64,000 nt of DNA from a virus. Below, piece by piece: positions 1-64,000 of the stretch. The DNA lies in IMG/VR virus record IMGVR_UViG_3300032116_000004, positions 1 to 64,000 of that record; one strand, 5' to 3'. The notes under the pieces were generated by a model, which did no database searches, was not told where the DNA came from, and was given only the letters and a program-made list of their open reading frames with translations. The stretch's first letter is position 1. The number at the start of each line of letters is the position of its first letter. The translations under genes and the position numbers were made by a program.

Positions 1-53
1 CAGATACGGTTATTGTGGGACTGTTTGGAATATCTCAAAGTAAAGGAACTGGT

Positions 54-698
54 ATGATCATAGGAGTATGCGGATTCATAGGTTCAGGCAAAGATACCAT
101 CGCTGATTATCTTGTGAACATACATCAATTCCGTAGAGAAAGTTTCGCCAACACGCTGAAAGATGCCTGTGCGGCTGTGTTTGGCTGGGATCGCACCATG
201 CTGGAAGGGCGCACCAAACAGGCCCGAGAGTGGCGTGAACAAGTGGATGAGTGGTGGTCAAAGCGTCTTGGACAAGTGATCACACCACGTTGGGTGCTAC
301 AGTATTGGGGCACCGAAGTGTGCCGTCGGGCTTTCCATGACGATATCTGGATTGCCAGCCTTGAAAACAAACTGCGCACATCACAGGATGATGTGGTGAT
401 TTCTGACTGTCGTTTCCCTAATGAGATTAGTGCTATCCGGGCCCAGGGCGGCATAGTTATCCGTGTGGTCCGCGGGCCAGAGCCCGAATGGTATGCAGTG
501 GCCCAACAGGCCAATCTCGGCACAAATGGAGCATCTCAGATGCTAGGTAGCATAGGAATACATGCCAGTGAAACTGCCTGGGTGGGCACGGAATTCGATG
601 CAGTGATAGACAACAACGGCACCATGGACCAACTGTTCCAGCAGATCACCGATCTTCTTCGAGATCTCCGCGTCGCCAAGGCAAGTCCTCTCTCATGA
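54..698 (+). CDS. Deoxynucleoside monophosphate kinase (T4 gp1-like)
   Basis: Predicted to phosphorylate dNMPs to dNDPs, feeding the phage dNTP pool together with the ribonucleotide reductase at the other end of the window. A P-loop (GFIGSGKDT) lies at residues 7-15. Further on, the segments WVLQYWGTEVCRR and VVISDCRFPNE fit the dNMP kinase family of T4 gene 1. At 214 residues it is slightly shorter than T4 gp1 (about 240). The ATG at 54 is preferred over an upstream GTG at 15 because AAGGA sits just upstream and the P-loop then lies at the normal distance from the N-terminus. Its last 53 bases overlap the end of the opposing HNH-like gene. Confidence 0.88.
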   Translation: MIIGVCGFIGSGKDTIADYLVNIHQFRRESFANTLKDACAAVFGWDRTMLEGRTKQAREWREQVDEWWSKRLGQVITPRWVLQYWGTEVCRRAFHDDIWIASLENKLRTSQDDVVISDCRFPNEISAIRAQGGIVIRVVRGPEPEWYAVAQQANLGTNGASQMLGSIGIHASETAWVGTEFDAVIDNNGTMDQLFQQITDLLRDLRVAKASPLS

Positions 699-993
699 TC
701 TCGGCTGTGCAATTAAGGCACACGCTACGGAGATTACGCAGTTCAGAGTTGTTGAGATTACCATCTACATGATATACTAGAGTCTGAGACTGGACTTTGG
801 CGCGGAATCCACAGCGGTCACAGATCATTTTTTTCTTGTATCCTGCCTGTTTCCATCTGGGTTCTGTTGGTTTTTGCCGACGATCTTTCCTGATGCAGTT
901 GTCGCAACGACTACGATAGTAGATCTTATCGCCACGATAGCAATTCACGGCAGATGGTCGTTTGTTGCAGGCTTTGCACAGGGGTCTTGACAT
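646..993 (-). CDS. Small Cys-rich HNH-type endonuclease-like protein
   Basis: A 115-residue protein with CxxC pairs at C6/C9, C30/C33, C58/C61 and C92/C95, and an HVDGNLNN segment from H75. This H-x-D-x-N-x-x-N pattern between two CxxC pairs resembles phage HNH homing-type endonucleases with a zinc-stabilised core. It lies alone on the minus strand between dNMP kinase and the tail sheath gene, as free-standing endonuclease genes often do. A TTAAATA box ends five bases before its ATG and no Shine-Dalgarno is visible, so the message may be leaderless. A non-catalytic zinc-ribbon protein is the alternative. Confidence 0.72.
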   Translation of the reverse strand: MSRPLCKACNKRPSAVNCYRGDKIYYRSRCDNCIRKDRRQKPTEPRWKQAGYKKKMICDRCGFRAKVQSQTLVYHVDGNLNNSELRNLRSVCLNCTAEIMREDLPWRRGDLEEDR

Positions 994-998
994 GCAGA

Positions 999-1005
999 TA
1001 TTTAA
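999..1005 (-). promoter_or_regulatory. Late-promoter-like TTAAATA box, minus strand
   Basis: TTAAATA on the minus strand ends five bases before the ATG at 993. With the T4 late spacing (box at -13 to -6) transcription would start on the start codon itself. Inference from motif and position only. Confidence 0.5.
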
Positions 1006-1055
1006 GCAAAACCTTAGGTAAGGGCAAGGTTAGATGGTGGTTTTGGTGTGTGCCG

Positions 1056-1062
1056 CTAAATA
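1056..1062 (+). promoter_or_regulatory. Late-promoter-like CTAAATA box before tail sheath gene
   Basis: CTAAATA lies 28 bases upstream of the sheath ATG, followed by an AAAGGA ribosome binding site (about 1077-1082). This is the leadered class of late promoter in this genome. Confidence 0.6.
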
Positions 1063-1090
1063 TCAATAGCACTTTTAAAGGAACAGACAC

Positions 1091-4000
1091 ATGGCACTAC
1101 TTAGCCCAGGCGTAGAAGTTACGATCATAGATGAATCCAACTATCTACCAGCTCCTACAAATTCAGTACCATTTATCTTGATAGCCACAGCGCAAAACAA
1201 GATCAGTGGTAGCGGTGTTGGCGTGGCTGCCGGCACCACAGAGGTCAACGCAAATCGAGTTTATTTAATCTCTAGCCAAAGAGATTTGGTCAACACATTT
1301 GGTAACCCATTCTTCTACAAAACCACAGCAGGCACACCAATCAATGGTTATGAACTTAACGAATACGGTCTGCTCGCAGCCTATTCTGTTCTAGGCATTT
1401 CCAATCGTGCATACGTCCAGCGTGCCAACATTGACTTGAGCGAACTCACAGCCAGTTTGACACGCCCCACAGGTGCACCCAACAACGGTGACTATTGGTT
1501 AGATACATCGGCCACTGTCTGGGGTATTTCTGAGTGGAGTTTCACTACCAACACATTTACCAACAAGACACCCATAGTGATCACATCAGCAGATGACTTG
1601 ATAGATCCATTGGACACTACCACTGCTCCTTTGGACAGCATCGGTAACATCGGTGACTATGCTGTGGTAGCCGTGAATGCCAACAACTATACCTATTTCA
1701 AATCTCCAGGTAACACTGTCAGTGATCCAGTGGTTGCTGCCAATACCTGGGTGTTAGTGGGGTCAGATGATTGGAAAAACTCATGGCCCTCAGTGATAGG
1801 AACCCAAACCAATCCCACATTGACCAATGCACAAAGCATTTACCTCAATGATCAGTTGGTTACTATCGCTGGAACCACGGTCACTGCCATGGCCTCGGCA
1901 ATCAATGCAGCCAACGTTCCTGGCATCAGTGCCAAGAATGTCAGTGGCAAGTTGGAAATCTACATCGATTCCAACGGATCCAATGATGGATCCACTGATG
2001 ATGGCAACGGTATCCTTGACATAGCCAACGGCACAGGAACTCTGTTGACCGATCTAGGAATCACACCACGCATCTACTATGCACCTGTGCTACAACAGAG
2101 TCCAAACTACACAGTTCCACGCTGGAGGACCACTGACACTGAGCCACATCCAACTGGTTCGGTATGGAACAAGACCAATACAGTAAACCAAGGTGCGGAT
2201 CTCGCAGTGAAGAAATATGATTCCACATTGGGACTGTTTGTGCAACAGAGTTGTCCACTTTATGCCAACGATCAGAGCGCAAACAAGGCTCTAGATCCGG
2301 CTGGTGGTGGTCGCAACATCACAGCAGGTTCGACCTATGCTCAATATGATGTGGACGAAGACTTCACATTCACTATCAAGATCCTTGAGCGTCTGGCCAG
2401 CGGTAACACAATCATCATTGGTGACGACACATCACCAACATTTGTCAACGGCGAACAGTTCACTATCTCCTGGAGCGTGAAAAACAGTGATACACTGACC
2501 ACCGCGGTCACAGCCACGCTGGGCGGAACCACAGCGGCAGATTTTGTCACAGCATTTTTGGCCGCTATACCATCCGGTGCTCCAGTCACAGCAGGCGTGA
2601 CATCAGATGGCGCCATCCAGATACAGCACACCCAAGGTGGTAGCATCGTGCTTGAAGACACATCCGGCACACCCGTGGCAGATGCAGGTATCAATACATC
2701 AGTCACTGGAGTGCGAGCAGGTGTGAGCAATCAGTTGATCCTATCTAACTGGGTAGGTGCACCCACATTCACATACACTGCCAGCGACGTGGCACCTAGC
2801 CAAGATCCTGCTGATGGACGCTTGTGGTATTATTCTGCCACAGATCAAGTTGACATCATGATCAATAGTGGCAATGCCTGGGTTGGATATCGCACACTCA
2901 GCAATGATGTGCGCGGTTACAATTTGACACAGACAGATCCCGCTGGACCAATCATTTCTGTCACAGCACCCACTGTGCAAAGTGACGATACTCCACTGGT
3001 CTATGGTGATCTCTGGATCGACACCAGCGATCTTGAACTGTATCCAGTGATCAAGCGTTGGCAATCAGTAGACGGTGCAGATCAATGGGTATTGATCGAC
3101 AACACCGACCAGACCACCGAAAATGGTGTGCTGTTCGCTGACTTCCGTTGGGCTACCAACGGTGACACAGATCCTATCACTGCTCCAATTCCAACCATAA
3201 CCAGTTTGCTGGCCAGCTCGTATCTGGATCCAGATGCACCTGAGTATACATTGTATCCTGCAGGCATGTTGGCATTCAACCTGCGTCGTTCAGGATTCAA
3301 CGTCAAGAGCTTCCAGGTAGATTACTTCAATGCCACTGACTATCCTGATTTCACAGGCACAGTCACTGATGCATGGGTCACTGCCAGCGGATTGAAAAAC
3401 GATGGATCACCTTACATGGGTCGCAAAGCAGTGCGGAACATGGTGGTGCAGGCCATGAAATCATCGATAGATGGCAATCAAGATCTGCGCGAAGAACAAC
3501 GCCAGTTCAATTTGATCGCCACACCCAACTATCCAGAATTGATAGTGAATATGATAGCACTCAACAATGAGCGCAACAACACAGCGTTTGTAGTTGGTGA
3601 CACACCAATGCGCTTGCCTGACACAGCCGACGCTATCACTGCATGGGCGACCAATGCTGGTGGTGCTGGTTTAGACGGAGAAGATGGACTGGTCACAGCT
3701 GATGCGTATCTTGGCACGTTCTATCCATCATGCCAAACCACAGATTTGACTGGTGGCACAGTGGTGCAACCGCCCAGCCATATGATGTTGCGCACTATCC
3801 TGCGTAGCGACGAAGTTTCGTTCCCATGGTTGGCACCTGCCGGCACACGCCGCGGTGTGGTTGACAATGCGTTTTCGTTGGGATATGTCAATGCCCAGAC
3901 CGGACAGTTTATCTCAACAGCGATCCGTCAAAGCATACGTGATACCTTGTATGAAAACAAGATCAACCCGATCACGTTCATACCTGGCACGGGCATAACC

Positions 4001-4384
4001 AACTACGGTAACAAGACCGAAGCTGCAACACCGTCGGCACTGGATCGTATCAATGTGGCACGTTTGATTGCATTCTTGCGTGGACGCCTTGAAACCATTG
4101 GCAAGAGCTTTGTGTTTGAACCCAATGATCAGATCACTCGTGATGAGATATCCAATGCTATCTCTAACTTGTTGAACGATCTTGTGGCCAAGCGTGGTGT
4201 TTACGACTACCTGGTTGTGTGTGATGAATCAAACAACACACCGGCTCGTATCGATCGCAACGAACTCTATGTTGACATCGCAATCGAGCCTGTGAAAGCA
4301 GTTGAATTCATCTACATACCGGTTCGTATCAAGAACACAGGTGAGATTGCCGCAGGCGATGTTGCTACCGCAAGCACCGTCTAA
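1091..4384 (+). CDS. Contractile tail sheath protein (gp18)
   Basis: Forms the contractile sheath around the tail tube. The N-terminus (MALLSPGVEVTIID) and the C-terminal 350 residues, including the stretch around FPWLAPAGTRRGVVDNA, FLRGRLE and the final IYIPVRIKNTGEIA, are typical of T4-like sheaths. At 1097 residues it is far longer than T4 gp18 (659). The extra length lies between about residues 120 and 700, where four G-x-x-W modules recur near residues 130, 355, 570 and 640. These are probably surface insertions on the sheath. It is followed by a strong terminator. Confidence 0.95.
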   Translation: MALLSPGVEVTIIDESNYLPAPTNSVPFILIATAQNKISGSGVGVAAGTTEVNANRVYLISSQRDLVNTFGNPFFYKTTAGTPINGYELNEYGLLAAYSVLGISNRAYVQRANIDLSELTASLTRPTGAPNNGDYWLDTSATVWGISEWSFTTNTFTNKTPIVITSADDLIDPLDTTTAPLDSIGNIGDYAVVAVNANNYTYFKSPGNTVSDPVVAANTWVLVGSDDWKNSWPSVIGTQTNPTLTNAQSIYLNDQLVTIAGTTVTAMASAINAANVPGISAKNVSGKLEIYIDSNGSNDGSTDDGNGILDIANGTGTLLTDLGITPRIYYAPVLQQSPNYTVPRWRTTDTEPHPTGSVWNKTNTVNQGADLAVKKYDSTLGLFVQQSCPLYANDQSANKALDPAGGGRNITAGSTYAQYDVDEDFTFTIKILERLASGNTIIIGDDTSPTFVNGEQFTISWSVKNSDTLTTAVTATLGGTTAADFVTAFLAAIPSGAPVTAGVTSDGAIQIQHTQGGSIVLEDTSGTPVADAGINTSVTGVRAGVSNQLILSNWVGAPTFTYTASDVAPSQDPADGRLWYYSATDQVDIMINSGNAWVGYRTLSNDVRGYNLTQTDPAGPIISVTAPTVQSDDTPLVYGDLWIDTSDLELYPVIKRWQSVDGADQWVLIDNTDQTTENGVLFADFRWATNGDTDPITAPIPTITSLLASSYLDPDAPEYTLYPAGMLAFNLRRSGFNVKSFQVDYFNATDYPDFTGTVTDAWVTASGLKNDGSPYMGRKAVRNMVVQAMKSSIDGNQDLREEQRQFNLIATPNYPELIVNMIALNNERNNTAFVVGDTPMRLPDTADAITAWATNAGGAGLDGEDGLVTADAYLGTFYPSCQTTDLTGGTVVQPPSHMMLRTILRSDEVSFPWLAPAGTRRGVVDNAFSLGYVNAQTGQFISTAIRQSIRDTLYENKINPITFIPGTGITNYGNKTEAATPSALDRINVARLIAFLRGRLETIGKSFVFEPNDQITRDEISNAISNLLNDLVAKRGVYDYLVVCDESNNTPARIDRNELYVDIAIEPVKAVEFIYIPVRIKNTGEIAAGDVATASTV

Positions 4385-4401
4385 CGGTATCGCTAGTGCA
4401 G

Positions 4402-4430
4402 AAAAATGGGGCTTTGGCCCCATTTTTTTT
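4402..4430 (+). terminator. Rho-independent terminator after tail sheath
   Basis: Perfect 11-bp stem (4402-4412 with 4417-4427), TTTG loop, with the T run reaching 4430. It would separate sheath transcripts from the tube gene, which has its own late box. Confidence 0.93.
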
Positions 4431-4442
4431 GATCTCATCTCA

Positions 4443-4450
4443 GATAAATA
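4443..4450 (+). promoter_or_regulatory. Late-promoter-like GATAAATA box before tail tube gene
   Basis: GATAAATA directly after the sheath terminator, 27 bases before the tube ATG, with AAGGATTCAGGAG as ribosome binding region. Confidence 0.62.
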
Positions 4451-4477
4451 ATTGCAATAAGGATTCAGGAGACCAGT

Positions 4478-5095
4478 ATGTCTATCGCATCATTGAACAG
4501 AATGACAGTGCCGTTGGCAAGTGATCAGTCAAGCCCAACCCAGGGTTTGCTGATGCCCAAACTCAAGTATCGCTTCAGAGTGGTGTTTGAGAATCTTGGC
4601 GTAAGCACACCAAGAACTGAACTCACCAAACAGGTGATCAGTTTCACACGCCCTACAATCAACTTTCCAGAGATTGAAGTGCCGGTATATAACAGCACCA
4701 TCTATCTCGCAGGCAAATACAATTGGGAAGCTGTCACATGTGAATTGCGTGACGATGCCGGTGGCAACGTTTCTAAACTGGTTGGCGAACAACTGCAGAA
4801 GCAGTTGGATTTCGTAGAGCAGGCTTCAGCCGCTTCAGGTATCGACTACAAATTCACCACACGCTGTGAAATACTGGACGGTGGTAATGGTGCGTTTGCG
4901 CCCAACGTGCTTGAAACTTGGGAACTGTATGGTTGCTACTTGAGCACAGTGAACTACAACGATTTGAACTACGGTGAGAGTGCCGCAGTCACAGTTTCCA
5001 TGACCTTGCGTTATGACAATGCCATCCAGACACCGATTGGTTCTGGTGTTGGTGCCACAGTAGGTAGAACACTGGGCGACGTAGTAACCGGCTAA
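4478..5095 (+). CDS. Tail tube protein (gp19)
   Basis: Major tail tube subunit through which DNA is ejected. The 205-residue length, the position immediately after the sheath, and the segments KYRFRVVFENLG, INFPEIEVPVYNSTIYLAGKYNWE and ETWELYGCYLSTVNYNDLNYG match the gp19 family of T4-like phages (T4 gp19 is 163 residues). It is flanked by its own terminator-promoter pair upstream and is separated by only six bases from the second tube-like gene. Confidence 0.92.
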   Translation: MSIASLNRMTVPLASDQSSPTQGLLMPKLKYRFRVVFENLGVSTPRTELTKQVISFTRPTINFPEIEVPVYNSTIYLAGKYNWEAVTCELRDDAGGNVSKLVGEQLQKQLDFVEQASAASGIDYKFTTRCEILDGGNGAFAPNVLETWELYGCYLSTVNYNDLNYGESAAVTVSMTLRYDNAIQTPIGSGVGATVGRTLGDVVTG

Positions 5096-5101
5096 TCAAT
5101 C

Positions 5102-6370
5102 ATGGCCTTTGGAGCGGACTTCCTCAAGGGGTTCTTTGGAAGCGACTATCTAAAGGACTACACACACGCCAGCAAGACTTTCCGTGCCAACGGATATGAG
5201 CTGGCGCCTCGTTTTAAATATCTCTTCCATGTCTACTTTAATCTCAACACCATTGAAATCCCCAAGTTGGCCGAAGTGTTCAATCGCCAGGAACGAGACA
5301 ACATTGGACTATTGGTAAAAACAGCACAACTTCCCAACTACAACATCGAAGTTGACACAATGAATCAATACAATCGCAAGCGATTGGTCCAGAAGCGCAT
5401 AGACTACAACCCTTGCCAAATCGTGTTCCACGATGATGGCAGCGATCTGGTGCGGAGCCTGTGGTATAACTATTTCGCATACTACTACAAAGATCCTACC
5501 CAACAATATTGGGGTGTGCCCGTCACACAAGGCAGCGCCGGCCAGAGCGGCAACGGCGGTGATCCCAAACTCAGTTACAACGGTCGAGACATCTACAACG
5601 ATCAACGCACTGTGAACGACTGGGGTTATGTTGGTGAGTCCTACAGTGATGGTGTGTCGGCACCCAATGGCAAACCACCATTCTTCCGCGACATCACCAT
5701 ATATGGCATGAGCCAGCATGATTTCTGCGCCTATGTTTTGATCAACCCCATGATCACCGATTTCCGGCATGACACCTATGATTACAGCCAAAACACCGGC
5801 ACCATGGAACATCAGATGACCTTGCGTTACGAGACAGTGAAATACTATCAAGGCAAGATCGATACTTCTCGGCCCAGTGCCAACATCAAAGGATTTGCCG
5901 ATCCATCACGCTACGACACAGTGCGCAGTCCTCTGGATCGGTTGGGCAACAACGCGACCATATTGGGACAGGGTGGTTTAGTAGACACAGTGGGAGGCAT
6001 AGTGAACGATCTACAGTCGGGTTCTGTATTGGGCATCATTGGTGCCGTGCAAAAAGCCGGCACTGCCTATCAGACTTTCAAAGGCAAAAATCTCCAGAGC
6101 ATAGTGCGCAATGAAGCCAATGCCGTGGTGCAGGATGTGATCCGAGGGCAGTTACCAGGCGCTGTGAGACAAACAGCCAACGCCGCCGACGGATTTTTCT
6201 TCCCCAAAGTTCCGGTGCAACAGAATTCCACTACCACTGATCCGGCTTCGCCGAGAACAGCCGAACCTACTCTGTCAGGACCTACTACCCAGGCAGTGCC
6301 TACAGAATTCACACGCACTGGTAGGACCATACAGCCTGTAAATCAACAAGTAAATAACAACATACGATGA
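5102..6370 (+). CDS. Second tail-tube-like protein (gp19 paralogue, possibly tube initiator)
   Basis: A 422-residue structural protein. Residues 1-270 look like an expanded gp19 fold: RFKYLFHVYFNL, LVKTAQLPNYNIEVDTMNQYNRK and MTLRYETVKYYQG parallel segments of the true tube protein. The last 150 residues are low-complexity and rich in Gln, Thr and Asn. T4 has tube-like baseplate proteins gp48 and gp54 that start tube assembly, so an initiator or tube-completion role is reasonable but inferred. The gene follows gp19 by six bases and overlaps the next gene by four. Confidence 0.72.
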   Translation: MAFGADFLKGFFGSDYLKDYTHASKTFRANGYELAPRFKYLFHVYFNLNTIEIPKLAEVFNRQERDNIGLLVKTAQLPNYNIEVDTMNQYNRKRLVQKRIDYNPCQIVFHDDGSDLVRSLWYNYFAYYYKDPTQQYWGVPVTQGSAGQSGNGGDPKLSYNGRDIYNDQRTVNDWGYVGESYSDGVSAPNGKPPFFRDITIYGMSQHDFCAYVLINPMITDFRHDTYDYSQNTGTMEHQMTLRYETVKYYQGKIDTSRPSANIKGFADPSRYDTVRSPLDRLGNNATILGQGGLVDTVGGIVNDLQSGSVLGIIGAVQKAGTAYQTFKGKNLQSIVRNEANAVVQDVIRGQLPGAVRQTANAADGFFFPKVPVQQNSTTTDPASPRTAEPTLSGPTTQAVPTEFTRTGRTIQPVNQQVNNNIR

Positions 6371-6726
6371 GCACAGTAAACTATACCGATCCAAGACTTG
6401 ACATGACTGTCAGGGTGTTTGATAATTTTTACGAATTTGCCGTAGAAGTTCCTGTGGATCAATACGATGCGGTCTACAGTTATTTTGCTAGGATTTTCAA
6501 AGACAAGACCGCAGCCAAAAATTTTACAGTGAGTCTGTTCCAGGTAGCAGATTACAGTAGACGTCCTGTGCTGGAATTGCTCCAAGAAATACAAGGACAA
6601 GACCAGTTACAATTGACATCTACCTTGTGTTACTATCTCAACAACCAAAGAAGCAACGCCACGCTGTTGGGTGTGAATGCCGTGGTGCAACCTAACTTCT
6701 ATGCGGCCCGCAATGTGTTACCATGA
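6367..6726 (+). CDS. Conserved T4-like virion-associated protein, function unknown
   Basis: A 119-residue protein of a type found between tube and head-completion genes in aquatic T4-like phages. No catalytic motif is visible. The N-terminal FDNFYEFAVEVPVDQYDAVYSYF segment (about residues 18-40) is aromatic-rich and probably helical. It overlaps the tube-like gene and the gp4 gene by four bases each, so translational coupling to tail and head completion genes is likely. Function is unassigned. Confidence 0.6.
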   Translation: MSTVNYTDPRLDMTVRVFDNFYEFAVEVPVDQYDAVYSYFARIFKDKTAAKNFTVSLFQVADYSRRPVLELLQEIQGQDQLQLTSTLCYYLNNQRSNATLLGVNAVVQPNFYAARNVLP

Positions 6727-7157
6727 GCCGCAACTATGCACAGGGATTTTTTGAAGTCCGCAATCCCAACAAATATCTAGGCAAAGGCCGACCCAAATAT
6801 CGTTCGGGTTGGGAACATGCTTTCATGCGTTTCTGTGACAACAACGATTCCATAGTGGGATGGGCCAGCGAGAGCATTGCTATCCCATATCGCAATCCGC
6901 TCACAGGCAAAATGACCAACTATATTCCTGATTTCTTGGTGCAATATCGCACCCGAGACAGCAGAGTGATCACTGAACTGATCGAAATCAAGCCCAAAAA
7001 GCAAAGCATCCTGGAAAGCAAGGCCAGTGCCCGTGACCGTGCCATAGTGGCAGTGAACTACGCCAAATGGGATGCCGCTTCGAAGTGGTGCCGCCGCCAA
7101 GGCATCCAGTTCCGGGTGATAACCGAAGACGACATCTTCCGCAACGGTAAAAAATAA
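6723..7157 (+). CDS. Head completion protein / nuclease-like (gp4)
   Basis: Equivalent of T4 gp4 (also called gp50), needed to finish DNA-filled heads before tail joining. Recognisable features are YRSGWEHAFMRFCD (about residues 27-40), the YIPDFLVQY segment and ELIEIKPKKQ. The D...E-x-K arrangement resembles TnsA-like restriction-endonuclease folds. The length of 144 residues fits the family. It overlaps the preceding gene by four bases and is followed 14 bases later by the small terminase. Confidence 0.88.
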   Translation: MSRNYAQGFFEVRNPNKYLGKGRPKYRSGWEHAFMRFCDNNDSIVGWASESIAIPYRNPLTGKMTNYIPDFLVQYRTRDSRVITELIEIKPKKQSILESKASARDRAIVAVNYAKWDAASKWCRRQGIQFRVITEDDIFRNGKK

Positions 7158-7160
7158 GCG

Positions 7161-7167
7161 GTAAATA
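7161..7167 (+). promoter_or_regulatory. Late-like GTAAATA box in a short palindrome, before gp16
   Basis: GTAAATA lies inside the palindrome CGGTAAATACCG (7159-7170) and ends four bases before the gp16 ATG at 7172. No ribosome binding site is visible, so it either starts a leaderless message or the palindrome acts in another way. Confidence 0.45.
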
Positions 7168-7171
7168 CCGC

Positions 7172-7654
7172 ATGACGAGAAAATTAGAAGAACTGTTTGA
7201 TCTGCCTCGCAAAGAGGATGAATCCATAGACGATCAAACTCCCTCTGAACCTGCCCTGCCTGTATTGCCCGAAACTCTGGCCACTCTTGACAAGATCGAG
7301 CAAGCATTGCCCGCTGTGCGAGGCCTGGAAGCATCAGACGAAGAAATGGACGAATTGGCCGGCAAGGCACGAGAAAGTTTTGACGATCTCATGGATCTGG
7401 GCATGCAGGTAGACAGCCGCTATGCATCAGAGATATTTTCCGTGGCCAGCACCATGCTGGGTCACGCTATCACGGCCAAAACAGCCAAGATGAACAAAAA
7501 ACTCAAGATGATACAGTTACAGATGCAGAAAGCCAAACTGGATCGCGAGTCCAACGACGGAGACATACCCGTCACAGGCACAGGGCATGTGCTGGATCGC
7601 AACGAAATGCTGGAACGCCTTGTGCGCCGCGAACAACCAAAGAAGCCAGAATAG
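7172..7654 (+). CDS. Terminase small subunit (gp16)
   Basis: DNA-recognition and regulatory subunit of the packaging motor. At 160 residues it matches T4 gp16 (164) in length and layout: an acidic, proline-rich N-terminus, then a helical centre with SRYASEIFSVASTMLGHAI (about residues 82-100) and a lysine-rich coiled segment MNKKLKMIQLQMQKAKLD. Unlike T4, its partner gp17 is not the next gene but begins about 7.3 kb downstream. Confidence 0.85.
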   Translation: MTRKLEELFDLPRKEDESIDDQTPSEPALPVLPETLATLDKIEQALPAVRGLEASDEEMDELAGKARESFDDLMDLGMQVDSRYASEIFSVASTMLGHAITAKTAKMNKKLKMIQLQMQKAKLDRESNDGDIPVTGTGHVLDRNEMLERLVRREQPKKPE

Positions 7655-7655
7655 G

Positions 7656-7662
7656 CTAAATA
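7656..7662 (+). promoter_or_regulatory. Late-promoter-like CTAAATA box
   Basis: CTAAATA 17 bases before the ATG at 7680, with a GGGGAT stretch as a possible weak ribosome binding site. Confidence 0.55.
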
Positions 7663-7679
7663 TGATATAGGGGATTGAT

Positions 7680-8285
7680 ATGAAAACTTTTGCAGAATAC
7701 CTAACAGAATCAAAACACACGTATGATTATCGCATCAAGATAGCAGGAGACATGCCTGAGGGCTTTATGCCCGCATTCAAAGACAAGCTCAAGCAGTTTG
7801 ATGTAGTGTCAATGAGCGACGTGAAAAAAACACCTGTGCAGAAACAGCTCAAAGATTTCCCACAGTGCAACAATGAATCAATGACTTTCTTTGATGTTAC
7901 TTTCAACTATCCTGCAACACCTCCCCAAATCACCCAGATAGCTGAATTGCTGAAACTCAATCCCAACAACATTCTAATGCAAGACAAGAAATATGCAGAC
8001 AGCATGGATGAAGAGCGTGCCAAGCAAGATGTAGAAAACAAAAACGTCTTGACCGATACAGATTTTCCTGCGCCTGACAAACAGCAACGAGATCTCAAGA
8101 AAGATTACTCAGCCGCTCCCAAAGAACATCAGGTAGTGGTCAAGAACGCATACAAGAGCGATTTCACTGTGGCTGGTGGCAAGACACCGCCTGCTGTGAC
8201 TTCCAATGATTTCCCCATGGGAGACGTCAGCCCCGTGGGGACGAAACAAAACAAGATACCGGCTGTCCACAGCTCTGCCAGATAA
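7680..8285 (+). CDS. Probable internal head protein with capsid-targeting-like leader
   Basis: A 201-residue protein starting MKTFAEYLTES. The L8-T9-E10|S11 sequence fits the [LI]-x-E cleavage rule of T4-type prohead proteases, so the first ten residues may be a removable capsid-targeting leader. Residues 15-100 look like a small folded domain; the rest is charged and proline-rich. The leader is nearly identical to that of the gene at 9936. Role as a head-internal or core protein is inferred. Confidence 0.65.
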   Translation: MKTFAEYLTESKHTYDYRIKIAGDMPEGFMPAFKDKLKQFDVVSMSDVKKTPVQKQLKDFPQCNNESMTFFDVTFNYPATPPQITQIAELLKLNPNNILMQDKKYADSMDEERAKQDVENKNVLTDTDFPAPDKQQRDLKKDYSAAPKEHQVVVKNAYKSDFTVAGGKTPPAVTSNDFPMGDVSPVGTKQNKIPAVHSSAR

Positions 8286-8295
8286 GGAAAACAAA

Positions 8296-9936
8296 ATGAA
8301 CAACATGTATGACATACTAGGTAAAATGAACTTGCTGGAAGGTCGTGGTTCCAAACCAGACTTTCTGGATCTGGACAAAGATGGCAACAAAACAGAACCA
8401 ATGAAGTCGGCGGCCAAAGAAGTAGACGAAGCATCCTATTCGGCCAAGGCCGCACGTGCCGGCAAAGACATCGGTAAACCTGGCAAGGCCTTTGCGCAGA
8501 TCGCAAAGTCAGCCGGTGAGCGATATGGTAGCAAAGAGCGTGGCGAGAAAGTGGCTGGCGCTGTGTTGGCCAAACTGCGCAAAACCAATGAAGATGACAT
8601 GGAAGAAGGCAACCGGTTCACAGGTAATCTTGCAAAAGCTCGTGCCGCTGGCAAGAAGATGGCCGACCTAGACGGTGACGGAGACATGGAACCAGTGCGC
8701 GAATATGAATTTGATGATCGCGATGACTTTGATCGCAGAGCCCGATCAGGCGACACAGTGAAAACAACCAAAGGCACGCTGAAGAAAACCGATCGCGGTG
8801 TGCAACACACACGTCGTCATGATGACGACAATACAGGCAGTGACGATGACTACGATGAGCACGGCAACCTCAAACCAGGCCGCAAAGATCCCAGTGCTGA
8901 AAAGCGTGGACGTGGCCGACCCAAGGGCACCAAGCATGCCATCGGTGCTAAAGGCCCCACAGGCAAGAGCAAATTGCTGAAAAAAGGTGCTATCAAAGAA
9001 GGCGATATTGATAGTATTAGTCTCGTAGATAAAGGTGAATACGATCGCGAAGGCGACATGGCCCGTGAACAGTTACACACGGTGATGGATGCAGCCAAAG
9101 AATTACACAGCATACTTGATGCAGATGAGAATTTACCAGAGTGGGTGCAGTCAAAGATCACCAAGGCCCTGGACTATCTTGACACAGCACGTGACTATGT
9201 CAAGGCCAGTGATGCTGAAGACGCAGAAGAAGTCATGCCCGAGCGCAAACTGTCAAAGCCTGAAATGGACAAGCGCGAAAAGTTTGTGAAGTCAATGAAG
9301 AAATCCAAAGGCGACTTTGAAAAGCGTTATGGCGAGCGTGGTGAAGAAGTGATGTATGCTACTGCCACCAAGATGGCCAAGAAAAAAGGCAAAGAGGAAA
9401 CTGAAGAGTCCACAGTGGCCGGATCAGTGGCCACGGCTCCTGCCACAGGAAAAGGGAAAAAAGGTATGATATTTGGTAAAGGCGTGTATGAAAGCCAGAT
9501 CACAGAAAGCTACAATCGCAGACTCAGCGAAGTGCTCACGGAAGGCATGAGCATCAACATGTCAGTGGGTGAAAACGGCGAAAAGAATCTGTCTGTGACA
9601 GCGTCAGATGACGATGCTGTAAAACTGGCACAGATACTGAAACTGGCTGGCATGGGGTCGGCTGGTGGCTACGAAGAAACATGCCCTGCATGCGGTTCCA
9701 CACCTTGTGGTTGCGAGCAAATGGCCGAAGGCCAAGAAGATGTGGCCAACGCACCCGAAGCAGAAACACAAACTGCAGACTACATGACCAAGACCATCGC
9801 AGGCGGTCTCAACAAGCAAAAACGTGACATAGCAGGCAACGGTCAGACCACTGTGCCTGTCACAGCAGTGCGTGTGCAAGAAGCCGAAGAACTTGAATCA
9901 CATTTGAGCAAACTGTATCAACAATACAAAGCATGA
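8296..9936 (+). CDS. Large virion protein with DxDxDG loops, AT-hook and Cys knuckle
   Basis: A 546-residue, highly charged protein. From N to C: leader ending in L13-L14-E15|G16; DLDKDGNKTE (about residues 23-32) and DLDGDGDME, both DxDxDG calcium-loop-like; an AT-hook-like KRGRGRPKGTK near residue 205; an internal stretch near residues 400-415 with two more [LI]-x-E sites (ITE|S, LTE|G); and a CPACGSTPCGC knuckle near residue 460. The start at 8296 has AAGGA upstream; an upstream in-frame extension would overlap the previous gene. A DNA-binding internal head or scaffold role is inferred. Confidence 0.72.
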   Translation: MNNMYDILGKMNLLEGRGSKPDFLDLDKDGNKTEPMKSAAKEVDEASYSAKAARAGKDIGKPGKAFAQIAKSAGERYGSKERGEKVAGAVLAKLRKTNEDDMEEGNRFTGNLAKARAAGKKMADLDGDGDMEPVREYEFDDRDDFDRRARSGDTVKTTKGTLKKTDRGVQHTRRHDDDNTGSDDDYDEHGNLKPGRKDPSAEKRGRGRPKGTKHAIGAKGPTGKSKLLKKGAIKEGDIDSISLVDKGEYDREGDMAREQLHTVMDAAKELHSILDADENLPEWVQSKITKALDYLDTARDYVKASDAEDAEEVMPERKLSKPEMDKREKFVKSMKKSKGDFEKRYGERGEEVMYATATKMAKKKGKEETEESTVAGSVATAPATGKGKKGMIFGKGVYESQITESYNRRLSEVLTEGMSINMSVGENGEKNLSVTASDDDAVKLAQILKLAGMGSAGGYEETCPACGSTPCGCEQMAEGQEDVANAPEAETQTADYMTKTIAGGLNKQKRDIAGNGQTTVPVTAVRVQEAEELESHLSKLYQQYKA

Positions 9937-10571
9937 TGAAAACTTTCAAAGATTATCTCGCCGAATCTGAACAATGGATGGACAATCCGGCCGTTGGTGA
10001 TGATTTTGCTATCAACATCCAAGAAGATTGCTTGATCGAAAGCCATATCATTGGCGTGGAAGAAGATAGACTGTGCATCGAAGCCGACGCCAAACTGATC
10101 AGCATACTGGAAAGTTATGGATACACTGTAGAAGATACCTGCTCTGAATGCATGCAGGAAGCATGCTCTTGCAAAGACATGGAAGAGTCCATGAGCGTAG
10201 ATGATACTTTGGTCAGCGAAGATCCCACACAAGAAGAACCTGCTTCGGACAGCCAACCTGGTGCACCCGACGGCACAGCCGCCGATGACCCCATTGGTGA
10301 AGCTGAATATCAAGGTCGCAAAGTTCCCCTGGGCAAACCCATGCGTGGCGACGTCAAGAAATTCAAAGTATATGTCCGTGATCCCAGTTCGGGCAATATC
10401 AAGAAAGTAAACTTTGGTCATGGTGGAACATCAGCCAAACGGTTGGGTCAAAAGACCATGAAGATCAAGAAGTCCAATCCTGCACGTCGCCGATCATTCC
10501 GTGCCCGACACAACTGCGACAATCCGGGACCAAGAACAAAGGCAAGATATTGGTCTTGCCGTGCGTGGTAA
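9936..10571 (+). CDS. Virion protein with targeting-like leader, Cys knuckle and basic C-terminal domain
   Basis: A 211-residue protein. It starts MKTFKDYLAES (L8-A9-E10|S11), like the gene at 7680. A CSECMQEACSC knuckle near residue 68 has the same C-x2-C-x4-C-x-C spacing as the end of the preceding protein. After a disordered acidic linker, the last 80 residues form a basic domain (KVPLGKPMRGDVKKFKVYV, RRRSFRARHNC, ARYWSCRAW) common in phage structural proteins. The ATG at 9936 is preferred over the adjacent one at 9933 by similarity of leaders. It overlaps the previous stop, so translation is probably coupled. Confidence 0.72.
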   Translation: MKTFKDYLAESEQWMDNPAVGDDFAINIQEDCLIESHIIGVEEDRLCIEADAKLISILESYGYTVEDTCSECMQEACSCKDMEESMSVDDTLVSEDPTQEEPASDSQPGAPDGTAADDPIGEAEYQGRKVPLGKPMRGDVKKFKVYVRDPSSGNIKKVNFGHGGTSAKRLGQKTMKIKKSNPARRRSFRARHNCDNPGPRTKARYWSCRAW

Positions 10572-10586
10572 TAAGGAAAAACAACA

Positions 10587-10865
10587 ATGGCCGCAAACGT
10601 CTACACCAGTCTAGCAAACGCTACAGTCTACTCAGATAAACTGCAGATCGCCACCGGGGCTAACACCGTGACATATCAAGCCTATGCCACAGCACTCGGC
10701 AGTGCGGCTGCGGTAGGCAATATCTATTCAGCACCTATCAGCATACCGGCTAATACTGTGTTTGAAGTCTATGCTGGTGCTGGTAACAAGGTGACCGTTA
10801 CCGGAACACCTTTTACTGCTTTGGAACTAGGCACAGCGAGCTCAGCACAAGAAAGCGTGTTCTAA
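10587..10865 (+). CDS. Small beta-rich virion-type protein, function unknown
   Basis: A 92-residue protein rich in Ala, Thr, Val and Gly with alternating hydrophobic pattern, as in decoration or fibre-associated proteins. AAGGAAAAAC lies just upstream of the ATG. It sits between likely head-internal proteins and fibre-like proteins. No specific family recognised. Confidence 0.6.
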   Translation: MAANVYTSLANATVYSDKLQIATGANTVTYQAYATALGSAAAVGNIYSAPISIPANTVFEVYAGAGNKVTVTGTPFTALELGTASSAQESVF

Positions 10866-10874
10866 GGAGCAATC

Positions 10875-11246
10875 GTGCGAGCACGCGAATTTATCGTTGA
10901 AAGTCCAGAAGGTAAGATGACCAAGCGACAGAGATGGAGCACTCGTGGTGTTCATCGTTTCAAAGATGCCGATGGTCGCGATCGCTACTACGAACTGAAT
11001 CGAGTGATGATGGCCGTGGCCTCAGCAGATGGTGTAAATCCTATAGATATCCCCAGTGCATCGTGGGCACACAATTACGACATCGCTTTTCCTTATACTG
11101 AAGAAGAAGCGGCCATGCTTCGGCAGGCCTACGATGCAGTAGGCAGCATACACCATGATCTAAACAACGGCGACATGCGCAGCCAAGAAGCACCCGGTGG
11201 TAACCCAAAGAGTCCCATCAAAGGTTTCCGAGGATATCCTCGATGA
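10875..11246 (+). CDS. Virion-type protein, tandem paralogue A (MRAREF...FRGYPR)
   Basis: A 123-residue protein with a GTG start preceded by AAGGAG. The leader MRAREFIVES fits [LI]-x-E cleavage (I7-V8-E9|S10). The C-terminus SPIKGFRGYPR is almost identical to that of the next gene. Between them lies a helical domain with NRVMMAVASADG and HNYDIAFPYTEEE. The two genes overlap by four bases and look like a duplication. Capsid-packaged role is inferred from the leader. Confidence 0.65.
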   Translation: MRAREFIVESPEGKMTKRQRWSTRGVHRFKDADGRDRYYELNRVMMAVASADGVNPIDIPSASWAHNYDIAFPYTEEEAAMLRQAYDAVGSIHHDLNNGDMRSQEAPGGNPKSPIKGFRGYPR

Positions 11247-11647
11247 GAGCCCGAGAGTTTGTCGCTGAGCAAAAAACATTGGCGCCAGAACAAGAGTCTC
11301 CCATGCAACACACCTACGTGATCCCTGGATTGTCAGCATCAGATCCTTACAACAACTACAGATTCATGGTGGCCATCGCCCGTGCTCGTGCTGACTACGC
11401 TTCTGCACTGAATCCACAGAACAATGGCATCGATCCGTTCAAACCTGAATGGAGTTCAGAAACAGCATTTGGCGAACACGGAGTGATCGCAGGCATGAAC
11501 GCAGGCATAAAGCCCGTGATTGACCGTGCGTTGAAAATGACCAACACGCCAGGTGGCAAAAAATTAGTGACTTCAGAGAAGAGCCAGGAGCCCAGCACTA
11601 CCAATGCTACCAGCCCTATAAAAAGTTTCAGAGGATATCCTAGATAA
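11243..11647 (+). CDS. Virion-type protein, tandem paralogue B (MRAREF...FRGYPR)
   Basis: A 134-residue protein sharing the MRAREF leader (here V7-A8-E9|Q10, a weaker cleavage match) and the SPIKSFRGYPR C-terminus with its upstream neighbour. The central regions can be aligned loosely (YRFMVAIARARADYA with the neighbour's NRVMMAVASADG). It overlaps both neighbours by one to four bases. Function unknown; probably a head or neck component. Confidence 0.64.
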   Translation: MRAREFVAEQKTLAPEQESPMQHTYVIPGLSASDPYNNYRFMVAIARARADYASALNPQNNGIDPFKPEWSSETAFGEHGVIAGMNAGIKPVIDRALKMTNTPGGKKLVTSEKSQEPSTTNATSPIKSFRGYPR

Positions 11648-12282
11648 TGGCCAGCCCGCCACCACCCTACAGCGACATAACCGGCATCAGCCGGGCGGCC
11701 ATGAAGGACAATGCCCAGGTCACTGTGGGCCAATACAATGGCAATGCAAGGCCAGCAGAACTGGTAGTAGAACAAAACGCCCTGAACTTGTATGCTGGTG
11801 ACAACAACGGCAATCTGGTGTTGTTGGCCAATGCCAATGCCACCAAGTTCTACGGATCGTTCTACGATACCACCAATCAGAACAACGACACTGGCAATGT
11901 CAACTACATGCAGTTCAACACCACCTCCAGCAACAATCATGTGAGCATAGTCAGTGGCGATGAAATCACTGTGGATTTTGCCGGTGTTTATGACATCCAA
12001 TTCAGCGCACAATTCCTGCAAACTGGTGGCGGCACACACAACATGGAAATATGGCTGGAAAAAAATGGCAACACTGTGCCAGACTCTGGTGGCGTCACCA
12101 CCTTTACAGGCAACAATAACAAAGTGGTCGTTGGTTGGAACTATGTGGAGTCCTTGGCAGCCGGTGACCATGTAAAGTTGGCCTGGTGGAGTAGTTTTGC
12201 TGGCATTGATATTGTGGCACTGGCCAGTGAAGGTCCAGGCCCTGTGGTACCCAGCGTCATAGTGACTGTGGTACAAGTTTAG
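11647..12282 (+). CDS. Beta-sandwich fibre or receptor-binding-type protein
   Basis: A 211-residue protein with Gly/Asn/Thr-rich beta pattern. The C-terminal 130 residues (from about ATKFYGSFYDTTNQ to SVIVTVVQV) have the spacing of a C1q/TNF-like jelly-roll tip as found in phage fibre proteins. Assignment is by composition and pattern, not by a catalytic motif. Its ATG overlaps the preceding TAA by one base. Confidence 0.55.
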   Translation: MASPPPPYSDITGISRAAMKDNAQVTVGQYNGNARPAELVVEQNALNLYAGDNNGNLVLLANANATKFYGSFYDTTNQNNDTGNVNYMQFNTTSSNNHVSIVSGDEITVDFAGVYDIQFSAQFLQTGGGTHNMEIWLEKNGNTVPDSGGVTTFTGNNNKVVVGWNYVESLAAGDHVKLAWWSSFAGIDIVALASEGPGPVVPSVIVTVVQV

Positions 12283-12308
12283 CCACTTTGTTGCGCTACC
12301 AGCCCTAG

Positions 12309-12315
12309 CTAAATA
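12309..12315 (+). promoter_or_regulatory. Late-promoter-like CTAAATA box, leaderless type
   Basis: CTAAATA ends seven bases before the ATG at 12323 and there is no Shine-Dalgarno. With T4 late spacing the message would have a leader of about two bases. Confidence 0.6.
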
Positions 12316-12322
12316 GTATATT

Positions 12323-13945
12323 ATGGCCTATCCAAATCCAGCTAACGTAGCACCGTGGTATCTACGTAACATAACGCAGGCCCTGGAGCTGGACGAGGCC
12401 ACCGGCAACGTATTTGTCCGCACCAACGCTGTGCTAGTTGGCAATGTGTCAGTGGGCAATATAAGCATTGGCGCACTGGGTAATATCGATCTCACAGGCA
12501 ACACCATGCCCATATCGGGCAATGTCACTGTTTTCCAGGGCACCACACCTTGGGTGATCTCAGGCAACACCAATGTCGCTATAACGTCGGGCAATGTGGG
12601 CATAACCGGAAACATCGCGGGTATCACTGCCAACGTCACTGTGGTTGATGGTGGTGGAAGCATAACCATAGATGGCAATGTGGGCATCACTGGCACGGCC
12701 AATGTGGTGCTGGCTGATGACGCCAATGTAGTGATATCTGGGTTTGGCGGAGCCACTGCCGATGCGTTTGGGCGTCTGCGTGTGTCTGAACCTGTTAGCC
12801 TGTTTGAAACTCAGGCTCGCTACTACGATCATGGCCAGTTTGCTAACTCCATATCTGGCACTGGCAACGTGGTATATGTAGCCGCTCAGAGTTCCTATCA
12901 GCTCAACGTGGGCACAGCGTCGGGCGATTCAGTGCTGAGAGAAACGCTGAAGCCATTTCCTTACCAGCCTGGCAAGAGCCAACTCACACTGAACACATTT
13001 TGTTTTAACACACCAAAGACAAATCTCCGCCAGCGTGTGGGCTTGTTTGATGCCAACGACGGTGTGTATTTTGAAAACGATGGATCCTACAACTACATGG
13101 TCATACGTTCAGGATCCACTGGAGTGGAAGAGCGTATCAGACAAGATGCCTGGAATGTCGATCAACTCAATGGCACAGGACCTGTGACCAATCCGTCTGG
13201 TATCACGCTGTATCCTGATCGAACACAGATCTTTTTTGCTGATGTGGAGTGGCTGGGCGTGGGCTCAGTGCGTGTGGGCTTTGTCATCAACGGTGCGTAT
13301 ATTATCTGTCATTCATTTCCTCATGCCAATCAACCGGGCAACACCAAGGTCTACATGACCACGGCCACCTTGCCCATACGCTATGAAATAACCAACACTG
13401 GCGCTGTCGCCGGCACCAGCATGATGACACAGATCTGTAGCACAGTGATCTCTGAAGGTGGATTCCAACTGAGTGGATCAGGCAATCCCAGAGCCGCCAG
13501 TCATGCCATAGGCACTCCGGTTCGCTTGCCCAATGATCAGACTTTTAAACCCGTTATCGCTATCCGACTCAAGAGCACCAATCTCAATGCCGTGGTTATA
13601 CCCATAAACTACAGCCTGGTACCTGTGGCTGCCAGCATATTCCAGTTCCGAATCTATAAAAAAGCCATCACATCAGGTGGCTCATGGACGGATTCAGCTG
13701 TAGACAGTTCAGTGCAATACAACCTCGCTCCCACAGCCTTGGTGTCAGGCGACATCGCTGAACAGTCATTCATAAACTCAACCAACCAGAGCACAGGTTC
13801 TCCCACGCAAGAAACATTTACTTTTGAATATCAGCTGGAGCGAGAGCCTTTTACTGGCACACCATACGAGTATGTGATTACCATGGCCACCACCGGCACC
13901 AATCAAGACGTCTATGCCAGTGTGGAATGGCAAGAAATAACATAA
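12323..13945 (+). CDS. Fibre-like virion protein with N-terminal Gly-Asn repeats
   Basis: A 540-residue protein. Residues 35-135 contain about ten short GN-[VI] repeats (for example GNVSVGNISIG, SGNVGITGNI), predicting a thin repetitive shaft. The FGRLRVSEPVSLFETQ segment near residue 155 recurs in many phage fibre proteins and opens a large beta-rich domain running to the end. It lies between another fibre-like gene and a secreted nuclease. A fibre or tail-appendage role is inferred. Confidence 0.7.
   Translation: MAYPNPANVAPWYLRNITQALELDEATGNVFVRTNAVLVGNVSVGNISIGALGNIDLTGNTMPISGNVTVFQGTTPWVISGNTNVAITSGNVGITGNIAGITANVTVVDGGGSITIDGNVGITGTANVVLADDANVVISGFGGATADAFGRLRVSEPVSLFETQARYYDHGQFANSISGTGNVVYVAAQSSYQLNVGTASGDSVLRETLKPFPYQPGKSQLTLNTFCFNTPKTNLRQRVGLFDANDGVYFENDGSYNYMVIRSGSTGVEERIRQDAWNVDQLNGTGPVTNPSGITLYPDRTQIFFADVEWLGVGSVRVGFVINGAYIICHSFPHANQPGNTKVYMTTATLPIRYEITNTGAVAGTSMMTQICSTVISEGGFQLSGSGNPRAASHAIGTPVRLPNDQTFKPVIAIRLKSTNLNAVVIPINYSLVPVAASIFQFRIYKKAITSGGSWTDSAVDSSVQYNLAPTALVSGDIAEQSFINSTNQSTGSPTQETFTFEYQLEREPFTGTPYEYVITMATTGTNQDVYASVEWQEIT
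12425..12750 (+). repeat. In-gene degenerate repeat coding for Gly-Asn-Val/Ile units
   Basis: Recurring GGCAAT or GGCAAC codon pairs followed by GTC/GTG/ATA at irregular spacing of roughly 15-36 bases. They encode the repeated shaft of the fibre-like protein. The units are too degenerate and unevenly spaced for a CRISPR array. Confidence 0.7.
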
Positions 13946-13956
13946 AGGATATCAAG

Positions 13957-14397
13957 ATGAAACTCTACGTTTTTTTAGCACTGCTCATAGCCATAGCAGT
14001 TCCAGCCTTGGCACAAAAAGCACCACAAGGCGTTACCTATGACGCACAAATACTAAGGGTCAGCGACGGCGACACTATTGTTATCAGTGCGCCGTTTCTT
14101 CCTCGACCGCTCAAGCCAGAACTTGCTGTCCGCATCTATGGTGTTGACACTCCAGAAAAAGGACACCGATCTCAGTGCCCCAGCGAAGCACAACGTGGTG
14201 AAGCTGCCAGTGCCTTTACCAAACAAGCAGTTGCATCAACACAAAAGCACCAAGTCACACTCTATGCCTGGGACAAGTTCGGTGGTCGTGTTCTGGGAGA
14301 TATCATACTGAATGGTGTGAGCCTACGTGCTGAATTGATTAAAAATGGATTCGCCAGAGAATACTACGGTGACGCCAAGCAGTCGTGGTGTCAGTAG
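13957..14397 (+). CDS. Secreted thermonuclease (staphylococcal nuclease-like)
   Basis: A 146-residue SNase-family protein. Residues 1-19 are a Sec signal peptide with an ALA cleavage site, followed by the nuclease fold: RVSDGDTIVI, VRIYGVDTPEKG and LNGVSLRAELIKNGFAREY. The start at 13957 is chosen because it begins the signal peptide directly and AAAGGA lies just upstream. It should degrade nucleic acid in the periplasm or outside the cell. The 3' end overlaps the opposing HNH gene by seven bases. Confidence 0.87.
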   Translation: MKLYVFLALLIAIAVPALAQKAPQGVTYDAQILRVSDGDTIVISAPFLPRPLKPELAVRIYGVDTPEKGHRSQCPSEAQRGEAASAFTKQAVASTQKHQVTLYAWDKFGGRVLGDIILNGVSLRAELIKNGFAREYYGDAKQSWCQ

Positions 14398-14927
14398 GTT
14401 CGTATCTGTTCTTCTTTGAGGCCCAGATACAGATGCCACGAAGGATGCCGCACCCCTCGATAAGTGCTCTTCACTGAATCTACCAACTTCCAGTAGTTAG
14501 GCTTGTAAGGAGTTTTGTTTGGCCTCCACACCTTGTTGCCTTTGTTGGAGTTGCAGGTCTTGCAACAGGTCACGCAGTTTTCCCAAGAAGTGATGCCACC
14601 TTGTGCTCTGGGCAACACATGGTCTATGGTTAGATGTCTTGCGCCCAAGGTGTCATTGCAATATTGGCAAGTAAACAGATCACGCAGATAGAGATTCTGG
14701 CGGCTGAAACGCATACCACCATTCTTACCAAATCCTTTCTTTGTGACAGCCACAGCAGGCACACGCATTTCCAATTTGGCACTGCGCACAGTCCAATCGT
14801 CATACCATTCTAGCACTTGGATCTTGTCCAAGAAGAACAGTTTGATAGCAGTCTGCCAATCTATGGTTGACAGCGGCAAGTAGTTTACTGGTTGATAGTC
14901 TGGTGCTAATACTAACGTGTCGCTCAT
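14391..14927 (-). CDS. HNH endonuclease
   Basis: A 178-residue protein with a classic HNH core at about residues 85-130: CQYC, LTIDHVLPRAQGG, WENCVTCCKTCNSNKG. The N-terminal 70 residues are those often seen in bacterial and phage HNH proteins that begin with VLAPDYQPVN. It is encoded on the minus strand directly beside the large terminase gene, in divergent orientation. HNH proteins next to terL often assist packaging, but a homing role is equally possible. An ATAAATA box ends five bases before its ATG. Confidence 0.92.
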   Translation of the reverse strand: MSDTLVLAPDYQPVNYLPLSTIDWQTAIKLFFLDKIQVLEWYDDWTVRSAKLEMRVPAVAVTKKGFGKNGGMRFSRQNLYLRDLFTCQYCNDTLGARHLTIDHVLPRAQGGITSWENCVTCCKTCNSNKGNKVWRPNKTPYKPNYWKLVDSVKSTYRGVRHPSWHLYLGLKEEQIRTY

Positions 14928-14932
14928 AATGA

Positions 14933-14939
14933 TATTTAT
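14933..14939 (-). promoter_or_regulatory. Late-promoter-like ATAAATA box, minus strand, leaderless type
   Basis: On the minus strand ATAAATA ends five bases before the HNH ATG at 14927; no ribosome binding site is visible. It lies in the 38-base gap between the divergent HNH and terminase genes. Confidence 0.5.
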
Positions 14940-14965
14940 CGGCGTATATTTTGGTAAGTAACAGT

Positions 14966-16531
14966 ATGTCCAAGAGTCTCGAAGGCGTCCTTATCAAGCA
15001 ACCGCATCGCAGGATGCCTTACACTGAACAGCAGGTCGATGAGTTCGTGAAATGTGCGGATCCTGAATCGGGTCCTACTTACTTCATGAGTCATTTTTTC
15101 TACATACAACATCCCTTGTATGGTAAGATGCTGTATCAGCCCTATGAATTCCAAGAACGCTTGATCGAGACCTATCACAATTATAGATTCTCTATATCCA
15201 TGATGCCTAGGCAAACGGGCAAATCTACTTCGGCAGCAGGCTATCTGCTGTGGTATGCCATGTTCGTTCCGGATTCGACCATCTTGGTGGCCGCCCACAA
15301 GTATCTGGGCGCACAGGAGATCATGCAACGTGTTCGTTATGCCTATGAAGCCTGTCCAGATCATATCAGGGCAGGGGTTGTGAGTTACAACAAAGGATCT
15401 ATAGAATTTGACAATGGATCACGTATCGTCAGCCAGACCACAACAGAAAACACCGGTCGTGGTATGTCAATAACCTTGCTCTACTGCGACGAGTTTGCGT
15501 TCGTGCGCCCGGGCATAGCCAAAGAGTTTTGGACTTCCATCACACCCACGCTGTCAACTGGTGGTAAAGCCATTGTTACGTCCACGCCCAATTCAGACGA
15601 AGATCAGTTTGCGCTGATCTGGAAACTGGCCAACAAACTGGAAGATGACTACGGCAATCCCACAGAAATAGGGCAGAATGGTTTCCGGGCTTTCCGTGCA
15701 TATTGGCGCGAACATCCTGACCGTGACGATGCCTGGGCTTCACAGCAAAAAGCCATACTGGGCGAAGAACGTTTCCGCCGAGAGATGGACTGCGAATTCA
15801 TCATCGACGACGAGACCTTGATCGCTCCTACTAAACTGATCGATCTTGTGGCCACTGAACCCATCTACAAGACTGGACAGGTGCGCTGGTTCAAACCCAT
15901 AAACAAAGAGCATATCTATGTAGTAGCCCTGGACCCTAGCCTGGGCACCGGGGGAGACCCGTCGGCCATCCAGGTGTTTGATGCCAACACCACAGAACAG
16001 GTAGCCGAATGGCGGCACAACCGGACCGACATTCCCAGCCAGGTTCGCATCTTGGCCGATGTGTGCAAACACATTAATGAAACACTGCGTGATTCCAAAA
16101 GCATCTATTTTACAGTGGAGAACAATACCATTGGCGAAGCTGCCTTGATATCCATAGCAGAATATGGCGAAGAAAACATCCAGGGCTATTTCCTCAGCGA
16201 TCCCAGCAGTGGCGGCGGACGCAGATATCGCAAAGGATTCAACACCACCAACAAGCCCAAACTGGCGGCCTGCGCCAAACTGAAAAATCTCATTGAAACT
16301 GGTAGGATGCGCATTAATTCTGCCAGCCTCATCACTGAACTCAAGAACTTCATAGCGCACGGTGCCAGTTACGCGGCCAAAGTAGGCGAAACCGATGATC
16401 TTGTCATGGCCACGCTGTTGGCTGTGCGCATGATGCAACTGCTCCAGAGTTATCATCAAGAACTGGACACACAACTGCGTGATCATTCGGATACCATCAT
16501 AGAACCCATGCCCTTCATAGCCGTGTTCTAA
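14966..16531 (+). CDS. Terminase large subunit (gp17)
   Basis: ATPase and nuclease of the DNA packaging motor. Walker A MPRQTGKST is at about residues 80-88, Walker B LLYCDEFAF near residue 175, and the C-terminal RNase H-like nuclease begins with VVALDPSLGTGGDPS near residue 317. At 521 residues it is shorter than T4 gp17 (610), as in aquatic T4-like phages. The ATG at 14966 is chosen over an upstream TTG. Its small subunit is about 7.3 kb upstream, separated by virion genes. Confidence 0.95.
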   Translation: MSKSLEGVLIKQPHRRMPYTEQQVDEFVKCADPESGPTYFMSHFFYIQHPLYGKMLYQPYEFQERLIETYHNYRFSISMMPRQTGKSTSAAGYLLWYAMFVPDSTILVAAHKYLGAQEIMQRVRYAYEACPDHIRAGVVSYNKGSIEFDNGSRIVSQTTTENTGRGMSITLLYCDEFAFVRPGIAKEFWTSITPTLSTGGKAIVTSTPNSDEDQFALIWKLANKLEDDYGNPTEIGQNGFRAFRAYWREHPDRDDAWASQQKAILGEERFRREMDCEFIIDDETLIAPTKLIDLVATEPIYKTGQVRWFKPINKEHIYVVALDPSLGTGGDPSAIQVFDANTTEQVAEWRHNRTDIPSQVRILADVCKHINETLRDSKSIYFTVENNTIGEAALISIAEYGEENIQGYFLSDPSSGGGRRYRKGFNTTNKPKLAACAKLKNLIETGRMRINSASLITELKNFIAHGASYAAKVGETDDLVMATLLAVRMMQLLQSYHQELDTQLRDHSDTIIEPMPFIAVF

Positions 16532-16537
16532 TAAATA
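16531..16537 (+). promoter_or_regulatory. Late-promoter-like ATAAATA box, leaderless type
   Basis: ATAAATA begins at the last base of the terminase stop codon and ends seven bases before the ATG at 16545. No Shine-Dalgarno is visible. Confidence 0.6.
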
Positions 16538-16544
16538 TAATACC

Positions 16545-18056
16545 ATGAGCGATAAAAACACACCCGCACGCCAACTATATGACCTGCTCGTAGCGCAGGA
16601 TTTTGAACCCGAAGCCCTGGACAGCCAAGGCAAACCCGCCGCTGATCCTGCTGATGCAGACATCATCAGTTTTGACTATGCCACTCCTGAAAAGGACTAT
16701 GGCACTGTGGTAGTGGCCCTGGACGGTGAAAACAACCTGGACATGTATTTTGGAGACAACATGGCACGAGCCATGGAAGGCAATGATCGTGGCGACTGGT
16801 ATGATTTCCTGTATCTGGTTCGCATGTTCGCCAAACGCAATCTGCTCACGTTTAACGTAAAAAATCTCAGCAGACTCAAATACAACATGAAGACCATGGC
16901 TGCCGTCAAAGAAAGCCTGTTTGAAGGCTACTATGGCAACCGCAAGATTTCCTACTCAGATCAACCCAATCGCGCACGGCTTGTGATCAAACACAACAAA
17001 ACCTTGGGTGAAGGTGATGCACGTTTCCGCCATATCGAAAGCCTCTATGTAGAGAATGCCGAAGGTGAACGTTTCCGTGTGCCCAGCCGCAGCCTCACAC
17101 ATGGTCGCATGCTGGCACGACACGTGGCCGAAGGTGGCACACCCTACGATGCCTTTGGCATCCACATCACAGAGATCGTGGATGAGATGAAAACGCTCAG
17201 CAACTTCGTGCGTGCGGCACGGCATCGTGACTATACCGGTGAAGCCGCGCACATGGTAGAAGCTGCCATACGCCACTACGCTGATCTCAAAGCCAAGGCC
17301 AAGAAGATGATAGGTCGCAGAGGCTATCACGAAGAACGTGACAGTTTTGATCCTGCTGAGATCACAGAGATAGACGAAGCAGTGGAGACCATACGCGAAT
17401 TGTTCGTGAAACAGACTTTGGATCCTAGAGTAGAACAGGCCTTGCCTGTGCTGGCACGACTGCAAGAACAGGATCTCCCCGAAGCCGACGAATTTGAATC
17501 ATGGACTGACCGTGTGATGGAAGGCACCTGGGCCATACCAGAGACTCCTGAGCAGGTAAAAAAATTACAGATCTTGATGAGCAAAGATCTCATCGTGGGA
17601 CCTGATGCTTCCAATGCCACAGAACAACTGTATGACATCATTGGCGACGACGAACTGTTTGACATCTTGGAAGACATGGCCATGACCAACCCTGACGCCA
17701 ATGTGTGGGACGATCCTCGTGTGCAAAAAAGATTGGAACAGTTGGGCATACCAGGTATGGATGCCATAGACCTTGATGCAGTCAAAGAAGGACAGGTAAA
17801 AAGATTGGCCATGGGCGACATCTCTGCAGAACCAGATGCTCAAGGACCCTATGATGTGATACGCAGGCGTGATGGTATCGAATCCGGCCTACATCAATAT
17901 GGCAATCGTGAGCAGGCCCGGAAACACGCACAGAATCTCAAGAACAAATACCCCAGCATGGAAGTGGGCATCAGACCCGCTGGTCAACGAACCGAATATA
18001 TAGGCATCAAAGAAAGCCAAGGGCTAGATAGATTATTGAATCTAGCTCGGTCATGA
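16545..18056 (+). CDS. Large virion-type protein, function unknown
   Basis: A 503-residue acidic, mostly helical protein of a type present near terminase genes in aquatic T4-like phages. An internal KESLFEGYYGN (near residue 125) holds an L-F-E|G site fitting the prohead-protease rule. Residues 220-330 are strongly helical. The C-terminal segment resembles a small domain (YDVIRRRDGIESGLHQYGNRE...). It overlaps the next gene by four bases. Head-associated role is inferred; no enzyme motif seen. Confidence 0.65.
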   Translation: MSDKNTPARQLYDLLVAQDFEPEALDSQGKPAADPADADIISFDYATPEKDYGTVVVALDGENNLDMYFGDNMARAMEGNDRGDWYDFLYLVRMFAKRNLLTFNVKNLSRLKYNMKTMAAVKESLFEGYYGNRKISYSDQPNRARLVIKHNKTLGEGDARFRHIESLYVENAEGERFRVPSRSLTHGRMLARHVAEGGTPYDAFGIHITEIVDEMKTLSNFVRAARHRDYTGEAAHMVEAAIRHYADLKAKAKKMIGRRGYHEERDSFDPAEITEIDEAVETIRELFVKQTLDPRVEQALPVLARLQEQDLPEADEFESWTDRVMEGTWAIPETPEQVKKLQILMSKDLIVGPDASNATEQLYDIIGDDELFDILEDMAMTNPDANVWDDPRVQKRLEQLGIPGMDAIDLDAVKEGQVKRLAMGDISAEPDAQGPYDVIRRRDGIESGLHQYGNREQARKHAQNLKNKYPSMEVGIRPAGQRTEYIGIKESQGLDRLLNLARS

Positions 18057-18616
18057 ACGCTGTCCGGATCAATCAGCAACTGTGGACGGCCAAAGATTTC
18101 TTTGAACCCGATCAATGGCGATCGATCAAACTGGCATATAGACGATCTCGCGTGCCATTTTCCATGCAGTATGACGACCGTTTGCTCACACCATGGTCAG
18201 ACACTCCCGAATTACAACAGATAGTAGAAGCCAACACTGAACGTGTGAGCCAACTGGTCGGCCGGCCTCTGGCACCGCAAGTGGCCTATGTCAGCATCGA
18301 TCTAGCCGGCAGTTCCATAATGATGCACAGGCTACATCCTGACATCTTGGTGCAGGTGCAGATTGGCATGGGCGAAGAATCCGACTGCCGTATGGCATTC
18401 TGTTTCTGTCATGACAGCCAGGTCAATGCGGAAAGCGAACTAGACTATCAGCCTATGCGCCGGCTCACTAGACACGATGTTGATGTGGTCAATTATGAAC
18501 CCAATCTAGCCAGCATCTATGTCAATGAACCTCGTGGATTCTGTGGCATGCTGTCCTGCGTGCCGGGCAACACAGTGAGAGAAGTGCTGGTATTGAGTTA
18601 TACCAAATTGTATTGA
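18053..18616 (+). CDS. Degenerate 2OG-Fe(II) oxygenase-fold protein
   Basis: A 187-residue protein that lines up with the opposing gene at 18598-19158. HPD in MMHRLHPDILVQVQ corresponds to the HxD iron ligands (HSD) there, and VPGNTVREVLVLSYTKLY corresponds to LPGIGTRASVTFQYNLV. The distal iron-binding His before this segment is absent (GFCGML), while the Arg is kept. Either iron binding is lost or an alternative ligand is used. It is translationally coupled to the preceding virion-type gene. Confidence 0.5.
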   Translation: MNAVRINQQLWTAKDFFEPDQWRSIKLAYRRSRVPFSMQYDDRLLTPWSDTPELQQIVEANTERVSQLVGRPLAPQVAYVSIDLAGSSIMMHRLHPDILVQVQIGMGEESDCRMAFCFCHDSQVNAESELDYQPMRRLTRHDVDVVNYEPNLASIYVNEPRGFCGMLSCVPGNTVREVLVLSYTKLY

Positions 18617-19158
18617 AATGTCACGCTGGCACGTGTGCCGATTCCAGGCAATACCCTATGAGGTTTGAGATCGGTATTGACATTGATATAACCTTTGTTA
18701 TTGGCCAACTCTAACTTGTATGGCGGATCCACATGCAAGAATTCGATACCGTGACAGGGATCCTGTTTTGAAGACCAAATGTCAACATAGACTTGATAGG
18801 TAACTATGATGTCTGGTGAATCTGAATGTGTCTGGCAGGCAAAGCCCGGCAAGTCTAGCCAAAATTTCACTATCATGAGATTGAGATCCAATCCAGAGAT
18901 CTGATTCAATGAAGGTATGATATCCAACCCTATCTGTTGTAATCGGGCATGATCCGGGCCCGGTTGCAACATCAGTCTGCGATGGGGTCGTGAAACTGCG
19001 AATTGATTTTGTTCGTTTATCACAATGTCCTGCATCCATGACAATGTTTCGGAGCAAAAACACTCATCCACAAGCCAACAGTTCGGTGCCACTGATTGCA
19101 ATTGACAGACTTGATCATATATCTTGACTTGTTGTGTAGATGTGTTATACTGTGTCAT
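18598..19158 (-). CDS. Putative 2OG-Fe(II) oxygenase
   Basis: A 186-residue protein with a double-stranded beta-helix pattern: HSD (HxD) in QTHSDSPDIIVTYQVYVD, and a distal H...R in KPHRVLPGIGTRASVTF. These fit the H-x-D...H...R facial triad and 2OG-binding Arg of the superfamily. The ATG at 19158 is preferred over an upstream TTG because GTAAATA ends exactly seven bases before it, as at other genes here. Substrate unknown; it converges on its degenerate relative with a 19-base overlap. Confidence 0.65.
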   Translation of the reverse strand: MTQYNTSTQQVKIYDQVCQLQSVAPNCWLVDECFCSETLSWMQDIVINEQNQFAVSRPHRRLMLQPGPDHARLQQIGLDIIPSLNQISGLDLNLMIVKFWLDLPGFACQTHSDSPDIIVTYQVYVDIWSSKQDPCHGIEFLHVDPPYKLELANNKGYINVNTDLKPHRVLPGIGTRASVTFQYNLV

Positions 19159-19165
19159 ATGCCGA

Positions 19166-19172
19166 TATTTAC
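19166..19172 (-). promoter_or_regulatory. Late-promoter-like GTAAATA box, minus strand, leaderless type
   Basis: On the minus strand GTAAATA ends seven bases before the ATG at 19158. No Shine-Dalgarno. Confidence 0.55.
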
Positions 19173-19207
19173 ATGCCAAAATCAATGTTCAAAAGAAAAA
19201 TCGCCTT

Positions 19208-19241
19208 TTGACATTGACATGCTAAATATCTATGCTACACT
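19208..19241 (+). promoter_or_regulatory. Sigma70-like promoter(s) upstream of gp32
   Basis: Two abutting TTGACA hexamers (19208-19213 and 19214-19219). The first is 17 bases from TATGCT (19231-19236). The second is 16 bases from TACACT (19236-19241), which has an extended -10 TG. A CTAAATA late-like box (19222-19228) lies between them. The leader to the gp32 ATG would be about 55 bases with an AAAGGA site at 19288. Which pair is used cannot be told from sequence. Confidence 0.6.
19222..19228 (+). promoter_or_regulatory. Late-promoter-like CTAAATA box upstream of gp32
   Basis: CTAAATA overlapping the sigma70-like promoter region, 76 bases before the gp32 ATG. It could add late expression to a gene needed throughout infection. 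Confidence 0.45.
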
Positions 19242-19304
19242 CAGTAGGGTGTATGCAAGGCATATATAGGCAATTTAAAATTTCTTGAAAGGACAATTTC
19301 TATT

Positions 19305-20294
19305 ATGGCATCATTAGCAGAAATCCGCGCTCGACTACAAGCCGCAGAGTCGAACAAAGGCGGACAATCACAAGGCGGCGACAACGCAATTTACCCCCAC
19401 TGGAACATCGATGAAGGACAGAGCGCAACGCTTCGTTTCCTTCCTGACGGCGACTCAAAGAACACTTTCTTCTGGGTCGAACGGGCGATGATCAAACTGC
19501 CATTCAATGGCGTCAAAGGGGAAATGGATTCCAAACAGGTCCAAGTGCAGGTTCCCTGCGTAGAGATGTGGGGCGATGCTTGCCCGATCTTGGCAGAAGT
19601 GCGCACCTGGTTCAAAGACAAAGCCCTTGAAGACATGGGCCGTAAGTATTGGAAGAAGCGTTCATACATCATGCAAGGATTCGTCCGCGAAAATCCCCTG
19701 GCAGATGACAAGACACCGGAAAATCCCATACGCCGATTCATCATCGGTCCTCAGATTTTCCAAACAATCAAGTCCGCACTCATGGATCCAGAACTGGAAG
19801 AGTTGCCAACAGACTTGATGCGTGGTCTGGATTTCCGTATCACCAAGACATCCAAAGGTGGTTACGCAGACTACTCAACCTCCAAATGGGCTCGTAAGGA
19901 GAGTGCGTTGACAGAAGCAGAACAGGCCGCGATCGAGGCTCATGGCTTGTTCAATTTGTCCGACTTCCTTCCTAAGAAACCCGGCGAAGCAGAACTCAAA
20001 GTTATGAAAGAAATGTTTGAGGCTTCTGTCGACGGCAAACCTTACGATCCCGACCGTTGGGGTGCATACTTCCGTCCGGCTGGTGTAGCGGCTCCGCAAG
20101 GTTCTTCCACAGGCTCTGAAACTGTTGTAGAATCAGCCGCACCAGTGGAGAAGTCGGCACCTGTTTCTACTGCCATCTCGTTCGACGAAGGCGATGACGC
20201 ACCCACGCCCACAGCGCCGGTGCAGGCCAAACCAGGTGCACAAAATGCCCAAGACATCTTGGCCATGATCCGCGCACGTCAAAACAAACAGTAA
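19305..20294 (+). CDS. Single-stranded DNA-binding protein (gp32)
   Basis: Coats single-stranded DNA at replication forks and during recombination. It has the gp32 layout: a basic cooperativity N-terminus, the core from YPHWNIDEGQSATLRFLPDGD through FWVERAMIKLPFNG and VPCVEMWGDACP, and an acidic, proline- and alanine-rich C-terminal tail that in T4 binds partner proteins. At 329 residues it is close to T4 gp32 (301). The full zinc ligand set of T4 is not clearly kept; only two Cys lie in that region. It is followed by a hairpin and then uvsX. Confidence 0.93.
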   Translation: MASLAEIRARLQAAESNKGGQSQGGDNAIYPHWNIDEGQSATLRFLPDGDSKNTFFWVERAMIKLPFNGVKGEMDSKQVQVQVPCVEMWGDACPILAEVRTWFKDKALEDMGRKYWKKRSYIMQGFVRENPLADDKTPENPIRRFIIGPQIFQTIKSALMDPELEELPTDLMRGLDFRITKTSKGGYADYSTSKWARKESALTEAEQAAIEAHGLFNLSDFLPKKPGEAELKVMKEMFEASVDGKPYDPDRWGAYFRPAGVAAPQGSSTGSETVVESAAPVEKSAPVSTAISFDEGDDAPTPTAPVQAKPGAQNAQDILAMIRARQNKQ

Positions 20295-20309
20295 TATATA
20301 CGAGCAATC

Positions 20310-20337
20310 ACACAGGGGTTCGCCCCTGTGTTCTTCT
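20310..20337 (+). terminator. Terminator or attenuator between gp32 and uvsX
   Basis: Nine-bp perfect stem (20310-20318 with 20323-20331) with a TTCG loop, followed by TTCTTCT rather than a clean T run. It probably gives partial termination, making more gp32 than UvsX. Confidence 0.75.
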
Positions 20338-20350
20338 AGACAGGTGAAAT

Positions 20351-21409
20351 ATGGGTAAACCCTTTGACGTTTCAAAATTCCGCAAGGAAATAACAAAATC
20401 AATCGATGGATTGAGTATCGGTTTCAATGATCCAACAGACTGGATCTCTACAGGTAATTTCGCCTTGAATTATCTTATCTCTGGAGACTTTAACAAAGGT
20501 GTGCCCTTGGGCAAGGTCACTGTGTTCGCCGGTGAGTCTGGTGCAGGCAAAAGTTATATCTGTAGTGGCAACATCGTCAAGCATGCGCAGGAACAAGGTA
20601 TTTTTGTGGTATTGATTGACACAGAGAACGCCTTGGACGAAGCATGGTTGCACGCCCTGGGGGTGGATACAGATGAACGGAAACTGTTAAAACTGAGCAT
20701 GGCCATGATCGATGATGTGGCCAAAACTATTTCAACATTCATGGCTGACTACAAAGGCTTGCCTGCAGATGAACGCCCCAAGGTCATGTTTGTGATCGAC
20801 TCTGTGGGTATGTTGCTCACACCCACTGACGTGAACCAGTTTGAAGCCGGTGACATGAAAGGTGACCTAGGTCGCAAAGCCAAGAGCCTTACTGCTTTGG
20901 TGCGTAACTGCGTAAACATGTTTGGTAACTACAACGTGGGCATGGTGTGTACCAATCATACCTATGCCAGCCAAGACATGTTCGATCCTGATGATAAAAT
21001 CTCCGGCGGTCAAGGCTTTATCTATGCTTCTAGTATTGTGGTTGCCATGCGCAAACTCAAACTCAAAGAAGATGAAGATGGCAACAAAATTTCAGATGTC
21101 ATGGGTATCCGATCTGCTTGTAAAGTGATGAAAACACGCTATGCCAAACCATTCGAAGGTGTGCAGGTCAAGATCCCCTATGAAACAGGTATGAATCCTT
21201 ATTCCGGACTCACCGACTTGGCAGAGAAAAAAGGTATGTTAAAGAAAGATGGCAACAAACTCATGTTTGTGACCAGCGAAGGAGAGATCATTAAATACTT
21301 CCGCAAAGGCTGGGAATCCAACGAAGACGGTTGCCTTGACAAAGTCATGCGAGATTTCCAAAATCAGAAGACTGAGGTAAGTATTGCTGAATCAGAACAG
21401 GAGGAATAA
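20351..21409 (+). CDS. uvsX: RecA-like recombinase (UvsX)
   Basis: Strand-exchange recombinase for recombination-dependent replication and repair. Walker A GESGAGKS is at residues 61-68 and Walker B KVMFVIDSVGML near residue 145; the C-terminal half matches T4-like UvsX. The length of 352 residues compares with 391 in T4. The ATG at 20351 follows the gp32 attenuator hairpin by only 14 bases, so uvsX is probably read through from gp32. Confidence 0.94.
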   Translation: MGKPFDVSKFRKEITKSIDGLSIGFNDPTDWISTGNFALNYLISGDFNKGVPLGKVTVFAGESGAGKSYICSGNIVKHAQEQGIFVVLIDTENALDEAWLHALGVDTDERKLLKLSMAMIDDVAKTISTFMADYKGLPADERPKVMFVIDSVGMLLTPTDVNQFEAGDMKGDLGRKAKSLTALVRNCVNMFGNYNVGMVCTNHTYASQDMFDPDDKISGGQGFIYASSIVVAMRKLKLKEDEDGNKISDVMGIRSACKVMKTRYAKPFEGVQVKIPYETGMNPYSGLTDLAEKKGMLKKDGNKLMFVTSEGEIIKYFRKGWESNEDGCLDKVMRDFQNQKTEVSIAESEQEE

Positions 21410-21412
21410 CTG

Positions 21413-21652
21413 ATGTCAGTAGAATTAGCCGCAGAAATTTGGACCGAAGTCAAACGCTATGTCAACTCTGTAGACAGATCTGAAGCCGCAGAAACCTTGG
21501 TCACGGTATTGATTGACAACGACGTCAGCGCCGAAGAAATCAAAAATTCATTCAAGGGCGATGGCGACGTAAAACGTGCCTTGGCAGAATATCTCAAGGA
21601 AGAAGAAGATCTTGGGGAAGATGAAGAAGACGATTACGATGACGAGTATTGA
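21413..21652 (+). CDS. Small acidic conserved protein next to UvsX
   Basis: A 79-residue protein with a helical N-terminus (EIWTEVKRYVNSVDRSEAAETLVTVLID) and a very acidic tail made almost entirely of Glu, Asp and Tyr in the last 17 residues. It is of a type that follows uvsX in aquatic T4-like phages. AGGAGGAAT lies directly upstream of the ATG. The acidic tail suggests protein-protein contact, perhaps DNA mimicry, but function is unknown. Confidence 0.72.
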   Translation: MSVELAAEIWTEVKRYVNSVDRSEAAETLVTVLIDNDVSAEEIKNSFKGDGDVKRALAEYLKEEEDLGEDEEDDYDDEY

Positions 21653-22902
21653 TGTCTGCGAAATATTTCCCAATCAAAACTGCCACTGCTTGTCAATTAA
21701 AATGGAATTGGTCTACCCTGTATCTACACGATGAAACTACAGCCAGTTGTCATCGCACAGGTTGGAGTCCTTTGACTGTAGAAAATTTTGACGATTTCCA
21801 TAACACCGAGAAAAAAAAACAAGAGCGTATCGCAATGTTGGACGGCCAATGGCCCAAAGAAAGTTGTGGATACTGTAGAGAAATAGAACAGTCGGGCGGG
21901 TTCAGTGATAGGATGTTGCATCTCAATATTCCTGACCTGGTTCCGCCGGAGTTAGGCCATGATCCAACAGCCATTACAGTATCTCCGACAATATTGGAAG
22001 TTTTTTTTAACAACACTTGCAATCTGGCCTGCCTTTATTGTTTGCCAGAATTGAGCAGTAAACTACATCAGGAAAATGTCAAATTTGGTGACTTCATAGC
22101 TGGACATATCAAACTGACGCCAGCACCTCGCCCACAAAACTATCCAGCACTGTTGGAAAAATTTTGGTCCTGGATGGATAAAAATTCTGGATCCTTGCGT
22201 AGGTTCAATGTGCTAGGAGGGGAACCATTCTATCAGGCTGAGTTTGAGAAATTGTTAGAGTTTTTTGAAAATAATCCACACTCCGATCTTGAATTAGGTA
22301 TAGTGACCAATCTAATGGTTTCTCAAGACAAACTAGATAAATTTGTGAAAATATTCCGTTCTTTGCTGGTAAAGAAACATCTCAAGCGCATTGACATAAC
22401 CTGTAGCATCGACTGCTGGGGACCTGAACAAGAATATGTCCGATATGGAGTTGATTTGGCATCATGGGAAAAAAATTTCCTAACTCTATTGACACACAAG
22501 TGGTTGACCATTAATATCAATCAGACTATATCAGTGCTAACTATCAAGACCATGCCTCAACTGTTGGAAAAACTATCATCGTGGAGGAATCAGCATCCTG
22601 TAGGACATTATTTTTCTGCCATCAGTCCACAACCTGGATATCTCATGCCTCATATAGTTGGAAAAGGAATTTTCCAAGAAGATTTTGATCGCATACTAGA
22701 TCTCATGCCAACAGATACCGAACAGGATCAGACATCCCTCAAATATATGCAAGGAATACGAGATCGAATCGAAAATTCTCAACCAGATCTACAATGTAAA
22801 TCTGATCTCAAATTATTCCTTGATGAAAAAGATCGTCGTAGGGGTAATAGTTGGCGCAAAACATTTCCGTGGCTGGTCAAGGAAATAGATAATGTGGTAT
22901 AG
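21652..22902 (+). CDS. Radical SAM protein (twitch-type), accessory island
   Basis: A 416-residue radical SAM enzyme. The SAM cluster motif is CNLACLYC (C-x3-C-x2-C, near residue 122), followed by LGGEPFYQ, the usual GGE SAM-binding motif. The N-terminal 90 residues carry further Cys (ACQLKW, ASCHRTG, SCGYCREIEQ) that could bind an extra Fe-S cluster. The substrate is unknown. The ATG overlaps the preceding stop (TGATG). The gene looks AT-richer than its neighbours. A second copy with the same Cys order is at 36286. Confidence 0.85.
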   Translation: MSAKYFPIKTATACQLKWNWSTLYLHDETTASCHRTGWSPLTVENFDDFHNTEKKKQERIAMLDGQWPKESCGYCREIEQSGGFSDRMLHLNIPDLVPPELGHDPTAITVSPTILEVFFNNTCNLACLYCLPELSSKLHQENVKFGDFIAGHIKLTPAPRPQNYPALLEKFWSWMDKNSGSLRRFNVLGGEPFYQAEFEKLLEFFENNPHSDLELGIVTNLMVSQDKLDKFVKIFRSLLVKKHLKRIDITCSIDCWGPEQEYVRYGVDLASWEKNFLTLLTHKWLTININQTISVLTIKTMPQLLEKLSSWRNQHPVGHYFSAISPQPGYLMPHIVGKGIFQEDFDRILDLMPTDTEQDQTSLKYMQGIRDRIENSQPDLQCKSDLKLFLDEKDRRRGNSWRKTFPWLVKEIDNVV

Positions 22903-23344
22903 CCGAGTAGTTGCTAACCTGAGTGCTATTCCAGATTTTATAGCACACTACGAGCGCGAGCTAGAGGAAGCCAAACGCGAGTGCAGGATCGGTGGCTTTG
23001 TTGAAACCAATATCAAGGAATTGCCCGGTATCACTGAACATCGTTTTAACCAATTGCAAGAGATAGAAGCCATCTTAAACTATCTCAATATCCAATTGCG
23101 CAAGATCCGCCGTCGCCATTTCCAGAAGTATCTCGAGGGTTACGCCCGGGCGCTGACCAGCCGAGACGCGGAAAAATATGTAGATGGCGAGGACGAGGTC
23201 ATTGATTTTGAGACCATCATCAACGAAGTGGCTCTCTTACGTAATCGTTGGTTGGGTATCATGAAAGGGCTTGATACTAAACAATGGCAAATGGGACATA
23301 TCGTCCGCTTGCGCACAGCGGGGATGGAAGACATCCAGGTATGA
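22892..23344 (+). CDS. Conserved helical T4-like protein, function unknown
   Basis: A 150-residue, highly charged, helical protein (HRFNQLQEIEAILNYLNIQLRKIRRRHFQKYLEGY) with a conserved-looking LTSRDAEKYVDGEDEV segment and a MKGLDTKQWQM motif. Similar genes accompany recombination genes in aquatic T4-like phages, but I do not recognise a defined function. Its composition matches the replication genes more than the surrounding island. It overlaps both neighbours. Confidence 0.68.
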   Translation: MWYSRVVANLSAIPDFIAHYERELEEAKRECRIGGFVETNIKELPGITEHRFNQLQEIEAILNYLNIQLRKIRRRHFQKYLEGYARALTSRDAEKYVDGEDEVIDFETIINEVALLRNRWLGIMKGLDTKQWQMGHIVRLRTAGMEDIQV

Positions 23345-24369
23345 TCAGTCGTTTACGACTGCATGACAATGGCCGAGTTTTATATTATGATGCTTGGCGC
23401 AATATCACTTCACAAGAACTGAGATCCGATGGGTTTGTTCCATTACTGGAACAGGATCTTGAACAACACAGACTTTCATTGAACGATGCCCGCGATTATA
23501 TTTGGGTTTTTGATCTCAAGCCCGAAGGCATTGATGCTGGAGACATGCAAGGAATGTTTGATTTGTTATGTCAAAGAAGACAGGTTCCTGTTGAAAATTT
23601 CCGGGTAATATTCAGTTGTGTAGAACAGATTGATCGATTGCCTTATCGAGCTACATCACTGCCCGACAGATTGATCTACAATGGTAATTGGTATGATCAT
23701 CTTCGGCATTACCGCATCAACTGGGCAGGCTTGCCAATGACGCACCGACTGACCTGTCTCATGCGAAGGCCCAGCATCGGCAGAGCGAATCTCGCAAAAC
23801 GGCTGCTATCAAAATTCAGATCTGATGAACTGATAATGACGTTTGGCACCAATGGTGTGGAGCCCAGCGATGACATCAAGCAGTTGATATGGCCGCGACC
23901 ATATCCCATGATTGTTGACCGCCCTATGGCTGATCAAGTTTTTCAGCATCGCATAGATCATGATTTTTTCTATCGAGCACCTGTGAATCTAGTAGTAGAA
24001 AGTTCCAGCCAGATCGACCCCAACACCTGGCGCAGTATTTTTATCACAGAAAAAACTTTCAAAGCCATGGCATGGCATCAGTTTCCTGTTTGGTATGCAG
24101 TGCCCGGCTTGGTGGCCCAAGTGAGGCGCATGGGGTTTGATGTGTTTGATGATGTGTTTGACAATCACTCATATGATGATATACCAGATCCCTGGGTGCG
24201 CATGACTCAGGTAGTGCAATTGGTGCATCGTGTCAGCCAGCAAGACATGGTAGAATTGAGACAACAACATTGGGATCGATTGCAAGCCAATGCTCAACTG
24301 ATCGACTATATACATGCCACAGCCATAGTTAGGCATACACAGATATTGGAAGAATTTTCTCATGCATAA
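23341..24369 (+). CDS. Glycosyltransferase-like protein of the accessory island
   Basis: A 342-residue protein. The segment IFITEKTFKAMAWHQFPVWYAVPGLVAQVRRMGFDVFDD (about residues 230-270; positions 24030-24150) resembles the donor-side S/TEKTFK...P...G motif of phage and bacterial glycosyltransferases that look like fucosyltransferases. The N-terminal half has no recognisable motif. The ATG at 23341 overlaps the upstream stop by four bases, which favours it over a start 57 bases earlier. Sugar and acceptor unknown. Confidence 0.55.
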   Translation: MISRLRLHDNGRVLYYDAWRNITSQELRSDGFVPLLEQDLEQHRLSLNDARDYIWVFDLKPEGIDAGDMQGMFDLLCQRRQVPVENFRVIFSCVEQIDRLPYRATSLPDRLIYNGNWYDHLRHYRINWAGLPMTHRLTCLMRRPSIGRANLAKRLLSKFRSDELIMTFGTNGVEPSDDIKQLIWPRPYPMIVDRPMADQVFQHRIDHDFFYRAPVNLVVESSSQIDPNTWRSIFITEKTFKAMAWHQFPVWYAVPGLVAQVRRMGFDVFDDVFDNHSYDDIPDPWVRMTQVVQLVHRVSQQDMVELRQQHWDRLQANAQLIDYIHATAIVRHTQILEEFSHA

Positions 24370-25126
24370 AGGATTCTCAAGTCCACAAGCCAGCCACGAG
24401 CACAGTCTTCAAGTGCTGGAATCGCTGTATGAACACGACGATTTCATGGAAAGCGTGGGCCGCGTGATAGACCTAGGATGCGGAGCAGATGCTCTGGATC
24501 TCACCTGGTGGGCCACCCGAACCACCAGAGATGACAACCCTAGACCTCTCAATATCACTTGCACAGGTGTGGATACCGTGGTCGATTCACTGGCACCCCC
24601 AGCTAGACGTGCCGGCGTCCACTACATAAAACAAGATCTAGAGACTCTCAATCAAACCAAACACCGATATGACCTACTGTGGTGTCATGACACGTTCCAA
24701 TACATGATCAATCCCCTGGGTTGCCTGTCCAATTGGTGGAACATCGCCAATCCTGGTGCCATGCTGGTGCTCATGGTGCCGCAAACCACCAACATCGAAT
24801 TCCAGCGCCAGGCCTTTGACCTGCCCAGTCATTGTTATTACAATCACACCGTGGTCAGCTTGATGTATATGTTGGCCACTACCGGTTGGGACTGCTCATC
24901 GGGATTCTTCCAAAAAAATCCCGCAGATCCCTGGATCAACATCATAGTGTATCGCAGTGGTCATCAGCCCAGCGATCCCAAGACCACGTCGTGGTATCAT
25001 CTAGCCGAACGAGGCATGTTACCTTCCAGCGCAGTGGTAAGTTTGGATCGATATGGCTATGTGCGCCAGAGAGATCTGTTATTGCCTTGGTTGGACAAAA
25101 GCCTGGCCTATTTTGGCGATCATTGA
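24362..25126 (+). CDS. SAM-dependent methyltransferase
   Basis: A 254-residue class I methyltransferase: VIDLGCGADALDL (motif I) near residue 35, CTGVD as the acidic end of strand 2, and LLWCHDTFQYMINPLGCLSNWW as motif IV. It lies in the glycan-type island and overlaps the previous gene by eight bases. Substrate not predictable from sequence. Confidence 0.75.
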   Translation: MHKGFSSPQASHEHSLQVLESLYEHDDFMESVGRVIDLGCGADALDLTWWATRTTRDDNPRPLNITCTGVDTVVDSLAPPARRAGVHYIKQDLETLNQTKHRYDLLWCHDTFQYMINPLGCLSNWWNIANPGAMLVLMVPQTTNIEFQRQAFDLPSHCYYNHTVVSLMYMLATTGWDCSSGFFQKNPADPWINIIVYRSGHQPSDPKTTSWYHLAERGMLPSSAVVSLDRYGYVRQRDLLLPWLDKSLAYFGDH

Positions 25127-25143
25127 TCGCAATAAACTGCGTA

Positions 25144-25151
25144 GATAAATA
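25144..25151 (+). promoter_or_regulatory. Late-promoter-like GATAAATA box inside the island
   Basis: GATAAATA lies 15 bases before the ATG at 25167, with GGAGG (25158-25162) between. It marks a new transcription unit within the accessory island. Confidence 0.58.
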
Positions 25152-25166
25152 CCCCATGGAGGTCAC

Positions 25167-25895
25167 ATGGGATTCAGCAATCTAATCACAAAAGCAGTGG
25201 GTTCAGTAGCGCCCGAACTTGTAACTAATCGTCGGCCCACAGTCATTGAACTGGGCAATCAAACTCTCAAGAACACCAAGGCACGCGGTGAAATCTATCA
25301 AAAGCTAGGCATATCTCCGCCCGCAGAATTAGGTGGAACCAAAGATTGGTATCTCAGTCTAGGGTTTGATCGATACTTGGCCATTGACGTCAATACTGAA
25401 CGAGATGCAGTGGCCATGGATCTCAACGTAGACATACCCAAGACCTACGGATTCCATGAGCAGTTTGATCTGGTCACAAACAACGGCACCGGGGAACATG
25501 TGTTCAACCAATACATGGTGTTCAAGAATGCACATGACCTTTGCCGTGTGGGCGGATTCATGATCCATGTGCTGCCATTCTATCGCTGGGTGGATCATGG
25601 ATTCTTCAACTACAACCCCAATCTGTTTCCGTGCTTGGCCAATCAAAACGATTATGAGTTGAGAGAGTTATGGATCGCATCCAGTGATGCCCAATATCTA
25701 CACAAACTAGACGTCAACAATCTGGGTCGCAACAAAGGCTACAGAGGCAAACTAGAACTTGATACCTGGGAAAGCGATCCCATGGTGGCTGCTGTGTTCC
25801 GCAAAGTCAAGGATGCACCATTTGAAATACCCATACAGCACATGTATGGTGGTGACAACATCAGCGACGATGGCATCGCTGGAAATTACCGATGA
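25167..25895 (+). CDS. Methyltransferase-fold protein
   Basis: A 242-residue protein resembling a class I methyltransferase: DWYLSLGFDRYLAIDVN (strand 2 region), FDLVTNNGTGEHVFNQYMVFKNAHDLCRVGGFMIHVLPF (motif IV to VI, about residues 94-132). The usual glycine-rich motif I is not obvious, so activity is uncertain. It begins a unit with its own late box and is followed by a 4-bp overlap with the TylF-type gene. Confidence 0.6.
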   Translation: MGFSNLITKAVGSVAPELVTNRRPTVIELGNQTLKNTKARGEIYQKLGISPPAELGGTKDWYLSLGFDRYLAIDVNTERDAVAMDLNVDIPKTYGFHEQFDLVTNNGTGEHVFNQYMVFKNAHDLCRVGGFMIHVLPFYRWVDHGFFNYNPNLFPCLANQNDYELRELWIASSDAQYLHKLDVNNLGRNKGYRGKLELDTWESDPMVAAVFRKVKDAPFEIPIQHMYGGDNISDDGIAGNYR

Positions 25896-26551
25896 TCACT
25901 GCTGACAGACCTTATTCCGAACAGGAACTTGCAGTGGCCGAACGTGTGCGCGAGTTCACGATGACCAGCGGAAAATTCGTGATTTTTACCCAGCGCCTGA
26001 TACAAGATCTCAATCAACGAGACATACCCGGAGCGGTGGTTGAATGTGGCGTCTGGCGCGGAGGTCAGATCATGGCCGCTGCCATGGTAGACGATCATGA
26101 AAGAGATTATTGGCTCTATGATACATTTGAAGGTATGCAAGGAGTGTCTGAATATGATTATAGAGAAGGCAAACATGCCACTGAAAGTTTAAAATGGCGC
26201 AAAGGTGGACACGAAGGCCGCAACTGGTGCAGAGCCGATCTAGATGATGTGCAGAACAATGTATGGTCGGTATTGCCCCCGCATAGGACACATTTCATCA
26301 AGGGAGATGTAAGCCAAACTTTGACATCATCGGATCTACCGGATCAGATAGCATTTTTGAGATTGGACACAGATTTTTATCTCAGCACAAAGATTGAGTT
26401 AGAAGTGTTATATCCTCGACTGGTCAGTGGTGGGTATCTCGTGATTGATGACTATCACAGTTGGGATGGCGCTAAAAAAGCCGTGGATGAATATTTTGGT
26501 CCCGACCAAGAATTCACCAAACAAAAATTTGTAGTGGTGCAGAAATCATGA
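25892..26551 (+). CDS. TylF/MycF-type O-methyltransferase
   Basis: A 219-residue protein with the signature layout of sugar O-methyltransferases of the macrocin (TylF) family: VVECGVWRGGQIMAAA (motif I), WLYDTFEGM, and LRLDTDFYLSTKIELEVLYPRLVSGGYLVIDDY (positions 26356-26454). The Asp residues of the last segment bind Mg2+ in this family. Likely methylates a sugar hydroxyl on a glycan made by the neighbouring glycosyltransferases; acceptor inferred from context only. Confidence 0.85.
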   Translation: MITADRPYSEQELAVAERVREFTMTSGKFVIFTQRLIQDLNQRDIPGAVVECGVWRGGQIMAAAMVDDHERDYWLYDTFEGMQGVSEYDYREGKHATESLKWRKGGHEGRNWCRADLDDVQNNVWSVLPPHRTHFIKGDVSQTLTSSDLPDQIAFLRLDTDFYLSTKIELEVLYPRLVSGGYLVIDDYHSWDGAKKAVDEYFGPDQEFTKQKFVVVQKS

Positions 26552-27357
26552 ATCCCACTTGGACATGCTTTACCAGTTTTAATCGCAGGCTATACGACAT
26601 CATCGCCGAGGAGATGCTGGCTTCATGGTTGCATCACTGGCCCCAAGATGCAAAAATGGTAGTGTATCTTGAAGACGATATCGATTTGCCCACGGATCCT
26701 CGACTTGAGATCAGAGACTGGCAGACCTGTTGCGGTCAAAACTTTGATCATATCGCGCAGAACTCAACCACACTGATGCCTCATTGGGGCAGTCAGCATA
26801 CTCAACGCTATACCAAAAAAGGACTGGCCTGGGTCCATATGATGAATCACAGTCACGATCGGATATGCTGGTTAGATGCAGATAGTTTTACCATGCGTCC
26901 TTTTGAATCGCAACATCTGGATCGTGCGTTGGAAGATCACTGTGTGGCACTGTTTGATGTGAGTCGGCCCGTGGATGATCGATTGGTCGTTACCGCAGAA
27001 AGTGGCTTCGTGTTGATCGACACTGCACATGCTGATTTTTCCAAATTCCGAGATGAATATTCGCGCTATTATCTTGAGCCTTGCATGCCTGAATCAGCAT
27101 GGATGTTTTGGGACGGAGAGATATGCATGCATGCGGCATTGACCGTGGATCATGTCAATCTTCGATCTCAATGCCATAGGAAAAAAAGCACACCCATACA
27201 TGGTCATTGGTTGGGAGAATGGTTCCGTCATATGAAAACCAAGAGAAAAAAACACTGGCCTCTTTCGGCCTATAGAGAATTATGGCTCAATGGTCATGAA
27301 TTATCATCGGATGATATCAAGCCATTTTATCAACAAGGAAACAGCGATGCATCTTGA
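26548..27357 (+). CDS. Glycosyltransferase-like protein (DxD type)
   Basis: A 269-residue GT-A-like protein. AKMVVYLEDDID near residue 30 and RICWLDADSFTMRPF near residue 108 (DAD as the metal-binding DxD) are the key segments. It shares overall layout with the minus-strand gene ending at 31959 and the gene at 33627. It overlaps the previous gene by four bases. Confidence 0.68.
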   Translation: MNPTWTCFTSFNRRLYDIIAEEMLASWLHHWPQDAKMVVYLEDDIDLPTDPRLEIRDWQTCCGQNFDHIAQNSTTLMPHWGSQHTQRYTKKGLAWVHMMNHSHDRICWLDADSFTMRPFESQHLDRALEDHCVALFDVSRPVDDRLVVTAESGFVLIDTAHADFSKFRDEYSRYYLEPCMPESAWMFWDGEICMHAALTVDHVNLRSQCHRKKSTPIHGHWLGEWFRHMKTKRKKHWPLSAYRELWLNGHELSSDDIKPFYQQGNSDAS

Positions 27358-28081
27358 TGTAACACAGACCATAACCAAAGACGATCTCCTACAGGATCCT
27401 TGCCCGTATTTTTGCATCCATGATGCTCTACCGCAGACATTGTATGATCAGTTGATAGCAGAGTATCCTGAAGCACACATGATGCAGGATGGCAAGACAC
27501 ATTTCCAGGCACGCCGTTATCGTCAGCATGAATTCGTTCCAGGAACTGTGTCTCCATTGTGGCAAGAATTTGTGGCCTATCACAACAGTGTGTCTTTCAA
27601 AAATCGTGTGTTGGATCTTTTTGAACCAGCCCTGGAAAAGTATTATCCAGAGTTTGCCCAAGATCTACGTGATGCAGGAGTATCAGAACGGCATGATGGT
27701 CGCGCTGGCACAGTGCAGATGGAAGTGCAGTTCGTTCTTAACGGTCAGCAAGATACCACAGTGAGGACCACGCATTTGGACAACAGCCGAGAACTGTTTG
27801 CTGGCCTGTTGTATATGCGCAAACCCGAAGACACCAGCGTGGGCGGCGACATCCAGGTGTTCCGCAAACTGGTGCCCGCTCCAGAATACACTGGCATCAG
27901 AGAAGTCAATCCGGATCATGTGGCAGCAGCCGGAACAGTTCCGTATCGTGCCAATACCATGATACTGTTTCTCAACACAGCAGATACCATCCACGGCGTG
28001 ACCCCGCGTATAGGTGCCAACTGTTTGCGCAGATACATCAACATAGACGCACATCAAGATAGGAAATTATTCCGAGTATGA
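27347..28081 (+). CDS. 2OG-Fe(II) oxygenase
   Basis: A 244-residue protein with a full set of predicted iron and 2-oxoglutarate ligands: HLD in TTHLDNSRELFAGLLYM (HxD), and IHGVTPRIGANCLRRYINID (distal His and Arg). The HDALPQTLYDQLIAEYPE start and the MILFLNTADTIHGVTP segment are typical of small phage and bacterial hydroxylases. The start at 27347 avoids a long overlap; GGAAACAG lies upstream. It may hydroxylate a sugar, nucleobase or protein; context favours the glycan pathway. Confidence 0.8.
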   Translation: MHLDVTQTITKDDLLQDPCPYFCIHDALPQTLYDQLIAEYPEAHMMQDGKTHFQARRYRQHEFVPGTVSPLWQEFVAYHNSVSFKNRVLDLFEPALEKYYPEFAQDLRDAGVSERHDGRAGTVQMEVQFVLNGQQDTTVRTTHLDNSRELFAGLLYMRKPEDTSVGGDIQVFRKLVPAPEYTGIREVNPDHVAAAGTVPYRANTMILFLNTADTIHGVTPRIGANCLRRYINIDAHQDRKLFRV

Positions 28082-28638
28082 CTATAATCAATCAAAGTTA
28101 TCAACAACAGATACAGGCCATGCATGAAAAAGGCAAGTTCAACAACGGTGCCAAGCAATTCAAATTGGTCAGACCATTTATCGAACAATATCAACCCCGC
28201 GATCTCATTGATTTTGGTTGCGGCAAAGGTGCGCTGATCGCTACCATCAAAGAGAATTTTCCTGCCATAGAAGTGTTTGGATACGATCCAGGCAATCCAG
28301 ATTTCGCTGTCATGCCCACGCGGACTTTCGACACTATCATATCCACTGATGCCATCGAACATATCGAACCCGAGCACTTGGCTCAGAGCCTGGCAGTGAT
28401 GAGCGACAAGATGCAACGCTGTGGATTTTTCCGCATAGCCTGCCATCCTGCTAAAAAACTATTACCCGATGGGCGTAACTGCCATCTTATCGTAAAAGAG
28501 CCGGACTGGTGGCGAGAGCAGATACTTAAAAACATGCAGGTCAATATCGTATGGGAACGAGTAGAACCTTTCGATAGACGAGAAAAAAATCCCATACTGT
28601 TTGGCAGCAAATATGATGTGATATTGGAAAAACGATGA
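28078..28638 (+). CDS. SAM-dependent methyltransferase
   Basis: A 186-residue compact class I methyltransferase: LIDFGCGKGALIATIKE (motif I), VFGYDPGNPDF (motif II), and FDTIISTDAIEHIEPEHL (motif IV). It overlaps neighbours on both sides by four bases. Substrate unknown. Confidence 0.8.
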   Translation: MTIINQSYQQQIQAMHEKGKFNNGAKQFKLVRPFIEQYQPRDLIDFGCGKGALIATIKENFPAIEVFGYDPGNPDFAVMPTRTFDTIISTDAIEHIEPEHLAQSLAVMSDKMQRCGFFRIACHPAKKLLPDGRNCHLIVKEPDWWREQILKNMQVNIVWERVEPFDRREKNPILFGSKYDVILEKR

Positions 28639-29402
28639 AGAAAATAGTTTTGATAACCGGGGGATTCGATCCCATACATTCTGGGCACCTTGCTTACATC
28701 CAAGCAGCCAAGGCACTGGGAGACATCCTAGTGATAGGTGCCAACTCCGATGCATGGTTGCGACAAAAGAAAGGGCGTGCATTCATGCCTCTGCGCGAAC
28801 GCACTGCCATATTACGGGCTATCGCTGGTGTGGACTACGTGATAGATTTTGATGATTCAGACGGAACTGCAAAAAATGCCATCAGGATGTGTCGGCAGAG
28901 TTATCCGCAGGATGAGATTATTTTCGCCAACGGCGGTGATAGGACTGACTACAACTGTCCTGAGATGGATGTGGCCGATGACAATGTGAAGTTTGTGTTT
29001 GGCATAGGTGGATTCAACAAAGCCAATTCTTCGTCCTGGATACTGGAAGAATGGAAAGCGCCTCAGACACGACGTCCATGGGGTTATTATCGCGTGTTGC
29101 ATGAAACACCGGGAGTGAAAGTCAAAGAACTCACAGTAGAGCCAGGAGCCGCTCTCAGCATGCAACGTCATCAAGATCGCGCAGAATTCTGGTTGGTAGC
29201 ATCGGGCGAAGCCACGGTCTACACAGTGGATTCAACTACCACGGACACTGAACTACAGGGCCGTTATCAGCGTCATCAGTATCTACATATCAGCACACAT
29301 GAATGGCATCAGTTGGTCAACGAAGATCCTAACCCGCTCAAGATAGTGGAGATACAGTATGGTGATCGTTGTGAAGAAGAGGACATAGAAAGACAGTTAT
29401 GA
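28635..29402 (+). CDS. Cytidylyltransferase-cupin fusion (sugar-nucleotide enzyme)
   Basis: A 255-residue two-domain protein. Residues 1-135 are a TagD/RfaE-type nucleotidyltransferase with DPIHSGHLAYI (HxGH) and the PLRERTAILRAI segment; the ISSTR-like end is replaced by NSSSWI. Residues 145-250 form a cupin like the C-terminal domain of type II mannose-6-phosphate isomerase/GDP-mannose pyrophosphorylase: RPWGYYRVL, VEPGAALSMQRHQDRAEFW and GDRCEEEDIER. Fusing a cytidylyltransferase to this cupin is unusual; it suggests activation of a sugar or polyol phosphate with coupled isomerisation. Confidence 0.82.
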   Translation: MKKIVLITGGFDPIHSGHLAYIQAAKALGDILVIGANSDAWLRQKKGRAFMPLRERTAILRAIAGVDYVIDFDDSDGTAKNAIRMCRQSYPQDEIIFANGGDRTDYNCPEMDVADDNVKFVFGIGGFNKANSSSWILEEWKAPQTRRPWGYYRVLHETPGVKVKELTVEPGAALSMQRHQDRAEFWLVASGEATVYTVDSTTTDTELQGRYQRHQYLHISTHEWHQLVNEDPNPLKIVEIQYGDRCEEEDIERQL

Positions 29403-31063
29403 CTACCAATGTTTACATAGGCTGGGACAGCCGAGAACCCATAGCCGCCGATGTGTGCGAATACAGCATACAGCAAAACGCATCCGAGCCTGTGACGATC
29501 CATATGCTCAAACAAGATGATCTGAGAGAGAATCTGCTTTACACCAGACCCAGAGACGTGCAGGCCAGCACGGAATTCACCTTCACGAGATTTTTAGTTC
29601 CGCGTCTCAATGACTATAAAGGCTGGGCTATATTTTGTGACTGTGATTTCCTCTGGTTGGGAGACATACAAGAACTCATAGCACAGGCTGACCCACGATA
29701 TGCCGTGATGTTGGTCAAACATGACTATCGCCCACAAAACACTGTCAAGATGGATGGCCAGCGACAAGAGTATTACCCTCGCAAGAATTGGTCCAGCATG
29801 ATATTGTTCAACTGCGGACATAAATCAAACGAATGGCTCACGCCCTATCATATCAACAATGCCACCGGACAGGAACTACACAGATTCTCTTGGCTCAAAG
29901 AAGAAGAAATTGGCGAACTCAGACCCGAGTGGAACTGGTTGGTAGGATGGTATCATCAGCCATGGGATGGCACACCCAAAGCTCTGCATTACACCGAAGG
30001 CGGCCCCTGGTTTGACAACTACAGCCATTGTGCTTACAGCGATGTATGGAAAGAATATCAATGTGATCTGCGTGCCAAACAAGTGGATCACAGCACCAAA
30101 GAGATCGATAATCTTGATTACCCCCAGGAACTACGGCAGTTACTCAAGGATGTGGTCTGGTCTATCCAAGACAGCAAAAATCTCTACGGTTACAACCAAC
30201 ACGGTTATGATGATGTGTGCCAGCGTATCCAGAGATATGCCTGTGATCCAGAACAAAAGCAATTAATAGGAATAAGTGAAATGGAAGACGTCAGCCGCAA
30301 GGCCAAAGAAAAAGGTATCAAGTATGATGGCATAGTGCATAGTTTTGTCACCGGTGCCATGGGACGCATCAGTCCCTGGGTAGATGTGGAGCACAGCGAC
30401 AACCCTATCGCTCTGCGCAGTATCACCAAGAAAAAAATAATGCAACGATGCGAACAACAGGGCCGAGACTACTACTATATCGACACAGGATATTTTGGTA
30501 ACGGAAAACTCAAAGACTATCACAGAGTGACCAAGAATGCCATGCAATGGTTAGGTCCCATCCAAGATCGGCCTAGTGATAGATTAGACCGCACCAGAGT
30601 CCGACCCTATCGTCACACACCAGGCAGTAAGATCTTGATCTGTCCGCCCAGCGAGAAAGCTATGAAATATTGGAATCTGGATCTAGATTGCTGGATGGAA
30701 AAGACCATAACCACGATCAAAGAATACACTGATCGAGAGATTGAAGTGCGTCTCAAACAGCCTCGCAGTGTGAGAGCCAGCGTGGATACCATGCAGGATG
30801 CACTCAACCGAGATGTGCATTGTGTGGTCACTTTCAATTCTATCGCCGCGGTGGAAAGTTTGATCTATGGCAAACCAGTGTTTACCATGGGGCCCAATGC
30901 CGCACAGCCATTGTCCAACAAAGATCTATCCACTATAGAAACACCGTTCATGCCGGACACTGATCAGGTCTATGCCCTTTTGCGCTGTCTAGCCTACCAT
31001 CAGTTCACAGTGGAAGAGATGCGCTCAGGCTATGCCTGGGCCGTGATAAACGGACAAGAATGA
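29399..31063 (+). CDS. Two-domain glycosyltransferase (GT-A-like plus capsule-synthesis-like)
   Basis: A 554-residue protein. Residues 1-240 are GT8-like with IFCDCDFLWLGDI (DCD as DxD, near residue 80). Residues 270-554 resemble GT-B capsule-polysaccharide transferases: KILICPPSEKAMKYW, VRLKQPRSVRAS and VVTFNSIAAVESLIYGKPVFTMG. The last part is repeated in form in the next gene and in the one at 32812. Two transferase domains in one chain suggest successive sugar additions. Confidence 0.7.
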   Translation: MTTNVYIGWDSREPIAADVCEYSIQQNASEPVTIHMLKQDDLRENLLYTRPRDVQASTEFTFTRFLVPRLNDYKGWAIFCDCDFLWLGDIQELIAQADPRYAVMLVKHDYRPQNTVKMDGQRQEYYPRKNWSSMILFNCGHKSNEWLTPYHINNATGQELHRFSWLKEEEIGELRPEWNWLVGWYHQPWDGTPKALHYTEGGPWFDNYSHCAYSDVWKEYQCDLRAKQVDHSTKEIDNLDYPQELRQLLKDVVWSIQDSKNLYGYNQHGYDDVCQRIQRYACDPEQKQLIGISEMEDVSRKAKEKGIKYDGIVHSFVTGAMGRISPWVDVEHSDNPIALRSITKKKIMQRCEQQGRDYYYIDTGYFGNGKLKDYHRVTKNAMQWLGPIQDRPSDRLDRTRVRPYRHTPGSKILICPPSEKAMKYWNLDLDCWMEKTITTIKEYTDREIEVRLKQPRSVRASVDTMQDALNRDVHCVVTFNSIAAVESLIYGKPVFTMGPNAAQPLSNKDLSTIETPFMPDTDQVYALLRCLAYHQFTVEEMRSGYAWAVINGQE

Positions 31064-32013
31064 AAATAGCTGTATACCTCTCTGGTGTTCCTAGGAAATC
31101 TAAAAACGAATTCAAGCGCGATATCTTGACTAGATTTGCCCATGGTGCCAAGTTGGCCGGAGATGAAGTATATCTAGTGACCCAAGACGAACCTGTAGAA
31201 TGTGATGTGGCAGTGCTCCAAGGCTGGATAGGAATGAAAACCGGCGCACACCTCGAAGTGCGCCGTCGGGTGATCAAACAACAACGGCGAAGCAATGGAC
31301 ATACTTTGGCCATGGACAGCAATCTGTTTGGTTTCTTGGAACCTGCAGATTTCAATCGTTATCTGCGTTATAGCCTAGACGACGTGTTTCCTGACACTGG
31401 TTATTATTTTGATCGCGACCCGGATCTACAACGCTGGCAACGAATCAAAGCCCATTATGGTTTCGCCGAGCGCGGATGGAGCAACAACGGTCGCAATATC
31501 TTGGTCGCACTGCAACGCAATGGCGGTTGGAGCATGGGCGACGTTCCGGTGCAACAGTGGTTGGATACCTTGTTGCCTCAGATACGCCAGCACACTGATC
31601 GACCCATTGTGATCAGACCTCACCCAGGAAATCTAGCCATAGTGCCTACCATACAACTACCATCTGTGGCCCAGGTTGCCTGGAGCACACAACAAGACAT
31701 CAGAGAAGATCTCAATCAAACCTGGGCCACAGTGACCTACAATTCCAGTCCAGGTGTGGCCAGCATACTGTGGGGAGTTCCTGCATTTGTCACAGATCCT
31801 CGACCTGCCAAAAGCCAAGCCTGGCCCTGGGCCAGCAACAACATAGCAGAGATCGAATCACCACGCCGTGGTGATCGACAAGAGTTTTATACTAAACTAG
31901 CACAATGCCATTGGAGCTCGGAAGAGATCTCCAGCGGTGAAGCCTGGCGATTCATGCGTCAGCGCCTGCCAAAGATTCCTTGCCAATACCCCACACTGCT
32001 GTTCAATCCTTGA
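31060..32013 (+). CDS. GT-B capsule-synthesis-like glycosyltransferase
   Basis: A 317-residue protein with the same C-terminal layout as its neighbour: NILVALQRNGGWSMG, IVIRPHPGN, VTYNSSPGVASILWGVPAFVTDP, and a final CHWSSEEISSGEAWRFMR segment. These correspond to the nucleotide-sugar-binding half of KpsC/KpsS-like transferases. It overlaps the preceding gene by four bases and converges on the next with a 55-base overlap. Confidence 0.68.
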   Translation: MKIAVYLSGVPRKSKNEFKRDILTRFAHGAKLAGDEVYLVTQDEPVECDVAVLQGWIGMKTGAHLEVRRRVIKQQRRSNGHTLAMDSNLFGFLEPADFNRYLRYSLDDVFPDTGYYFDRDPDLQRWQRIKAHYGFAERGWSNNGRNILVALQRNGGWSMGDVPVQQWLDTLLPQIRQHTDRPIVIRPHPGNLAIVPTIQLPSVAQVAWSTQQDIREDLNQTWATVTYNSSPGVASILWGVPAFVTDPRPAKSQAWPWASNNIAEIESPRRGDRQEFYTKLAQCHWSSEEISSGEAWRFMRQRLPKIPCQYPTLLFNP

Positions 32014-32798
32014 TTGCGATCATAATCATCGGGTAGGCTATGTCCCAAGGCCTTGCGTTTAGAGCCTTTCATGTGATCCATGTATAGGCCCAAGCGACTG
32101 GCGATAAAAGGATGCCCTGGGCCTTTGCCCGGCAGTTCGGGACTGAGATTGTGGAAAGAGGTCTGTCGTTGCGTCTGGAAGTCTTTGCGGATCACGTCAA
32201 ATACAAAACTGTCATGATATTCGCGCAGGCGGAAAAGATCTCCTGTGACATAAAGATCATGCCAACGGTCCATGAAACTGAGCAAATCGGGATGGCGCCG
32301 ATTATAGGCCACCCATCCGCATTCGCTGTGATATTTTTCCCTGCGTCCCAGATAACAGGCCATTGCTGAATCTTCGCATATGGTGCTCAAGAAATTTTCC
32401 GGAACGTCCTGGAAAGTCACTGTGTCTGCATCTAACCATATCACCCAGTCGCTGTCTAGAGTGCGGCAAGCATGGATCACAGCAAAGACCTTGTGGCTGA
32501 ATCTCACTGCATCCCACTTGAAAGCATTGTCTTTGAACGGTACTCCGGTGTCTTTGGCCACCAACCCATTGGCCATGGGATCGTTGCCCCAGCGATTTTT
32601 GAAATTTACCAAATCTGGTGACTGTGCCAACAGATCCAGGATCTTCACACGATCGCTGGGCGATCTGGGCTGGCAATTTTCTGCATATACTATCAGTTCC
32701 ACATCTCCGGGCCAATGGCGATCAAAAGCGTCGATCATGCGCTGGCCATATTGTTTGAGACCCGGGGCATGGAACGTGGTAATTACTGTGTATTTCAT
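31959..32798 (-). CDS. Glycosyltransferase-like protein (DxD type), minus strand
   Basis: A 279-residue GT-A-like protein: YTVITTFHAPGLKQYGQRMIDAF at the N-terminus and WVIWLDADTVTFQDVP (DAD) near residue 105. It is the only gene of the island on the minus strand. The ATG at 32798 is chosen because CTAAATA ends exactly seven bases before it, matching other leaderless-type starts; a longer form would run into the divergent neighbour's start. Similar in form to the gene at 26548. Confidence 0.72.
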   Translation of the reverse strand: MKYTVITTFHAPGLKQYGQRMIDAFDRHWPGDVELIVYAENCQPRSPSDRVKILDLLAQSPDLVNFKNRWGNDPMANGLVAKDTGVPFKDNAFKWDAVRFSHKVFAVIHACRTLDSDWVIWLDADTVTFQDVPENFLSTICEDSAMACYLGRREKYHSECGWVAYNRRHPDLLSFMDRWHDLYVTGDLFRLREYHDSFVFDVIRKDFQTQRQTSFHNLSPELPGKGPGHPFIASRLGLYMDHMKGSKRKALGHSLPDDYDRNQGLNSSVGYWQGIFGRR

Positions 32799-32805
32799 CG
32801 CAGGA

Positions 32806-32812
32806 TATTTAG
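32806..32812 (-). promoter_or_regulatory. Late-promoter-like CTAAATA box, minus strand, leaderless type
   Basis: On the minus strand CTAAATA ends seven bases before the ATG at 32798. It overlaps the first base of the divergent GTG start at 32812. Confidence 0.58.
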
Positions 32813-33660
32813 TGATCAAGACCATCGCCTATTTTCCATCTCAGTGCGCTCTCAACAGCAAAGAAGTGTTGGGAGCCTTTTTGGATCGATGTTCTCAACA
32901 GGGATGGCAACGTAGAGAAAATTCTCTAGATGCGGATGTAGCGGTGATCTGGTCGGTGTTGTGGCACGGTCGCATGCAACCCAATCGTTCAGTGTATCAG
33001 CATTATAAAAATCTCGGCCGACCGGTGATAGTGATAGATGTGGGCGCACTGAAACGTGGGCACACATGGAAGATCGCTGTGGACAACATCACCGCACAGG
33101 GATACTATGGACACACCACGGATCTTGATTGGGATCGCCCTGCCAAATTGGGAGTTAAACTATATCCAGTGCGCTTGGGCCAACCACGATTGATCATAGC
33201 CGCGCAACACAAACAGAGTTTCCAGGTAGAATCATTGCCCAGCATGGAACACTGGATCAATCAACAAATCGCCTTGGCTCGTTCACACACAGACTTGCCC
33301 ATAGTCGTGAGACCACATCCCAGGAGTGCATTGGATCCAGGTCTTTTGCCTCGAGATGTGACCATAGAAATGCCTCGCCCTATAAAAAATACCTACGATG
33401 ATTTTGATATCAATTATGACTGCAGGGCCTTGATAAATTATAACAGTGGCTCGGGCATACAGGCCGCCCTGTCTGGTTGCCAAGTCATCGTGGATCCCAG
33501 CAGTTTGGCTGCTCCTATTCGTACCAAATACGAGGATCTAGACACGTTGGTAGATCACGACAGAGATCGATGGTTAGTTGAGATATGCCACACAGAATAC
33601 ACAGTTGATGAAATAAGACAAGGTTCATGGTTAAAAAGAATAAAAACCGCGCTGTCGTAG
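32812..33660 (+). CDS. GT-B capsule-synthesis-like glycosyltransferase
   Basis: A 282-residue protein, third member of the local GT-B group: IVVRPHPRS, then ALINYNSGSGIQAALSGCQVIVDPSS and the ending CHTEYTVDEIRQGSWLKRIK. The GTG at 32812 is inferred as start because it follows an AGGA and begins IKTIAYFPSQ, a natural first strand; an ORF extends further upstream but antiparallel to the minus-strand gene. Confidence 0.68.
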   Translation: MIKTIAYFPSQCALNSKEVLGAFLDRCSQQGWQRRENSLDADVAVIWSVLWHGRMQPNRSVYQHYKNLGRPVIVIDVGALKRGHTWKIAVDNITAQGYYGHTTDLDWDRPAKLGVKLYPVRLGQPRLIIAAQHKQSFQVESLPSMEHWINQQIALARSHTDLPIVVRPHPRSALDPGLLPRDVTIEMPRPIKNTYDDFDINYDCRALINYNSGSGIQAALSGCQVIVDPSSLAAPIRTKYEDLDTLVDHDRDRWLVEICHTEYTVDEIRQGSWLKRIKTALS

Positions 33661-34385
33661 AAACAGCGACATTGGAGCATATTGATTGCGCCTGCTTGAT
33701 ACACGACACCTTGTATCCATGGGACTATGTGGACAAACTCTACAATGCTCTTTGTCGCAATCTTTCTCTGCCGGTGAGAATGCATGTTTATACCGAAAGC
33801 AACAGAGTAGTGCCTGGTCACATGATACATCATGCCTTGGAAGAATGGCCTGGTGTGCGCGGCCCCAAACGATCGTGGTGGTACAAGATACAGTTATTCA
33901 ACCCACGGCATCATAGAGGACCCATGCTGTATTTGGATCTGGACACAGTGATCGTAGGCAATCTTGATTGGGTGTGGCGATTGCCCACGGATAGATTCTG
34001 GGCTGTGCAAGACTTCAAATATCTGTTCCGGCCCAGTAAAATAGCCATGAACTCCAGCATGATGTGGTTTGATCCTGCGAAGTTCGCGCACATTTATCAG
34101 CATTTTGATCCTGGGCAAATAGCACACAAACGCACGGCATGGCACGGTGATCAGGACTATCTACATGAGATACTGGGTCCTGGCCGAGAAAATTACTTTG
34201 AAAAAACCAGGGTGCAAAGTTGGCGCTGGCAACTCAAAGATGGAGGATTTGATTTTCGCACCCGTAAATATCTAGCCCCCGGCACTGGAACACACATACC
34301 AGATTCTACCAGTGTGTTGATTTTCCATGGCAGTCCCAAACCACACGAAGTGAAAGATGCTGTGATTGAACAGCACTGGTGCTAA
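33627..34385 (+). CDS. Glycosyltransferase (GT-A, DxD type)
   Basis: A 252-residue protein. SWWYKIQLFNPRHHRGPMLYLDLDTVIVGNLDWVW (positions 33873-33977) is the typical acceptor and DLD metal-binding region of GT8-like transferases; SSMMWFDPAK and the late HGSPKPHE segment complete the fold. It overlaps the previous gene by 34 bases and ends the accessory island. Confidence 0.78.
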   Translation: MVKKNKNRAVVETATLEHIDCACLIHDTLYPWDYVDKLYNALCRNLSLPVRMHVYTESNRVVPGHMIHHALEEWPGVRGPKRSWWYKIQLFNPRHHRGPMLYLDLDTVIVGNLDWVWRLPTDRFWAVQDFKYLFRPSKIAMNSSMMWFDPAKFAHIYQHFDPGQIAHKRTAWHGDQDYLHEILGPGRENYFEKTRVQSWRWQLKDGGFDFRTRKYLAPGTGTHIPDSTSVLIFHGSPKPHEVKDAVIEQHWC

Positions 34386-34388
34386 ATA
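34382..34388 (+). promoter_or_regulatory. Late-promoter-like CTAAATA box
   Basis: CTAAATA overlaps the stop of the last island gene, 106 bases before the next ATG (34495). A second copy on the opposite strand is at 34469-34475, and a hairpin (34393-34420) lies between. Confidence 0.5.
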
Positions 34389-34392
34389 CTAT

Positions 34393-34420
34393 GTGCGGTT
34401 CGGATACGGCTGTATCGCAC
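34393..34420 (+). other. Hairpin in the intergenic leader before the 34495 gene
   Basis: GATAC (34403-34407) pairs with GTATC (34412-34416) around a GGCT loop; after a six-base left bulge, GTGC (34393-34396) pairs with GCAC (34417-34420). No T run follows, so it is not a terminator; it may act in the leader of the downstream message. Confidence 0.45.
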
Positions 34421-34494
34421 GATAAAGATCCGGGTGCGCTAAGCCAAGCGATAGCCAGCCTAATGTCGTATTTAGATATTCAAAAGGAAAAATT

Positions 34495-34938
34495 ATGGCA
34501 AGCGTATTATTCCGCGGACGTGTTTTTGCAACACCCTCGGCAACAACAATTTTAATCGATGGCAATGAAGTTTTTAGCGGACAAGTAGGAGTTGGACAAC
34601 CGCTAGACACAGAAATTACATTGTTTTCTACAGATATTCCAGTGACAGGCAACGCTGTTGTTACTGCCCCTGTGTCAGTATCTGTCACATCCGGTGTAAT
34701 CACTGTGGGGCAAGTAGTCCGTTCAACTGATCCATCTACCTGTGGCTTTGATATGAGAAACAACGACATCCTAATCAACGGACAAGCACCTGAATGGCCA
34801 GCCACACCAGTGGATCCAATGCCAGGCGGCACGCCCCAGAGCCCCATCTGGAGCGGTTGGTTTTTTGAAATCAGCGCAGGAGAGACCATCACGTTCACTA
34901 TTGATGTAACAAATCCAGGTAATGTATCACCCACCTGA
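34495..34938 (+). CDS. Small beta-rich virion-type protein
   Basis: A 147-residue beta-rich protein with segments like DILINGQAPEWPATP and a GWFFEISAGETITFTIDV end, seen in short structural proteins of aquatic phages. It stands alone between a long leader (AAAGGA before the ATG) and a perfect terminator, so it is a separate, probably strongly expressed unit. Composition is lower in GC near the start than the island. Function unknown. Confidence 0.65.
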   Translation: MASVLFRGRVFATPSATTILIDGNEVFSGQVGVGQPLDTEITLFSTDIPVTGNAVVTAPVSVSVTSGVITVGQVVRSTDPSTCGFDMRNNDILINGQAPEWPATPVDPMPGGTPQSPIWSGWFFEISAGETITFTIDVTNPGNVSPT

Positions 34939-34960
34939 TATAGTTTCAAATGGTAAAACA

Positions 34961-34985
34961 ACCCTGCCTTCGGCAGGGTTTTTTT
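34961..34985 (+). terminator. Rho-independent terminator
   Basis: Eight-bp stem ACCCTGCC (34961-34968) with GGCAGGGT (34972-34979), TTC loop, then seven T (34979-34985). Confidence 0.95.
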
Positions 34986-35095
34986 GTGGTTGACCACAAA
35001 ATCCTTTTTCCGTAAAATACAATTATAGTAAATTTTAGCAGAATAGATCTGTGGCAAAAAAACAACACCCATAAAATGGGGGATTTTTGCCCAGG

Positions 35096-35124
35096 TTGAC
35101 CAGAATTAGCCATTTTGCTATAAT
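35096..35124 (+). promoter_or_regulatory. Strong sigma70-type promoter before the AAA+ ATPase gene
   Basis: TTGACC (35096-35101), 17-base spacer, TATAAT (35119-35124). The start would be near 35131, with AAGGAG about ten bases before the ATG at 35157. The 170-base region after the upstream terminator is AT-rich. Confidence 0.88.
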
Positions 35125-35156
35125 ATGGGTATAGTAACAAAAAAGGAGCCTAGACA

Positions 35157-36182
35157 ATGACGCAAGTCCTCATCAAGCGCGGTGTGTATCGCAATCAACC
35201 CATCGTGAACACCAACTTCACCCTAGTGAAAGATTTCTCCAGTTCGGCAAAAGGCAATTTCGTAACCGTGCAAAACGGCGATAATTTTCCTGGCTTTCCT
35301 GACGAGATCCGTGTTAAACTAGACTCTATCGAAGACATCGAAATCACCGGAGGTATTGTGTCGCAATCTAACAAGGTAGTAGAATTTAAAAAGACCGAAA
35401 AACCTGAAGAAACTGACGAAGAAATCATGGATCGTATTGAGCAACGGTTCGGGATCCTAGACGACATGACCAAGGCCGCCATCGCTGGCGACATCCGTGC
35501 CATGATTGTCACAGGCCCTCCTGGAGTGGGCAAATCCTACGGGGTAGAGTATCAACTGGAAAAGGCCGGCTTGTTTGATAACATCAGCGGTCGCAAGATC
35601 AAGTATGAAGTGATCAAAGGTGCCATGACTCCTATAGGATTGTATTGCACCTTGTATAAACATTCGGACCCTAAAAACGTCTTGGTGTTTGACGACTGCG
35701 ACTCCATTCTGCTAGATGACATCGCGCTGAACATCTTGAAAGCCGCTCTGGACTCGGGCAAAAAACGTCGTATCCATTGGAATTCAGACTCTTCGATGTT
35801 GCGCCGTGAAGGTGTTCCTGACCAGTTCGACTTCAAGGGTTCGGTGATTTTCATCACCAATCTAAAGTTTGATCATCTCAAGAGCAAGAAACTGCAAGAT
35901 CATCTTGAGGCTTTGCAGAGTCGCTGTCACTTCCTGGACCTTACGCTGAACACCACCCGCGACAAGATCCTGCGCATCAAGCAGATCTTCCGCAAAGGTG
36001 ACTTGTTCCAGGACTATGATTTCTCACCCGAACAGGGCGATGAGATTGTCCAATTCATGCAGGACAACCATGCCCGCATGCGCGAGATCAGTCTGCGCAT
36101 GGCGCTGAAATTGGCAGACTTGACCAAAGTCAGTTCTAACTGGAAAGCCCTAGCAGAGAATACCTGCATGCGACACGAATAA
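35157..36182 (+). CDS. AAA+ ATPase
   Basis: A 341-residue protein. Residues 1-100 are phage-specific; the AAA+ core starts near residue 112 with Walker A GPPGVGKS (120-127), Walker B VLVFDDCD (near 176) and a sensor-1-like VIFITNLKF. Related ATPases are common in aquatic T4-like phages but without known function. It has its own sigma70 promoter, ribosome binding site and terminator, so it is an independently controlled, probably early unit. Confidence 0.86.
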   Translation: MTQVLIKRGVYRNQPIVNTNFTLVKDFSSSAKGNFVTVQNGDNFPGFPDEIRVKLDSIEDIEITGGIVSQSNKVVEFKKTEKPEETDEEIMDRIEQRFGILDDMTKAAIAGDIRAMIVTGPPGVGKSYGVEYQLEKAGLFDNISGRKIKYEVIKGAMTPIGLYCTLYKHSDPKNVLVFDDCDSILLDDIALNILKAALDSGKKRRIHWNSDSSMLRREGVPDQFDFKGSVIFITNLKFDHLKSKKLQDHLEALQSRCHFLDLTLNTTRDKILRIKQIFRKGDLFQDYDFSPEQGDEIVQFMQDNHARMREISLRMALKLADLTKVSSNWKALAENTCMRHE

Positions 36183-36189
36183 GTTTACC

Positions 36190-36227
36190 CGGATCGCCAT
36201 CAAATAGTCTAGCTCCTAGGCGATCCG
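36190..36227 (+). other. Nine-bp inverted repeat downstream of the AAA+ gene
   Basis: CGGATCGCC (36190-36198) and GGCGATCCG (36219-36227) are perfect complements around a 20-base loop. The hairpin lies between the stop codon and the terminator stem and has no T run of its own. It may protect the mRNA 3' end or bind a protein. Confidence 0.6.
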
Positions 36228-36233
36228 TTTCAC

Positions 36234-36266
36234 AGAGGCACCCTTTAAAAAGGTGCCTCTTTTTTT
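36234..36266 (+). terminator. Rho-independent terminator after AAA+ gene
   Basis: AGAGGCACC (36234-36242) pairs with GGTGCCTCT (36252-36260); nine-base A/T-rich loop, then a run of T to 36266. Confidence 0.93.
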
Positions 36267-36273
36267 GACCTCG

Positions 36274-36280
36274 CTAAGTA
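36274..36280 (+). promoter_or_regulatory. Variant late box CTAAGTA, leaderless type
   Basis: CTAAGTA, one mismatch from CTAAATA, ends five bases before the ATG at 36286, immediately after a terminator. No ribosome binding site is visible. Weak on motif, supported by position. Confidence 0.38.
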
Positions 36281-36285
36281 TTCAC

Positions 36286-37458
36286 ATGGGCAAAGACAAC
36301 AAAATATTTTGCACGGCACCATTTACTACTTTACGAATAGAATCTTATAGTGCCTCAATACCTGGCAAATATGATCAGTATGGAGTGATTTTCAAACCGG
36401 GATGTGTGTATGATCCACAGGGTCCTATATCCAGTCTTGACGAATATCTTCAAGGGCAGGAAATGTCCTGGCACAGAAATAACTTGTTGCAAGGATTGCA
36501 ACCACATCCTGGTTGTCATAGATGTTGGAAATCTGAACAAATTGGTCTAGACAGCACTAGAAAACAGTTGTTGAAAAAACCCTATGCCAGTGACCAGATG
36601 GGTATCAAATTGTTAGATGTTTTTTTTGGCAATGTGTGTAACATGGCCTGTTTTATGTGTGATCCTGAATGGTCCAGCAAACATGCCGAAGAAAGTTACC
36701 AATTGGGATTCATAAAGCAAAGAATCGATGTAAAAGACAACACAGACACAGTGTTGGAAACTATAGATCTGCTACCTGATCTCGAGCAGGTCAGTTTCAT
36801 AGGCGGGGAATTTTTCTTATTCAAAAACAACGTCAAAATTTGCAACAAGATCATTGAAAAAAATCTCGAAGCCAGGATCGTAACCAATGCCAGCGTATTG
36901 ACTGATGAACTTTGGAAAAAGCTTACAGAGATCAAAGCAATTGAAATGCAAATCAGCATAGATGCTATAGAAGAAACCTATGCTCTTATGCGTTACCCTT
37001 ACACCTGGGATACCTTGATCGGCAATTACCAAAAACTGAAACAACTATCAAACATCAAACTCAATTTTCATGTGGTCACACAGGTGCTTAATATTCAAAA
37101 TCTGCATGCCACTTTGGACTGGGCCAATCGAGAACGCACACCAATTTCTTTGCACAATCTATCGCCCGGATGCTGGTCTTGGGACATACTTACCGTTTCT
37201 GAAAAAATCGAACTGAAACAGTATCTACAGGATTGCAATCAAAGATTTAGATTGATATCCAAGCAGACGCAGTGGATACAAGATCTGATTGATGGGTTAG
37301 ACAAGGTTAAATTCAGTCCGCAATGGCGGCAACAGTTTGTGGATAGATTTTCCAAACTTATGAAACATAGGAAAGTTGATATACCGCAAATCCAAAAACA
37401 TTTGGGTATTTTCCGTAGCCTGTTTGACGAGGTCCTAACGGCAATGGATGCACATTAA
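36286..37458 (+). CDS. Radical SAM protein (twitch-type), second copy
   Basis: A 390-residue radical SAM enzyme with CNMACFMC (C-x3-C-x2-C, near residue 116) and an IGGEFFLF (GGE) motif. N-terminal Cys occur in the same order as in the copy at 21652: FCTAPF, PGCVYD and GCHRCWKSEQ, the last aligning with SCGYCREIEQ. The gene is clearly AT-richer than its neighbours, suggesting recent transfer. It lies alone between a terminator and the uvsW promoter. Substrate unknown. Confidence 0.85.
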   Translation: MGKDNKIFCTAPFTTLRIESYSASIPGKYDQYGVIFKPGCVYDPQGPISSLDEYLQGQEMSWHRNNLLQGLQPHPGCHRCWKSEQIGLDSTRKQLLKKPYASDQMGIKLLDVFFGNVCNMACFMCDPEWSSKHAEESYQLGFIKQRIDVKDNTDTVLETIDLLPDLEQVSFIGGEFFLFKNNVKICNKIIEKNLEARIVTNASVLTDELWKKLTEIKAIEMQISIDAIEETYALMRYPYTWDTLIGNYQKLKQLSNIKLNFHVVTQVLNIQNLHATLDWANRERTPISLHNLSPGCWSWDILTVSEKIELKQYLQDCNQRFRLISKQTQWIQDLIDGLDKVKFSPQWRQQFVDRFSKLMKHRKVDIPQIQKHLGIFRSLFDEVLTAMDAH

Positions 37459-37465
37459 TCAAATT

Positions 37466-37485
37466 ATTTTGACACACGTCAAAAT
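37466..37485 (+). promoter_or_regulatory. Operator-like dyad over the uvsW -35 box
   Basis: ATTTTGAC (37466-37473), ACAC, GTCAAAAT (37478-37485): a perfect 8-4-8 inverted repeat that covers the TTGACA of the uvsW promoter. Position and symmetry fit a repressor or activator site. Confidence 0.7.
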
Positions 37486-37496
37486 TAGTGTATAAT
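37469..37496 (+). promoter_or_regulatory. Sigma70-type promoter of uvsW
   Basis: TTGACA (37469-37474), 16-base spacer, TATAAT (37491-37496). The -10 box ends six bases before the ATG at 37503, so transcription should begin at or next to the start codon. Confidence 0.85.
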
Positions 37497-37502
37497 ATCA
37501 CA

Positions 37503-38972
37503 ATGAGAACTGCACGACTAAGCATACGAGATGAAGTCAACGTCAAGATAGAAGGGCTAGAACTGGATGCACGTCGCACTCTAGTCAACAAGTTCAAATA
37601 TGATGTTCCTTACGCCAGATACCTACCAGCGGTAAGATTGGGGCGATGGGATGGCAAGGTCTCCTTTTTCCAACTGGGTGGTAGCACCTACGTAAACCTC
37701 TTGCCTGAAATCATACCAGTGCTGGAAGAATATGGTTACGACATAGAACTGGACGATCAAAGAGAGTATCGCACCACCTTTGAGTTTGAGCAAGTGCAAG
37801 AAGACACTTTCTCTAACATCTCTTGGCCCAAAGGACATCCCAATGCCGGCGAACCTGTCATGATGCGAGACTACCAAGTTGACATAGTCAACAACTTTCT
37901 TGCCAACCCTCAATGCCTGCAAGAAGTGGCCACTGGCGCCGGCAAAACAATCATGACTGCCGCCCTGAGCCATGCTGTGACACCTTATGGTCGTAGCATA
38001 GTGATAGTTCCTAACAAAAGTCTTGTGACACAGACAGAAAAAGACTACATCAACATGGGTCTGGACGTGGGTGTGTTCTTCGGAGACCGCAAAGAGTTTG
38101 GACGCACACACACCATCTGCACATGGCAGAGTCTCAATGTGCTGTTAAAGAACACCAAAAATCAATCAGCAGAAATCACCATTGGTGAATTTATCGAAGG
38201 CGTAGTGTGCGTGATAGTGGACGAGGTGCACATGGCCAAGGCCGATGCACTGAAAACTCTGCTCACAGGCGTGATGGCGCAAGTGCCAATCCGTTGGGGA
38301 TTGACAGGAACCATACCCAAAGAAGATTTTGAATTCCAGGCCTTGCATGTGAGTCTAGGACCAGTGATATCTCGACTGGCCGCCGCTGAACTGCAGGATA
38401 GAGGAGTGCTGGCGCAGTGCCATGTCAACATCGTGCAACTAGTAGACCATGTGGAATACAACAACTATCAAAGCGAACTGAAATATCTTTTAGAGGAATC
38501 AGGGCGGTTGGATACCATGGCCAGTTTGATACGGCAAGTTAACGAAACAGGCAACACTCTCGTGCTGGTAGATCGTATCACAGCCGGACAAGAACTAGTA
38601 AAACGACTGGGCGACCGTGCTGTGTTTGTTTCAGGCGCCACCAAAGCAAAGGACAGACAGGATGAATATGACGAAGTGGCTGAAGCTACCGATAAAATTA
38701 TTGTTGCTACCTATGGCGTGGCTGCTGTTGGTATCAATATTCCTCGTATTTTCAATCTGGTGCTTGTGGAACCCGGAAAGAGCTTTGTCCGAGTTATACA
38801 ATCAATTGGGCGCGGCATTAGAAAAGCTGAGGACAAAGACTTCGTCCAAATCTGGGACATCACCTCCACCTGCCGATTCGCCAAAAGGCACTTGACCAAG
38901 CGCAAACAGTTCTACAAAGAAGCCCGTTATCCTTTCACGCACGAGAAACTGGAGTGGATGACCATTGGGTAA
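37503..38972 (+). CDS. uvsW: DNA helicase (UvsW-like)
   Basis: Superfamily 2 helicase that remodels branched DNA and R-loops and helps switch from origin- to recombination-dependent replication in T4. Features are an N-terminal DNA-binding-type domain with LGRWDGKVSFF, Walker A ATGAGKT (near residue 143), DEVH box (VDEVHMAK, near 238), LTGTIPK (motif III), and QSIGRGIRK (motif VI). The 489 residues compare with 503 in T4. The ATG at 37503 is chosen because the promoter -10 box lies just upstream; no Shine-Dalgarno exists. Confidence 0.93.
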   Translation: MRTARLSIRDEVNVKIEGLELDARRTLVNKFKYDVPYARYLPAVRLGRWDGKVSFFQLGGSTYVNLLPEIIPVLEEYGYDIELDDQREYRTTFEFEQVQEDTFSNISWPKGHPNAGEPVMMRDYQVDIVNNFLANPQCLQEVATGAGKTIMTAALSHAVTPYGRSIVIVPNKSLVTQTEKDYINMGLDVGVFFGDRKEFGRTHTICTWQSLNVLLKNTKNQSAEITIGEFIEGVVCVIVDEVHMAKADALKTLLTGVMAQVPIRWGLTGTIPKEDFEFQALHVSLGPVISRLAAAELQDRGVLAQCHVNIVQLVDHVEYNNYQSELKYLLEESGRLDTMASLIRQVNETGNTLVLVDRITAGQELVKRLGDRAVFVSGATKAKDRQDEYDEVAEATDKIIVATYGVAAVGINIPRIFNLVLVEPGKSFVRVIQSIGRGIRKAEDKDFVQIWDITSTCRFAKRHLTKRKQFYKEARYPFTHEKLEWMTIG

Positions 38973-39570
38973 ACTGTATCAACAAGTGGGAGAACACCTA
39001 TTGGGCAAGTTCTCTGGTGAGGTTATCGTAGAGATTGGGTCGGATAGATGGGAAGGCAGCAGTGCCTATTTCGCAGATCTGGCCCACACACATGACATGA
39101 GATTTGTGTCTGTGGATCTCGATCAAGATGCCAGACATAGATTGCGCAAAACTATCGCTCCGGAGCACAGCCATCTTGCTGAATTTGTGCAAGCCGAAGG
39201 CACCCAATGGACAGCTCAATATTCCGGGTCAAAAATACGGGTGCTGTATCTGGATAACTTCGACTGGGATTGGCGCACTGATAGACAGCAACAAATGATC
39301 CAGGATCAAATCGCTTGGTATAGTCAGCAAGGCTTGATCATGACCAACATCAACTGCCAAACAGCACATGTCACTCAAATGGTCAATCTATTGCCGCATA
39401 TGAGTGATCGATGTGTGATATGTGTTGATGATACCTATGAATACAATGGCGTGTTTATTGGCAAGGGTGGCGCCGTGGTTCCTTATCTTTTGGGGCAAGG
39501 ATTTGGGGTCCTTGTCGCGAGAGATTATGGAGTCATACTCGGTCGCGGATACAGAAATTATATCGTATAA
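38965..39570 (+). CDS. Methyltransferase-fold protein downstream of uvsW
   Basis: A 201-residue protein with VIVEIGSDRWEGSSAYF (motif I-like) and FVSVDLDQDAR (acidic strand 2), then IRVLYLDNFDWDW, matching class I methyltransferases that act on small molecules or sugars. The TTG at 38965 is preferred as start: GGAGTGG lies just upstream and it overlaps the uvsW stop by eight bases. Substrate unknown. Confidence 0.6.
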   Translation: MGKLYQQVGEHLLGKFSGEVIVEIGSDRWEGSSAYFADLAHTHDMRFVSVDLDQDARHRLRKTIAPEHSHLAEFVQAEGTQWTAQYSGSKIRVLYLDNFDWDWRTDRQQQMIQDQIAWYSQQGLIMTNINCQTAHVTQMVNLLPHMSDRCVICVDDTYEYNGVFIGKGGAVVPYLLGQGFGVLVARDYGVILGRGYRNYIV

Positions 39571-40079
39571 TGGATACTATGAAGATACTCACACTAGACA
39601 ACACAGCCTATGATCTGGATGCGCTACCCGAAGAAGTGGATGACATGCGTTTCGCGATATTAGATAACTCAGATCCCGCAGATCCAGACTATCACTATAT
39701 TCCTCTGATCTTCCTTGAGAGTTTCAACTCACCGGCCTTGGTGCTACAGATCGGATCCCACAGGATCAAAATGCCCATAGACTGGCAAGTGCTGATAGGT
39801 GAGCCCGACTTGGGCGATCTAGAGATGTTGCCGTTGACGTCGATCAATGATCGCGGATTCAAAGTGTTCCAGTTCAATCCACTGACGTCATTCCGCCCCA
39901 GTTTCCTGGACATAGAGATCGTGGATGTCTATCACGACGTGGCATGGTATTGCCCTAAACTAAAAAATGGTCAGATGCTGTGTGTGCCACTCACAGAGGA
40001 TCCAGAACCTGATTGTGTGTATTTTGTCAAGGACATCTCCAGGAACTGTGAGATCGTTGACTACAACAAGGCTTGGTGA
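39570..40079 (+). CDS. Conserved T4-like protein, function unknown
   Basis: A 169-residue protein with IPLIFLESFNSPALVLQIG, IGEPDLGDLEMLPLTSINDRGFKVFQFNPLTSFRP (positions 39796-39900) and DVAWYCPKLKNGQMLCVPL. This set is characteristic of a conserved protein near uvsW and gp62-type genes of aquatic T4-like phages, without known function. Its ATG overlaps the preceding stop by one base. Confidence 0.68.
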   Translation: MDTMKILTLDNTAYDLDALPEEVDDMRFAILDNSDPADPDYHYIPLIFLESFNSPALVLQIGSHRIKMPIDWQVLIGEPDLGDLEMLPLTSINDRGFKVFQFNPLTSFRPSFLDIEIVDVYHDVAWYCPKLKNGQMLCVPLTEDPEPDCVYFVKDISRNCEIVDYNKAW

Positions 40080-40519
40080 TGGATAAGTTAAGCATCGGCA
40101 ACGAAATGTCCGAGTTTGATCGTAAAAACAGATCATTCTATGATGAACTCACTGACGAAGAACGCAAGAAGTTTTCAAACTATCTCATGATACGTTGGGG
40201 ATCTGCCATACAAGGCGGTCAGGAATTGCAGGAATACTATGTGCAGAGCACCAATCACTATCTCAACAAAAACTTCTTTGCCATCAATCGTCACCCCAAA
40301 CTACAATGGTTATGTGCCACGGCAGTGAGTCCTGGTCTGGGCACACAACGGCATCAGTGGATCGCTCCCAAGAAGAAAGAAGCCGGCAACAGCGAAGTAA
40401 AGAAAACGTTGACAGACCTCTATCCTAACTGGAAGATGTCTGACATAGAAGTCATGGCCAAGTTGGTCACCAAAAAAGAACTACAAGAGTATCTACGTGA
40501 GCACGGAAACAAAGACTGA
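40079..40519 (+). CDS. Conserved T4-like protein, possibly clamp-loader small subunit (gp62)
   Basis: A 146-residue protein (FYDELTDEERKKFSNYLMIRWGSAIQG, HPKLQWLCATAVSPGLGTQRHQWI; positions 40138-40361). The helical layout, the FSNYLMIRW segment and the place next to uvsW recall gp62 of T4-like phages, but similarity judged by eye is weak. The ATG at 40079 overlaps the previous stop (TGATG). The gene is real; the gp62 reading is tentative. Confidence 0.62.
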   Translation: MDKLSIGNEMSEFDRKNRSFYDELTDEERKKFSNYLMIRWGSAIQGGQELQEYYVQSTNHYLNKNFFAINRHPKLQWLCATAVSPGLGTQRHQWIAPKKKEAGNSEVKKTLTDLYPNWKMSDIEVMAKLVTKKELQEYLREHGNKD

Positions 40520-41189
40520 CCACGTCTGTAGATATTGTGAAAAAACTTTTGCCAGGCCCGAGAGCCTGGCTGTGCATGTGTGCGAACAAAAACGCCGTTA
40601 TCAAGATCGAGAGGAGCCCGGTGTGCGGTTGGGGTTACAGGCCTATCTGCGTTTCTACGAAATGACGCAAGGTTCTGCCAAACTCAAAACCTTTGATGAT
40701 TTTGCCAAGAGTCCTTACTATCGAGCCTTTGTAAAGTTTGGCCGTCATTGTGTGGCCATCCGTGCTGTGAACACTGCCAGATTCATTGATTGGGTGGTAG
40801 AGAAAAACAAAAAGATCGATCATTGGTGTAGAGACAGCGTGTATGCAGAATACCTCGCAGAATACATGCGCAAGGAAAGCGTAAATGATGCCTTGGCTCG
40901 GGCCATAGAATATTCTATCGACTGGAGTGAAACCCATGGGCACCCGGCACAGGATTGTTTGAGATATGGCAACAGCAATGCCGTGGCCTATGCTGTGTCC
41001 ACCGGCCGCATCAGTGCTTGGGTATTGTATAACTGCGACAGCGGACAAAAATTGCTGGATGATCTAGACCAAGAGCAGATCGCCATAGTATGGCCTTGGA
41101 TCGATCCTGAATTCTGGCAACGCAAATTCCGCGATTATCCGGCAGATCAAGAGTATGCCCGCGAAATGTTACGACAGGCAGGTTGGTGA
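40497..41189 (+). CDS. Zinc-finger protein, function unknown
   Basis: A 230-residue protein that begins with a single C2HC finger: CRYCEKTFARPESLAVHVCEQ (positions 40525-40590; C11, C14, H27, C29). The rest is helical with many aromatic residues. It is of a type conserved with the mini-DnaE neighbour in aquatic T4-like phages. GTG start at 40497, overlapping the previous gene by 23 bases. Nucleic-acid binding is likely; role unknown. Confidence 0.7.
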   Translation: MSTETKTDHVCRYCEKTFARPESLAVHVCEQKRRYQDREEPGVRLGLQAYLRFYEMTQGSAKLKTFDDFAKSPYYRAFVKFGRHCVAIRAVNTARFIDWVVEKNKKIDHWCRDSVYAEYLAEYMRKESVNDALARAIEYSIDWSETHGHPAQDCLRYGNSNAVAYAVSTGRISAWVLYNCDSGQKLLDDLDQEQIAIVWPWIDPEFWQRKFRDYPADQEYAREMLRQAGW

Positions 41190-41767
41190 TGAGCGCAGAC
41201 ATTGACATAGATTTCGCTGATAGAGAAAAGATCCTGTCGCTGATACAGCACAGATCTGCGAGACAACATGTAGAATCTCAAGTGCGACGACACAACTCCG
41301 GAGTATATGTCACGGATATACCTTGGGATCCTATCAATCAATGTGCGTCCATAGACTATCAAGAAGCCGAATCTAGGGGTTACTTCAAACTGGATTTTTT
41401 AAATATGAGCGTGTATTCTTTGGTCCGGGGCCCGGATCATTACAAAGACATGTTGGATCGATCGCCCCCTTGGACAAAATTATGGACTGATACAGACTGG
41501 GCCAGCCGATTGGTGCATGTGGGCAATTACACTGGCCTGCTCTCAATCATGAGACCCGATTCTATACCCAGGATGGCAGCTTTTATATCTATCATACGCC
41601 CTGGCAAGGCCCATCTACAAAATCTCCCATGGGCCGAAGTGTTTGAGTCAGTGTGGGATGGTGACGACAGCCGTGGTTATACTTTCAAGAAAAGCCATGC
41701 TATCAGTTATGCGGCTTTGGTAGCACTGCACATGAACTTAATCGATCCTGCGAACCAGGGTGATTGA
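41189..41767 (+). CDS. Mini DnaE-like protein (fragment of bacterial Pol III alpha family)
   Basis: A 192-residue protein containing short segments that recall C-family DNA polymerases in the same order: SADIDIDFADREKIL (as in the palm S-D-I-D-x-D-F region), GYFKLDFLNMSVYSLV, and FKKSHAISYAALVALHMNLI (as in the helical fingers). It is far too small to be a polymerase. Probably a structural or regulatory relic conserved in T4-like phages of aquatic bacteria. Its ATG overlaps the zinc-finger gene stop by one base. Confidence 0.7.
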   Translation: MSADIDIDFADREKILSLIQHRSARQHVESQVRRHNSGVYVTDIPWDPINQCASIDYQEAESRGYFKLDFLNMSVYSLVRGPDHYKDMLDRSPPWTKLWTDTDWASRLVHVGNYTGLLSIMRPDSIPRMAAFISIIRPGKAHLQNLPWAEVFESVWDGDDSRGYTFKKSHAISYAALVALHMNLIDPANQGD

Positions 41768-42115
41768 TTTGCGTTTGGATTTTTTGCGGGCTATGTCGGT
41801 GAGGCTGGTGCATGGTCCATGCACTATTTCCAGATCTTTGTTGGTAAATGTCCTGAGATAAGGGCGGAATACTTCCCAATCTTGCTTGAGGAATATATTG
41901 ATAGGTATGCTACGATTGCTTTCCCACCACCAAGTATTGGCCAATTCTAAGAACAGTTTCTTGAGATCTGCGTGGGGAATATTGCCAAAATCATAGATGG
42001 TGGTCACAGCATCATCGCGGTTCTGTATCACACCGATGTATTCATTGCCAGCATAGGTGCAAAATGTTATGAAAGGGTAGCGTTCGGCTATTTTAGCGAA
42101 GATTTCAGAGCCCAT
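41738..42115 (-). CDS. Conserved small T4-like protein, function unknown
   Basis: A 125-residue protein: YPFITFCTYAGNEYIGVIQN, ANTWWWESNRSIPINIFL and a basic C-terminus (ARKKSKRKSITLVRR). The triple-Trp WWWESNR segment makes it easy to recognise in related phages, but no function is known to me. It lies alone on the minus strand and overlaps the mini-DnaE gene end by 30 bases. No late box in its orientation was found. Confidence 0.68.
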   Translation of the reverse strand: MGSEIFAKIAERYPFITFCTYAGNEYIGVIQNRDDAVTTIYDFGNIPHADLKKLFLELANTWWWESNRSIPINIFLKQDWEVFRPYLRTFTNKDLEIVHGPCTSLTDIARKKSKRKSITLVRRID

Positions 42116-42120
42116 AAATA
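42114..42120 (+). promoter_or_regulatory. Late-promoter-like ATAAATA box
   Basis: ATAAATA 16 bases before the ATG at 42137, with TTAGGA as ribosome binding site. It overlaps the start codon of the divergent minus-strand gene. Confidence 0.58.
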
Positions 42121-42136
42121 TCGTTAGGAAAACCTT

Positions 42137-43135
42137 ATGTATTCAACCACTGCCTATTTATATCAACAGCGACAGCAGGTCATTTTGATCGACACCAGTG
42201 GTGCCTATTTTGACCGGAGGTGGCAACCCGTGTATGCTAAAAATTTAAAAATCCATCGTGGCGTAGACAACGTCATACTGTTTGAATTCGTCAATCAAGA
42301 TCAGAAACCCGTGAACATCACTGGGTCTACCATCACTTTCCGATTGATCTCGACCAATGGTGATATACTTTTGTTGAGCAAAGACCTAGAAATACTCAGT
42401 GCCGCTTACGGCCGGGCCAAGGTCACTCTGCTCAGCACCGATCTAGACGAAGTTGATGCACAGCCCGTGGGCTGGAGCCTTGAACGTAACTCAGCCACCA
42501 GCGAACTCTACGAGCCTGTGTTTACCAATGCCTACTCCGGCGGCCGCGGCACAGCCGATGTAGTAGATTCAGTGTATCCTGCATTTGTGCCCAGTGAGAT
42601 AATGACTGTTCCTACCAACCCGGAAATCAGCCAGAGCAATCCCAATCGCAATCATACATCTGCGGTGTATACACAAGGTCGCGATCTTGTAACCTTCCAG
42701 ATGGACTTTGACAATTTCTCGGGCAACGTCAAGGCGCAGGGTTCCAGCACACAATTGGGGCCATGGTATGATGTTGGCAGCCAGCGACAGTATATCAACA
42801 GGACAGCACGTGATTATTGGAACGTAGAAGGATACCACAATTATCTCCGTTTCGAAGTAAATCAATATGGCTACAAGGCCAAAATTGGCAATGCAGTGGT
42901 CAGTGGTGGCACCGTGACCAATGTTACCATGAACAATTCTGGTAGTCAGTGGATTTCCACGCCATTCCCTAATGTAGACTTTGTGGGCGAAGGCACAGGT
43001 GCTGAAGGATATGCCGTGGCCACTGCAGGTGGCAATGTCAATGCTGTGATAGTCACAGCCGGTGGCGCAGGATACGTCAATAATCCCAATGCCAAAATCA
43101 ACAACGGATTCATTACATCCATCGCCTATAGATGA
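42137..43135 (+). CDS. Virion structural protein, baseplate or fibre type
   Basis: A 332-residue beta-rich protein. Residues 30-115 (NLKIHRGVDNVILFEFVNQDQKPVNITGS through ARVTLLSTDLDEV-like end) form a domain like the N-terminal module of phage baseplate upper proteins. The middle resembles a carbohydrate-binding beta-sandwich; the C-terminus ends in Gly/Asn-rich repeats (GGTVTNVTMNNSGSQW, GGNVNAVIVTAGGAGYVN). It has its own late box inside the replication region. Confidence 0.68.
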   Translation: MYSTTAYLYQQRQQVILIDTSGAYFDRRWQPVYAKNLKIHRGVDNVILFEFVNQDQKPVNITGSTITFRLISTNGDILLLSKDLEILSAAYGRAKVTLLSTDLDEVDAQPVGWSLERNSATSELYEPVFTNAYSGGRGTADVVDSVYPAFVPSEIMTVPTNPEISQSNPNRNHTSAVYTQGRDLVTFQMDFDNFSGNVKAQGSSTQLGPWYDVGSQRQYINRTARDYWNVEGYHNYLRFEVNQYGYKAKIGNAVVSGGTVTNVTMNNSGSQWISTPFPNVDFVGEGTGAEGYAVATAGGNVNAVIVTAGGAGYVNNPNAKINNGFITSIAYR

Positions 43136-43872
43136 AGATTAGGAAGTTAGTGGCATTTGGCTGTAGTTGGACCTATGGCGATGAACTCATCGCTCCTGAA
43201 TTCCGAGACTTGTCTGAAGAAGCATTCCGAGATCACTACGATCAAAATCGTCCTTACAGGCTGGCCAATGGCTTTGCGGGTCGTATTGCCAAAGAATTTG
43301 ATCTTGAACTAGACAACATGGCTTTTCCGGGATCCAGCCTTGAAAGCATGCGCTGGAACTTCATGTGGTATCTGCGCAACGGTCAGAGCACCGACGATGT
43401 TCTGTTTATCGTGGCACACACTGATAGCACACGGCAAAGCTGGTTTAACCCACAGCATCAAATTAGCATGAAGGATCCGCAATGGAATCGACACATGCAC
43501 GGAACTTGGTTGCTCCAACCCAACCCCGACATAGATGACAACTGGTTCTCTTTGCAACGATTATGGCTGGGCATGAGTTATCATAGAGAATGGGCAGAAT
43601 ACAATTTCCAAACATCCATCAATCTATTTGATCAGGCCGAGAGCAGGTATGGCATTCCGATAATACAGGTCAGCGCATTGCCCAATCCTTATTCTCTACG
43701 AGTGCCCAGTCTGATCTATCCAGGACTGAGTTTCAAAGAAATATTATACAACAAAAAGAAAGAATTGGGCATAGAACCGTTTGCTCGCGGCGGACATCCC
43801 AATGAATTGGGTCATAAAATCATTGCAGACCACTTGATCGAACACATAAAACATAGTAAAATGTTAGAGTGA
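43132..43872 (+). CDS. SGNH hydrolase-like protein (1 of 3)
   Basis: A 246-residue protein beginning KLVAFGCSWTYGDEL, the block I of the SGNH/GDSL fold with Ser in GCS, and ending with HPNELGHKIIADHLIEHI, matching the block V His. SGNH proteins remove acetyl or acyl groups from sugars or lipids. The gene overlaps the structural gene before it by four bases and the primase after it. Whether it is active or a binding protein is unknown. Confidence 0.68.
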   Translation: MKIRKLVAFGCSWTYGDELIAPEFRDLSEEAFRDHYDQNRPYRLANGFAGRIAKEFDLELDNMAFPGSSLESMRWNFMWYLRNGQSTDDVLFIVAHTDSTRQSWFNPQHQISMKDPQWNRHMHGTWLLQPNPDIDDNWFSLQRLWLGMSYHREWAEYNFQTSINLFDQAESRYGIPIIQVSALPNPYSLRVPSLIYPGLSFKEILYNKKKELGIEPFARGGHPNELGHKIIADHLIEHIKHSKMLE

Positions 43873-44858
43873 TCGACATATTTTCTTATCTACCAGCCAA
43901 ACGCAAAAGCACAAGTTCTGGCTGGATTTCATTCAATGCTCCGTGTTGTGTTCACAATGGTGAAAGCCAGGATCGACGACAGCGCGGTGGAATCAAGGCC
44001 ACTGACCAAGGTTGGAGTTTCCACTGTTTCAATTGCGGATTCACTGCCAGCTTCATCCTGGGTCGCAATCTTTCATTCAAGGCTCGCAGACTGTTGCAAT
44101 GGCTTAATGTTCCACAACAAGAAATAGAATATATAAATCTCGAAAGCCTCAAACATCGAAACATCCAAGGCATACTGGATGATCGACAGCGCACTGCCAA
44201 TGTGGTGCAGGGCATCGAGTTTGAAGATCGAGAACTGCCGGAAGAATTCGCATTGGTGGATCGCGACATGTCAGTGCATTGGCAGTATCTCAGAGATCGT
44301 TGTGTGCCCGAGGATTATCCCATAGGTATGATCCATGGCCGGCCTGATGACAAATTCAGTCGTAGGCAAGGTGTGATCATACCGTTTACCTATGATGGAC
44401 GCATAGTAGGACACACACGTAGATTTTTTGATGATCATAATCCTCGCTACGTCCACGACATGCAACAGGGCTATGTGTTTGGCACAGATCTACAGCGACC
44501 AGATTGGCAGCATGTGATCGTGGTGGAAGGCATATTTGATGCTCTCAGCATCGGTGGATTGGCAGTATTGCATGCTGAAATCAATGATACCCAAGCGAGA
44601 CTGATACGCAGTATTGGTCGAGAAGTCACAGTGGTGCCCGATCAAGACAAGGCCGGTCTCAAGTTGATAGATTGTGCTATAGAACTGGGTTGGGCAGTGA
44701 GCATACCAGACTGGCCAGCGGATGTCAAGGACGTTAACGATGCAGTGATACGCCAAGGACGATTGGCCACGCTGTTGAATATTTTCCAGCATCGATGCAC
44801 CAGTAAAATAAAAATTGAAATGGCTCGGAAGAATCTCATGAGGAAACTCCATGTCTAG
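43869..44858 (+). CDS. DNA primase (gp61-like)
   Basis: Makes RNA primers for lagging-strand synthesis with helicase gp41. N-terminal zinc finger CCVH...CFNC (about residues 23-54), Toprim domain with VVEGIFDALS (near 217) and VVPDQDKAG (near 254). The 329 residues compare with 342 in T4 gp61. GTG start at 43869, overlapping the upstream stop by four bases. It is separated from the helicase gene by two SGNH-like genes. Confidence 0.9.
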   Translation: MIDIFSYLPAKRKSTSSGWISFNAPCCVHNGESQDRRQRGGIKATDQGWSFHCFNCGFTASFILGRNLSFKARRLLQWLNVPQQEIEYINLESLKHRNIQGILDDRQRTANVVQGIEFEDRELPEEFALVDRDMSVHWQYLRDRCVPEDYPIGMIHGRPDDKFSRRQGVIIPFTYDGRIVGHTRRFFDDHNPRYVHDMQQGYVFGTDLQRPDWQHVIVVEGIFDALSIGGLAVLHAEINDTQARLIRSIGREVTVVPDQDKAGLKLIDCAIELGWAVSIPDWPADVKDVNDAVIRQGRLATLLNIFQHRCTSKIKIEMARKNLMRKLHV

Positions 44859-45558
44859 ATTGATCGTGTATGGCGACAGTTATAGCACACCAGGATTCTG
44901 TGTAGATGTCAAGGATTCTTGGTGGGGCTTAATGGCTGCTGCCTTGCAAGTTGATAGTGTAGAAAACTACAGTTGGCCAGGAAACAACGTAGATAGCATA
45001 TCACATCTCATAGTGGCTGGTTCTGGATTTAGTCCTAACGATTATGTAATAGTGGGTGTGCCCCCTATCGAGAGATTTACTGTGTATGATTATGATGGTA
45101 TGGCTCCTAGTTATCATAGATTTTTTGGCAATCTAGAACCCATAGATCAACCATGCTTACGAGAACATGATGGGCTCAGGCAAGTCACTACTCATCAGCT
45201 GGGCCAAGGCTATGTAATGTCATGGAATCGTAGTTGGCAAGAAGCACAGGCTCTTAGAGAATTATTTTTATTGACTAGATATATCCAAGGATGGACTAGC
45301 AATTATCTCATCGTGAATCTCGCCGAACCATTCCAGCCCAAGACCGAGTGGCCAACACTGGCCAGTATACAGAGAAGATTTTTAGCAGATCCGCACAGTA
45401 TCCTGTTTGAAGATACCTACTTCAGCACTAACAAAAATGTCCATCGTCCCGTGGACTTTGATACTCACGGATGGCACGGTCACTATGGATCTGCGGGCAA
45501 TCATCATTGGTATGAAAAAGTATTGTGTCCTCGCATGCAGGAGTTAGGATGGCTATGA
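44851..45558 (+). CDS. SGNH hydrolase-like protein (2 of 3)
   Basis: A 235-residue protein starting with a classic GDS block: LIVYGDSYSTPGF, and YSWPGNNVDSISHLI with the block III Asn-like GNN. Near the end, DTHGWHGHYGSAGNHHWYEKVL gives candidate catalytic Asp and His. It overlaps the primase stop by eight bases. Likely a sugar O-deacetylase or esterase; substrate unknown. Confidence 0.72.
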   Translation: MSRLIVYGDSYSTPGFCVDVKDSWWGLMAAALQVDSVENYSWPGNNVDSISHLIVAGSGFSPNDYVIVGVPPIERFTVYDYDGMAPSYHRFFGNLEPIDQPCLREHDGLRQVTTHQLGQGYVMSWNRSWQEAQALRELFLLTRYIQGWTSNYLIVNLAEPFQPKTEWPTLASIQRRFLADPHSILFEDTYFSTNKNVHRPVDFDTHGWHGHYGSAGNHHWYEKVLCPRMQELGWL

Positions 45559-46244
45559 ATTATTTTGGCGGCTGTAGCATCACCATGGGTGCAGGTTTCG
45601 AGAGCCAACAAAATGATCCCAGGATCTATCCCAATCTCATTGGCCATGCAGACAACGATGCCGAAGGTGGATCCAGCAATCTAAAAATTTTTACCCGAGC
45701 AGCCAAGGCTTTATTGGATCGTCGACATGATCGATATTTTGTGCAATGGAGTGCTTTGCACAGACACTGGGTTTACCCCAGCGCCAACCAGGGATTTTAT
45801 ATCGGTGCCGACACTGATAGCAATCTAATAGATAAAAAGTTTGTGGCCCAATATCAATTGCTTAATCACGATTATAGTAATATAATGTCATTGATAGACT
45901 ATACCAGGATACTGCAACAGATGTCCGATGATGCTGGAAAAGATATATGGTTTATCAATGGCATGATTCCTTGGACCCAAGACATGTTGACCAATCAATC
46001 TCACAGTGACTATGCCAAGACCTTATATCAAGATCTAGATGATGATCAAACTCGAGATTTCAGTGAACGGTTGCGCAATAATCTTGAATTGATAGACTGG
46101 ACACAATGGGTAAACCCGTGGCACAGCATCGTGGATCTCAAACTGGACCATGCACCGTTGGATGATCATCCGGGCGCTGCCACGCATAGAAAAATCGCTG
46201 ACATGATACAACAACACATAGATACATCGAGAGAAACCCAATGA
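45549..46244 (+). CDS. SGNH hydrolase-like protein (3 of 3)
   Basis: A 231-residue protein beginning NYFGGCSITMGAGF (block I, Ser in GCS) and ending DDHPGAATHRKIADMIQQHI (block V His). The ATG at 45549 is chosen because AGGAG lies five bases upstream; a second ATG at 45555 is possible. It overlaps the previous gene by about ten bases and the helicase gene by four. Confidence 0.65.
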   Translation: MAMNYFGGCSITMGAGFESQQNDPRIYPNLIGHADNDAEGGSSNLKIFTRAAKALLDRRHDRYFVQWSALHRHWVYPSANQGFYIGADTDSNLIDKKFVAQYQLLNHDYSNIMSLIDYTRILQQMSDDAGKDIWFINGMIPWTQDMLTNQSHSDYAKTLYQDLDDDQTRDFSERLRNNLELIDWTQWVNPWHSIVDLKLDHAPLDDHPGAATHRKIADMIQQHIDTSRETQ

Positions 46245-47638
46245 AAGATTATTCCGTAGAAGTCCAAAAGTTGTTCCTGGAGTTTATGATGCAGGACGCA
46301 CAGAGTTACGTGCGAGTGCAGAACATATTCAATGAAGAAAACTTTGATCGCAGCCTGCGTAGTGCCGCGAAGTTTATCCGAGAACACTGTGATCAACACA
46401 AAACTTTGCCTGATCGCAAACAGGTTCGAGCAGTGACCAATGTTGACCTACAAGAAATACCCGATATCAATGAAGGGCATCTCGACTGGTTCATGGAAGA
46501 GTTTGAATCATTCACTCGTCGACAAGAATTGGAACGTGCGATCCTTAAGTCGGCGGACCTTTTGGAAAAGGGCAATTTTGATCCTGTGGAGAAGTTGATT
46601 AAGGATGCCGTGCAAATATCATTGACCAAGGATCTGGGCACAGATTACTTTGAAGATCCGCGATCGAGACTGCTGGCCTTGAAAAATAATAATGGACAGA
46701 ACTCTACTGGATGGCCTGCCCTGGACAAATTGCTGTATGGTGGATTCAACCGAGGTGAATTGCAGATTTTCGCAGGAGGTTCAGGTTCTGGCAAGAGTTT
46801 GTTCATGCAGAACTTGGCAGTGAACTGGGCACAGGCCGGGCTCAACGGTTGTTACATCACGCTGGAACTGTCAGAAGGTCTTTGTTCCATGCGCATCGAC
46901 TCCATGATGACCAATACGTCTAGCAAAGAAATTTTTCGAGATATCGATACAGTGGAAATGAAAGTCAAGATGATGCAGAAGAAGGCCGGCGCCTTGCAGA
47001 TCAAATACATGCCAGCACAGAGCACAGTGAATGATATCCGTGCATATCTCAAAGAACTGCAAGTGAAGACAAAGAAACGTGTGGATTTTTTATGCGTAGA
47101 TTATCTAGACTTGATCATGCCGGTGAGTGCCAAAGTTAGCCCCAATGATTTATTCGTCAAAGACAAGTATGTTTCAGAAGAACTGCGCAACTTGGCTAAA
47201 GAACTCAATGTATTGTTTGTCACTGCTTCGCAGTTGAATCGTGCGGCAGTGGAAGAGATTGAGTTCGATCATAGCCATATATCGGGTGGTATTTCCAAGA
47301 TCAACACAGCAGATAATGTGTTTGGTATCTTCACAAGTCGAGCCATGCGTGAACGTGGTCGCTATCAGATACAGTTGATGAAGACTCGTTCATCGAGTGG
47401 AGTGGGACAGAAGGTAGATTTAGAGTTTGACATTGAAAGCCTGCGTATCAGAGATTTAGGCGAAGACCAACAGCAAAGTTCTGGATTTGTCAAGAAACCC
47501 AACATCTACGAATCAATCAAGGCCAAGTCTACTATGAAGGATGACAACAGTGAACCAGCTGAAGATGTTGGCAAGGTCACAGCCGATGTGCAATCAAACA
47601 AACTCAAACAGTTATTAGGACAAATCAAACAGTCATGA
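46241..47638 (+). CDS. Replicative DNA helicase (gp41, DnaB-like)
   Basis: Hexameric 5'-3' helicase that unwinds the fork and partners gp61. The N-terminal domain (residues 1-130) is helical; the RecA-like core has Walker A GGSGSGKS (near 180), then FLCVDYLDLIMPV as Walker B (near 285), and the HISGGISKINTADNVFGI segment. Length 465 against 475 in T4. It ends with a four-base overlap into an oxygenase gene. Confidence 0.93.
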   Translation: MKDYSVEVQKLFLEFMMQDAQSYVRVQNIFNEENFDRSLRSAAKFIREHCDQHKTLPDRKQVRAVTNVDLQEIPDINEGHLDWFMEEFESFTRRQELERAILKSADLLEKGNFDPVEKLIKDAVQISLTKDLGTDYFEDPRSRLLALKNNNGQNSTGWPALDKLLYGGFNRGELQIFAGGSGSGKSLFMQNLAVNWAQAGLNGCYITLELSEGLCSMRIDSMMTNTSSKEIFRDIDTVEMKVKMMQKKAGALQIKYMPAQSTVNDIRAYLKELQVKTKKRVDFLCVDYLDLIMPVSAKVSPNDLFVKDKYVSEELRNLAKELNVLFVTASQLNRAAVEEIEFDHSHISGGISKINTADNVFGIFTSRAMRERGRYQIQLMKTRSSSGVGQKVDLEFDIESLRIRDLGEDQQQSSGFVKKPNIYESIKAKSTMKDDNSEPAEDVGKVTADVQSNKLKQLLGQIKQS

Positions 47639-48243
47639 TAGATCAGGATTTGATCGAGAACAACAAGAAACATCTAGCGTCTTGCATCTCCAACAGACTG
47701 TCTACCCCTATAGCAGATTTGTATCAGATAACAGATGTCTTAGATCTTGCGATATTACAAAAACTCAATCAGTATGTTTCATCGGTTTCCAATGACAAAT
47801 GGCAAACAGTGGAAGGTCAAGAAACTCTTCCTAGACAAAAAATCACTTGGGATTTTGATACAGTGATAGAAGAGTTGCATGAAATATTTGATTCTGCGAC
47901 AGATCTGATCAATGAAACGTTTACAGACCCCTATAAACATTTCTGGGGAGTATCGCTCTGGAAAGATGAAGCGGGATATGAAATTGGTTGGCACACTGAT
48001 AATCCTGACATCGATGTTGCCATGCAAATATATCTCTACACTTCATCTGGGGTGGGAACAATCTTTGGATCGGAACACACTCCGATCCTGATACCCAGTG
48101 AGCACAACTCAGGGTATCTAATCCAACATGATAGAACAGACAAAATCTCTCATAGGTCAGAGAGTGTAGTTTCAGCCGGAACTACCCGCTACATCTTATA
48201 CGCTGTGTGGAGTCGCATCTCCAAGCATCTTACCGATACCTAA
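47635..48243 (+). CDS. 2OG-Fe(II) oxygenase
   Basis: A 202-residue protein with HTD in IGWHTDNPDIDVAMQIYLY (HxD), and DKISHRSESVVSAGTTRYILYAVW carrying the distal His and the Arg. This set matches the facial triad and 2OG-binding Arg of the superfamily and resembles the gene at 18598. It is coupled to the helicase gene by a four-base overlap and converges on an aminotransferase-like gene. Confidence 0.76.
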   Translation: MIDQDLIENNKKHLASCISNRLSTPIADLYQITDVLDLAILQKLNQYVSSVSNDKWQTVEGQETLPRQKITWDFDTVIEELHEIFDSATDLINETFTDPYKHFWGVSLWKDEAGYEIGWHTDNPDIDVAMQIYLYTSSGVGTIFGSEHTPILIPSEHNSGYLIQHDRTDKISHRSESVVSAGTTRYILYAVWSRISKHLTDT

Positions 48244-49026
48244 CGATTGTCCTGTTTTATCTTTGGCCACATGTATTATTTTTGTTGGCAAGATATCTAA
48301 AGTCCTACAAATTTCTTGATGTTGACCGCCATAGGAATTCCATAGATAATCTCTTTCAAAATTATCAATCCAATAGCAACCGATAGAAGTGATCACTGTG
48401 TTGGTATCTTTGTAGTAGTCGTTGAATATTGTCACAGAATCCATGGATTTTTGCCTGCTGAATCGTAGTCCTACTCGATTCCATTGTAGGCTCAATTTGC
48501 TGAGACTCACACCAATGCTTTTGATGCAGGGATGATTGAGATCTAGATGGATATCTTTGGCAGTGACAATCCATGCCATATCGATGTGGATATCAATCAT
48601 CCTCTGTTCGCAGATTCTTAGAACATCCTCCCACTCCGGTCTGACATCGCAAAAAGTCCAATGGGGCATGGTGATGATCAATGGCTTGTTGGGCTCAAGG
48701 TCATTGACTTCTACTCCATGTTTGCCCATTAGGGTATAATAAGCATATTCGTTCTTGAGTATCTGAAATCCATTCCATCCATGCTTTTGGACAAAACTTT
48801 CTATATAATGTGTGCATCCCATGGTCACGTCCACATGAGGGAAAGCGTCCCACCCTTGTATATCGTTGATCTTGGTTGATGTGAACCATTCTTTTGCCAT
48901 CGGGAAAAAGTCTTGATAGGTGCTTTGTCTTTGAGCATCGTGATACCATGACTGTCGCAATGATATCATTTTTTGATCTTTCACAGGAAAGAGAGTTTTT
49001 GTTGTTTTAGTTAATTGCCATGTCAT
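48196..49026 (-). CDS. PLP-dependent aminotransferase-like protein
   Basis: A 276-residue protein with the order of motifs of fold-type I aminotransferases: VTMGCTHYIESFVQ, a central MPHWTFCDVRPEWEDVLRICE, IDIHIDMAWIV (the Asp that contacts the PLP ring), then GVSLSKLSLQWNRVGLRFSR, where SLSK supplies the PLP Lys and the following Arg the phosphate or substrate contact. It is shorter than usual (350-400), so a reduced N-terminal lobe is likely. Third gene of the minus-strand trio. AT-rich. Confidence 0.62.
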   Translation of the reverse strand: MTWQLTKTTKTLFPVKDQKMISLRQSWYHDAQRQSTYQDFFPMAKEWFTSTKINDIQGWDAFPHVDVTMGCTHYIESFVQKHGWNGFQILKNEYAYYTLMGKHGVEVNDLEPNKPLIITMPHWTFCDVRPEWEDVLRICEQRMIDIHIDMAWIVTAKDIHLDLNHPCIKSIGVSLSKLSLQWNRVGLRFSRQKSMDSVTIFNDYYKDTNTVITSIGCYWIDNFERDYLWNSYGGQHQEICRTLDILPTKIIHVAKDKTGQSLGIGKMLGDATPHSV

Positions 49027-49032
49027 GATGAT

Positions 49033-49503
49033 TTACTCAAATTGTGAGATAATAAATTTATAAAAAGGACTGAAAAATTCAAACTTCCATGTCCCATTGT
49101 GACTTAACCAAGTTTCTCCGATGATTTTTTCTTCCAACGCAACTCCAGCATCTATCTGTTGTTGTTTCCATACTGTGGAATAGATAGGTTCAAACCAACT
49201 GCGGTGCCAGATGAGATTCTGCACATCGATACCATCAATACAAACTTGATTCAAGATAACATATTGATCGAACCGAGATCCATTGTTATCAATCACGCAT
49301 TGATCATCTGTTTTGTTAAATCTCTTTAAAGATACTGTGTGTGGGCGATCAAATTCTAGATCATCCTCAAAGGATAATTTGCATTGCTTTTGATCTAGAG
49401 TTTTTGTGCATTTGATACGATCATCAACGGAAATTTCTATCATGGGAAATTTATCCCAAAATTCTGATCTTATGTCGAATTCAAAACGTATTCGTTCTTT
49501 CAT
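49033..49503 (-). CDS. Unknown protein between amidinotransferase- and aminotransferase-like genes
   Basis: A 156-residue beta-rich protein with aromatic clusters (NLIWHRSWFEPIYSTVW, GTWKFEFFSPFYKFI). No catalytic motif recognised. Its ATG directly follows the TAA of the upstream gene, with GGAGTGG as ribosome binding site, so the two are translated together. A carbohydrate- or small-molecule-binding role is possible but unsupported. Confidence 0.6.
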   Translation of the reverse strand: MKERIRFEFDIRSEFWDKFPMIEISVDDRIKCTKTLDQKQCKLSFEDDLEFDRPHTVSLKRFNKTDDQCVIDNNGSRFDQYVILNQVCIDGIDVQNLIWHRSWFEPIYSTVWKQQQIDAGVALEEKIIGETWLSHNGTWKFEFFSPFYKFIISQFE

Positions 49504-50556
49504 TTACCACTCCGTTATATAATAGATGCCGCTGTCCCCGCGCTCAGGCCAATAATCCTCCCGGCCCCCTGATCGATGTATATCACTACAAACGCAGTGT
49601 ATTCCGGCATCCCAAAAATATCTAGATTGAAATTCTACCAAATGCGGAGTGATACCTAGAGATTCAAAATATTGAAAAGCCATTTCATCGTAAGCGCCAC
49701 ATATGATATTTTTTTCGTCTACTACCAACATATTGACTTCAAAAACAGTTTCTTGCGGATTGCCTAACCATTGTTCTGCCACGGCCATTATATCTGCGTT
49801 GAAATGCCCGTAGTCTACTCCGGGTAGATACCACTTGTCGGCTATACCAACGTGTTGGAGATTTTTATATGTGGTGTCTGGCAGATGGAACACAGACCAT
49901 CCTGGAAAACTTGAGTCATAGACCTTTCTATAATGAGACGTAAAAATATGCCCTGGCCTAATCGGACAAAAAACTCCGTCGTTATGATCTCCAGTGCCAC
50001 TGAGATGCACTCTATAATCTTTGGCTAATTCCTGTGCTACCAGATACGTGTATTTTTTTGATTCTGGTATATTTGGCTGATAATCTATCAGTATATCTTT
50101 TCCGGCCCGCACCACGCTGGCAAAAATCATCCAGGCCCATGGTTCTGGTGTAGCACGGTCAATGACATGTATTTTTTGTCCTGCTTGGCGATAATCATCT
50201 ACAGCACGTTGATAGGGATTTACTTCGGACGTGTATTGAGGCATGAGATGCAAAGTATCTCCTAGTGTCAGTGCTATGTCGCATGGACTTACCGGTGGTT
50301 TAAGCAAATGATCATGTTCGTCTAAAAAGTCGTCTATACGATCGAATTGAGGCCTGACTACTGTGACACCTAATTTTTCCAATGTGTCTGTTAGATTGTC
50401 AAAATCTTTGTTGGTAATTTCAGTGATTTTTGCAAAAATATCGTGGGATTTGTTGCCAAGATGCTGGTAAAAATCTGCAGGATAAGTGCCACCTACCCAT
50501 ACTTCTTTCAATGGTTGCCATTGGCTGTGACTTGAAACTTTACGTTGACTTATCAT
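49504..50556 (-). CDS. Amidinotransferase-family protein
   Basis: A 350-residue protein of the arginine:glycine amidinotransferase/arginine deiminase fold. Segments include LKEVWVGG near the N-terminus, SPCDIALTLGDTL (substrate-side Asp), SGTGDHNDGVFCPI (His/Asp) and the C-terminal DAGIHCVCSDIHRSGG, where HC-x3-D-x2-R supplies the catalytic Cys. It could transfer an amidino group from arginine to an amine, perhaps one made by the downstream aminotransferase. The GTAAATA box ends seven bases before the ATG. Confidence 0.82.
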   Translation of the reverse strand: MISQRKVSSHSQWQPLKEVWVGGTYPADFYQHLGNKSHDIFAKITEITNKDFDNLTDTLEKLGVTVVRPQFDRIDDFLDEHDHLLKPPVSPCDIALTLGDTLHLMPQYTSEVNPYQRAVDDYRQAGQKIHVIDRATPEPWAWMIFASVVRAGKDILIDYQPNIPESKKYTYLVAQELAKDYRVHLSGTGDHNDGVFCPIRPGHIFTSHYRKVYDSSFPGWSVFHLPDTTYKNLQHVGIADKWYLPGVDYGHFNADIMAVAEQWLGNPQETVFEVNMLVVDEKNIICGAYDEMAFQYFESLGITPHLVEFQSRYFWDAGIHCVCSDIHRSGGREDYWPERGDSGIYYITEW

Positions 50557-50563
50557 ATAAGGA

Positions 50564-50570
50564 TATTTAC
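50564..50570 (-). promoter_or_regulatory. Late-promoter-like GTAAATA box, minus strand, leaderless type
   Basis: On the minus strand GTAAATA ends seven bases before the ATG at 50556. No Shine-Dalgarno. Drives the minus-strand trio. Confidence 0.58.
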
Positions 50571-50586
50571 AGATACGTAAAATCTA

Positions 50587-50593
50587 CTAAATA
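50587..50593 (+). promoter_or_regulatory. Late-promoter-like CTAAATA box, plus strand
   Basis: CTAAATA 17 bases before the ATG at 50611, followed by an AAAGG site. It is back to back with the minus-strand box at 50564. Confidence 0.58.
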
Positions 50594-50610
50594 ATTTAAA
50601 GGTTCGGATC

Positions 50611-50856
50611 ATGCACAAAAAGACCCGCAGTATATTAGAAGAACTCGATGCTATGTATATCGAGCGTGATCGCAGGCACGTGATAGAAAATCGTGCTTCA
50701 AACATCATTGCCGGCGCCATCAGGCTCATGGAGCAGATCGATGCCACTTATGATCCAGAGCAGGCAGAAAATCTCCAGCGCAAGCTACTCAACGCCATAC
50801 GCATGCGGGATGCGTCAAAATTCACGAGGACCGTGAGACGCACCGATGAAAGTTAA
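50611..50856 (+). CDS. Small helical protein of second late region
   Basis: An 81-residue, strongly helical, charged protein (TRSILEELDAMYIERDRRHVI; positions 50623-50685). It starts a plus-strand late unit of likely head proteins. Comparable small proteins precede virion genes in related phages. Function unknown. It overlaps the next gene by 11 bases. Confidence 0.68.
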   Translation: MHKKTRSILEELDAMYIERDRRHVIENRASNIIAGAIRLMEQIDATYDPEQAENLQRKLLNAIRMRDASKFTRTVRRTDES

Positions 50857-51526
50857 ACAGGTCACTAACGAAGGTATTTTCCAAGATTTGGCCACCATTG
50901 GGCGTGCCGAGCAAGATCGCATGGCCCAAAGCCGTTCGGCCATGATGGGCAAGGCCGGAGCCGCGATCAAAGGCGCCATGGGCAAAATACCCGGCGTCAG
51001 TGCCATCCAGCAAACAGCCGCTGCCATCAAACAGGCCGCACAAGATACTACCATCCGGCAACTGGCAGATAAACTGGCCGCCGCATGGGACACAGAAGCC
51101 AAGAAAATAAACGCTGGCAAGACTGCTGGACAGGTCATGGATGCGGATGAATACAAAAAACGAGCGGCTGCCTGGTTAGAGCAAGCCATGCAAGGACAGG
51201 TCGCTGTGGATGAGCGCAACATGGACAAGTATATCACCCAACCAGCCATAGAACAGATGCGTGAATATCTGGCCAAGCATTTTTTGCCCGCCTACAAAGT
51301 CAGCAAAACCGCAGTGGCTCCGGAAATACCTAACGGATACAATGTGATGGTGCGTGGCGGCAGGGCAGGAACTACCGAGATTCCTGACGAAATCTACACC
51401 TGGGCCAATGGTCGTTGGACCAGTGCCAGCGGCCAACAGGTCATCGCCGGCACACCATTGCACAACAGTCTTTCACAGGATGCCGCAGGCAAAATCAAGT
51501 CCACCACAGTTTCGCAGGCCATATGA
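50846..51526 (+). CDS. Ala/Gln-rich helical virion-type protein
   Basis: A 226-residue protein. Residues 15-110 are Ala-, Gln- and Met-rich helices as in core or internal head proteins (IQQTAAAIKQAAQ). Residues 150-226 are a small beta domain (ITYTWANGRWTSASGQQ-like). The MKVKQVTNEG start does not fit the targeting-leader rule strictly. It overlaps the NTase/ligase-like gene by four bases, so the two may act together. Confidence 0.62.
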   Translation: MKVKQVTNEGIFQDLATIGRAEQDRMAQSRSAMMGKAGAAIKGAMGKIPGVSAIQQTAAAIKQAAQDTTIRQLADKLAAAWDTEAKKINAGKTAGQVMDADEYKKRAAAWLEQAMQGQVAVDERNMDKYITQPAIEQMREYLAKHFLPAYKVSKTAVAPEIPNGYNVMVRGGRAGTTEIPDEIYTWANGRWTSASGQQVIAGTPLHNSLSQDAAGKIKSTTVSQAI

Positions 51527-53400
51527 TGAGATTACTAGAAGGTGGCAACGTATTCAAGGATGATCAAGGACAGGTCATCACGCAACGCATAGCGCAAGCC
51601 GACATCATGCCCACTGTGCAGTGGCTAGAACCCATCACTGGCATTGACTTTACCACAGAAAAAGACTCCATAGATGGACAACCGGCACGCTGGTTGGGTT
51701 CCACCGGTCGCAAGGAATCATCAGGTGATCTGGATCTGCAGATAGATGCCACAAAAATCTCCAAAGAACAATTGATAGATCGACTGCGAGATTGGGCCAA
51801 ACAGCAAGGAGTGGATCCACAACGCTACATCAAGAAGTCCGGAATATCTGTGCATTTCCTCACTGCCATTGGTGGTGACCCACGTCGTGGGTTTGTGCAG
51901 ACCGATTTCATGTTCGCAAATAAACCACGCTGGAATCAGTTCGTGTTGCGTAGCGATCCGGCCAGTGCCTACAAAGGTGCCCTGCGCAACATCATGATCA
52001 ACTCCATGGCCAAATCCATGGGTTTCAAACTCAATCAGAATGATGGTATCGCAAATCGCAACACCAATGACATTGTCACCGACGATCCAGACGCGGTGGC
52101 CAAACTGTTGCTGAATCCCACCGCATCGGCCAAAGACCTCTATTCCGTGGAGAGCATCATGCGTGCTCTCAAAATGGATCCAAACAAAGACAGCAAGATA
52201 GCAGACTTCCGTGCGCACATGGAACGTGAAGGCCAGCCCTTTGATGAAAATTTAGAAGAAGCCGAAGTGCATTTCTTGGCTCGCCTGCGCGACAGGATCG
52301 TGAATCAGGGCATGCAAATCATCGCTGAAGGTGTGCGCATCGAGCATCCCGAAGACATGGTATTTGACATGGGCAGTCGCGGCGCACAACAAGCACTCAC
52401 AGGCATTGTAAATACCGCACAGCAACCAGACACTGCCACTGTGAAATGGGATGGCAAACCCGCTATCATCTTTGGTCGCAAATCCAACGGTGATTTTGTG
52501 CTCACTGACAAGGCCGGTTTCCTGGCCAAGGGCTATGATGGTCTGGCCACTTCGCCTGATATGATCGCCCGCATCATGACTGCCAGAGGCGGCGAGCGTG
52601 GCGAACTCATAGGACTATATCAAAAACTGTTTCCGTTGTTGAGAGCAGCCACACCTCCAGATTTCAGAGGCTATGTTCAAGGAGACTTGCTCTACAGCGC
52701 ACAACCTCAACAAGAGAATGGCAAATGGGTGTTCCAGCCCAACACAGTGAAATATTCAGTGGATGCTGACAGCGATCTTGGTCGCCAGATCGCGGCCAGT
52801 GATGCCGCAGTGGTCGTCCACACACAGTTAGATGCGCCAGGTGCGGCAGCCACTCCCATACGTGCGGCGGCACTGAAGCCGGTTCCGGGCCTGTTGATCT
52901 TGGACCCCAGCCTGCGAGAACCACAGCAAATAAAACTCGACGCCAAGACCGTAAAGAAAACACAGGATCTACTGAAATCCAAAGGTGCGGCCATAGATGC
53001 GCTGTTCAACCCTGCAGAACTGCGTGCCCGCAAGATCACCAACTTACCACAGTTGATGAAACAGTATATCAACACCCGTGTGCGTGCTGGCAGTTATGAT
53101 AACTTGATACAGGGATTTGGTCCCTGGGTGCAGGAACGAGAACCAGCCAAGGCACCGCGCATATTTGAGTGGGCCAATCTCAACAAACAGGGCGTGGCCG
53201 CTGTGTTCCAGACATTCTTGGATCTCAGCGCCTTGAAGAATCAAGTGGTGCGACAGTTAGACAGCCAAGCACATGATGTGCAGGCATCCATCAACGACGA
53301 GCCCGGACACGAAGGTTATGTGGGCCAGGGCATGAAATACGTGGATCGCATGCGTTTCAGCCAAGCCAACTTTGCCCGCAACAATCCTGATCTAGCCTGA
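51523..53400 (+). CDS. Virion-type protein with NTase-like and ligase-like motifs
   Basis: A 625-residue protein. The start MMRLLEGGN holds L-L-E|G, a possible targeting cleavage site. Near residue 58-72, WLGSTGRKESSGDLDLQID has the GS...DxD pattern of polymerase-beta-type nucleotidyltransferases. Near residue 308, TVKWDGKPAIIFGR matches motif I (KxDG) of DNA/RNA ligases and capping enzymes, with DFVLTDKAGF and GYVQGDLLYS as possible motifs III-like strands. Conserved, uncharacterised proteins of this type occur in aquatic T4-like phages. Possibly a packaged nucleic-acid or tRNA-modifying enzyme; activity not shown. Confidence 0.72.
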   Translation: MMRLLEGGNVFKDDQGQVITQRIAQADIMPTVQWLEPITGIDFTTEKDSIDGQPARWLGSTGRKESSGDLDLQIDATKISKEQLIDRLRDWAKQQGVDPQRYIKKSGISVHFLTAIGGDPRRGFVQTDFMFANKPRWNQFVLRSDPASAYKGALRNIMINSMAKSMGFKLNQNDGIANRNTNDIVTDDPDAVAKLLLNPTASAKDLYSVESIMRALKMDPNKDSKIADFRAHMEREGQPFDENLEEAEVHFLARLRDRIVNQGMQIIAEGVRIEHPEDMVFDMGSRGAQQALTGIVNTAQQPDTATVKWDGKPAIIFGRKSNGDFVLTDKAGFLAKGYDGLATSPDMIARIMTARGGERGELIGLYQKLFPLLRAATPPDFRGYVQGDLLYSAQPQQENGKWVFQPNTVKYSVDADSDLGRQIAASDAAVVVHTQLDAPGAAATPIRAAALKPVPGLLILDPSLREPQQIKLDAKTVKKTQDLLKSKGAAIDALFNPAELRARKITNLPQLMKQYINTRVRAGSYDNLIQGFGPWVQEREPAKAPRIFEWANLNKQGVAAVFQTFLDLSALKNQVVRQLDSQAHDVQASINDEPGHEGYVGQGMKYVDRMRFSQANFARNNPDLA

Positions 53401-53424
53401 TAGCCCCCGATTTCACCATTTCGG

Positions 53425-53432
53425 TATAAATA
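53425..53432 (+). promoter_or_regulatory. Consensus T4-type late promoter TATAAATA
   Basis: Perfect TATAAATA 39 bases before the ATG at 53472, with an AGGAG ribosome binding site (about 53460). The strongest late box in the window; it serves a single small gene closed by a perfect terminator. Confidence 0.82.
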
Positions 53433-53471
53433 AAAGTAGGCCCGCTAAGGCCACTTATTAGGAGATTTAAA

Positions 53472-53855
53472 ATGGCACAATTTACACGCACCAATGGTGA
53501 TTCGCAACCAGTATTCGCGCTAGACACACAGAATGGTCCAGTCGCACCTTCCACTTCGTTGGCCGGTGTTCCTGTCCAGCCTCAAGGTCCAAAACTTGAC
53601 TTCTTCCGTGCAGTTGCTAACAACAGCATCAACGGCGAAGGCGGTGTAGCAGAATACGTTGCAAACGTGATCCAGGCTATCCAGCAAACATCCACAGTTG
53701 CTATGTATCAAGTTGACGGCGTAGCATTGTCAGTGGCTGTATATCCTACAGGCGCATTCGCAAACGCTGCCGCTTTCTTGTCAGCAGCCAACATCACCTA
53801 CACAGGTTTCCAGTTAGACTCAGCCACAAACGCTGGTTTCAAACTCACAACCTAA
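53472..53855 (+). CDS. Small abundant virion-type protein
   Basis: A 127-residue protein starting AQFTRTNGDSQPVFALDTQNG, with PQGPKLDFFRA and a helix VAEYVANVIQAIQQTSTVAMYQ. Similar short proteins are common in aquatic T4-like phages. A consensus late promoter, good ribosome binding site and strong terminator around this single gene predict high late expression, as for a capsid decoration or head-surface protein. Role inferred from context. Confidence 0.72.
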   Translation: MAQFTRTNGDSQPVFALDTQNGPVAPSTSLAGVPVQPQGPKLDFFRAVANNSINGEGGVAEYVANVIQAIQQTSTVAMYQVDGVALSVAVYPTGAFANAAAFLSAANITYTGFQLDSATNAGFKLTT

Positions 53856-53876
53856 TCTGTAGTTTTGGTATAGAAG

Positions 53877-53906
53877 AAACCCTAGTTCTTTAACTAGGGT
53901 TTTTTT
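53877..53906 (+). terminator. Rho-independent terminator
   Basis: Eleven-bp perfect stem (53877-53887 with 53892-53902), CTTT loop, T run 53900-53906. Confidence 0.95.
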
Positions 53907-53911
53907 GTGGC

Positions 53912-53918
53912 TTAAATA
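53912..53918 (+). promoter_or_regulatory. Late-promoter-like TTAAATA box, leaderless type
   Basis: TTAAATA ends five bases before the ATG at 53924, directly after a terminator. With T4 late spacing transcription starts on the A of ATG. No Shine-Dalgarno. Confidence 0.58.
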
Positions 53919-53923
53919 CCCGC

Positions 53924-54166
53924 ATGGCAGATCAACGATACGTATATGAAAGTCCTGATGGTGGACACACTATCTATCGCAGGCATCCTGGCAAACTGGA
54001 TAGAGAATTGGTATCCATCGATCAGGAAACCCAGGACAAACTGGCTGCCTTGAAAGAAGACAAACTGTGGGGCGATATACGGCGCAGAGCCCAGCAAGAT
54101 CCTGCCCTACAGCAGATGTTGGATCAACTACGGATCTACTACAGTCTCAAGTATGCAAAAGATTGA
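53924..54166 (+). CDS. Small protein, function unknown
   Basis: An 80-residue protein: a short beta start (YVYESPDGGHTIYRRHPG) and a helical, charged end (LAALKEDKLWGDIRRRAQQDPALQQMLDQLRIYY). It opens a late unit after a terminator and overlaps the next gene by 14 bases. No family recognised. Confidence 0.65.
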   Translation: MADQRYVYESPDGGHTIYRRHPGKLDRELVSIDQETQDKLAALKEDKLWGDIRRRAQQDPALQQMLDQLRIYYSLKYAKD

Positions 54167-54584
54167 ATGCTATACCTTGTTTGATATCACTGCTACTGGG
54201 ATAAATGGGCACGTCAAAGCCGCACAGTTTCCTTATGTGAGTCGCAACGGACTGACCATGGCAGACCCAGCGTCCTTGGCACGAGCACGCAATCAACAAA
54301 GGAATTTTGACACCTTATTGCAGTTGATCGGACTGCGCACCCAAATGTTCAATGTCAGCGATCCCACTGTGCAGGACACAGGGCCCTTTGGCAATCAACG
54401 AACCTGGCACTTTGATTTTGAGATAGAACCGCAGGCGCAATGGTTGGTGGATGGTGATGAATTTTGGGTGCTTAAACAGGACAGTGACAGCACACCCATG
54501 ATCATTGATCTAGAAGAAACATCTGATCTCGAACCCAGGATCATAACATTAGGGGACAGCCCCAACACCATATATCATGCCTAA
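54153..54584 (+). CDS. Conserved T4-like protein, function unknown
   Basis: A 143-residue protein: CYTLFDITATGI at the start, NQQRNFDTLLQLIGLRTQ in the middle and a WHFDFEIEPQAQW segment. It matches a conserved small protein of aquatic T4-like phages found near holin-like genes. No enzymatic motif. Expressed from the unit started at 53912. Confidence 0.68.
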   Translation: MQKIECYTLFDITATGINGHVKAAQFPYVSRNGLTMADPASLARARNQQRNFDTLLQLIGLRTQMFNVSDPTVQDTGPFGNQRTWHFDFEIEPQAQWLVDGDEFWVLKQDSDSTPMIIDLEETSDLEPRIITLGDSPNTIYHA

Positions 54585-54587
54585 ATC

Positions 54588-54595
54588 TATAAATA
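54588..54595 (+). promoter_or_regulatory. Consensus T4-type late promoter TATAAATA
   Basis: Perfect TATAAATA 21 bases before the holin-like ATG at 54617, with GAAGGAAG as ribosome binding site. Confidence 0.8.
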
Positions 54596-54616
54596 AATCC
54601 ATAACGAAGGAAGATC

Positions 54617-54880
54617 ATGGTCACGACCACGGACATCGAAAAGAAAAGCCTAGAAACTCACGTGGAACTGTGCGCGGAGAGATACAAGTTTCTGGAAGAA
54701 AAACTGGAAAACGTGGAGCAAAAGGTAACACAGACCGAAACCGTGATCAGAGAGATTCACGACATGATGCAAAGAATGGCCGACAAGCGCACGGATCAGA
54801 TCATATCGTGGGGCATAGGAATAATCGGGTTCCTGCTGGCCAGCCTGGGCTGGATGATAACCACATACGTGATCAAATAA
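54617..54880 (+). CDS. Holin-like or membrane-anchored coiled-coil protein
   Basis: An 87-residue protein: helical coiled-coil-like residues 5-57 (ERYKFLEEKLENVEQKV...), then one C-terminal transmembrane segment IISWGIGIIGFLLASLGWMI (about 62-81). This layout resembles small phage holin or XhlA-type membrane proteins. It has a consensus late promoter. Lysis function is inferred from form; no endolysin gene is in this window. Confidence 0.68.
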   Translation: MVTTTDIEKKSLETHVELCAERYKFLEEKLENVEQKVTQTETVIREIHDMMQRMADKRTDQIISWGIGIIGFLLASLGWMITTYVIK

Positions 54881-54891
54881 TCATAGACCGC

Positions 54892-55383
54892 GTGGAATCC
54901 ACGCTGGATCGCATAGCAAGACAGGTATTTGCCAATCCCAACTCAATACTGCCAGTCAACGATGGGTATCAAGCATTTGGACGCTATACTATCGTCAAAC
55001 AGGCCCAGTATTTTGAAGTGTATCGTGGAGCCACATTGGCCGCATGCCCCAGTTCTGCACGCCTGGCCCTGGCATGGTGCATAGCCGACAAACTGGGCAA
55101 ATTCACCCTCACACAAGAGATCATGCTGTTTGATCAAGAAATAGAACGCCGCAGAGATGAGATCAGATATTTCCGGCACATGATAGAAACCACCACAGAC
55201 ACTGAGCGTAAATATGTGCTGGAAGACAGATTGCAACACAGCCACACACGCTTGAAGTGGTTGCAAGAACACTTGGACAAATGCGTAAATCTGGCTAAAT
55301 ACTGGCAACAAAAAGGATTCAAAGATGAAACTGCAAGAATTGGACTCAAAAACCAAAACACAACAAACACGCAAAGTGCTTGA
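54892..55383 (+). CDS. Conserved T4-like protein, function unknown (non-ATG start)
   Basis: A 163-residue helical protein: AFGRYTIVKQAQYFEVYRG, LAWCIADKLGKFTL, a long charged helix and an ending KYWQQKGFKDETAR, which is common in related phages. The frame has no ATG near the natural start; GTG at 54892, 12 bases after the holin-like stop, is the best candidate, with ATA at 54877 or 54883 as alternatives. The frame continues open across the holin-like gene, but that part lacks any sensible composition. Overlaps the next gene by 59 bases. Confidence 0.72.
   Translation: MESTLDRIARQVFANPNSILPVNDGYQAFGRYTIVKQAQYFEVYRGATLAACPSSARLALAWCIADKLGKFTLTQEIMLFDQEIERRRDEIRYFRHMIETTTDTERKYVLEDRLQHSHTRLKWLQEHLDKCVNLAKYWQQKGFKDETARIGLKNQNTTNTQSA
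55295..55301 (+). promoter_or_regulatory. Late-promoter-like CTAAATA box inside the preceding gene
   Basis: CTAAATA 23 bases before the ATG at 55325, followed by AAAAGGA. It lies within the 3' end of the preceding coding sequence, where it encodes part of LAKYWQ. Confidence 0.55.
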
Positions 55384-56332
55384 AAGTTACTTTGGTCAAC
55401 AGTTAGACGTCGGCGCTGTCAGCGTCAAGACGGCCAAAGAGATGTTGAAAAAAATCCGCGGGCTGATCCGTGAGCATCGTGGCACACCACAATTCCATCG
55501 CAGTGAAAAGAATCCTGCTTATCTAAAGATGGTGGTCATGGAACAGGCTCTAGAGTCCAGGATACGAGAATCTCAACCTGGTGCCGCTCCTGGCATGGCC
55601 ATGGCACAACAAGATCCACGACAGGCCGCTGCCGCCGCACAAGCAGACGCCAAATCTATGTCGGGCGGAATACGCAAAGCCGCTGCCGCCACTGGCACGC
55701 AGGCCAATCCTTTGGCTCGCGCAGTATCACAGGCCGCCCTGGGCAAGACCTTGGATCAGACCCAAAAGAAAGCCATGGCAGGTTTTGCCGCTGGCATTGG
55801 TGCTGCCATGAAAGATCCTCAGCAGGCCACACGTCTACAACAGATGTTGAAAACAGCCACGGCATCAGCCATGGAAGGCAAACGAGCACGCCGGCTCAAA
55901 GAAGCCAGCGAGATACAACAGGCTCAAGTGGTATTGGCCGCACAAGACATGGTTGACCAAGTTCAAAAAATGATTGAACAAGTTTCGGCCATGCAGTTCA
56001 AAGATTTGCCAGCACTTGTAGATTCGATCCGTAACGATCTTGGTATGGATCAAGCACAACAGTTTAACAATGATTGCACAGCCGCACTACAAGGTCTCAT
56101 CCAGGGCCTCCAGGGTTCCAAGACCCAGCTGGAAACCGCACAAGGTGTGCTCACAGGTCAAGCCCCAGTGGTTCCCGGACAAGATGCTGGCGCCGCAGGA
56201 GCCGCTACCCTTCCTACCGGAGATGTATCCGGTGCTGACACCGGTGAAACTCCAGACCTCAGCCTAGATGCCAATCTCGATGTAGATGCTGAAGAACTAC
56301 CAGCCCGAGCATTAGGCCGCGAGCGTAGATAA
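55325..56332 (+). CDS. Virion-type protein with Ala/Gln-rich core
   Basis: A 335-residue protein. Residues 80-195 are very rich in Ala, Gln and Met; a helical domain follows (EIQQAQVVLAAQDMVDQVQKMIEQVSAMQFKDLPALVDSI; positions 55909-56028) and the C-terminus ends ALGRERR, as in several internal virion proteins of related phages. MKLQELDSK carries an L-x-E near the start. Probably a head or core protein. Confidence 0.66.
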   Translation: MKLQELDSKTKTQQTRKVLESYFGQQLDVGAVSVKTAKEMLKKIRGLIREHRGTPQFHRSEKNPAYLKMVVMEQALESRIRESQPGAAPGMAMAQQDPRQAAAAAQADAKSMSGGIRKAAAATGTQANPLARAVSQAALGKTLDQTQKKAMAGFAAGIGAAMKDPQQATRLQQMLKTATASAMEGKRARRLKEASEIQQAQVVLAAQDMVDQVQKMIEQVSAMQFKDLPALVDSIRNDLGMDQAQQFNNDCTAALQGLIQGLQGSKTQLETAQGVLTGQAPVVPGQDAGAAGAATLPTGDVSGADTGETPDLSLDANLDVDAEELPARALGRERR

Positions 56333-56333
56333 C

Positions 56334-56669
56334 ATGCTGATCCGAGAGTTCCAGGATCCCTCAGTGCAGAGACTGGCCGCCATAGGCCAGTTTTTGCTCA
56401 AACGAGCCCAGGACACAGCCGCGGTCAAACCTTACAATGTAGATGCCTTTATAGATCTAGCCAGAGAAAATGGTATCAACATGGATCGGGAACGCTTGAT
56501 GACCTTGTCTACGCAACCACCACTCAACAATATCATCGCCAATATCCAGGGTGATGATATCATCTGGAAAGGTTCCCAAACCATCACACCAGATGGCGAA
56601 ACCATGTCAGTGGATCAAGCCCGCAAAAAAGTCAACCAAATGGCCAAACGGGCCATTGACATCAAGTAA
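56334..56669 (+). CDS. Small virion-type protein, function unknown
   Basis: A 111-residue protein: MLIREFQDPSVQRLAAIGQF at the start resembles the MRAREF leader group, with no clear [LI]-x-E cut. The middle is helical (NVDAFIDLARENGINM) and the end basic. Similar short proteins accompany internal virion proteins in related phages. It follows the previous gene by one base. Confidence 0.62.
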   Translation: MLIREFQDPSVQRLAAIGQFLLKRAQDTAAVKPYNVDAFIDLARENGINMDRERLMTLSTQPPLNNIIANIQGDDIIWKGSQTITPDGETMSVDQARKKVNQMAKRAIDIK

Positions 56670-56684
56670 ATACTACTGTATACT
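56656..56684 (+). promoter_or_regulatory. Sigma70-type promoter before iscU
   Basis: TTGACA (56656-56661), 17-base spacer, TATACT (56679-56684). A GTAAATA (56666-56672) lies in the spacer. GGAGGT sits just before the ATG at 56701. This promoter sits inside the end of the preceding late gene. Confidence 0.82.
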
Positions 56685-56700
56685 AACATAGGAGGTAGAT

Positions 56701-57093
56701 ATGGCTTATTCAGAAAAGGTCATTGATCACTATGAAAACCCCCGTAATGTTGGTGCTCTTGATAAGTCTGATCCTACCGTTGGCACTGGTATGGTTGGGG
56801 CACCTGCTTGCGGGGATGTAATGAAATTACAGATCAAGGTGGACGATGATACAGGTATTATTACAGATGCACGCTTTAAAACGTATGGCTGCGGATCGGC
56901 TATCGCGAGCTCGAGCCTGGTCACAGAATGGGTCAAAGGCAAAACCCTTGATGAAGCAGGAACAATCCGAAACAGCCAAATCGCAGAAGAACTAGCATTG
57001 CCACCAGTCAAGATCCACTGCTCCATCTTGGCCGAGGATGCCATCAAGGCTGCCATAGAAGACTATCGCAAAAAACATGATCACAGTCACTGA
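56701..57093 (+). CDS. iscU: Fe-S cluster scaffold protein (IscU)
   Basis: Builds [2Fe-2S] clusters and hands them to target proteins. All key residues are present: C37 and D39 in APACGD, C64 in YGCGSAIASSS, H106 and C107 in KIHCSILAEDAI, and the LPPVK motif (100-104) that binds the HscA chaperone. The sequence looks very close to proteobacterial IscU along its full length of 130 residues, so recent acquisition from a host is likely. It has its own sigma70-like promoter and overlaps iscA-like by 17 bases. Confidence 0.95.
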   Translation: MAYSEKVIDHYENPRNVGALDKSDPTVGTGMVGAPACGDVMKLQIKVDDDTGIITDARFKTYGCGSAIASSSLVTEWVKGKTLDEAGTIRNSQIAEELALPPVKIHCSILAEDAIKAAIEDYRKKHDHSH

Positions 57094-57406
57094 TGAAGCG
57101 GCCTGCCGCGTTAAGGAAAACATCGCCCGACGTGGACGCGGCCTAGGCATCAAGATTGGTGTGCGCACCACAGGCTGTTCGGGTCTGGCCTATACCCTGG
57201 AATACGTGGATACGGATCAAGGGCGAGAGCACTGCGTGGCACACTATGACATCAACGGTGTGCGCATATATGTGGATCCCAAGCATCGTCCTTATCTCGA
57301 AGGCATGACCATGGCATGGGTCAAAAACGGCCTCAACGAAGGATTTGATTTCATCAACCCTAACGAACGCGACCGCTGTGGTTGCGGAGAAAGTTTCCGA
57401 GTCTAA
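57077..57406 (+). CDS. A-type Fe-S carrier protein (IscA-like)
   Basis: Accepts and delivers Fe-S clusters. The three conserved Cys are present: C34 in TTGCSGLAY, C101 and C103 in RCGCGESF. At 109 residues it has the normal length of IscA/ErpA. It appears more diverged from bacterial IscA than the adjacent IscU is from its counterpart. Coupled to iscU by a 17-base overlap. Confidence 0.93.
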   Translation: MITVTDEAACRVKENIARRGRGLGIKIGVRTTGCSGLAYTLEYVDTDQGREHCVAHYDINGVRIYVDPKHRPYLEGMTMAWVKNGLNEGFDFINPNERDRCGCGESFRV

Positions 57407-57408
57407 TA

Positions 57409-58122
57409 TTGTATATTCAAAAATTTAACTACGAGCCCTTGAATCGCACCAGCGAAGATGGGCGACGACTGTATCTCACTCCCGATGGTAAAAAGTTACC
57501 ATCAGTTACTACCATACTTGACCGTACCAAGCCCGAAGAAAAGAAACAGGCTTTGGCCAATTGGAAAAAGCGTGTGGGTGAGGCCCAAGCACAGCAAATT
57601 ACCACGGAGGCCGCCAATCGCGGAACCCGTATGCATACATATCTTGAGCACTATGTCAAGACCGGTGAAATAAAACCAGCGGGCACTAATCCCTATGCCT
57701 GGAGCAGTCATGCCATGGCCATGACAGTGATTGAACAAGGACTTAAAAATGTTGAAGAATTTTGGGGTGTGGAAATACCGCTTTACTTTCCCAATCTCTA
57801 TGCAGGAACTTCGGACGGTGCTGGAATCCATCTTGGCAGCCAAAGCATCCTAGATTACAAACAAACCAACAAACCCAAGCGCCGGGAGTGGATCGAAGAT
57901 TACTTCCTGCAACTGGTGGCCTATGCCCTGGCCCACAACGAAGTGCATGGCACCCGCATACGCAAGGGCGTGGTGCTGATGTGTGTAAAACCTGAAATAG
58001 ACACACAGTTTACTATCACAAAACCCCCAGAATATCAGGAATTCGTGCTGGAAGAGGCGGATTTTGATTATTGGGAACAGCAGTGGTGGCGGCGCCTGGA
58101 GCTCTATTACTTGACCGCATAA
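57409..58122 (+). CDS. RecB/MGME1-like exonuclease
   Basis: A PD-(D/E)XK-type nuclease of about 237 residues: LYLTPDGKKLPSVTTILDRT at the N-terminus, EAANRGTRMHTYLEHY (helical His-containing motif), YAGTSDGAGIHLGSQSILDYKQT (catalytic D...D-x-K near residues 130-145), and WIEDYFLQLVAYALA (the Q motif). It resembles MGME1-like single-strand exonucleases of phages. TTG at 57409 is assumed as start, three bases after the iscA-like stop; no ATG is near. Likely acts in recombination or DNA scavenging. Confidence 0.85.
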   Translation: MYIQKFNYEPLNRTSEDGRRLYLTPDGKKLPSVTTILDRTKPEEKKQALANWKKRVGEAQAQQITTEAANRGTRMHTYLEHYVKTGEIKPAGTNPYAWSSHAMAMTVIEQGLKNVEEFWGVEIPLYFPNLYAGTSDGAGIHLGSQSILDYKQTNKPKRREWIEDYFLQLVAYALAHNEVHGTRIRKGVVLMCVKPEIDTQFTITKPPEYQEFVLEEADFDYWEQQWWRRLELYYLTA

Positions 58123-58125
58123 ATA
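58119..58125 (+). promoter_or_regulatory. Late-promoter-like ATAAATA box before tailspike gene
   Basis: ATAAATA overlaps the exonuclease stop codon, 17 bases before the ATG at 58143, with GGAGAG as ribosome binding site. Confidence 0.6.
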
Positions 58126-58142
58126 GGTAATCGGAGAGTGGA

Positions 58143-59753
58143 ATGGCAATAGTTCAGATATCGCGTATCACGCAACGCAAAGGTCTAAGTGAAAATCTAC
58201 CGCAACTAGCGGGCGCAGAGTTTGGCTGGGTCATCGACCAGCGCAGATTGTTCATCGGCAATGGCACCATACAAGAAGGTGCTCCTGCCATTGGCAACAC
58301 TGAAATCCTCACCCAATATTCTGACATATTCGCCATAGCTGGAGCCTACACCTACAAAGGTGAAGCCGGTGGATACACTGTGCAGACCGGCCCCACACCA
58401 GGTGACCCCATCGAGCGCACACTGCAATCCAAACTGGATGACATGGCATCGATCAAAGATTTTGGTGCCACGGGCGACGGAGACAGCGACGACACTGATG
58501 CTATCAACCGTGCCCTGTTCCAGATGTTCTGCCGCGAACAGAATCCACAGGTGAGACGTAGCATATTCTTCCCTGCTGGTGTGTATCGTGTGACTTCCAC
58601 CATAAAGATCCCCCCGTTCTGTAAATTATACGGCGAAGGTGCCCGCAGTTCGGTCATATTCTTGGACACCACTGGTGACAGCACGTTGACTGCTACTTAT
58701 GTGGCCCAGACCGCAGACAGTCTACAGCAGGTCTATCCCAACATCGGCAACAACAATGCCACTGCACCTACCAACATAGAAATCTATGACATGGGCTTCC
58801 AGTCCGCAGAAACACTCAACATAGTGTCGATCCAGGAAGCCACCAATGTGTTGTTCCAAGACGTGGCATTCATTGGACCATTGGTGCAGGCCGAACTTGA
58901 CACCGATGTAGACGACATCTCAGGTGCCACATTCGGATCCACGACAACTTATCCCACAGAGAATATTTCGTTCACGGCCTGCGAATTTTCAGGACTGACC
59001 TATGGTTTATCCAGCGATGCTGCCATCTCTGGTATCACTGTCACTGACAGCAAATTCAACACGCTGTATCAAGGTGTGCTGTTGACAGGAACTGGTGCTG
59101 GTACTGCGGGCTATATAGGACCGCAGGGTTTCCGCATCACACAGAACTTGTTCGACGCTATCTATGCCGAAGGCATCGAGATCGATGGTGCGCAAAACAA
59201 CATGTCTGGATTCAACATGTTCCTGGACGTGGCCACCAAATTCCGTGGCGGCGCCTATCCTGCCGCCGACAATTTCAACGTCATACTGATCGACACAGAC
59301 AACAATGTAAGTTTTGGCGATATGTTTGAGCGTGATTCTTCAGCAGATGAATTAAAAGCACGTATCAATATCGACAACAAAAAAGTCTTTGCCATGGAAG
59401 CCGGCGAGAGATATCGCTTTGGCACCTTGGTACAAGAAGCTGGTGTGCTGGTAGACAAAACTGTTGGTAGTGGCACCTTGTTGACATTGCCTGCCGCGCT
59501 GGGTTCAGCATTTGAAGTGCGATACAATTTCAAAGATCTAGTAACCACTCAGGTCCGTTACGGCACCTTGGTCATTGTATCTGAAGACATAGATGACAGT
59601 TCTACTTTTCCTGTGTCTTTCACTGATGACTATACTGAAAATGGTCCTGTCGGACTCACGCTTTCTGTGAGCCAGGTAGGTTCTGACATCGAAGTCTCTT
59701 ACACCATCACGGCCAATGGCCGTTTCCGATACGCTGTTAGCACTCTAGGATAA
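58143..59753 (+). CDS. Tailspike-like protein with pectate-lyase-type beta-helix
   Basis: A 536-residue protein. Residues 1-45 are a virion-attachment head (ISRITQRKGLSENLPQLAGAEFGWVIDQRRLFIGNG; positions 58158-58265) common to T4-like appendage proteins. From residue 97, SIKDFGATGDGDSDDTDAINRAL is the start of a pectate-lyase-3 beta-helix, followed by FPAGVYRVTSTIKIP and many short strands; a C-terminal beta domain ends the chain. Likely binds or cuts a host surface polysaccharide. Confidence 0.85.
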   Translation: MAIVQISRITQRKGLSENLPQLAGAEFGWVIDQRRLFIGNGTIQEGAPAIGNTEILTQYSDIFAIAGAYTYKGEAGGYTVQTGPTPGDPIERTLQSKLDDMASIKDFGATGDGDSDDTDAINRALFQMFCREQNPQVRRSIFFPAGVYRVTSTIKIPPFCKLYGEGARSSVIFLDTTGDSTLTATYVAQTADSLQQVYPNIGNNNATAPTNIEIYDMGFQSAETLNIVSIQEATNVLFQDVAFIGPLVQAELDTDVDDISGATFGSTTTYPTENISFTACEFSGLTYGLSSDAAISGITVTDSKFNTLYQGVLLTGTGAGTAGYIGPQGFRITQNLFDAIYAEGIEIDGAQNNMSGFNMFLDVATKFRGGAYPAADNFNVILIDTDNNVSFGDMFERDSSADELKARINIDNKKVFAMEAGERYRFGTLVQEAGVLVDKTVGSGTLLTLPAALGSAFEVRYNFKDLVTTQVRYGTLVIVSEDIDDSSTFPVSFTDDYTENGPVGLTLSVSQVGSDIEVSYTITANGRFRYAVSTLG

Positions 59754-59755
59754 CT

Positions 59756-60187
59756 GTGTGGCCCAACCGGTATGAAGACCGATTGGCTTCTTGGTATCAA
59801 CTGAGAGAGGCCAACCTCAGCAATGACTTAGATCAATGCCTATTGGCAGTGAATGATTGGTGGCAACAGTGCCCATGGGTTCCGTATTACCTCCACTGGG
59901 ATGACATGGCCGATTGGCCGGACCCCTGGGATCTTTTGTCCGATAATCATTTCTGCAGTCTTGCAAAAGCACTGGGCATAGTGTATACTCTACATATGAT
60001 GGCAAGATCAGACATAACCCAGGTGGAAATAGCCGTAAATGGCGAATCAGCGGACAATTTAGTCCTGGTCAATGAGGGAAAATATATACTGAATTGGGAA
60101 GCCGGGCAGTTGTTAAATATCACATCACCAGCAGTCAATATCAAGAAGAGCGTGGATTCACGAGCAGTCACAAAAAAAATCAATTGA
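59756..60187 (+). CDS. Conserved protein following the tailspike gene, function unknown
   Basis: A 143-residue, Trp-rich protein: VNDWWQQCPWVPYYLHWDDMADWPDPWDLLSDNHFC (positions 59849-59955) and SLAKALGIVYTLHM. This block recurs in proteins next to tail-appendage genes of aquatic phages; it may be a fibre assembly or attachment factor. GTG start at 59756, two bases after the tailspike stop. Confidence 0.65.
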   Translation: MWPNRYEDRLASWYQLREANLSNDLDQCLLAVNDWWQQCPWVPYYLHWDDMADWPDPWDLLSDNHFCSLAKALGIVYTLHMMARSDITQVEIAVNGESADNLVLVNEGKYILNWEAGQLLNITSPAVNIKKSVDSRAVTKKIN

Positions 60188-60194
60188 GGTAGCG

Positions 60195-62504
60195 ATGAGC
60201 ATACAAATCACAAAGAGAGACGGAAGCAAGGAGCCTCTGGATCTCGAGAAGTTGCATAAAGTAGTATTTTGGGCCACAGAAGGCATCACAGGCGTAAGCG
60301 CCAGCGAAGTAGAAATTAAAAGTCACATACAGTTTTACAATGGAATGAAAACCGCAGACATCCAGGAGACTCTGATCAAGAGCGCCGCGGATCTCATCAC
60401 TGAAGACACTCCCAACTATCAGTTTGTGGCCGGCCGACTGATCTGCTACCATATACGCAAACAAGTATACGGCCAGTTCCAACCTTGGCCAATCCGGCAG
60501 CTGGTCGAGAAAAATGTCACCGCAGGATTCTATGACGCGGAACTGCTCACTGCCTACAACGATGATGAGTGGGATCGCATCAACTCATTCATTCGACATG
60601 ATCGTGATGAACAACTGACCTATGCGGCCATGGAACAGTTCCGTGGCAAGTATCTGGTGCAGAATCGTGTGACCAAGGAGCTGTTTGAAACTCCGCAGAT
60701 GGCCTATGTGTTGATAGCGGCCACGCTGTTCCAACACTATCCAAGAGAAAGCCGCATGATGTGGGTGCGAGATTATTATGACGCTATTTCCACACATCAG
60801 GTATCACTGCCCACTCCGGTCATGGCCGGCGTGCGCACTCCTATCCGTCAATTCTCATCATGTGTGCTGATCGAGACCGCTGACAGCCTTGATTCAATCA
60901 ATGCCACTTCTTCCAGCGTGGTCAAGTATGTGAGCCAAAAAGCCGGTATTGGCATCGGCGGAGGACGCATACGTGCGTTGGGGTCACCCATCCGCAATGG
61001 AGATGCTTATCACACAGGTGTTATTCCTTTTTACAAAATGTTTCAGGCGGCTACCCGCTCGTGTAGCCAAGGCGGCGTGCGCAATGGAGCCGCCACTCTT
61101 TATTATCCCATCTGGCACTACGAAGTAGAAGATCTCCTGGTGCTAAAGAACAACAAAGGCACTGAAGACAATCGTGTGCGCCACATGGACTATGGTGTGC
61201 AATTCAACAAAGTCATGTATGAGCGACTGTTGACTGGTGGGGATATCACGCTGTTCTCACCGCATGATGTGCCCGAGATGTATGAAGCCTTCTTCACTGA
61301 TGTGGAACGTTTCCGTGAACTGTATGAAACAGCCGAACGCAACACCAAACTCCGTAAGAAAAAGCTCAAGGCCATCGACCTGTTCACGGCATTCATGCAA
61401 GAGCGCAAAGATACCGGACGCATCTATCTCCAGAACGTTGATCACGCCAACACTCACGGCTCGTTCAAGCCAGACTTGGCGCCTATTAAAATGAGCAATC
61501 TCTGCTGTGAGATCACCTTACCTACCAAACCACTCAATGATGTGCATGACAAGGACGGCGAGATCGCGTTATGCACACTCAGCGCCATCAACTGGGGTGT
61601 GTTCCGTGATCCTGAAGACATGGAACGTGCCTGCACTTTGGCTGTGCGAGGTCTGGATGCATTGTTGAGTTATCAGAACTATCCTATCCTGGCCGCGCAG
61701 ATCGCCACAGAAAATCGCAGACCTCTAGGAGTGGGCATCATCAACCTGGCCTATTGGTTGGCCAAGAACGATCTAAGTTACAGTGACCCCGGAGCACTGC
61801 CTGAAGTGGATCGTTGGGCGCAACACTGGTCATACTATCTCATCAAAGCATCAGCGGATCTAGCACAAGAGTTTGGCGCCTGTCCTCGCAGTCCTGAAAC
61901 CCGATATCACGATGGCATCTTGCCCGTGGATACCTACAAACGTGATGTGGACGAGTTGGTGCCGCATCGAGATCTAGTGGACTGGAAAGGTCTGCGTCAG
62001 CAGTTACAAAAACACGGCATCCGGAATTCTACCTTGATGGCCTTGATGCCAGCAGAGACGTCAGCACAGATATCTAACTCTACCAATGGTGTGGAACCTC
62101 CTCGCAGTTATGTTTCCATCAAGCAGAGCAAAGATGGTGTGCTCAAACAAGTAGTGCCCGAATATCGCAAACTCAAAAATAAGTATGAACTGCTGTGGGA
62201 TCAGAAAAGCCCCGAAGGCTATCTACGCATCATGGCTATCTTGCAGAAGTATATCGACCAAGGCATCTCTGTGAATACATCATACAATCCACAGCACTTT
62301 GAAGATGAGAAGATCCCTATGAGTGACATGCTCAAGCACATGATCATGTTCTATAAGTATGGTGGCAAGCAGTTGTATTATTTCAACACCTATGATGGCT
62401 CGGGGGAGATCGACGCAGATCGGATGAACAGACAGGAAATCCTGATCGAAGCCCCCGACACTTCGATACAAGCAGATGAAGACTGCGACAGTTGCAAAAT
62501 ATAA
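60195..62504 (+). CDS. nrdA: Ribonucleotide reductase, class Ia, alpha subunit (NrdA)
   Basis: Reduces NDPs to dNDPs with NrdB. The N-terminal ATP-cone (MSIQITKRDGSKEPLDL...) is complete. Active-site segments are present: RQFSSCVLIE, KMSNLCCEITLPTKPL (N-x-C-x-E; here with an extra Cys), GEIALCTLS, LYYFNTYDG (radical-transfer Tyr pair) and C-terminal EDCDSCKI for reduction by glutaredoxin. At 769 residues it matches T4 and E. coli NrdA. Confidence 0.97.
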   Translation: MSIQITKRDGSKEPLDLEKLHKVVFWATEGITGVSASEVEIKSHIQFYNGMKTADIQETLIKSAADLITEDTPNYQFVAGRLICYHIRKQVYGQFQPWPIRQLVEKNVTAGFYDAELLTAYNDDEWDRINSFIRHDRDEQLTYAAMEQFRGKYLVQNRVTKELFETPQMAYVLIAATLFQHYPRESRMMWVRDYYDAISTHQVSLPTPVMAGVRTPIRQFSSCVLIETADSLDSINATSSSVVKYVSQKAGIGIGGGRIRALGSPIRNGDAYHTGVIPFYKMFQAATRSCSQGGVRNGAATLYYPIWHYEVEDLLVLKNNKGTEDNRVRHMDYGVQFNKVMYERLLTGGDITLFSPHDVPEMYEAFFTDVERFRELYETAERNTKLRKKKLKAIDLFTAFMQERKDTGRIYLQNVDHANTHGSFKPDLAPIKMSNLCCEITLPTKPLNDVHDKDGEIALCTLSAINWGVFRDPEDMERACTLAVRGLDALLSYQNYPILAAQIATENRRPLGVGIINLAYWLAKNDLSYSDPGALPEVDRWAQHWSYYLIKASADLAQEFGACPRSPETRYHDGILPVDTYKRDVDELVPHRDLVDWKGLRQQLQKHGIRNSTLMALMPAETSAQISNSTNGVEPPRSYVSIKQSKDGVLKQVVPEYRKLKNKYELLWDQKSPEGYLRIMAILQKYIDQGISVNTSYNPQHFEDEKIPMSDMLKHMIMFYKYGGKQLYYFNTYDGSGEIDADRMNRQEILIEAPDTSIQADEDCDSCKI

Positions 62505-62516
62505 AGAGAATAATAA

Positions 62517-63644
62517 ATGAGCGTATTGAATCTAAAAAAGAATCGTGACCACACCAAGAGCTTGGCTTTTCTTGATCCTCAAGGCGGACTAGGCATGCAA
62601 AGATATGACACACTGAAGTATCGTCAGTTTGACAAACTCACCGACAAGCAGTTGGGATTTTTCTGGCGTCCAGAAGAAATAGATGTGCTACGTGACTCCA
62701 AGGATTTCAAGGATCTCACACCATGGGAACAGCACATCTTTACCAGCAATCTCAAACGCCAGATATTGCTGGATTCTGTGCAAGGTCGTTCACCCAATCT
62801 GGCCTTCTTGCCTTTGGTTACACTGCCTGAATTAGAAACCTGGATAGAGACCTGGGCTTTCAATGAGACCATACACAGCCGTAGTTACACACACATCATC
62901 CGCAACATCTATTCCGACCCCGGCAAGATATTTGATGAGATGTTGGACATCGAAGATATCGTGACCTGCGGAACAGACTGTTCCAAATACTATGATGACC
63001 TCATACAATACTCCACTGCCTATCAACTGTTGGGAGTTGGCCGGCACACTGTCAACGGCAAGACACTGGAAATCACTGAATATGAACTGAAGAAACGACT
63101 ATGGTTGGCTGTGGCCTCGGTCAATGTGTTGGAAGGCATAAGATTTTATGTTTCGTTCGCTTGCTCGTGGGCATTTGCTGAGTTGAAAAAGATGGAAGGC
63201 AATGCCAAGATCATCAAACTGATCGCACGTGATGAAAACGTCCATCTAGGATTCACACAGACTCTGCTTAAACTGTTGCCACAAGACGATCCAGATTACG
63301 TGAAAATCAAACAAGAAACACAGGCCGACATGATCACCATGTATGAGTCAGCTGTAGAACAAGAAGAACGGTGGGCTGAGTATCTTTTCCGTGACGGAAG
63401 CATGATCGGTCTCAACAAACAGTTGTTGTGCGATTACGTAGAGTGGATCGCCCACAAGCGCATGACAGCCATTGGTTTGCCCAATCGCTATCGCGGCGGA
63501 TCCAACCCTTTGCCATGGACGGCCAAATGGATCGCAGGTGCTGAAGTGCAGGTAGCACCTCAAGAAACTGAGATCACTTCCTATGTGATCGGCGGCACCA
63601 AACAGGATGTCACAGATGCTACTTTTTCTGGTATGAGTCTATGA
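62517..63644 (+). CDS. nrdB: Ribonucleotide reductase, class Ia, beta subunit (NrdB)
   Basis: Provides the tyrosyl radical for NrdA. ETWAFNETIHSRSYTHIIRN (positions 62847-62908) carries the diiron Glu and His and the radical Tyr, and is almost the same as in E. coli NrdB; ARDENVHLGFTQTLLK supplies the last Glu/His pair. Length 375 equals E. coli NrdB (376). It follows nrdA by 12 bases and is followed by glutaredoxin with a four-base overlap. Confidence 0.97.
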   Translation: MSVLNLKKNRDHTKSLAFLDPQGGLGMQRYDTLKYRQFDKLTDKQLGFFWRPEEIDVLRDSKDFKDLTPWEQHIFTSNLKRQILLDSVQGRSPNLAFLPLVTLPELETWIETWAFNETIHSRSYTHIIRNIYSDPGKIFDEMLDIEDIVTCGTDCSKYYDDLIQYSTAYQLLGVGRHTVNGKTLEITEYELKKRLWLAVASVNVLEGIRFYVSFACSWAFAELKKMEGNAKIIKLIARDENVHLGFTQTLLKLLPQDDPDYVKIKQETQADMITMYESAVEQEERWAEYLFRDGSMIGLNKQLLCDYVEWIAHKRMTAIGLPNRYRGGSNPLPWTAKWIAGAEVQVAPQETEITSYVIGGTKQDVTDATFSGMSL

Positions 63645-63910
63645 TGTTGACTGTGTATTCAAAAACCGTTTGCCCGTTTTGTGTCAATGCTAAAAATTAC
63701 TTGAAAAGCAAAGACATACCCTTCGAAGAAATCAACATCGAAAAGGATGAGCAAGCACGCCAGTTCATCCAGGAAAAAGGTCATCGCACGGTGCCGCAGA
63801 TCTATTTTGAAGGCAAATTATTTGTGGAAGGTGGGTTCCAAGGTTTAAGTAAGTTGACGCGAACGGACATCCGCGAGCGCATGAATCTTACAGACCTAGG
63901 AACCATATGA
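63641..63910 (+). CDS. Glutaredoxin
   Basis: An 89-residue thioredoxin-fold protein with a CPFC active site (C11, C14), TVPQIYFEGK cis-Pro loop and a GGFQGLSKL glutathione-side segment. Coupled to nrdB by a four-base overlap, so it probably reduces the NrdA C-terminal Cys pair. Equivalent in role to T4 nrdC. Confidence 0.92.
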   Translation: MMLTVYSKTVCPFCVNAKNYLKSKDIPFEEINIEKDEQARQFIQEKGHRTVPQIYFEGKLFVEGGFQGLSKLTRTDIRERMNLTDLGTI

Positions 63911-64000
63911 ACGTATTCCAAAGAAGCCAAATATACACTCTAAAATTAATCAGCGGTGAAGAAATCACCGCCAAAGTCGTAGAAATCTGCGGCGATGTGA
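63907..64000 (+). CDS. Partial gene, Sm-like fold possible (cut by window end)
   Basis: The ATG overlaps the glutaredoxin stop by four bases. The visible 31 residues include IYTLKLISGEEITAKVVEI, similar to the first strands of Sm/LSm-like proteins that follow glutaredoxin in some related phages. The rest lies outside the window. Confidence 0.6.
   Translation, partial: MNVFQRSQIYTLKLISGEEITAKVVEICGDV

Follow-up and report, generated by a model that had tools for sequence, protein, structure and literature searches.

A late-promoter box close to the start codon and predicted leaderless late mRNAs in uncultured jumbo phages of the T4 superfamily

Late transcription in bacteriophage T4 is a textbook system. 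The T4 late box lies at positions -13 to -6, and a CTAAATA late motif is found in Aeromonas phage Aeh1. In the T4 genes e, soc, 49 and I-TevI the late promoter forms part of a hairpin that keeps the early transcript from being translated, according to two reports (PMC2988022, PMC3014915). Most middle and late mRNAs of the Thermus phage phiYS40 were reported to be leaderless (PMC3594737), and leaderless genes of Deinococcus-Thermus are reported to carry a -10 motif adjoining the open reading frame (PMC12340547). Phage transcripts are often leaderless, as one paper remarks.

The stretch studied here, referred to below as the window, comprises 64,000 bases of the 315,778-base phage record IMGVR_UViG_3300032116_000004. 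A sequence-only reading of it had proposed two spacing classes on one late box, TAAATA, the closer one yielding leaderless mRNAs, and had suggested as checks a genome scan of box placement and a comparison of box-to-ATG distances across related phages. Both were carried out, the gap being the number of bases between the end of the box and the ATG, with open frames of at least 60 aa counted. In the window, 9 of the 33 TAAATA boxes were found at gap 4-8, compared with 7 of 299 occurrences of 12 composition-matched hexamers (Fisher p 2e-6); these controls were permutations of the letters of TAAATA, with the shifted overlapping forms AAATAT and ATAAAT excluded. Gap 15-30 accounted for 10 of 33 boxes versus 25 of 299 permuted hexamers, and there was no excess at gap 9-14 (1 of 33 versus 17 of 299). 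The unseen 120 kb at bases 64001-184000 of the same record gave 8 of 47 boxes at gap 4-8 against 10 of 557 controls (p 2e-5), with two boxes at gap 9-14 and 15 at gap 15-30, so that close placement exceeds chance in both stretches. A programme like that of phiYS40, with most late transcripts leaderless, was not found, the ratio of close to distant boxes being 9 to 10 in the window and 8 to 15 in the held-out stretch.

All ten close-box genes of the sequence-only reading have the box as it described, at gap 4, 5 or 7, including the five said to have exactly seven bases (12323 and 16545 on the plus strand; 19158, 32798 and 50556 on the minus strand). The large terminase (ATG at 14966, plus strand), with TAAGTA at gap 5, is a further member absent from its list. 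The features of this class in the window are as follows:

999-1004, minus strand: TAAATA box, gap 5, before gene 646-993
646-993, minus strand: predicted leaderless gene with a weak HNH endonuclease match (E 0.0009)
7162-7167, plus strand: TAAATA box at gap 4, flanked by the arms of an inverted repeat (GCGG/CCGC)
7172-7654, plus strand: predicted leaderless gene, phrog_16202, unknown function
12310-12315, plus strand: TAAATA box, gap 7
12323-13945, plus strand: predicted leaderless gene, virion structural protein, phrog_1645
14933-14938, minus strand: TAAATA box, gap 5, one half of a head-to-head promoter pair
14391-14927, minus strand: predicted leaderless gene, HNH endonuclease
14955-14960, plus strand: TAAGTA box, gap 5, other half of the head-to-head pair
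14966-16531, plus strand: large terminase, predicted leaderless
16532-16537, plus strand: TAAATA box, gap 7
16545-18056, plus strand: predicted leaderless gene, virion structural protein
19166-19171, minus strand: TAAATA box, gap 7
18598-19158, minus strand: predicted leaderless gene, no PHROG match
32806-32811, minus strand: TAAATA box at gap 7 that overlaps a divergent plus-strand gene in its Shine-Dalgarno spacer
31959-32798, minus strand: predicted leaderless gene with many relatives among viruses and no PHROG match
36275-36280, plus strand: TAAGTA box, gap 5
36286-37458, plus strand: predicted leaderless radical SAM gene
50564-50569, minus strand: TAAATA box, gap 7
49504-50556, minus strand: predicted leaderless gene, phrog_25854, unknown function
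53913-53918, plus strand: TAAATA box, gap 5
53924-54166, plus strand: predicted leaderless gene, no PHROG match

The divergent plus-strand gene beside the 32798 box probably starts with GTG at 32812. The statement that the close class takes in nearly every isolated gene of the minus strand agrees with the window (by our own reading 5 of 6 minus-strand units, doubtful frames excluded), but not with the 184 kb taken together, where 4 of 24 minus-strand first genes had a close box in a crude greedy gene call that included doubtful frames and missed 32798; all four fall inside the window. A preference of close-box genes for a divergent neighbour is borderline (7 of 48 versus 10 of 180 over all genes, p 0.057). 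A tie to homing endonucleases alone was considered, since gene 14927 and, weakly, gene 993 have HNH matches, and was rejected because the families with many close-box members encode structural, packaging and radical SAM proteins. A search of the window for tRNAs gave none.

The ten distant-box genes of the earlier reading are real, and "15 or more bases" holds for the distance to the start codon but not to the AGGA, which by eye lies 5-6 bases past the box at 25167 and 42137. Nine of these genes have gaps of 15-28 and the tenth, 53472, a gap of 39. The leadered late boxes, with one (gene 56701) absent from the earlier list, are:

1057-1062, plus strand: gap 28, tail sheath gene 1091
4445-4450, plus strand: gap 27, gene 4478
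7657-7662, plus strand: gap 17, gene 7680
25146-25151, plus strand: gap 15, gene 25167
42115-42120, plus strand: gap 16, gene 42137
50588-50593, plus strand: gap 17, gene 50611
53427-53432, plus strand: gap 39, gene 53472 (by eye)
54590-54595, plus strand: gap 21, gene 54617
55296-55301, plus strand: gap 23, gene 55325
56667-56672, plus strand: gap 28, gene 56701
58120-58125, plus strand: gap 17, gene 58143

The predicted +1 (+6 after the box) is A in 67 of 132 leadered promoters (p 0.004, uncorrected for the positions looked at); T4's own promoters have A at +6 in 11 of 22, which is not significant.

The two classes differ in Shine-Dalgarno pairing. In the 184 kb of the phage's own sequence the median was -1.5 kcal/mol for gap 4-8 (n=17) and -6.1 kcal/mol for gap 12-35 (n=26; p 7e-7), and in 20 relative loci (38 minus 18 near-copies) 0.6 (n=49) and -3.8 kcal/mol (n=45; p 1e-8), respectively. 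Pairing weaker than a cut-off of -4.5 kcal/mol was found for 16 of 17 own close-box genes, one reaching -4.5 or below, and for all 49 in the relatives, where the leadered class itself pairs modestly (33% at -4.5 or below). The absence of a Shine-Dalgarno from the close class thus mostly held, and in the phage's own sequence most distant-box genes are paired. The close class uses an ATG start: at gap 4-8 a frame of at least 60 aa was opened by 17 of 24 ATG codons in the own sequence and 49 of 57 in the relatives, compared with 3 of 9 and 2 of 15 for GTG and 0 of 4 and 2 of 25 for TTG.

The close class recurs in diverged relatives. Pooled over 118 related loci (near-copies retained, identical 60-base start regions merged), TAAATA was found 195 times at gap 4-8, 7 times at gap 9-14 and 58 times at gap 15-30. 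Against these 195 close starts, the tested hexamers that are neither shifted forms nor TAAGTA had 9-32; the shifted ATAAAT and AAATAT had 83 and 52, and single-base variants of the box were weak with the exception of TAAGTA. Pattern counts in 14 related records, including the phage's own, were 313 at gap 4-8 versus 105 for the reversed pattern, and 90 versus 115 at gap 9-13; with four further contigs (18 records) the close counts were 360 versus 142. The close starts of the relatives represent a few gene families, repeated, and include near-copies of the window.

The box resembles TATAAATA, with the TAAATA core and A as the commonest base just before it; T4's outer T is not required. The record has a gp55-family match at 297075-297380 (E 2.5e-23), and all 10 of the other records that were tested have one too. 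The gp33 co-activator had no profile match in the phage's own record, on which alone this profile was run. The gp45 clamp had none either; the clamp profile, phrog_223, also misses three related records tested as well as PA5oct, Phosso, Atu_ph07, GAP32 and 121Q, and finds T4 and S-SRM01.

A close box (gap 4-8) precedes 48 of the 96 large terminases placed on a tree, from which frames below 400 aa and identical proteins were excluded and into which the isolates Atu_ph07 and S-SRM01 were not entered; the gap is exactly 5 in 33. By T4 geometry, gap 5 would place +1 on the A of AUG. Close-box terminases include the deepest branches of a clade of 91, and the design is probably ancestral to this uncultured clade of T4-superfamily jumbo phages. 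No box at gap 4-8 was found for 43 of the 91, at least 12 gains or losses of the close box are required by the branches with good support, and the terminases of the five isolates on the tree have no close box. In a separate survey of upstream regions, 118 loci yielded 89 counted regions (one locus, L116, was without ATG), the other loci being duplicates, having short upstream sequence or giving no hit. The phage of loci L026/L040 is distant in that survey, owing to the choice of ATG, and at gap 5 in the tree; the terminase of L152 (gap 4) has a close box yet strong Shine-Dalgarno-like pairing (-8.0). Start codons 14927 (minus) and 14966 (plus) are separated by 38 bases that hold a close box for each. 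Fifteen distinct head-to-head pairs of this kind were found, with 26-43 bases between start codons and a close box at each start, and ten of them sit upstream of the terminase.

Among the other families, gene 50556 has gap 7 in near-copies and gaps of 8, 8, 8 and 6 in relatives of 74, 72, 70 and 66% identity, respectively. Gene 12323 retains its close box in near-copies only, and homologues of gene 16545 in six isolates have the same box at gap 14-30, with a Shine-Dalgarno in four (by eye). For gene 32798, 80 loci gave 52 counted regions (eight were without ATG), with 34 boxes at gap 4-8, five at gap 9-11, three at gap 12 or more and ten regions without a box; this conservation is confounded, because the box overlaps the ribosome-binding site of the divergent gene. 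In some relatives the box lies within an inverted repeat ahead of the ATG. Around gap-4 boxes a full 4-bp stem occurs in 8 of 18 radical SAM members (mean of shuffles 2.9); in the 7172 family it was found in 1 of 3 members and is not supported, nor is it general across promoters.

None of the eight isolate genomes has a close-box excess on both strands. S-SRM01 has 21 pattern versus 13 control matches on one strand and 5 versus 13 on the reverse strand, and in PA5oct, the nearest cultured phage, the box stands at gap 5 before a single annotated structural gene (EST35_0222; L058 36119); therefore, close boxes may also occur outside the clade.

We consider it probable (about 0.85) that a gp55-type late promoter is fused to the start codon of these genes, giving leaderless late mRNAs. 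TAAATA, or in a minority TAAGTA, would be the late-promoter box read by a gp55-type sigma factor with host RNA polymerase, and transcription would start about 5-6 bases past it. With the start codon at least 15 bases from the box, the RNA would carry a leader with a Shine-Dalgarno; with the start codon 4-8 bases away, it would begin at the AUG or no more than about three bases from it and would be translated by the 5'-terminal-AUG route. The promoter role of the box in vivo, the exact start point and this mode of translation we infer; the spacing classes, the lost pairing, the use of ATG and the recurrence are what a fixed start 5-6 bases past the box would produce. Gap 4 puts T4's +1 one base inside the AUG, and gap-4 genes would therefore need a start one base earlier. 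The promoter would likely also gate translation: RNA read through from an upstream gene would present the AUG without a ribosome-binding site, and the proteins would therefore be made well from their own late transcript only. More speculatively, the clade may have split its late programme into Shine-Dalgarno-led and strictly leaderless classes by sliding one promoter, with the start point of the sigma factor picking the start codon, read-through RNA silent and a phage-encoded bS21 tuning host ribosomes between the classes; we hold this fuller scheme to be doubtful. Ribosomal protein bS21 is encoded at 73440-73595 of the record and was found in 7 of 10 related records including its own; IF3, sought as a clue to leaderless translation, was not found in 10 related records.

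Of the competing explanations, the one that deserves most weight, though unlikely, accepts the close promoters and assigns translation mainly to longer upstream transcripts, with leaderless RNA a minor product. It would suit the 10 of 17 close-box genes that are co-directional with the preceding gene (crude gene call), but on such RNAs these genes would have little Shine-Dalgarno pairing, and some have a divergent start codon only 13-43 bases away. Another possibility is that the close TAAATA is an A/U-rich translation signal, such as a site for ribosomal protein S1, that replaces the Shine-Dalgarno in a leadered mRNA and is not a promoter. The box does occupy the Shine-Dalgarno position in genes without such pairing; the preference for TAAATA over other hexamers in the pooled close starts and the weakness of all variants except TAAGTA argue against this, as do the presence of the same box, which matches the T4 late consensus, 15-30 bases upstream in the other class and the little room for another promoter in the head-to-head pairs, so that we regard it as quite improbable.

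Misassigned ATGs, with the real start downstream behind a Shine-Dalgarno and a short leader inside the predicted frame, seem more improbable still. The start codons are predictions, and terminase N-termini are variable among more distant relatives; against this, terminase homology runs from residue 1 in relatives of at least 84% identity and also in PA5oct and Phosso, and alignment from residue 1 was found in 8 of 10 loci for gene 50556 and 5 of 5 for gene 19158, near-copies included. Finally, an AT-rich hexamer might fall near start codons by chance, and the raw counts of contigs G002 (26 versus 25) and G003 (7 versus 8) indeed have no close-gap excess. Chance was nevertheless ruled out as the source of the close boxes by the permuted hexamers, the reversed patterns and the held-out sequence, and with the enrichment in relatives and the gap kept in diverged orthologues we give it practically no credence.

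If leaderless late mRNAs from a promoter fused to the start codon are real, promoter position itself would be a translation switch, even for a gene of such importance as that of the packaging motor. The room that 26-43 bases offer to a pair of divergent late genes would then be accounted for, and start codons could be corrected by a simple rule read from the sequence in many genomes of uncultured phages. A phage-wide leaderless class of late genes had been thought new; phiYS40 is a precedent, as reported in PMC3594737, and what stands is that no precedent was found in the literature for leaderless late mRNAs from a T4-type late promoter.

The phage shares with T4 and Aeh1 the core box, a gp55-family sigma factor and structural and packaging genes downstream; gp33 and gp45 gave no profile match here. 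The annotated late genes of T4 have space for a leader, whereas the close class does not; in T4 itself the box precedes five ATG frames of at least 50 aa at gap 4-8, three of them at gap 5 and two at gap 8, and each of the five falls within an annotated gene. As reported for T4 e, soc, 49 and I-TevI, a late promoter would here decide which RNA is translatable, but in those descriptions the late mRNAs of the T4 endonuclease and gene e keep a ribosome-binding site, unlike the close class. The close class resembles the Deinococcus-Thermus genes described in that paper in lacking a ribosome-binding site and in having part of the promoter only a few bases ahead of the start codon; there a host sigma factor acts in a cellular genome, while here the element is a phage late box. 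With phiYS40 the close class would share phage late mRNAs without a leader. That phage belongs to a different group, and leaderless genes are frequent in the phylum of its host (PMC12340547); here the leadered and the predicted leaderless late designs share one late box.

A gp55-type late promoter fused to the start codon, giving predicted leaderless late mRNAs, is the most likely explanation for a class of genes in this phage. The sequence-only reading had proposed that the box TAAATA stands before genes at two spacings, of which the closer would produce such mRNAs. Its ten close boxes are all present, with 4, 5 or 7 bases between the end of the box and the ATG (the gap; exactly 7 in five cases), and the two classes are borne out in the window: 20 of the 33 TAAATA lie upstream of an ATG frame of at least 60 aa and within 28 bases of it, nine of them at gaps of 4-7, ten at 15-28 and one at 10. 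Chance is a poor account of the closer class, since a gap of 4-8 is found for 9/33 TAAATA versus 7/299 occurrences of 12 other permutations of the same letters (p 2e-6); at 9-14 the figures are 1/33 and 17/299. The 120 kb that follow the window in the record, which that reading had not covered, gave 8/47 TAAATA versus 10/557 controls at 4-8 (p 2e-5), with 2/47 TAAATA at 9-14 and 15/47 at 15-30. Ten places fit the pattern in the remainder of the record, nine opening a frame of at least 45 aa and seven one of at least 60 aa. The variant TAAGTA is likewise enriched before starts, and the large terminase of the window (ATG 14966, gap 5) is a member of the class through such a box. A peptide deformylase gene (record 150004, plus strand; 6004-6450 of locus L013) has a close box at gap 5.

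The window is bases 1-64000 of a record of 315,778 bases, whose products from the T4 superfamily are a tail sheath, the large terminase, a gp32-like SSB, UvsX, a DnaB-type helicase, a primase and NrdA, and no near DNA match to a 20-kb stretch of the window was found among 50,697 phage records. Among isolates, the terminase best matches that of the Pseudomonas jumbo phage PA5oct and its relatives, at 52% identity, and next those of Sinorhizobium phage Phosso, Agrobacterium phage Atu_ph07, Vibrio phage 2.275.O and the GAP32/121Q groups.

The same comparison was made in 118 loci of relatives (1.06 Mb), which had been retrieved by way of the terminase or another gene of the window and include near-copies of the window. 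The two spacings recurred there: at 4-8 TAAATA precedes 195 distinct starts, compared with 7 at 9-14 and 58 at 15-30. The other hexamers tested gave 9-32 each at 4-8, except TAAGTA (27) and the shifted forms ATAAAT (83) and AAATAT (52). The counts are not independent, because most of the 239 distinct close starts with either box form come from a handful of families: that of gene 16545 (genes are named by start-codon position) supplies 87, the terminases 47, the radical SAM genes 29 and the HNH genes 10. Gene 50556 has a gap of 7 in near-copies and of 6-8 in relatives at 66-74% identity, and gene 19158 retains its gap of 7 in a relative at 67% identity. Gene 12323 is a counter-example, its relatives beyond near-copies showing Shine-Dalgarno-like leaders, a box within an inverted repeat, or neither. 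In five homologues (L024, L025, L030, L035 and L042) an inverted repeat abuts the ATG and, by eye, has the box in its left arm, which resembles the arrangement of T4 gene e, or an intrinsic terminator. The window contains two radical SAM genes (21649-22902 and 36286-37458) with PHROG matches in common; in 8 of the 18 gap-4 members of the 36286 family the box forms the loop of a full 4-bp stem ending at the ATG, the arms of which vary yet remain complementary (L026 12045, L086 1136, L094 697 and L135 1132, for example).

Close-box genes also occur in 15 distinct head-to-head pairs with 26-43 bases between start codons, ten of them upstream of the terminase; the window pair is spaced by 38 bases. 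The tightest (L084, 2974-3001; 26 bases) carries TAAATA and TAAGTA in opposite directions. Gene 32798 (minus strand) starts 13 bases from the probable GTG of a divergent gene. Its close box recurs at gap 4-8 in 34/52 cases, a recurrence partly confounded because the AGGA of the divergent gene overlaps the box.

Shine-Dalgarno pairing differs between the two classes. Close-box genes (gap 4-8) in the window and the next 120 kb have a median of -1.5 kcal/mol, with 1/17 at -4.5 or below, and distant-box genes (gap 12-35) one of -6.1 kcal/mol, with 73% of 26 at -4.5 or below; all genes of at least 100 aa are intermediate (-3.5 kcal/mol, n=188). In 20 loci from relatives, 49 close genes have a median of 0.6 kcal/mol and none of them reaches -4.5, compared with a median of -3.8 kcal/mol and 33% at -4.5 or below for 45 distant ones. 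One close-box terminase (L152, gap 4) is an exception, with strong Shine-Dalgarno-like pairing of -8.0 kcal/mol. A fixed start point would explain the lack of excess at 9-14, the leader being either absent or long enough to hold a ribosome-binding site. The T4 late box is described as spanning -13 to -6 (PMC1524935), so +1 would be the sixth base past the box. A is favoured there after leadered boxes (67/132 versus 39% background; p 0.004, uncorrected for positions inspected); T4 gave 11/22, which is not significant (p 0.29). By this geometry, a gap of 5 is predicted to put +1 on the A of AUG and a gap of 7 two bases before AUG; gap-4 genes would need a start one base earlier.

Across 14 related records including this one, the pattern at gap 4-8 was found 313 times versus 105 for the reversed pattern, and at 9-13 90 versus 115 times. 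Among four further contigs, two showed an excess (G004, 5 versus 2; G005, 9 versus 2) and two did not (G002, 26 versus 25; G003, 7 versus 8). Eight isolates (T4, PA5oct, Phosso, Atu_ph07, Vibrio 2.275.O, GAP32, 121Q and S-SRM01) gave 207 versus 310 summed over both strands, none singly in excess; S-SRM01 had 21 versus 13 on the forward strand and 5 versus 13 on the other. T4 has 225 TAAATA, and all five of its ATG frames of at least 50 aa at gap 4-8 fall within annotated genes. The design may not belong to the clade alone, because EST35_0222 of PA5oct (144985; L058 36119), an annotated structural gene supported by mass spectrometry, has TAAATA at gap 5. This gene is a possible test case in a cultured phage beyond the clade.

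Among 89 distinct terminase upstream regions, a box lies at 4-8 in 46, at 12 or more in 2 and at 0 in 1, with none within 45 bases in 40. In a FastTree phylogeny of 96 terminases with local support, where a close box was scored as leaderless, 48 were leaderless, 33 at gap 5. The state changes number at least 17, of which 12 are forced by well-supported branches. Five isolates fall outside a clade of 91 whose deepest branches are leaderless; thus, the leaderless state is probably ancestral to the clade, with later losses and regains. Gene 16545, which follows the terminase, has homologues that match the window protein at E 2e-9 or better in Phosso, Vibrio 2.275.O, GAP32 and 121Q; the counterpart in Atu_ph07 was found by profile alone (E 3e-4), and that in PA5oct, not significant, was assigned by position. 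In these six isolates the box stands 14-30 bases before the ATG, with a clear Shine-Dalgarno in four by eye. It thus seems that shortening turned a leadered late promoter into a leaderless one.

Positions 297075-297380 of the record encode a gp55-family sigma (E 2.5e-23). Searches of the record detected neither gp33 nor gp45, but the clamp profile, which matches T4 and S-SRM01, also misses all five jumbo isolates and three related records tested with it, so this is no evidence of absence. The record also encodes ribosomal protein bS21 (73440-73595, plus strand; loci L237 and L009), preceded by an AAGGAGG site and a TAAATA box; the gene is present in PA5oct too, and in 6/9 further related records. 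As PA5oct lacks the close-box excess, bS21 is not by itself a sufficient explanation of the design; IF3 was not found in this or nine related records. In a published group of bS21 phages (PMC9723584) the gene is described as lying on the reverse strand and sharing a region with the large terminase, a placement that differs from the one here.

Leaderless late mRNAs of phages have been reported before. Middle and late mRNAs of this kind are reported for Thermus phage phiYS40 in a review (PMC3594737), phage transcripts are described as often leaderless in a paper on phage AR9 (PMC5312081), and -10 motifs adjoining ORFs are described in Deinococcus-Thermus (PMC12340547). For T4-type late genes we found no report of leaderless mRNAs in the open-licence literature, most subscription papers lying outside the search. 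A late promoter adjoining the start codon would yield RNA without a leader, and RNA reading through from upstream would probably be translated poorly, given the little Shine-Dalgarno pairing at close-box genes, which may limit their proteins to late time. A similar end is reached in T4, where hairpins are described as blocking longer early transcripts of e, soc, 49 and I-TevI (PMC2988022, PMC3014915).
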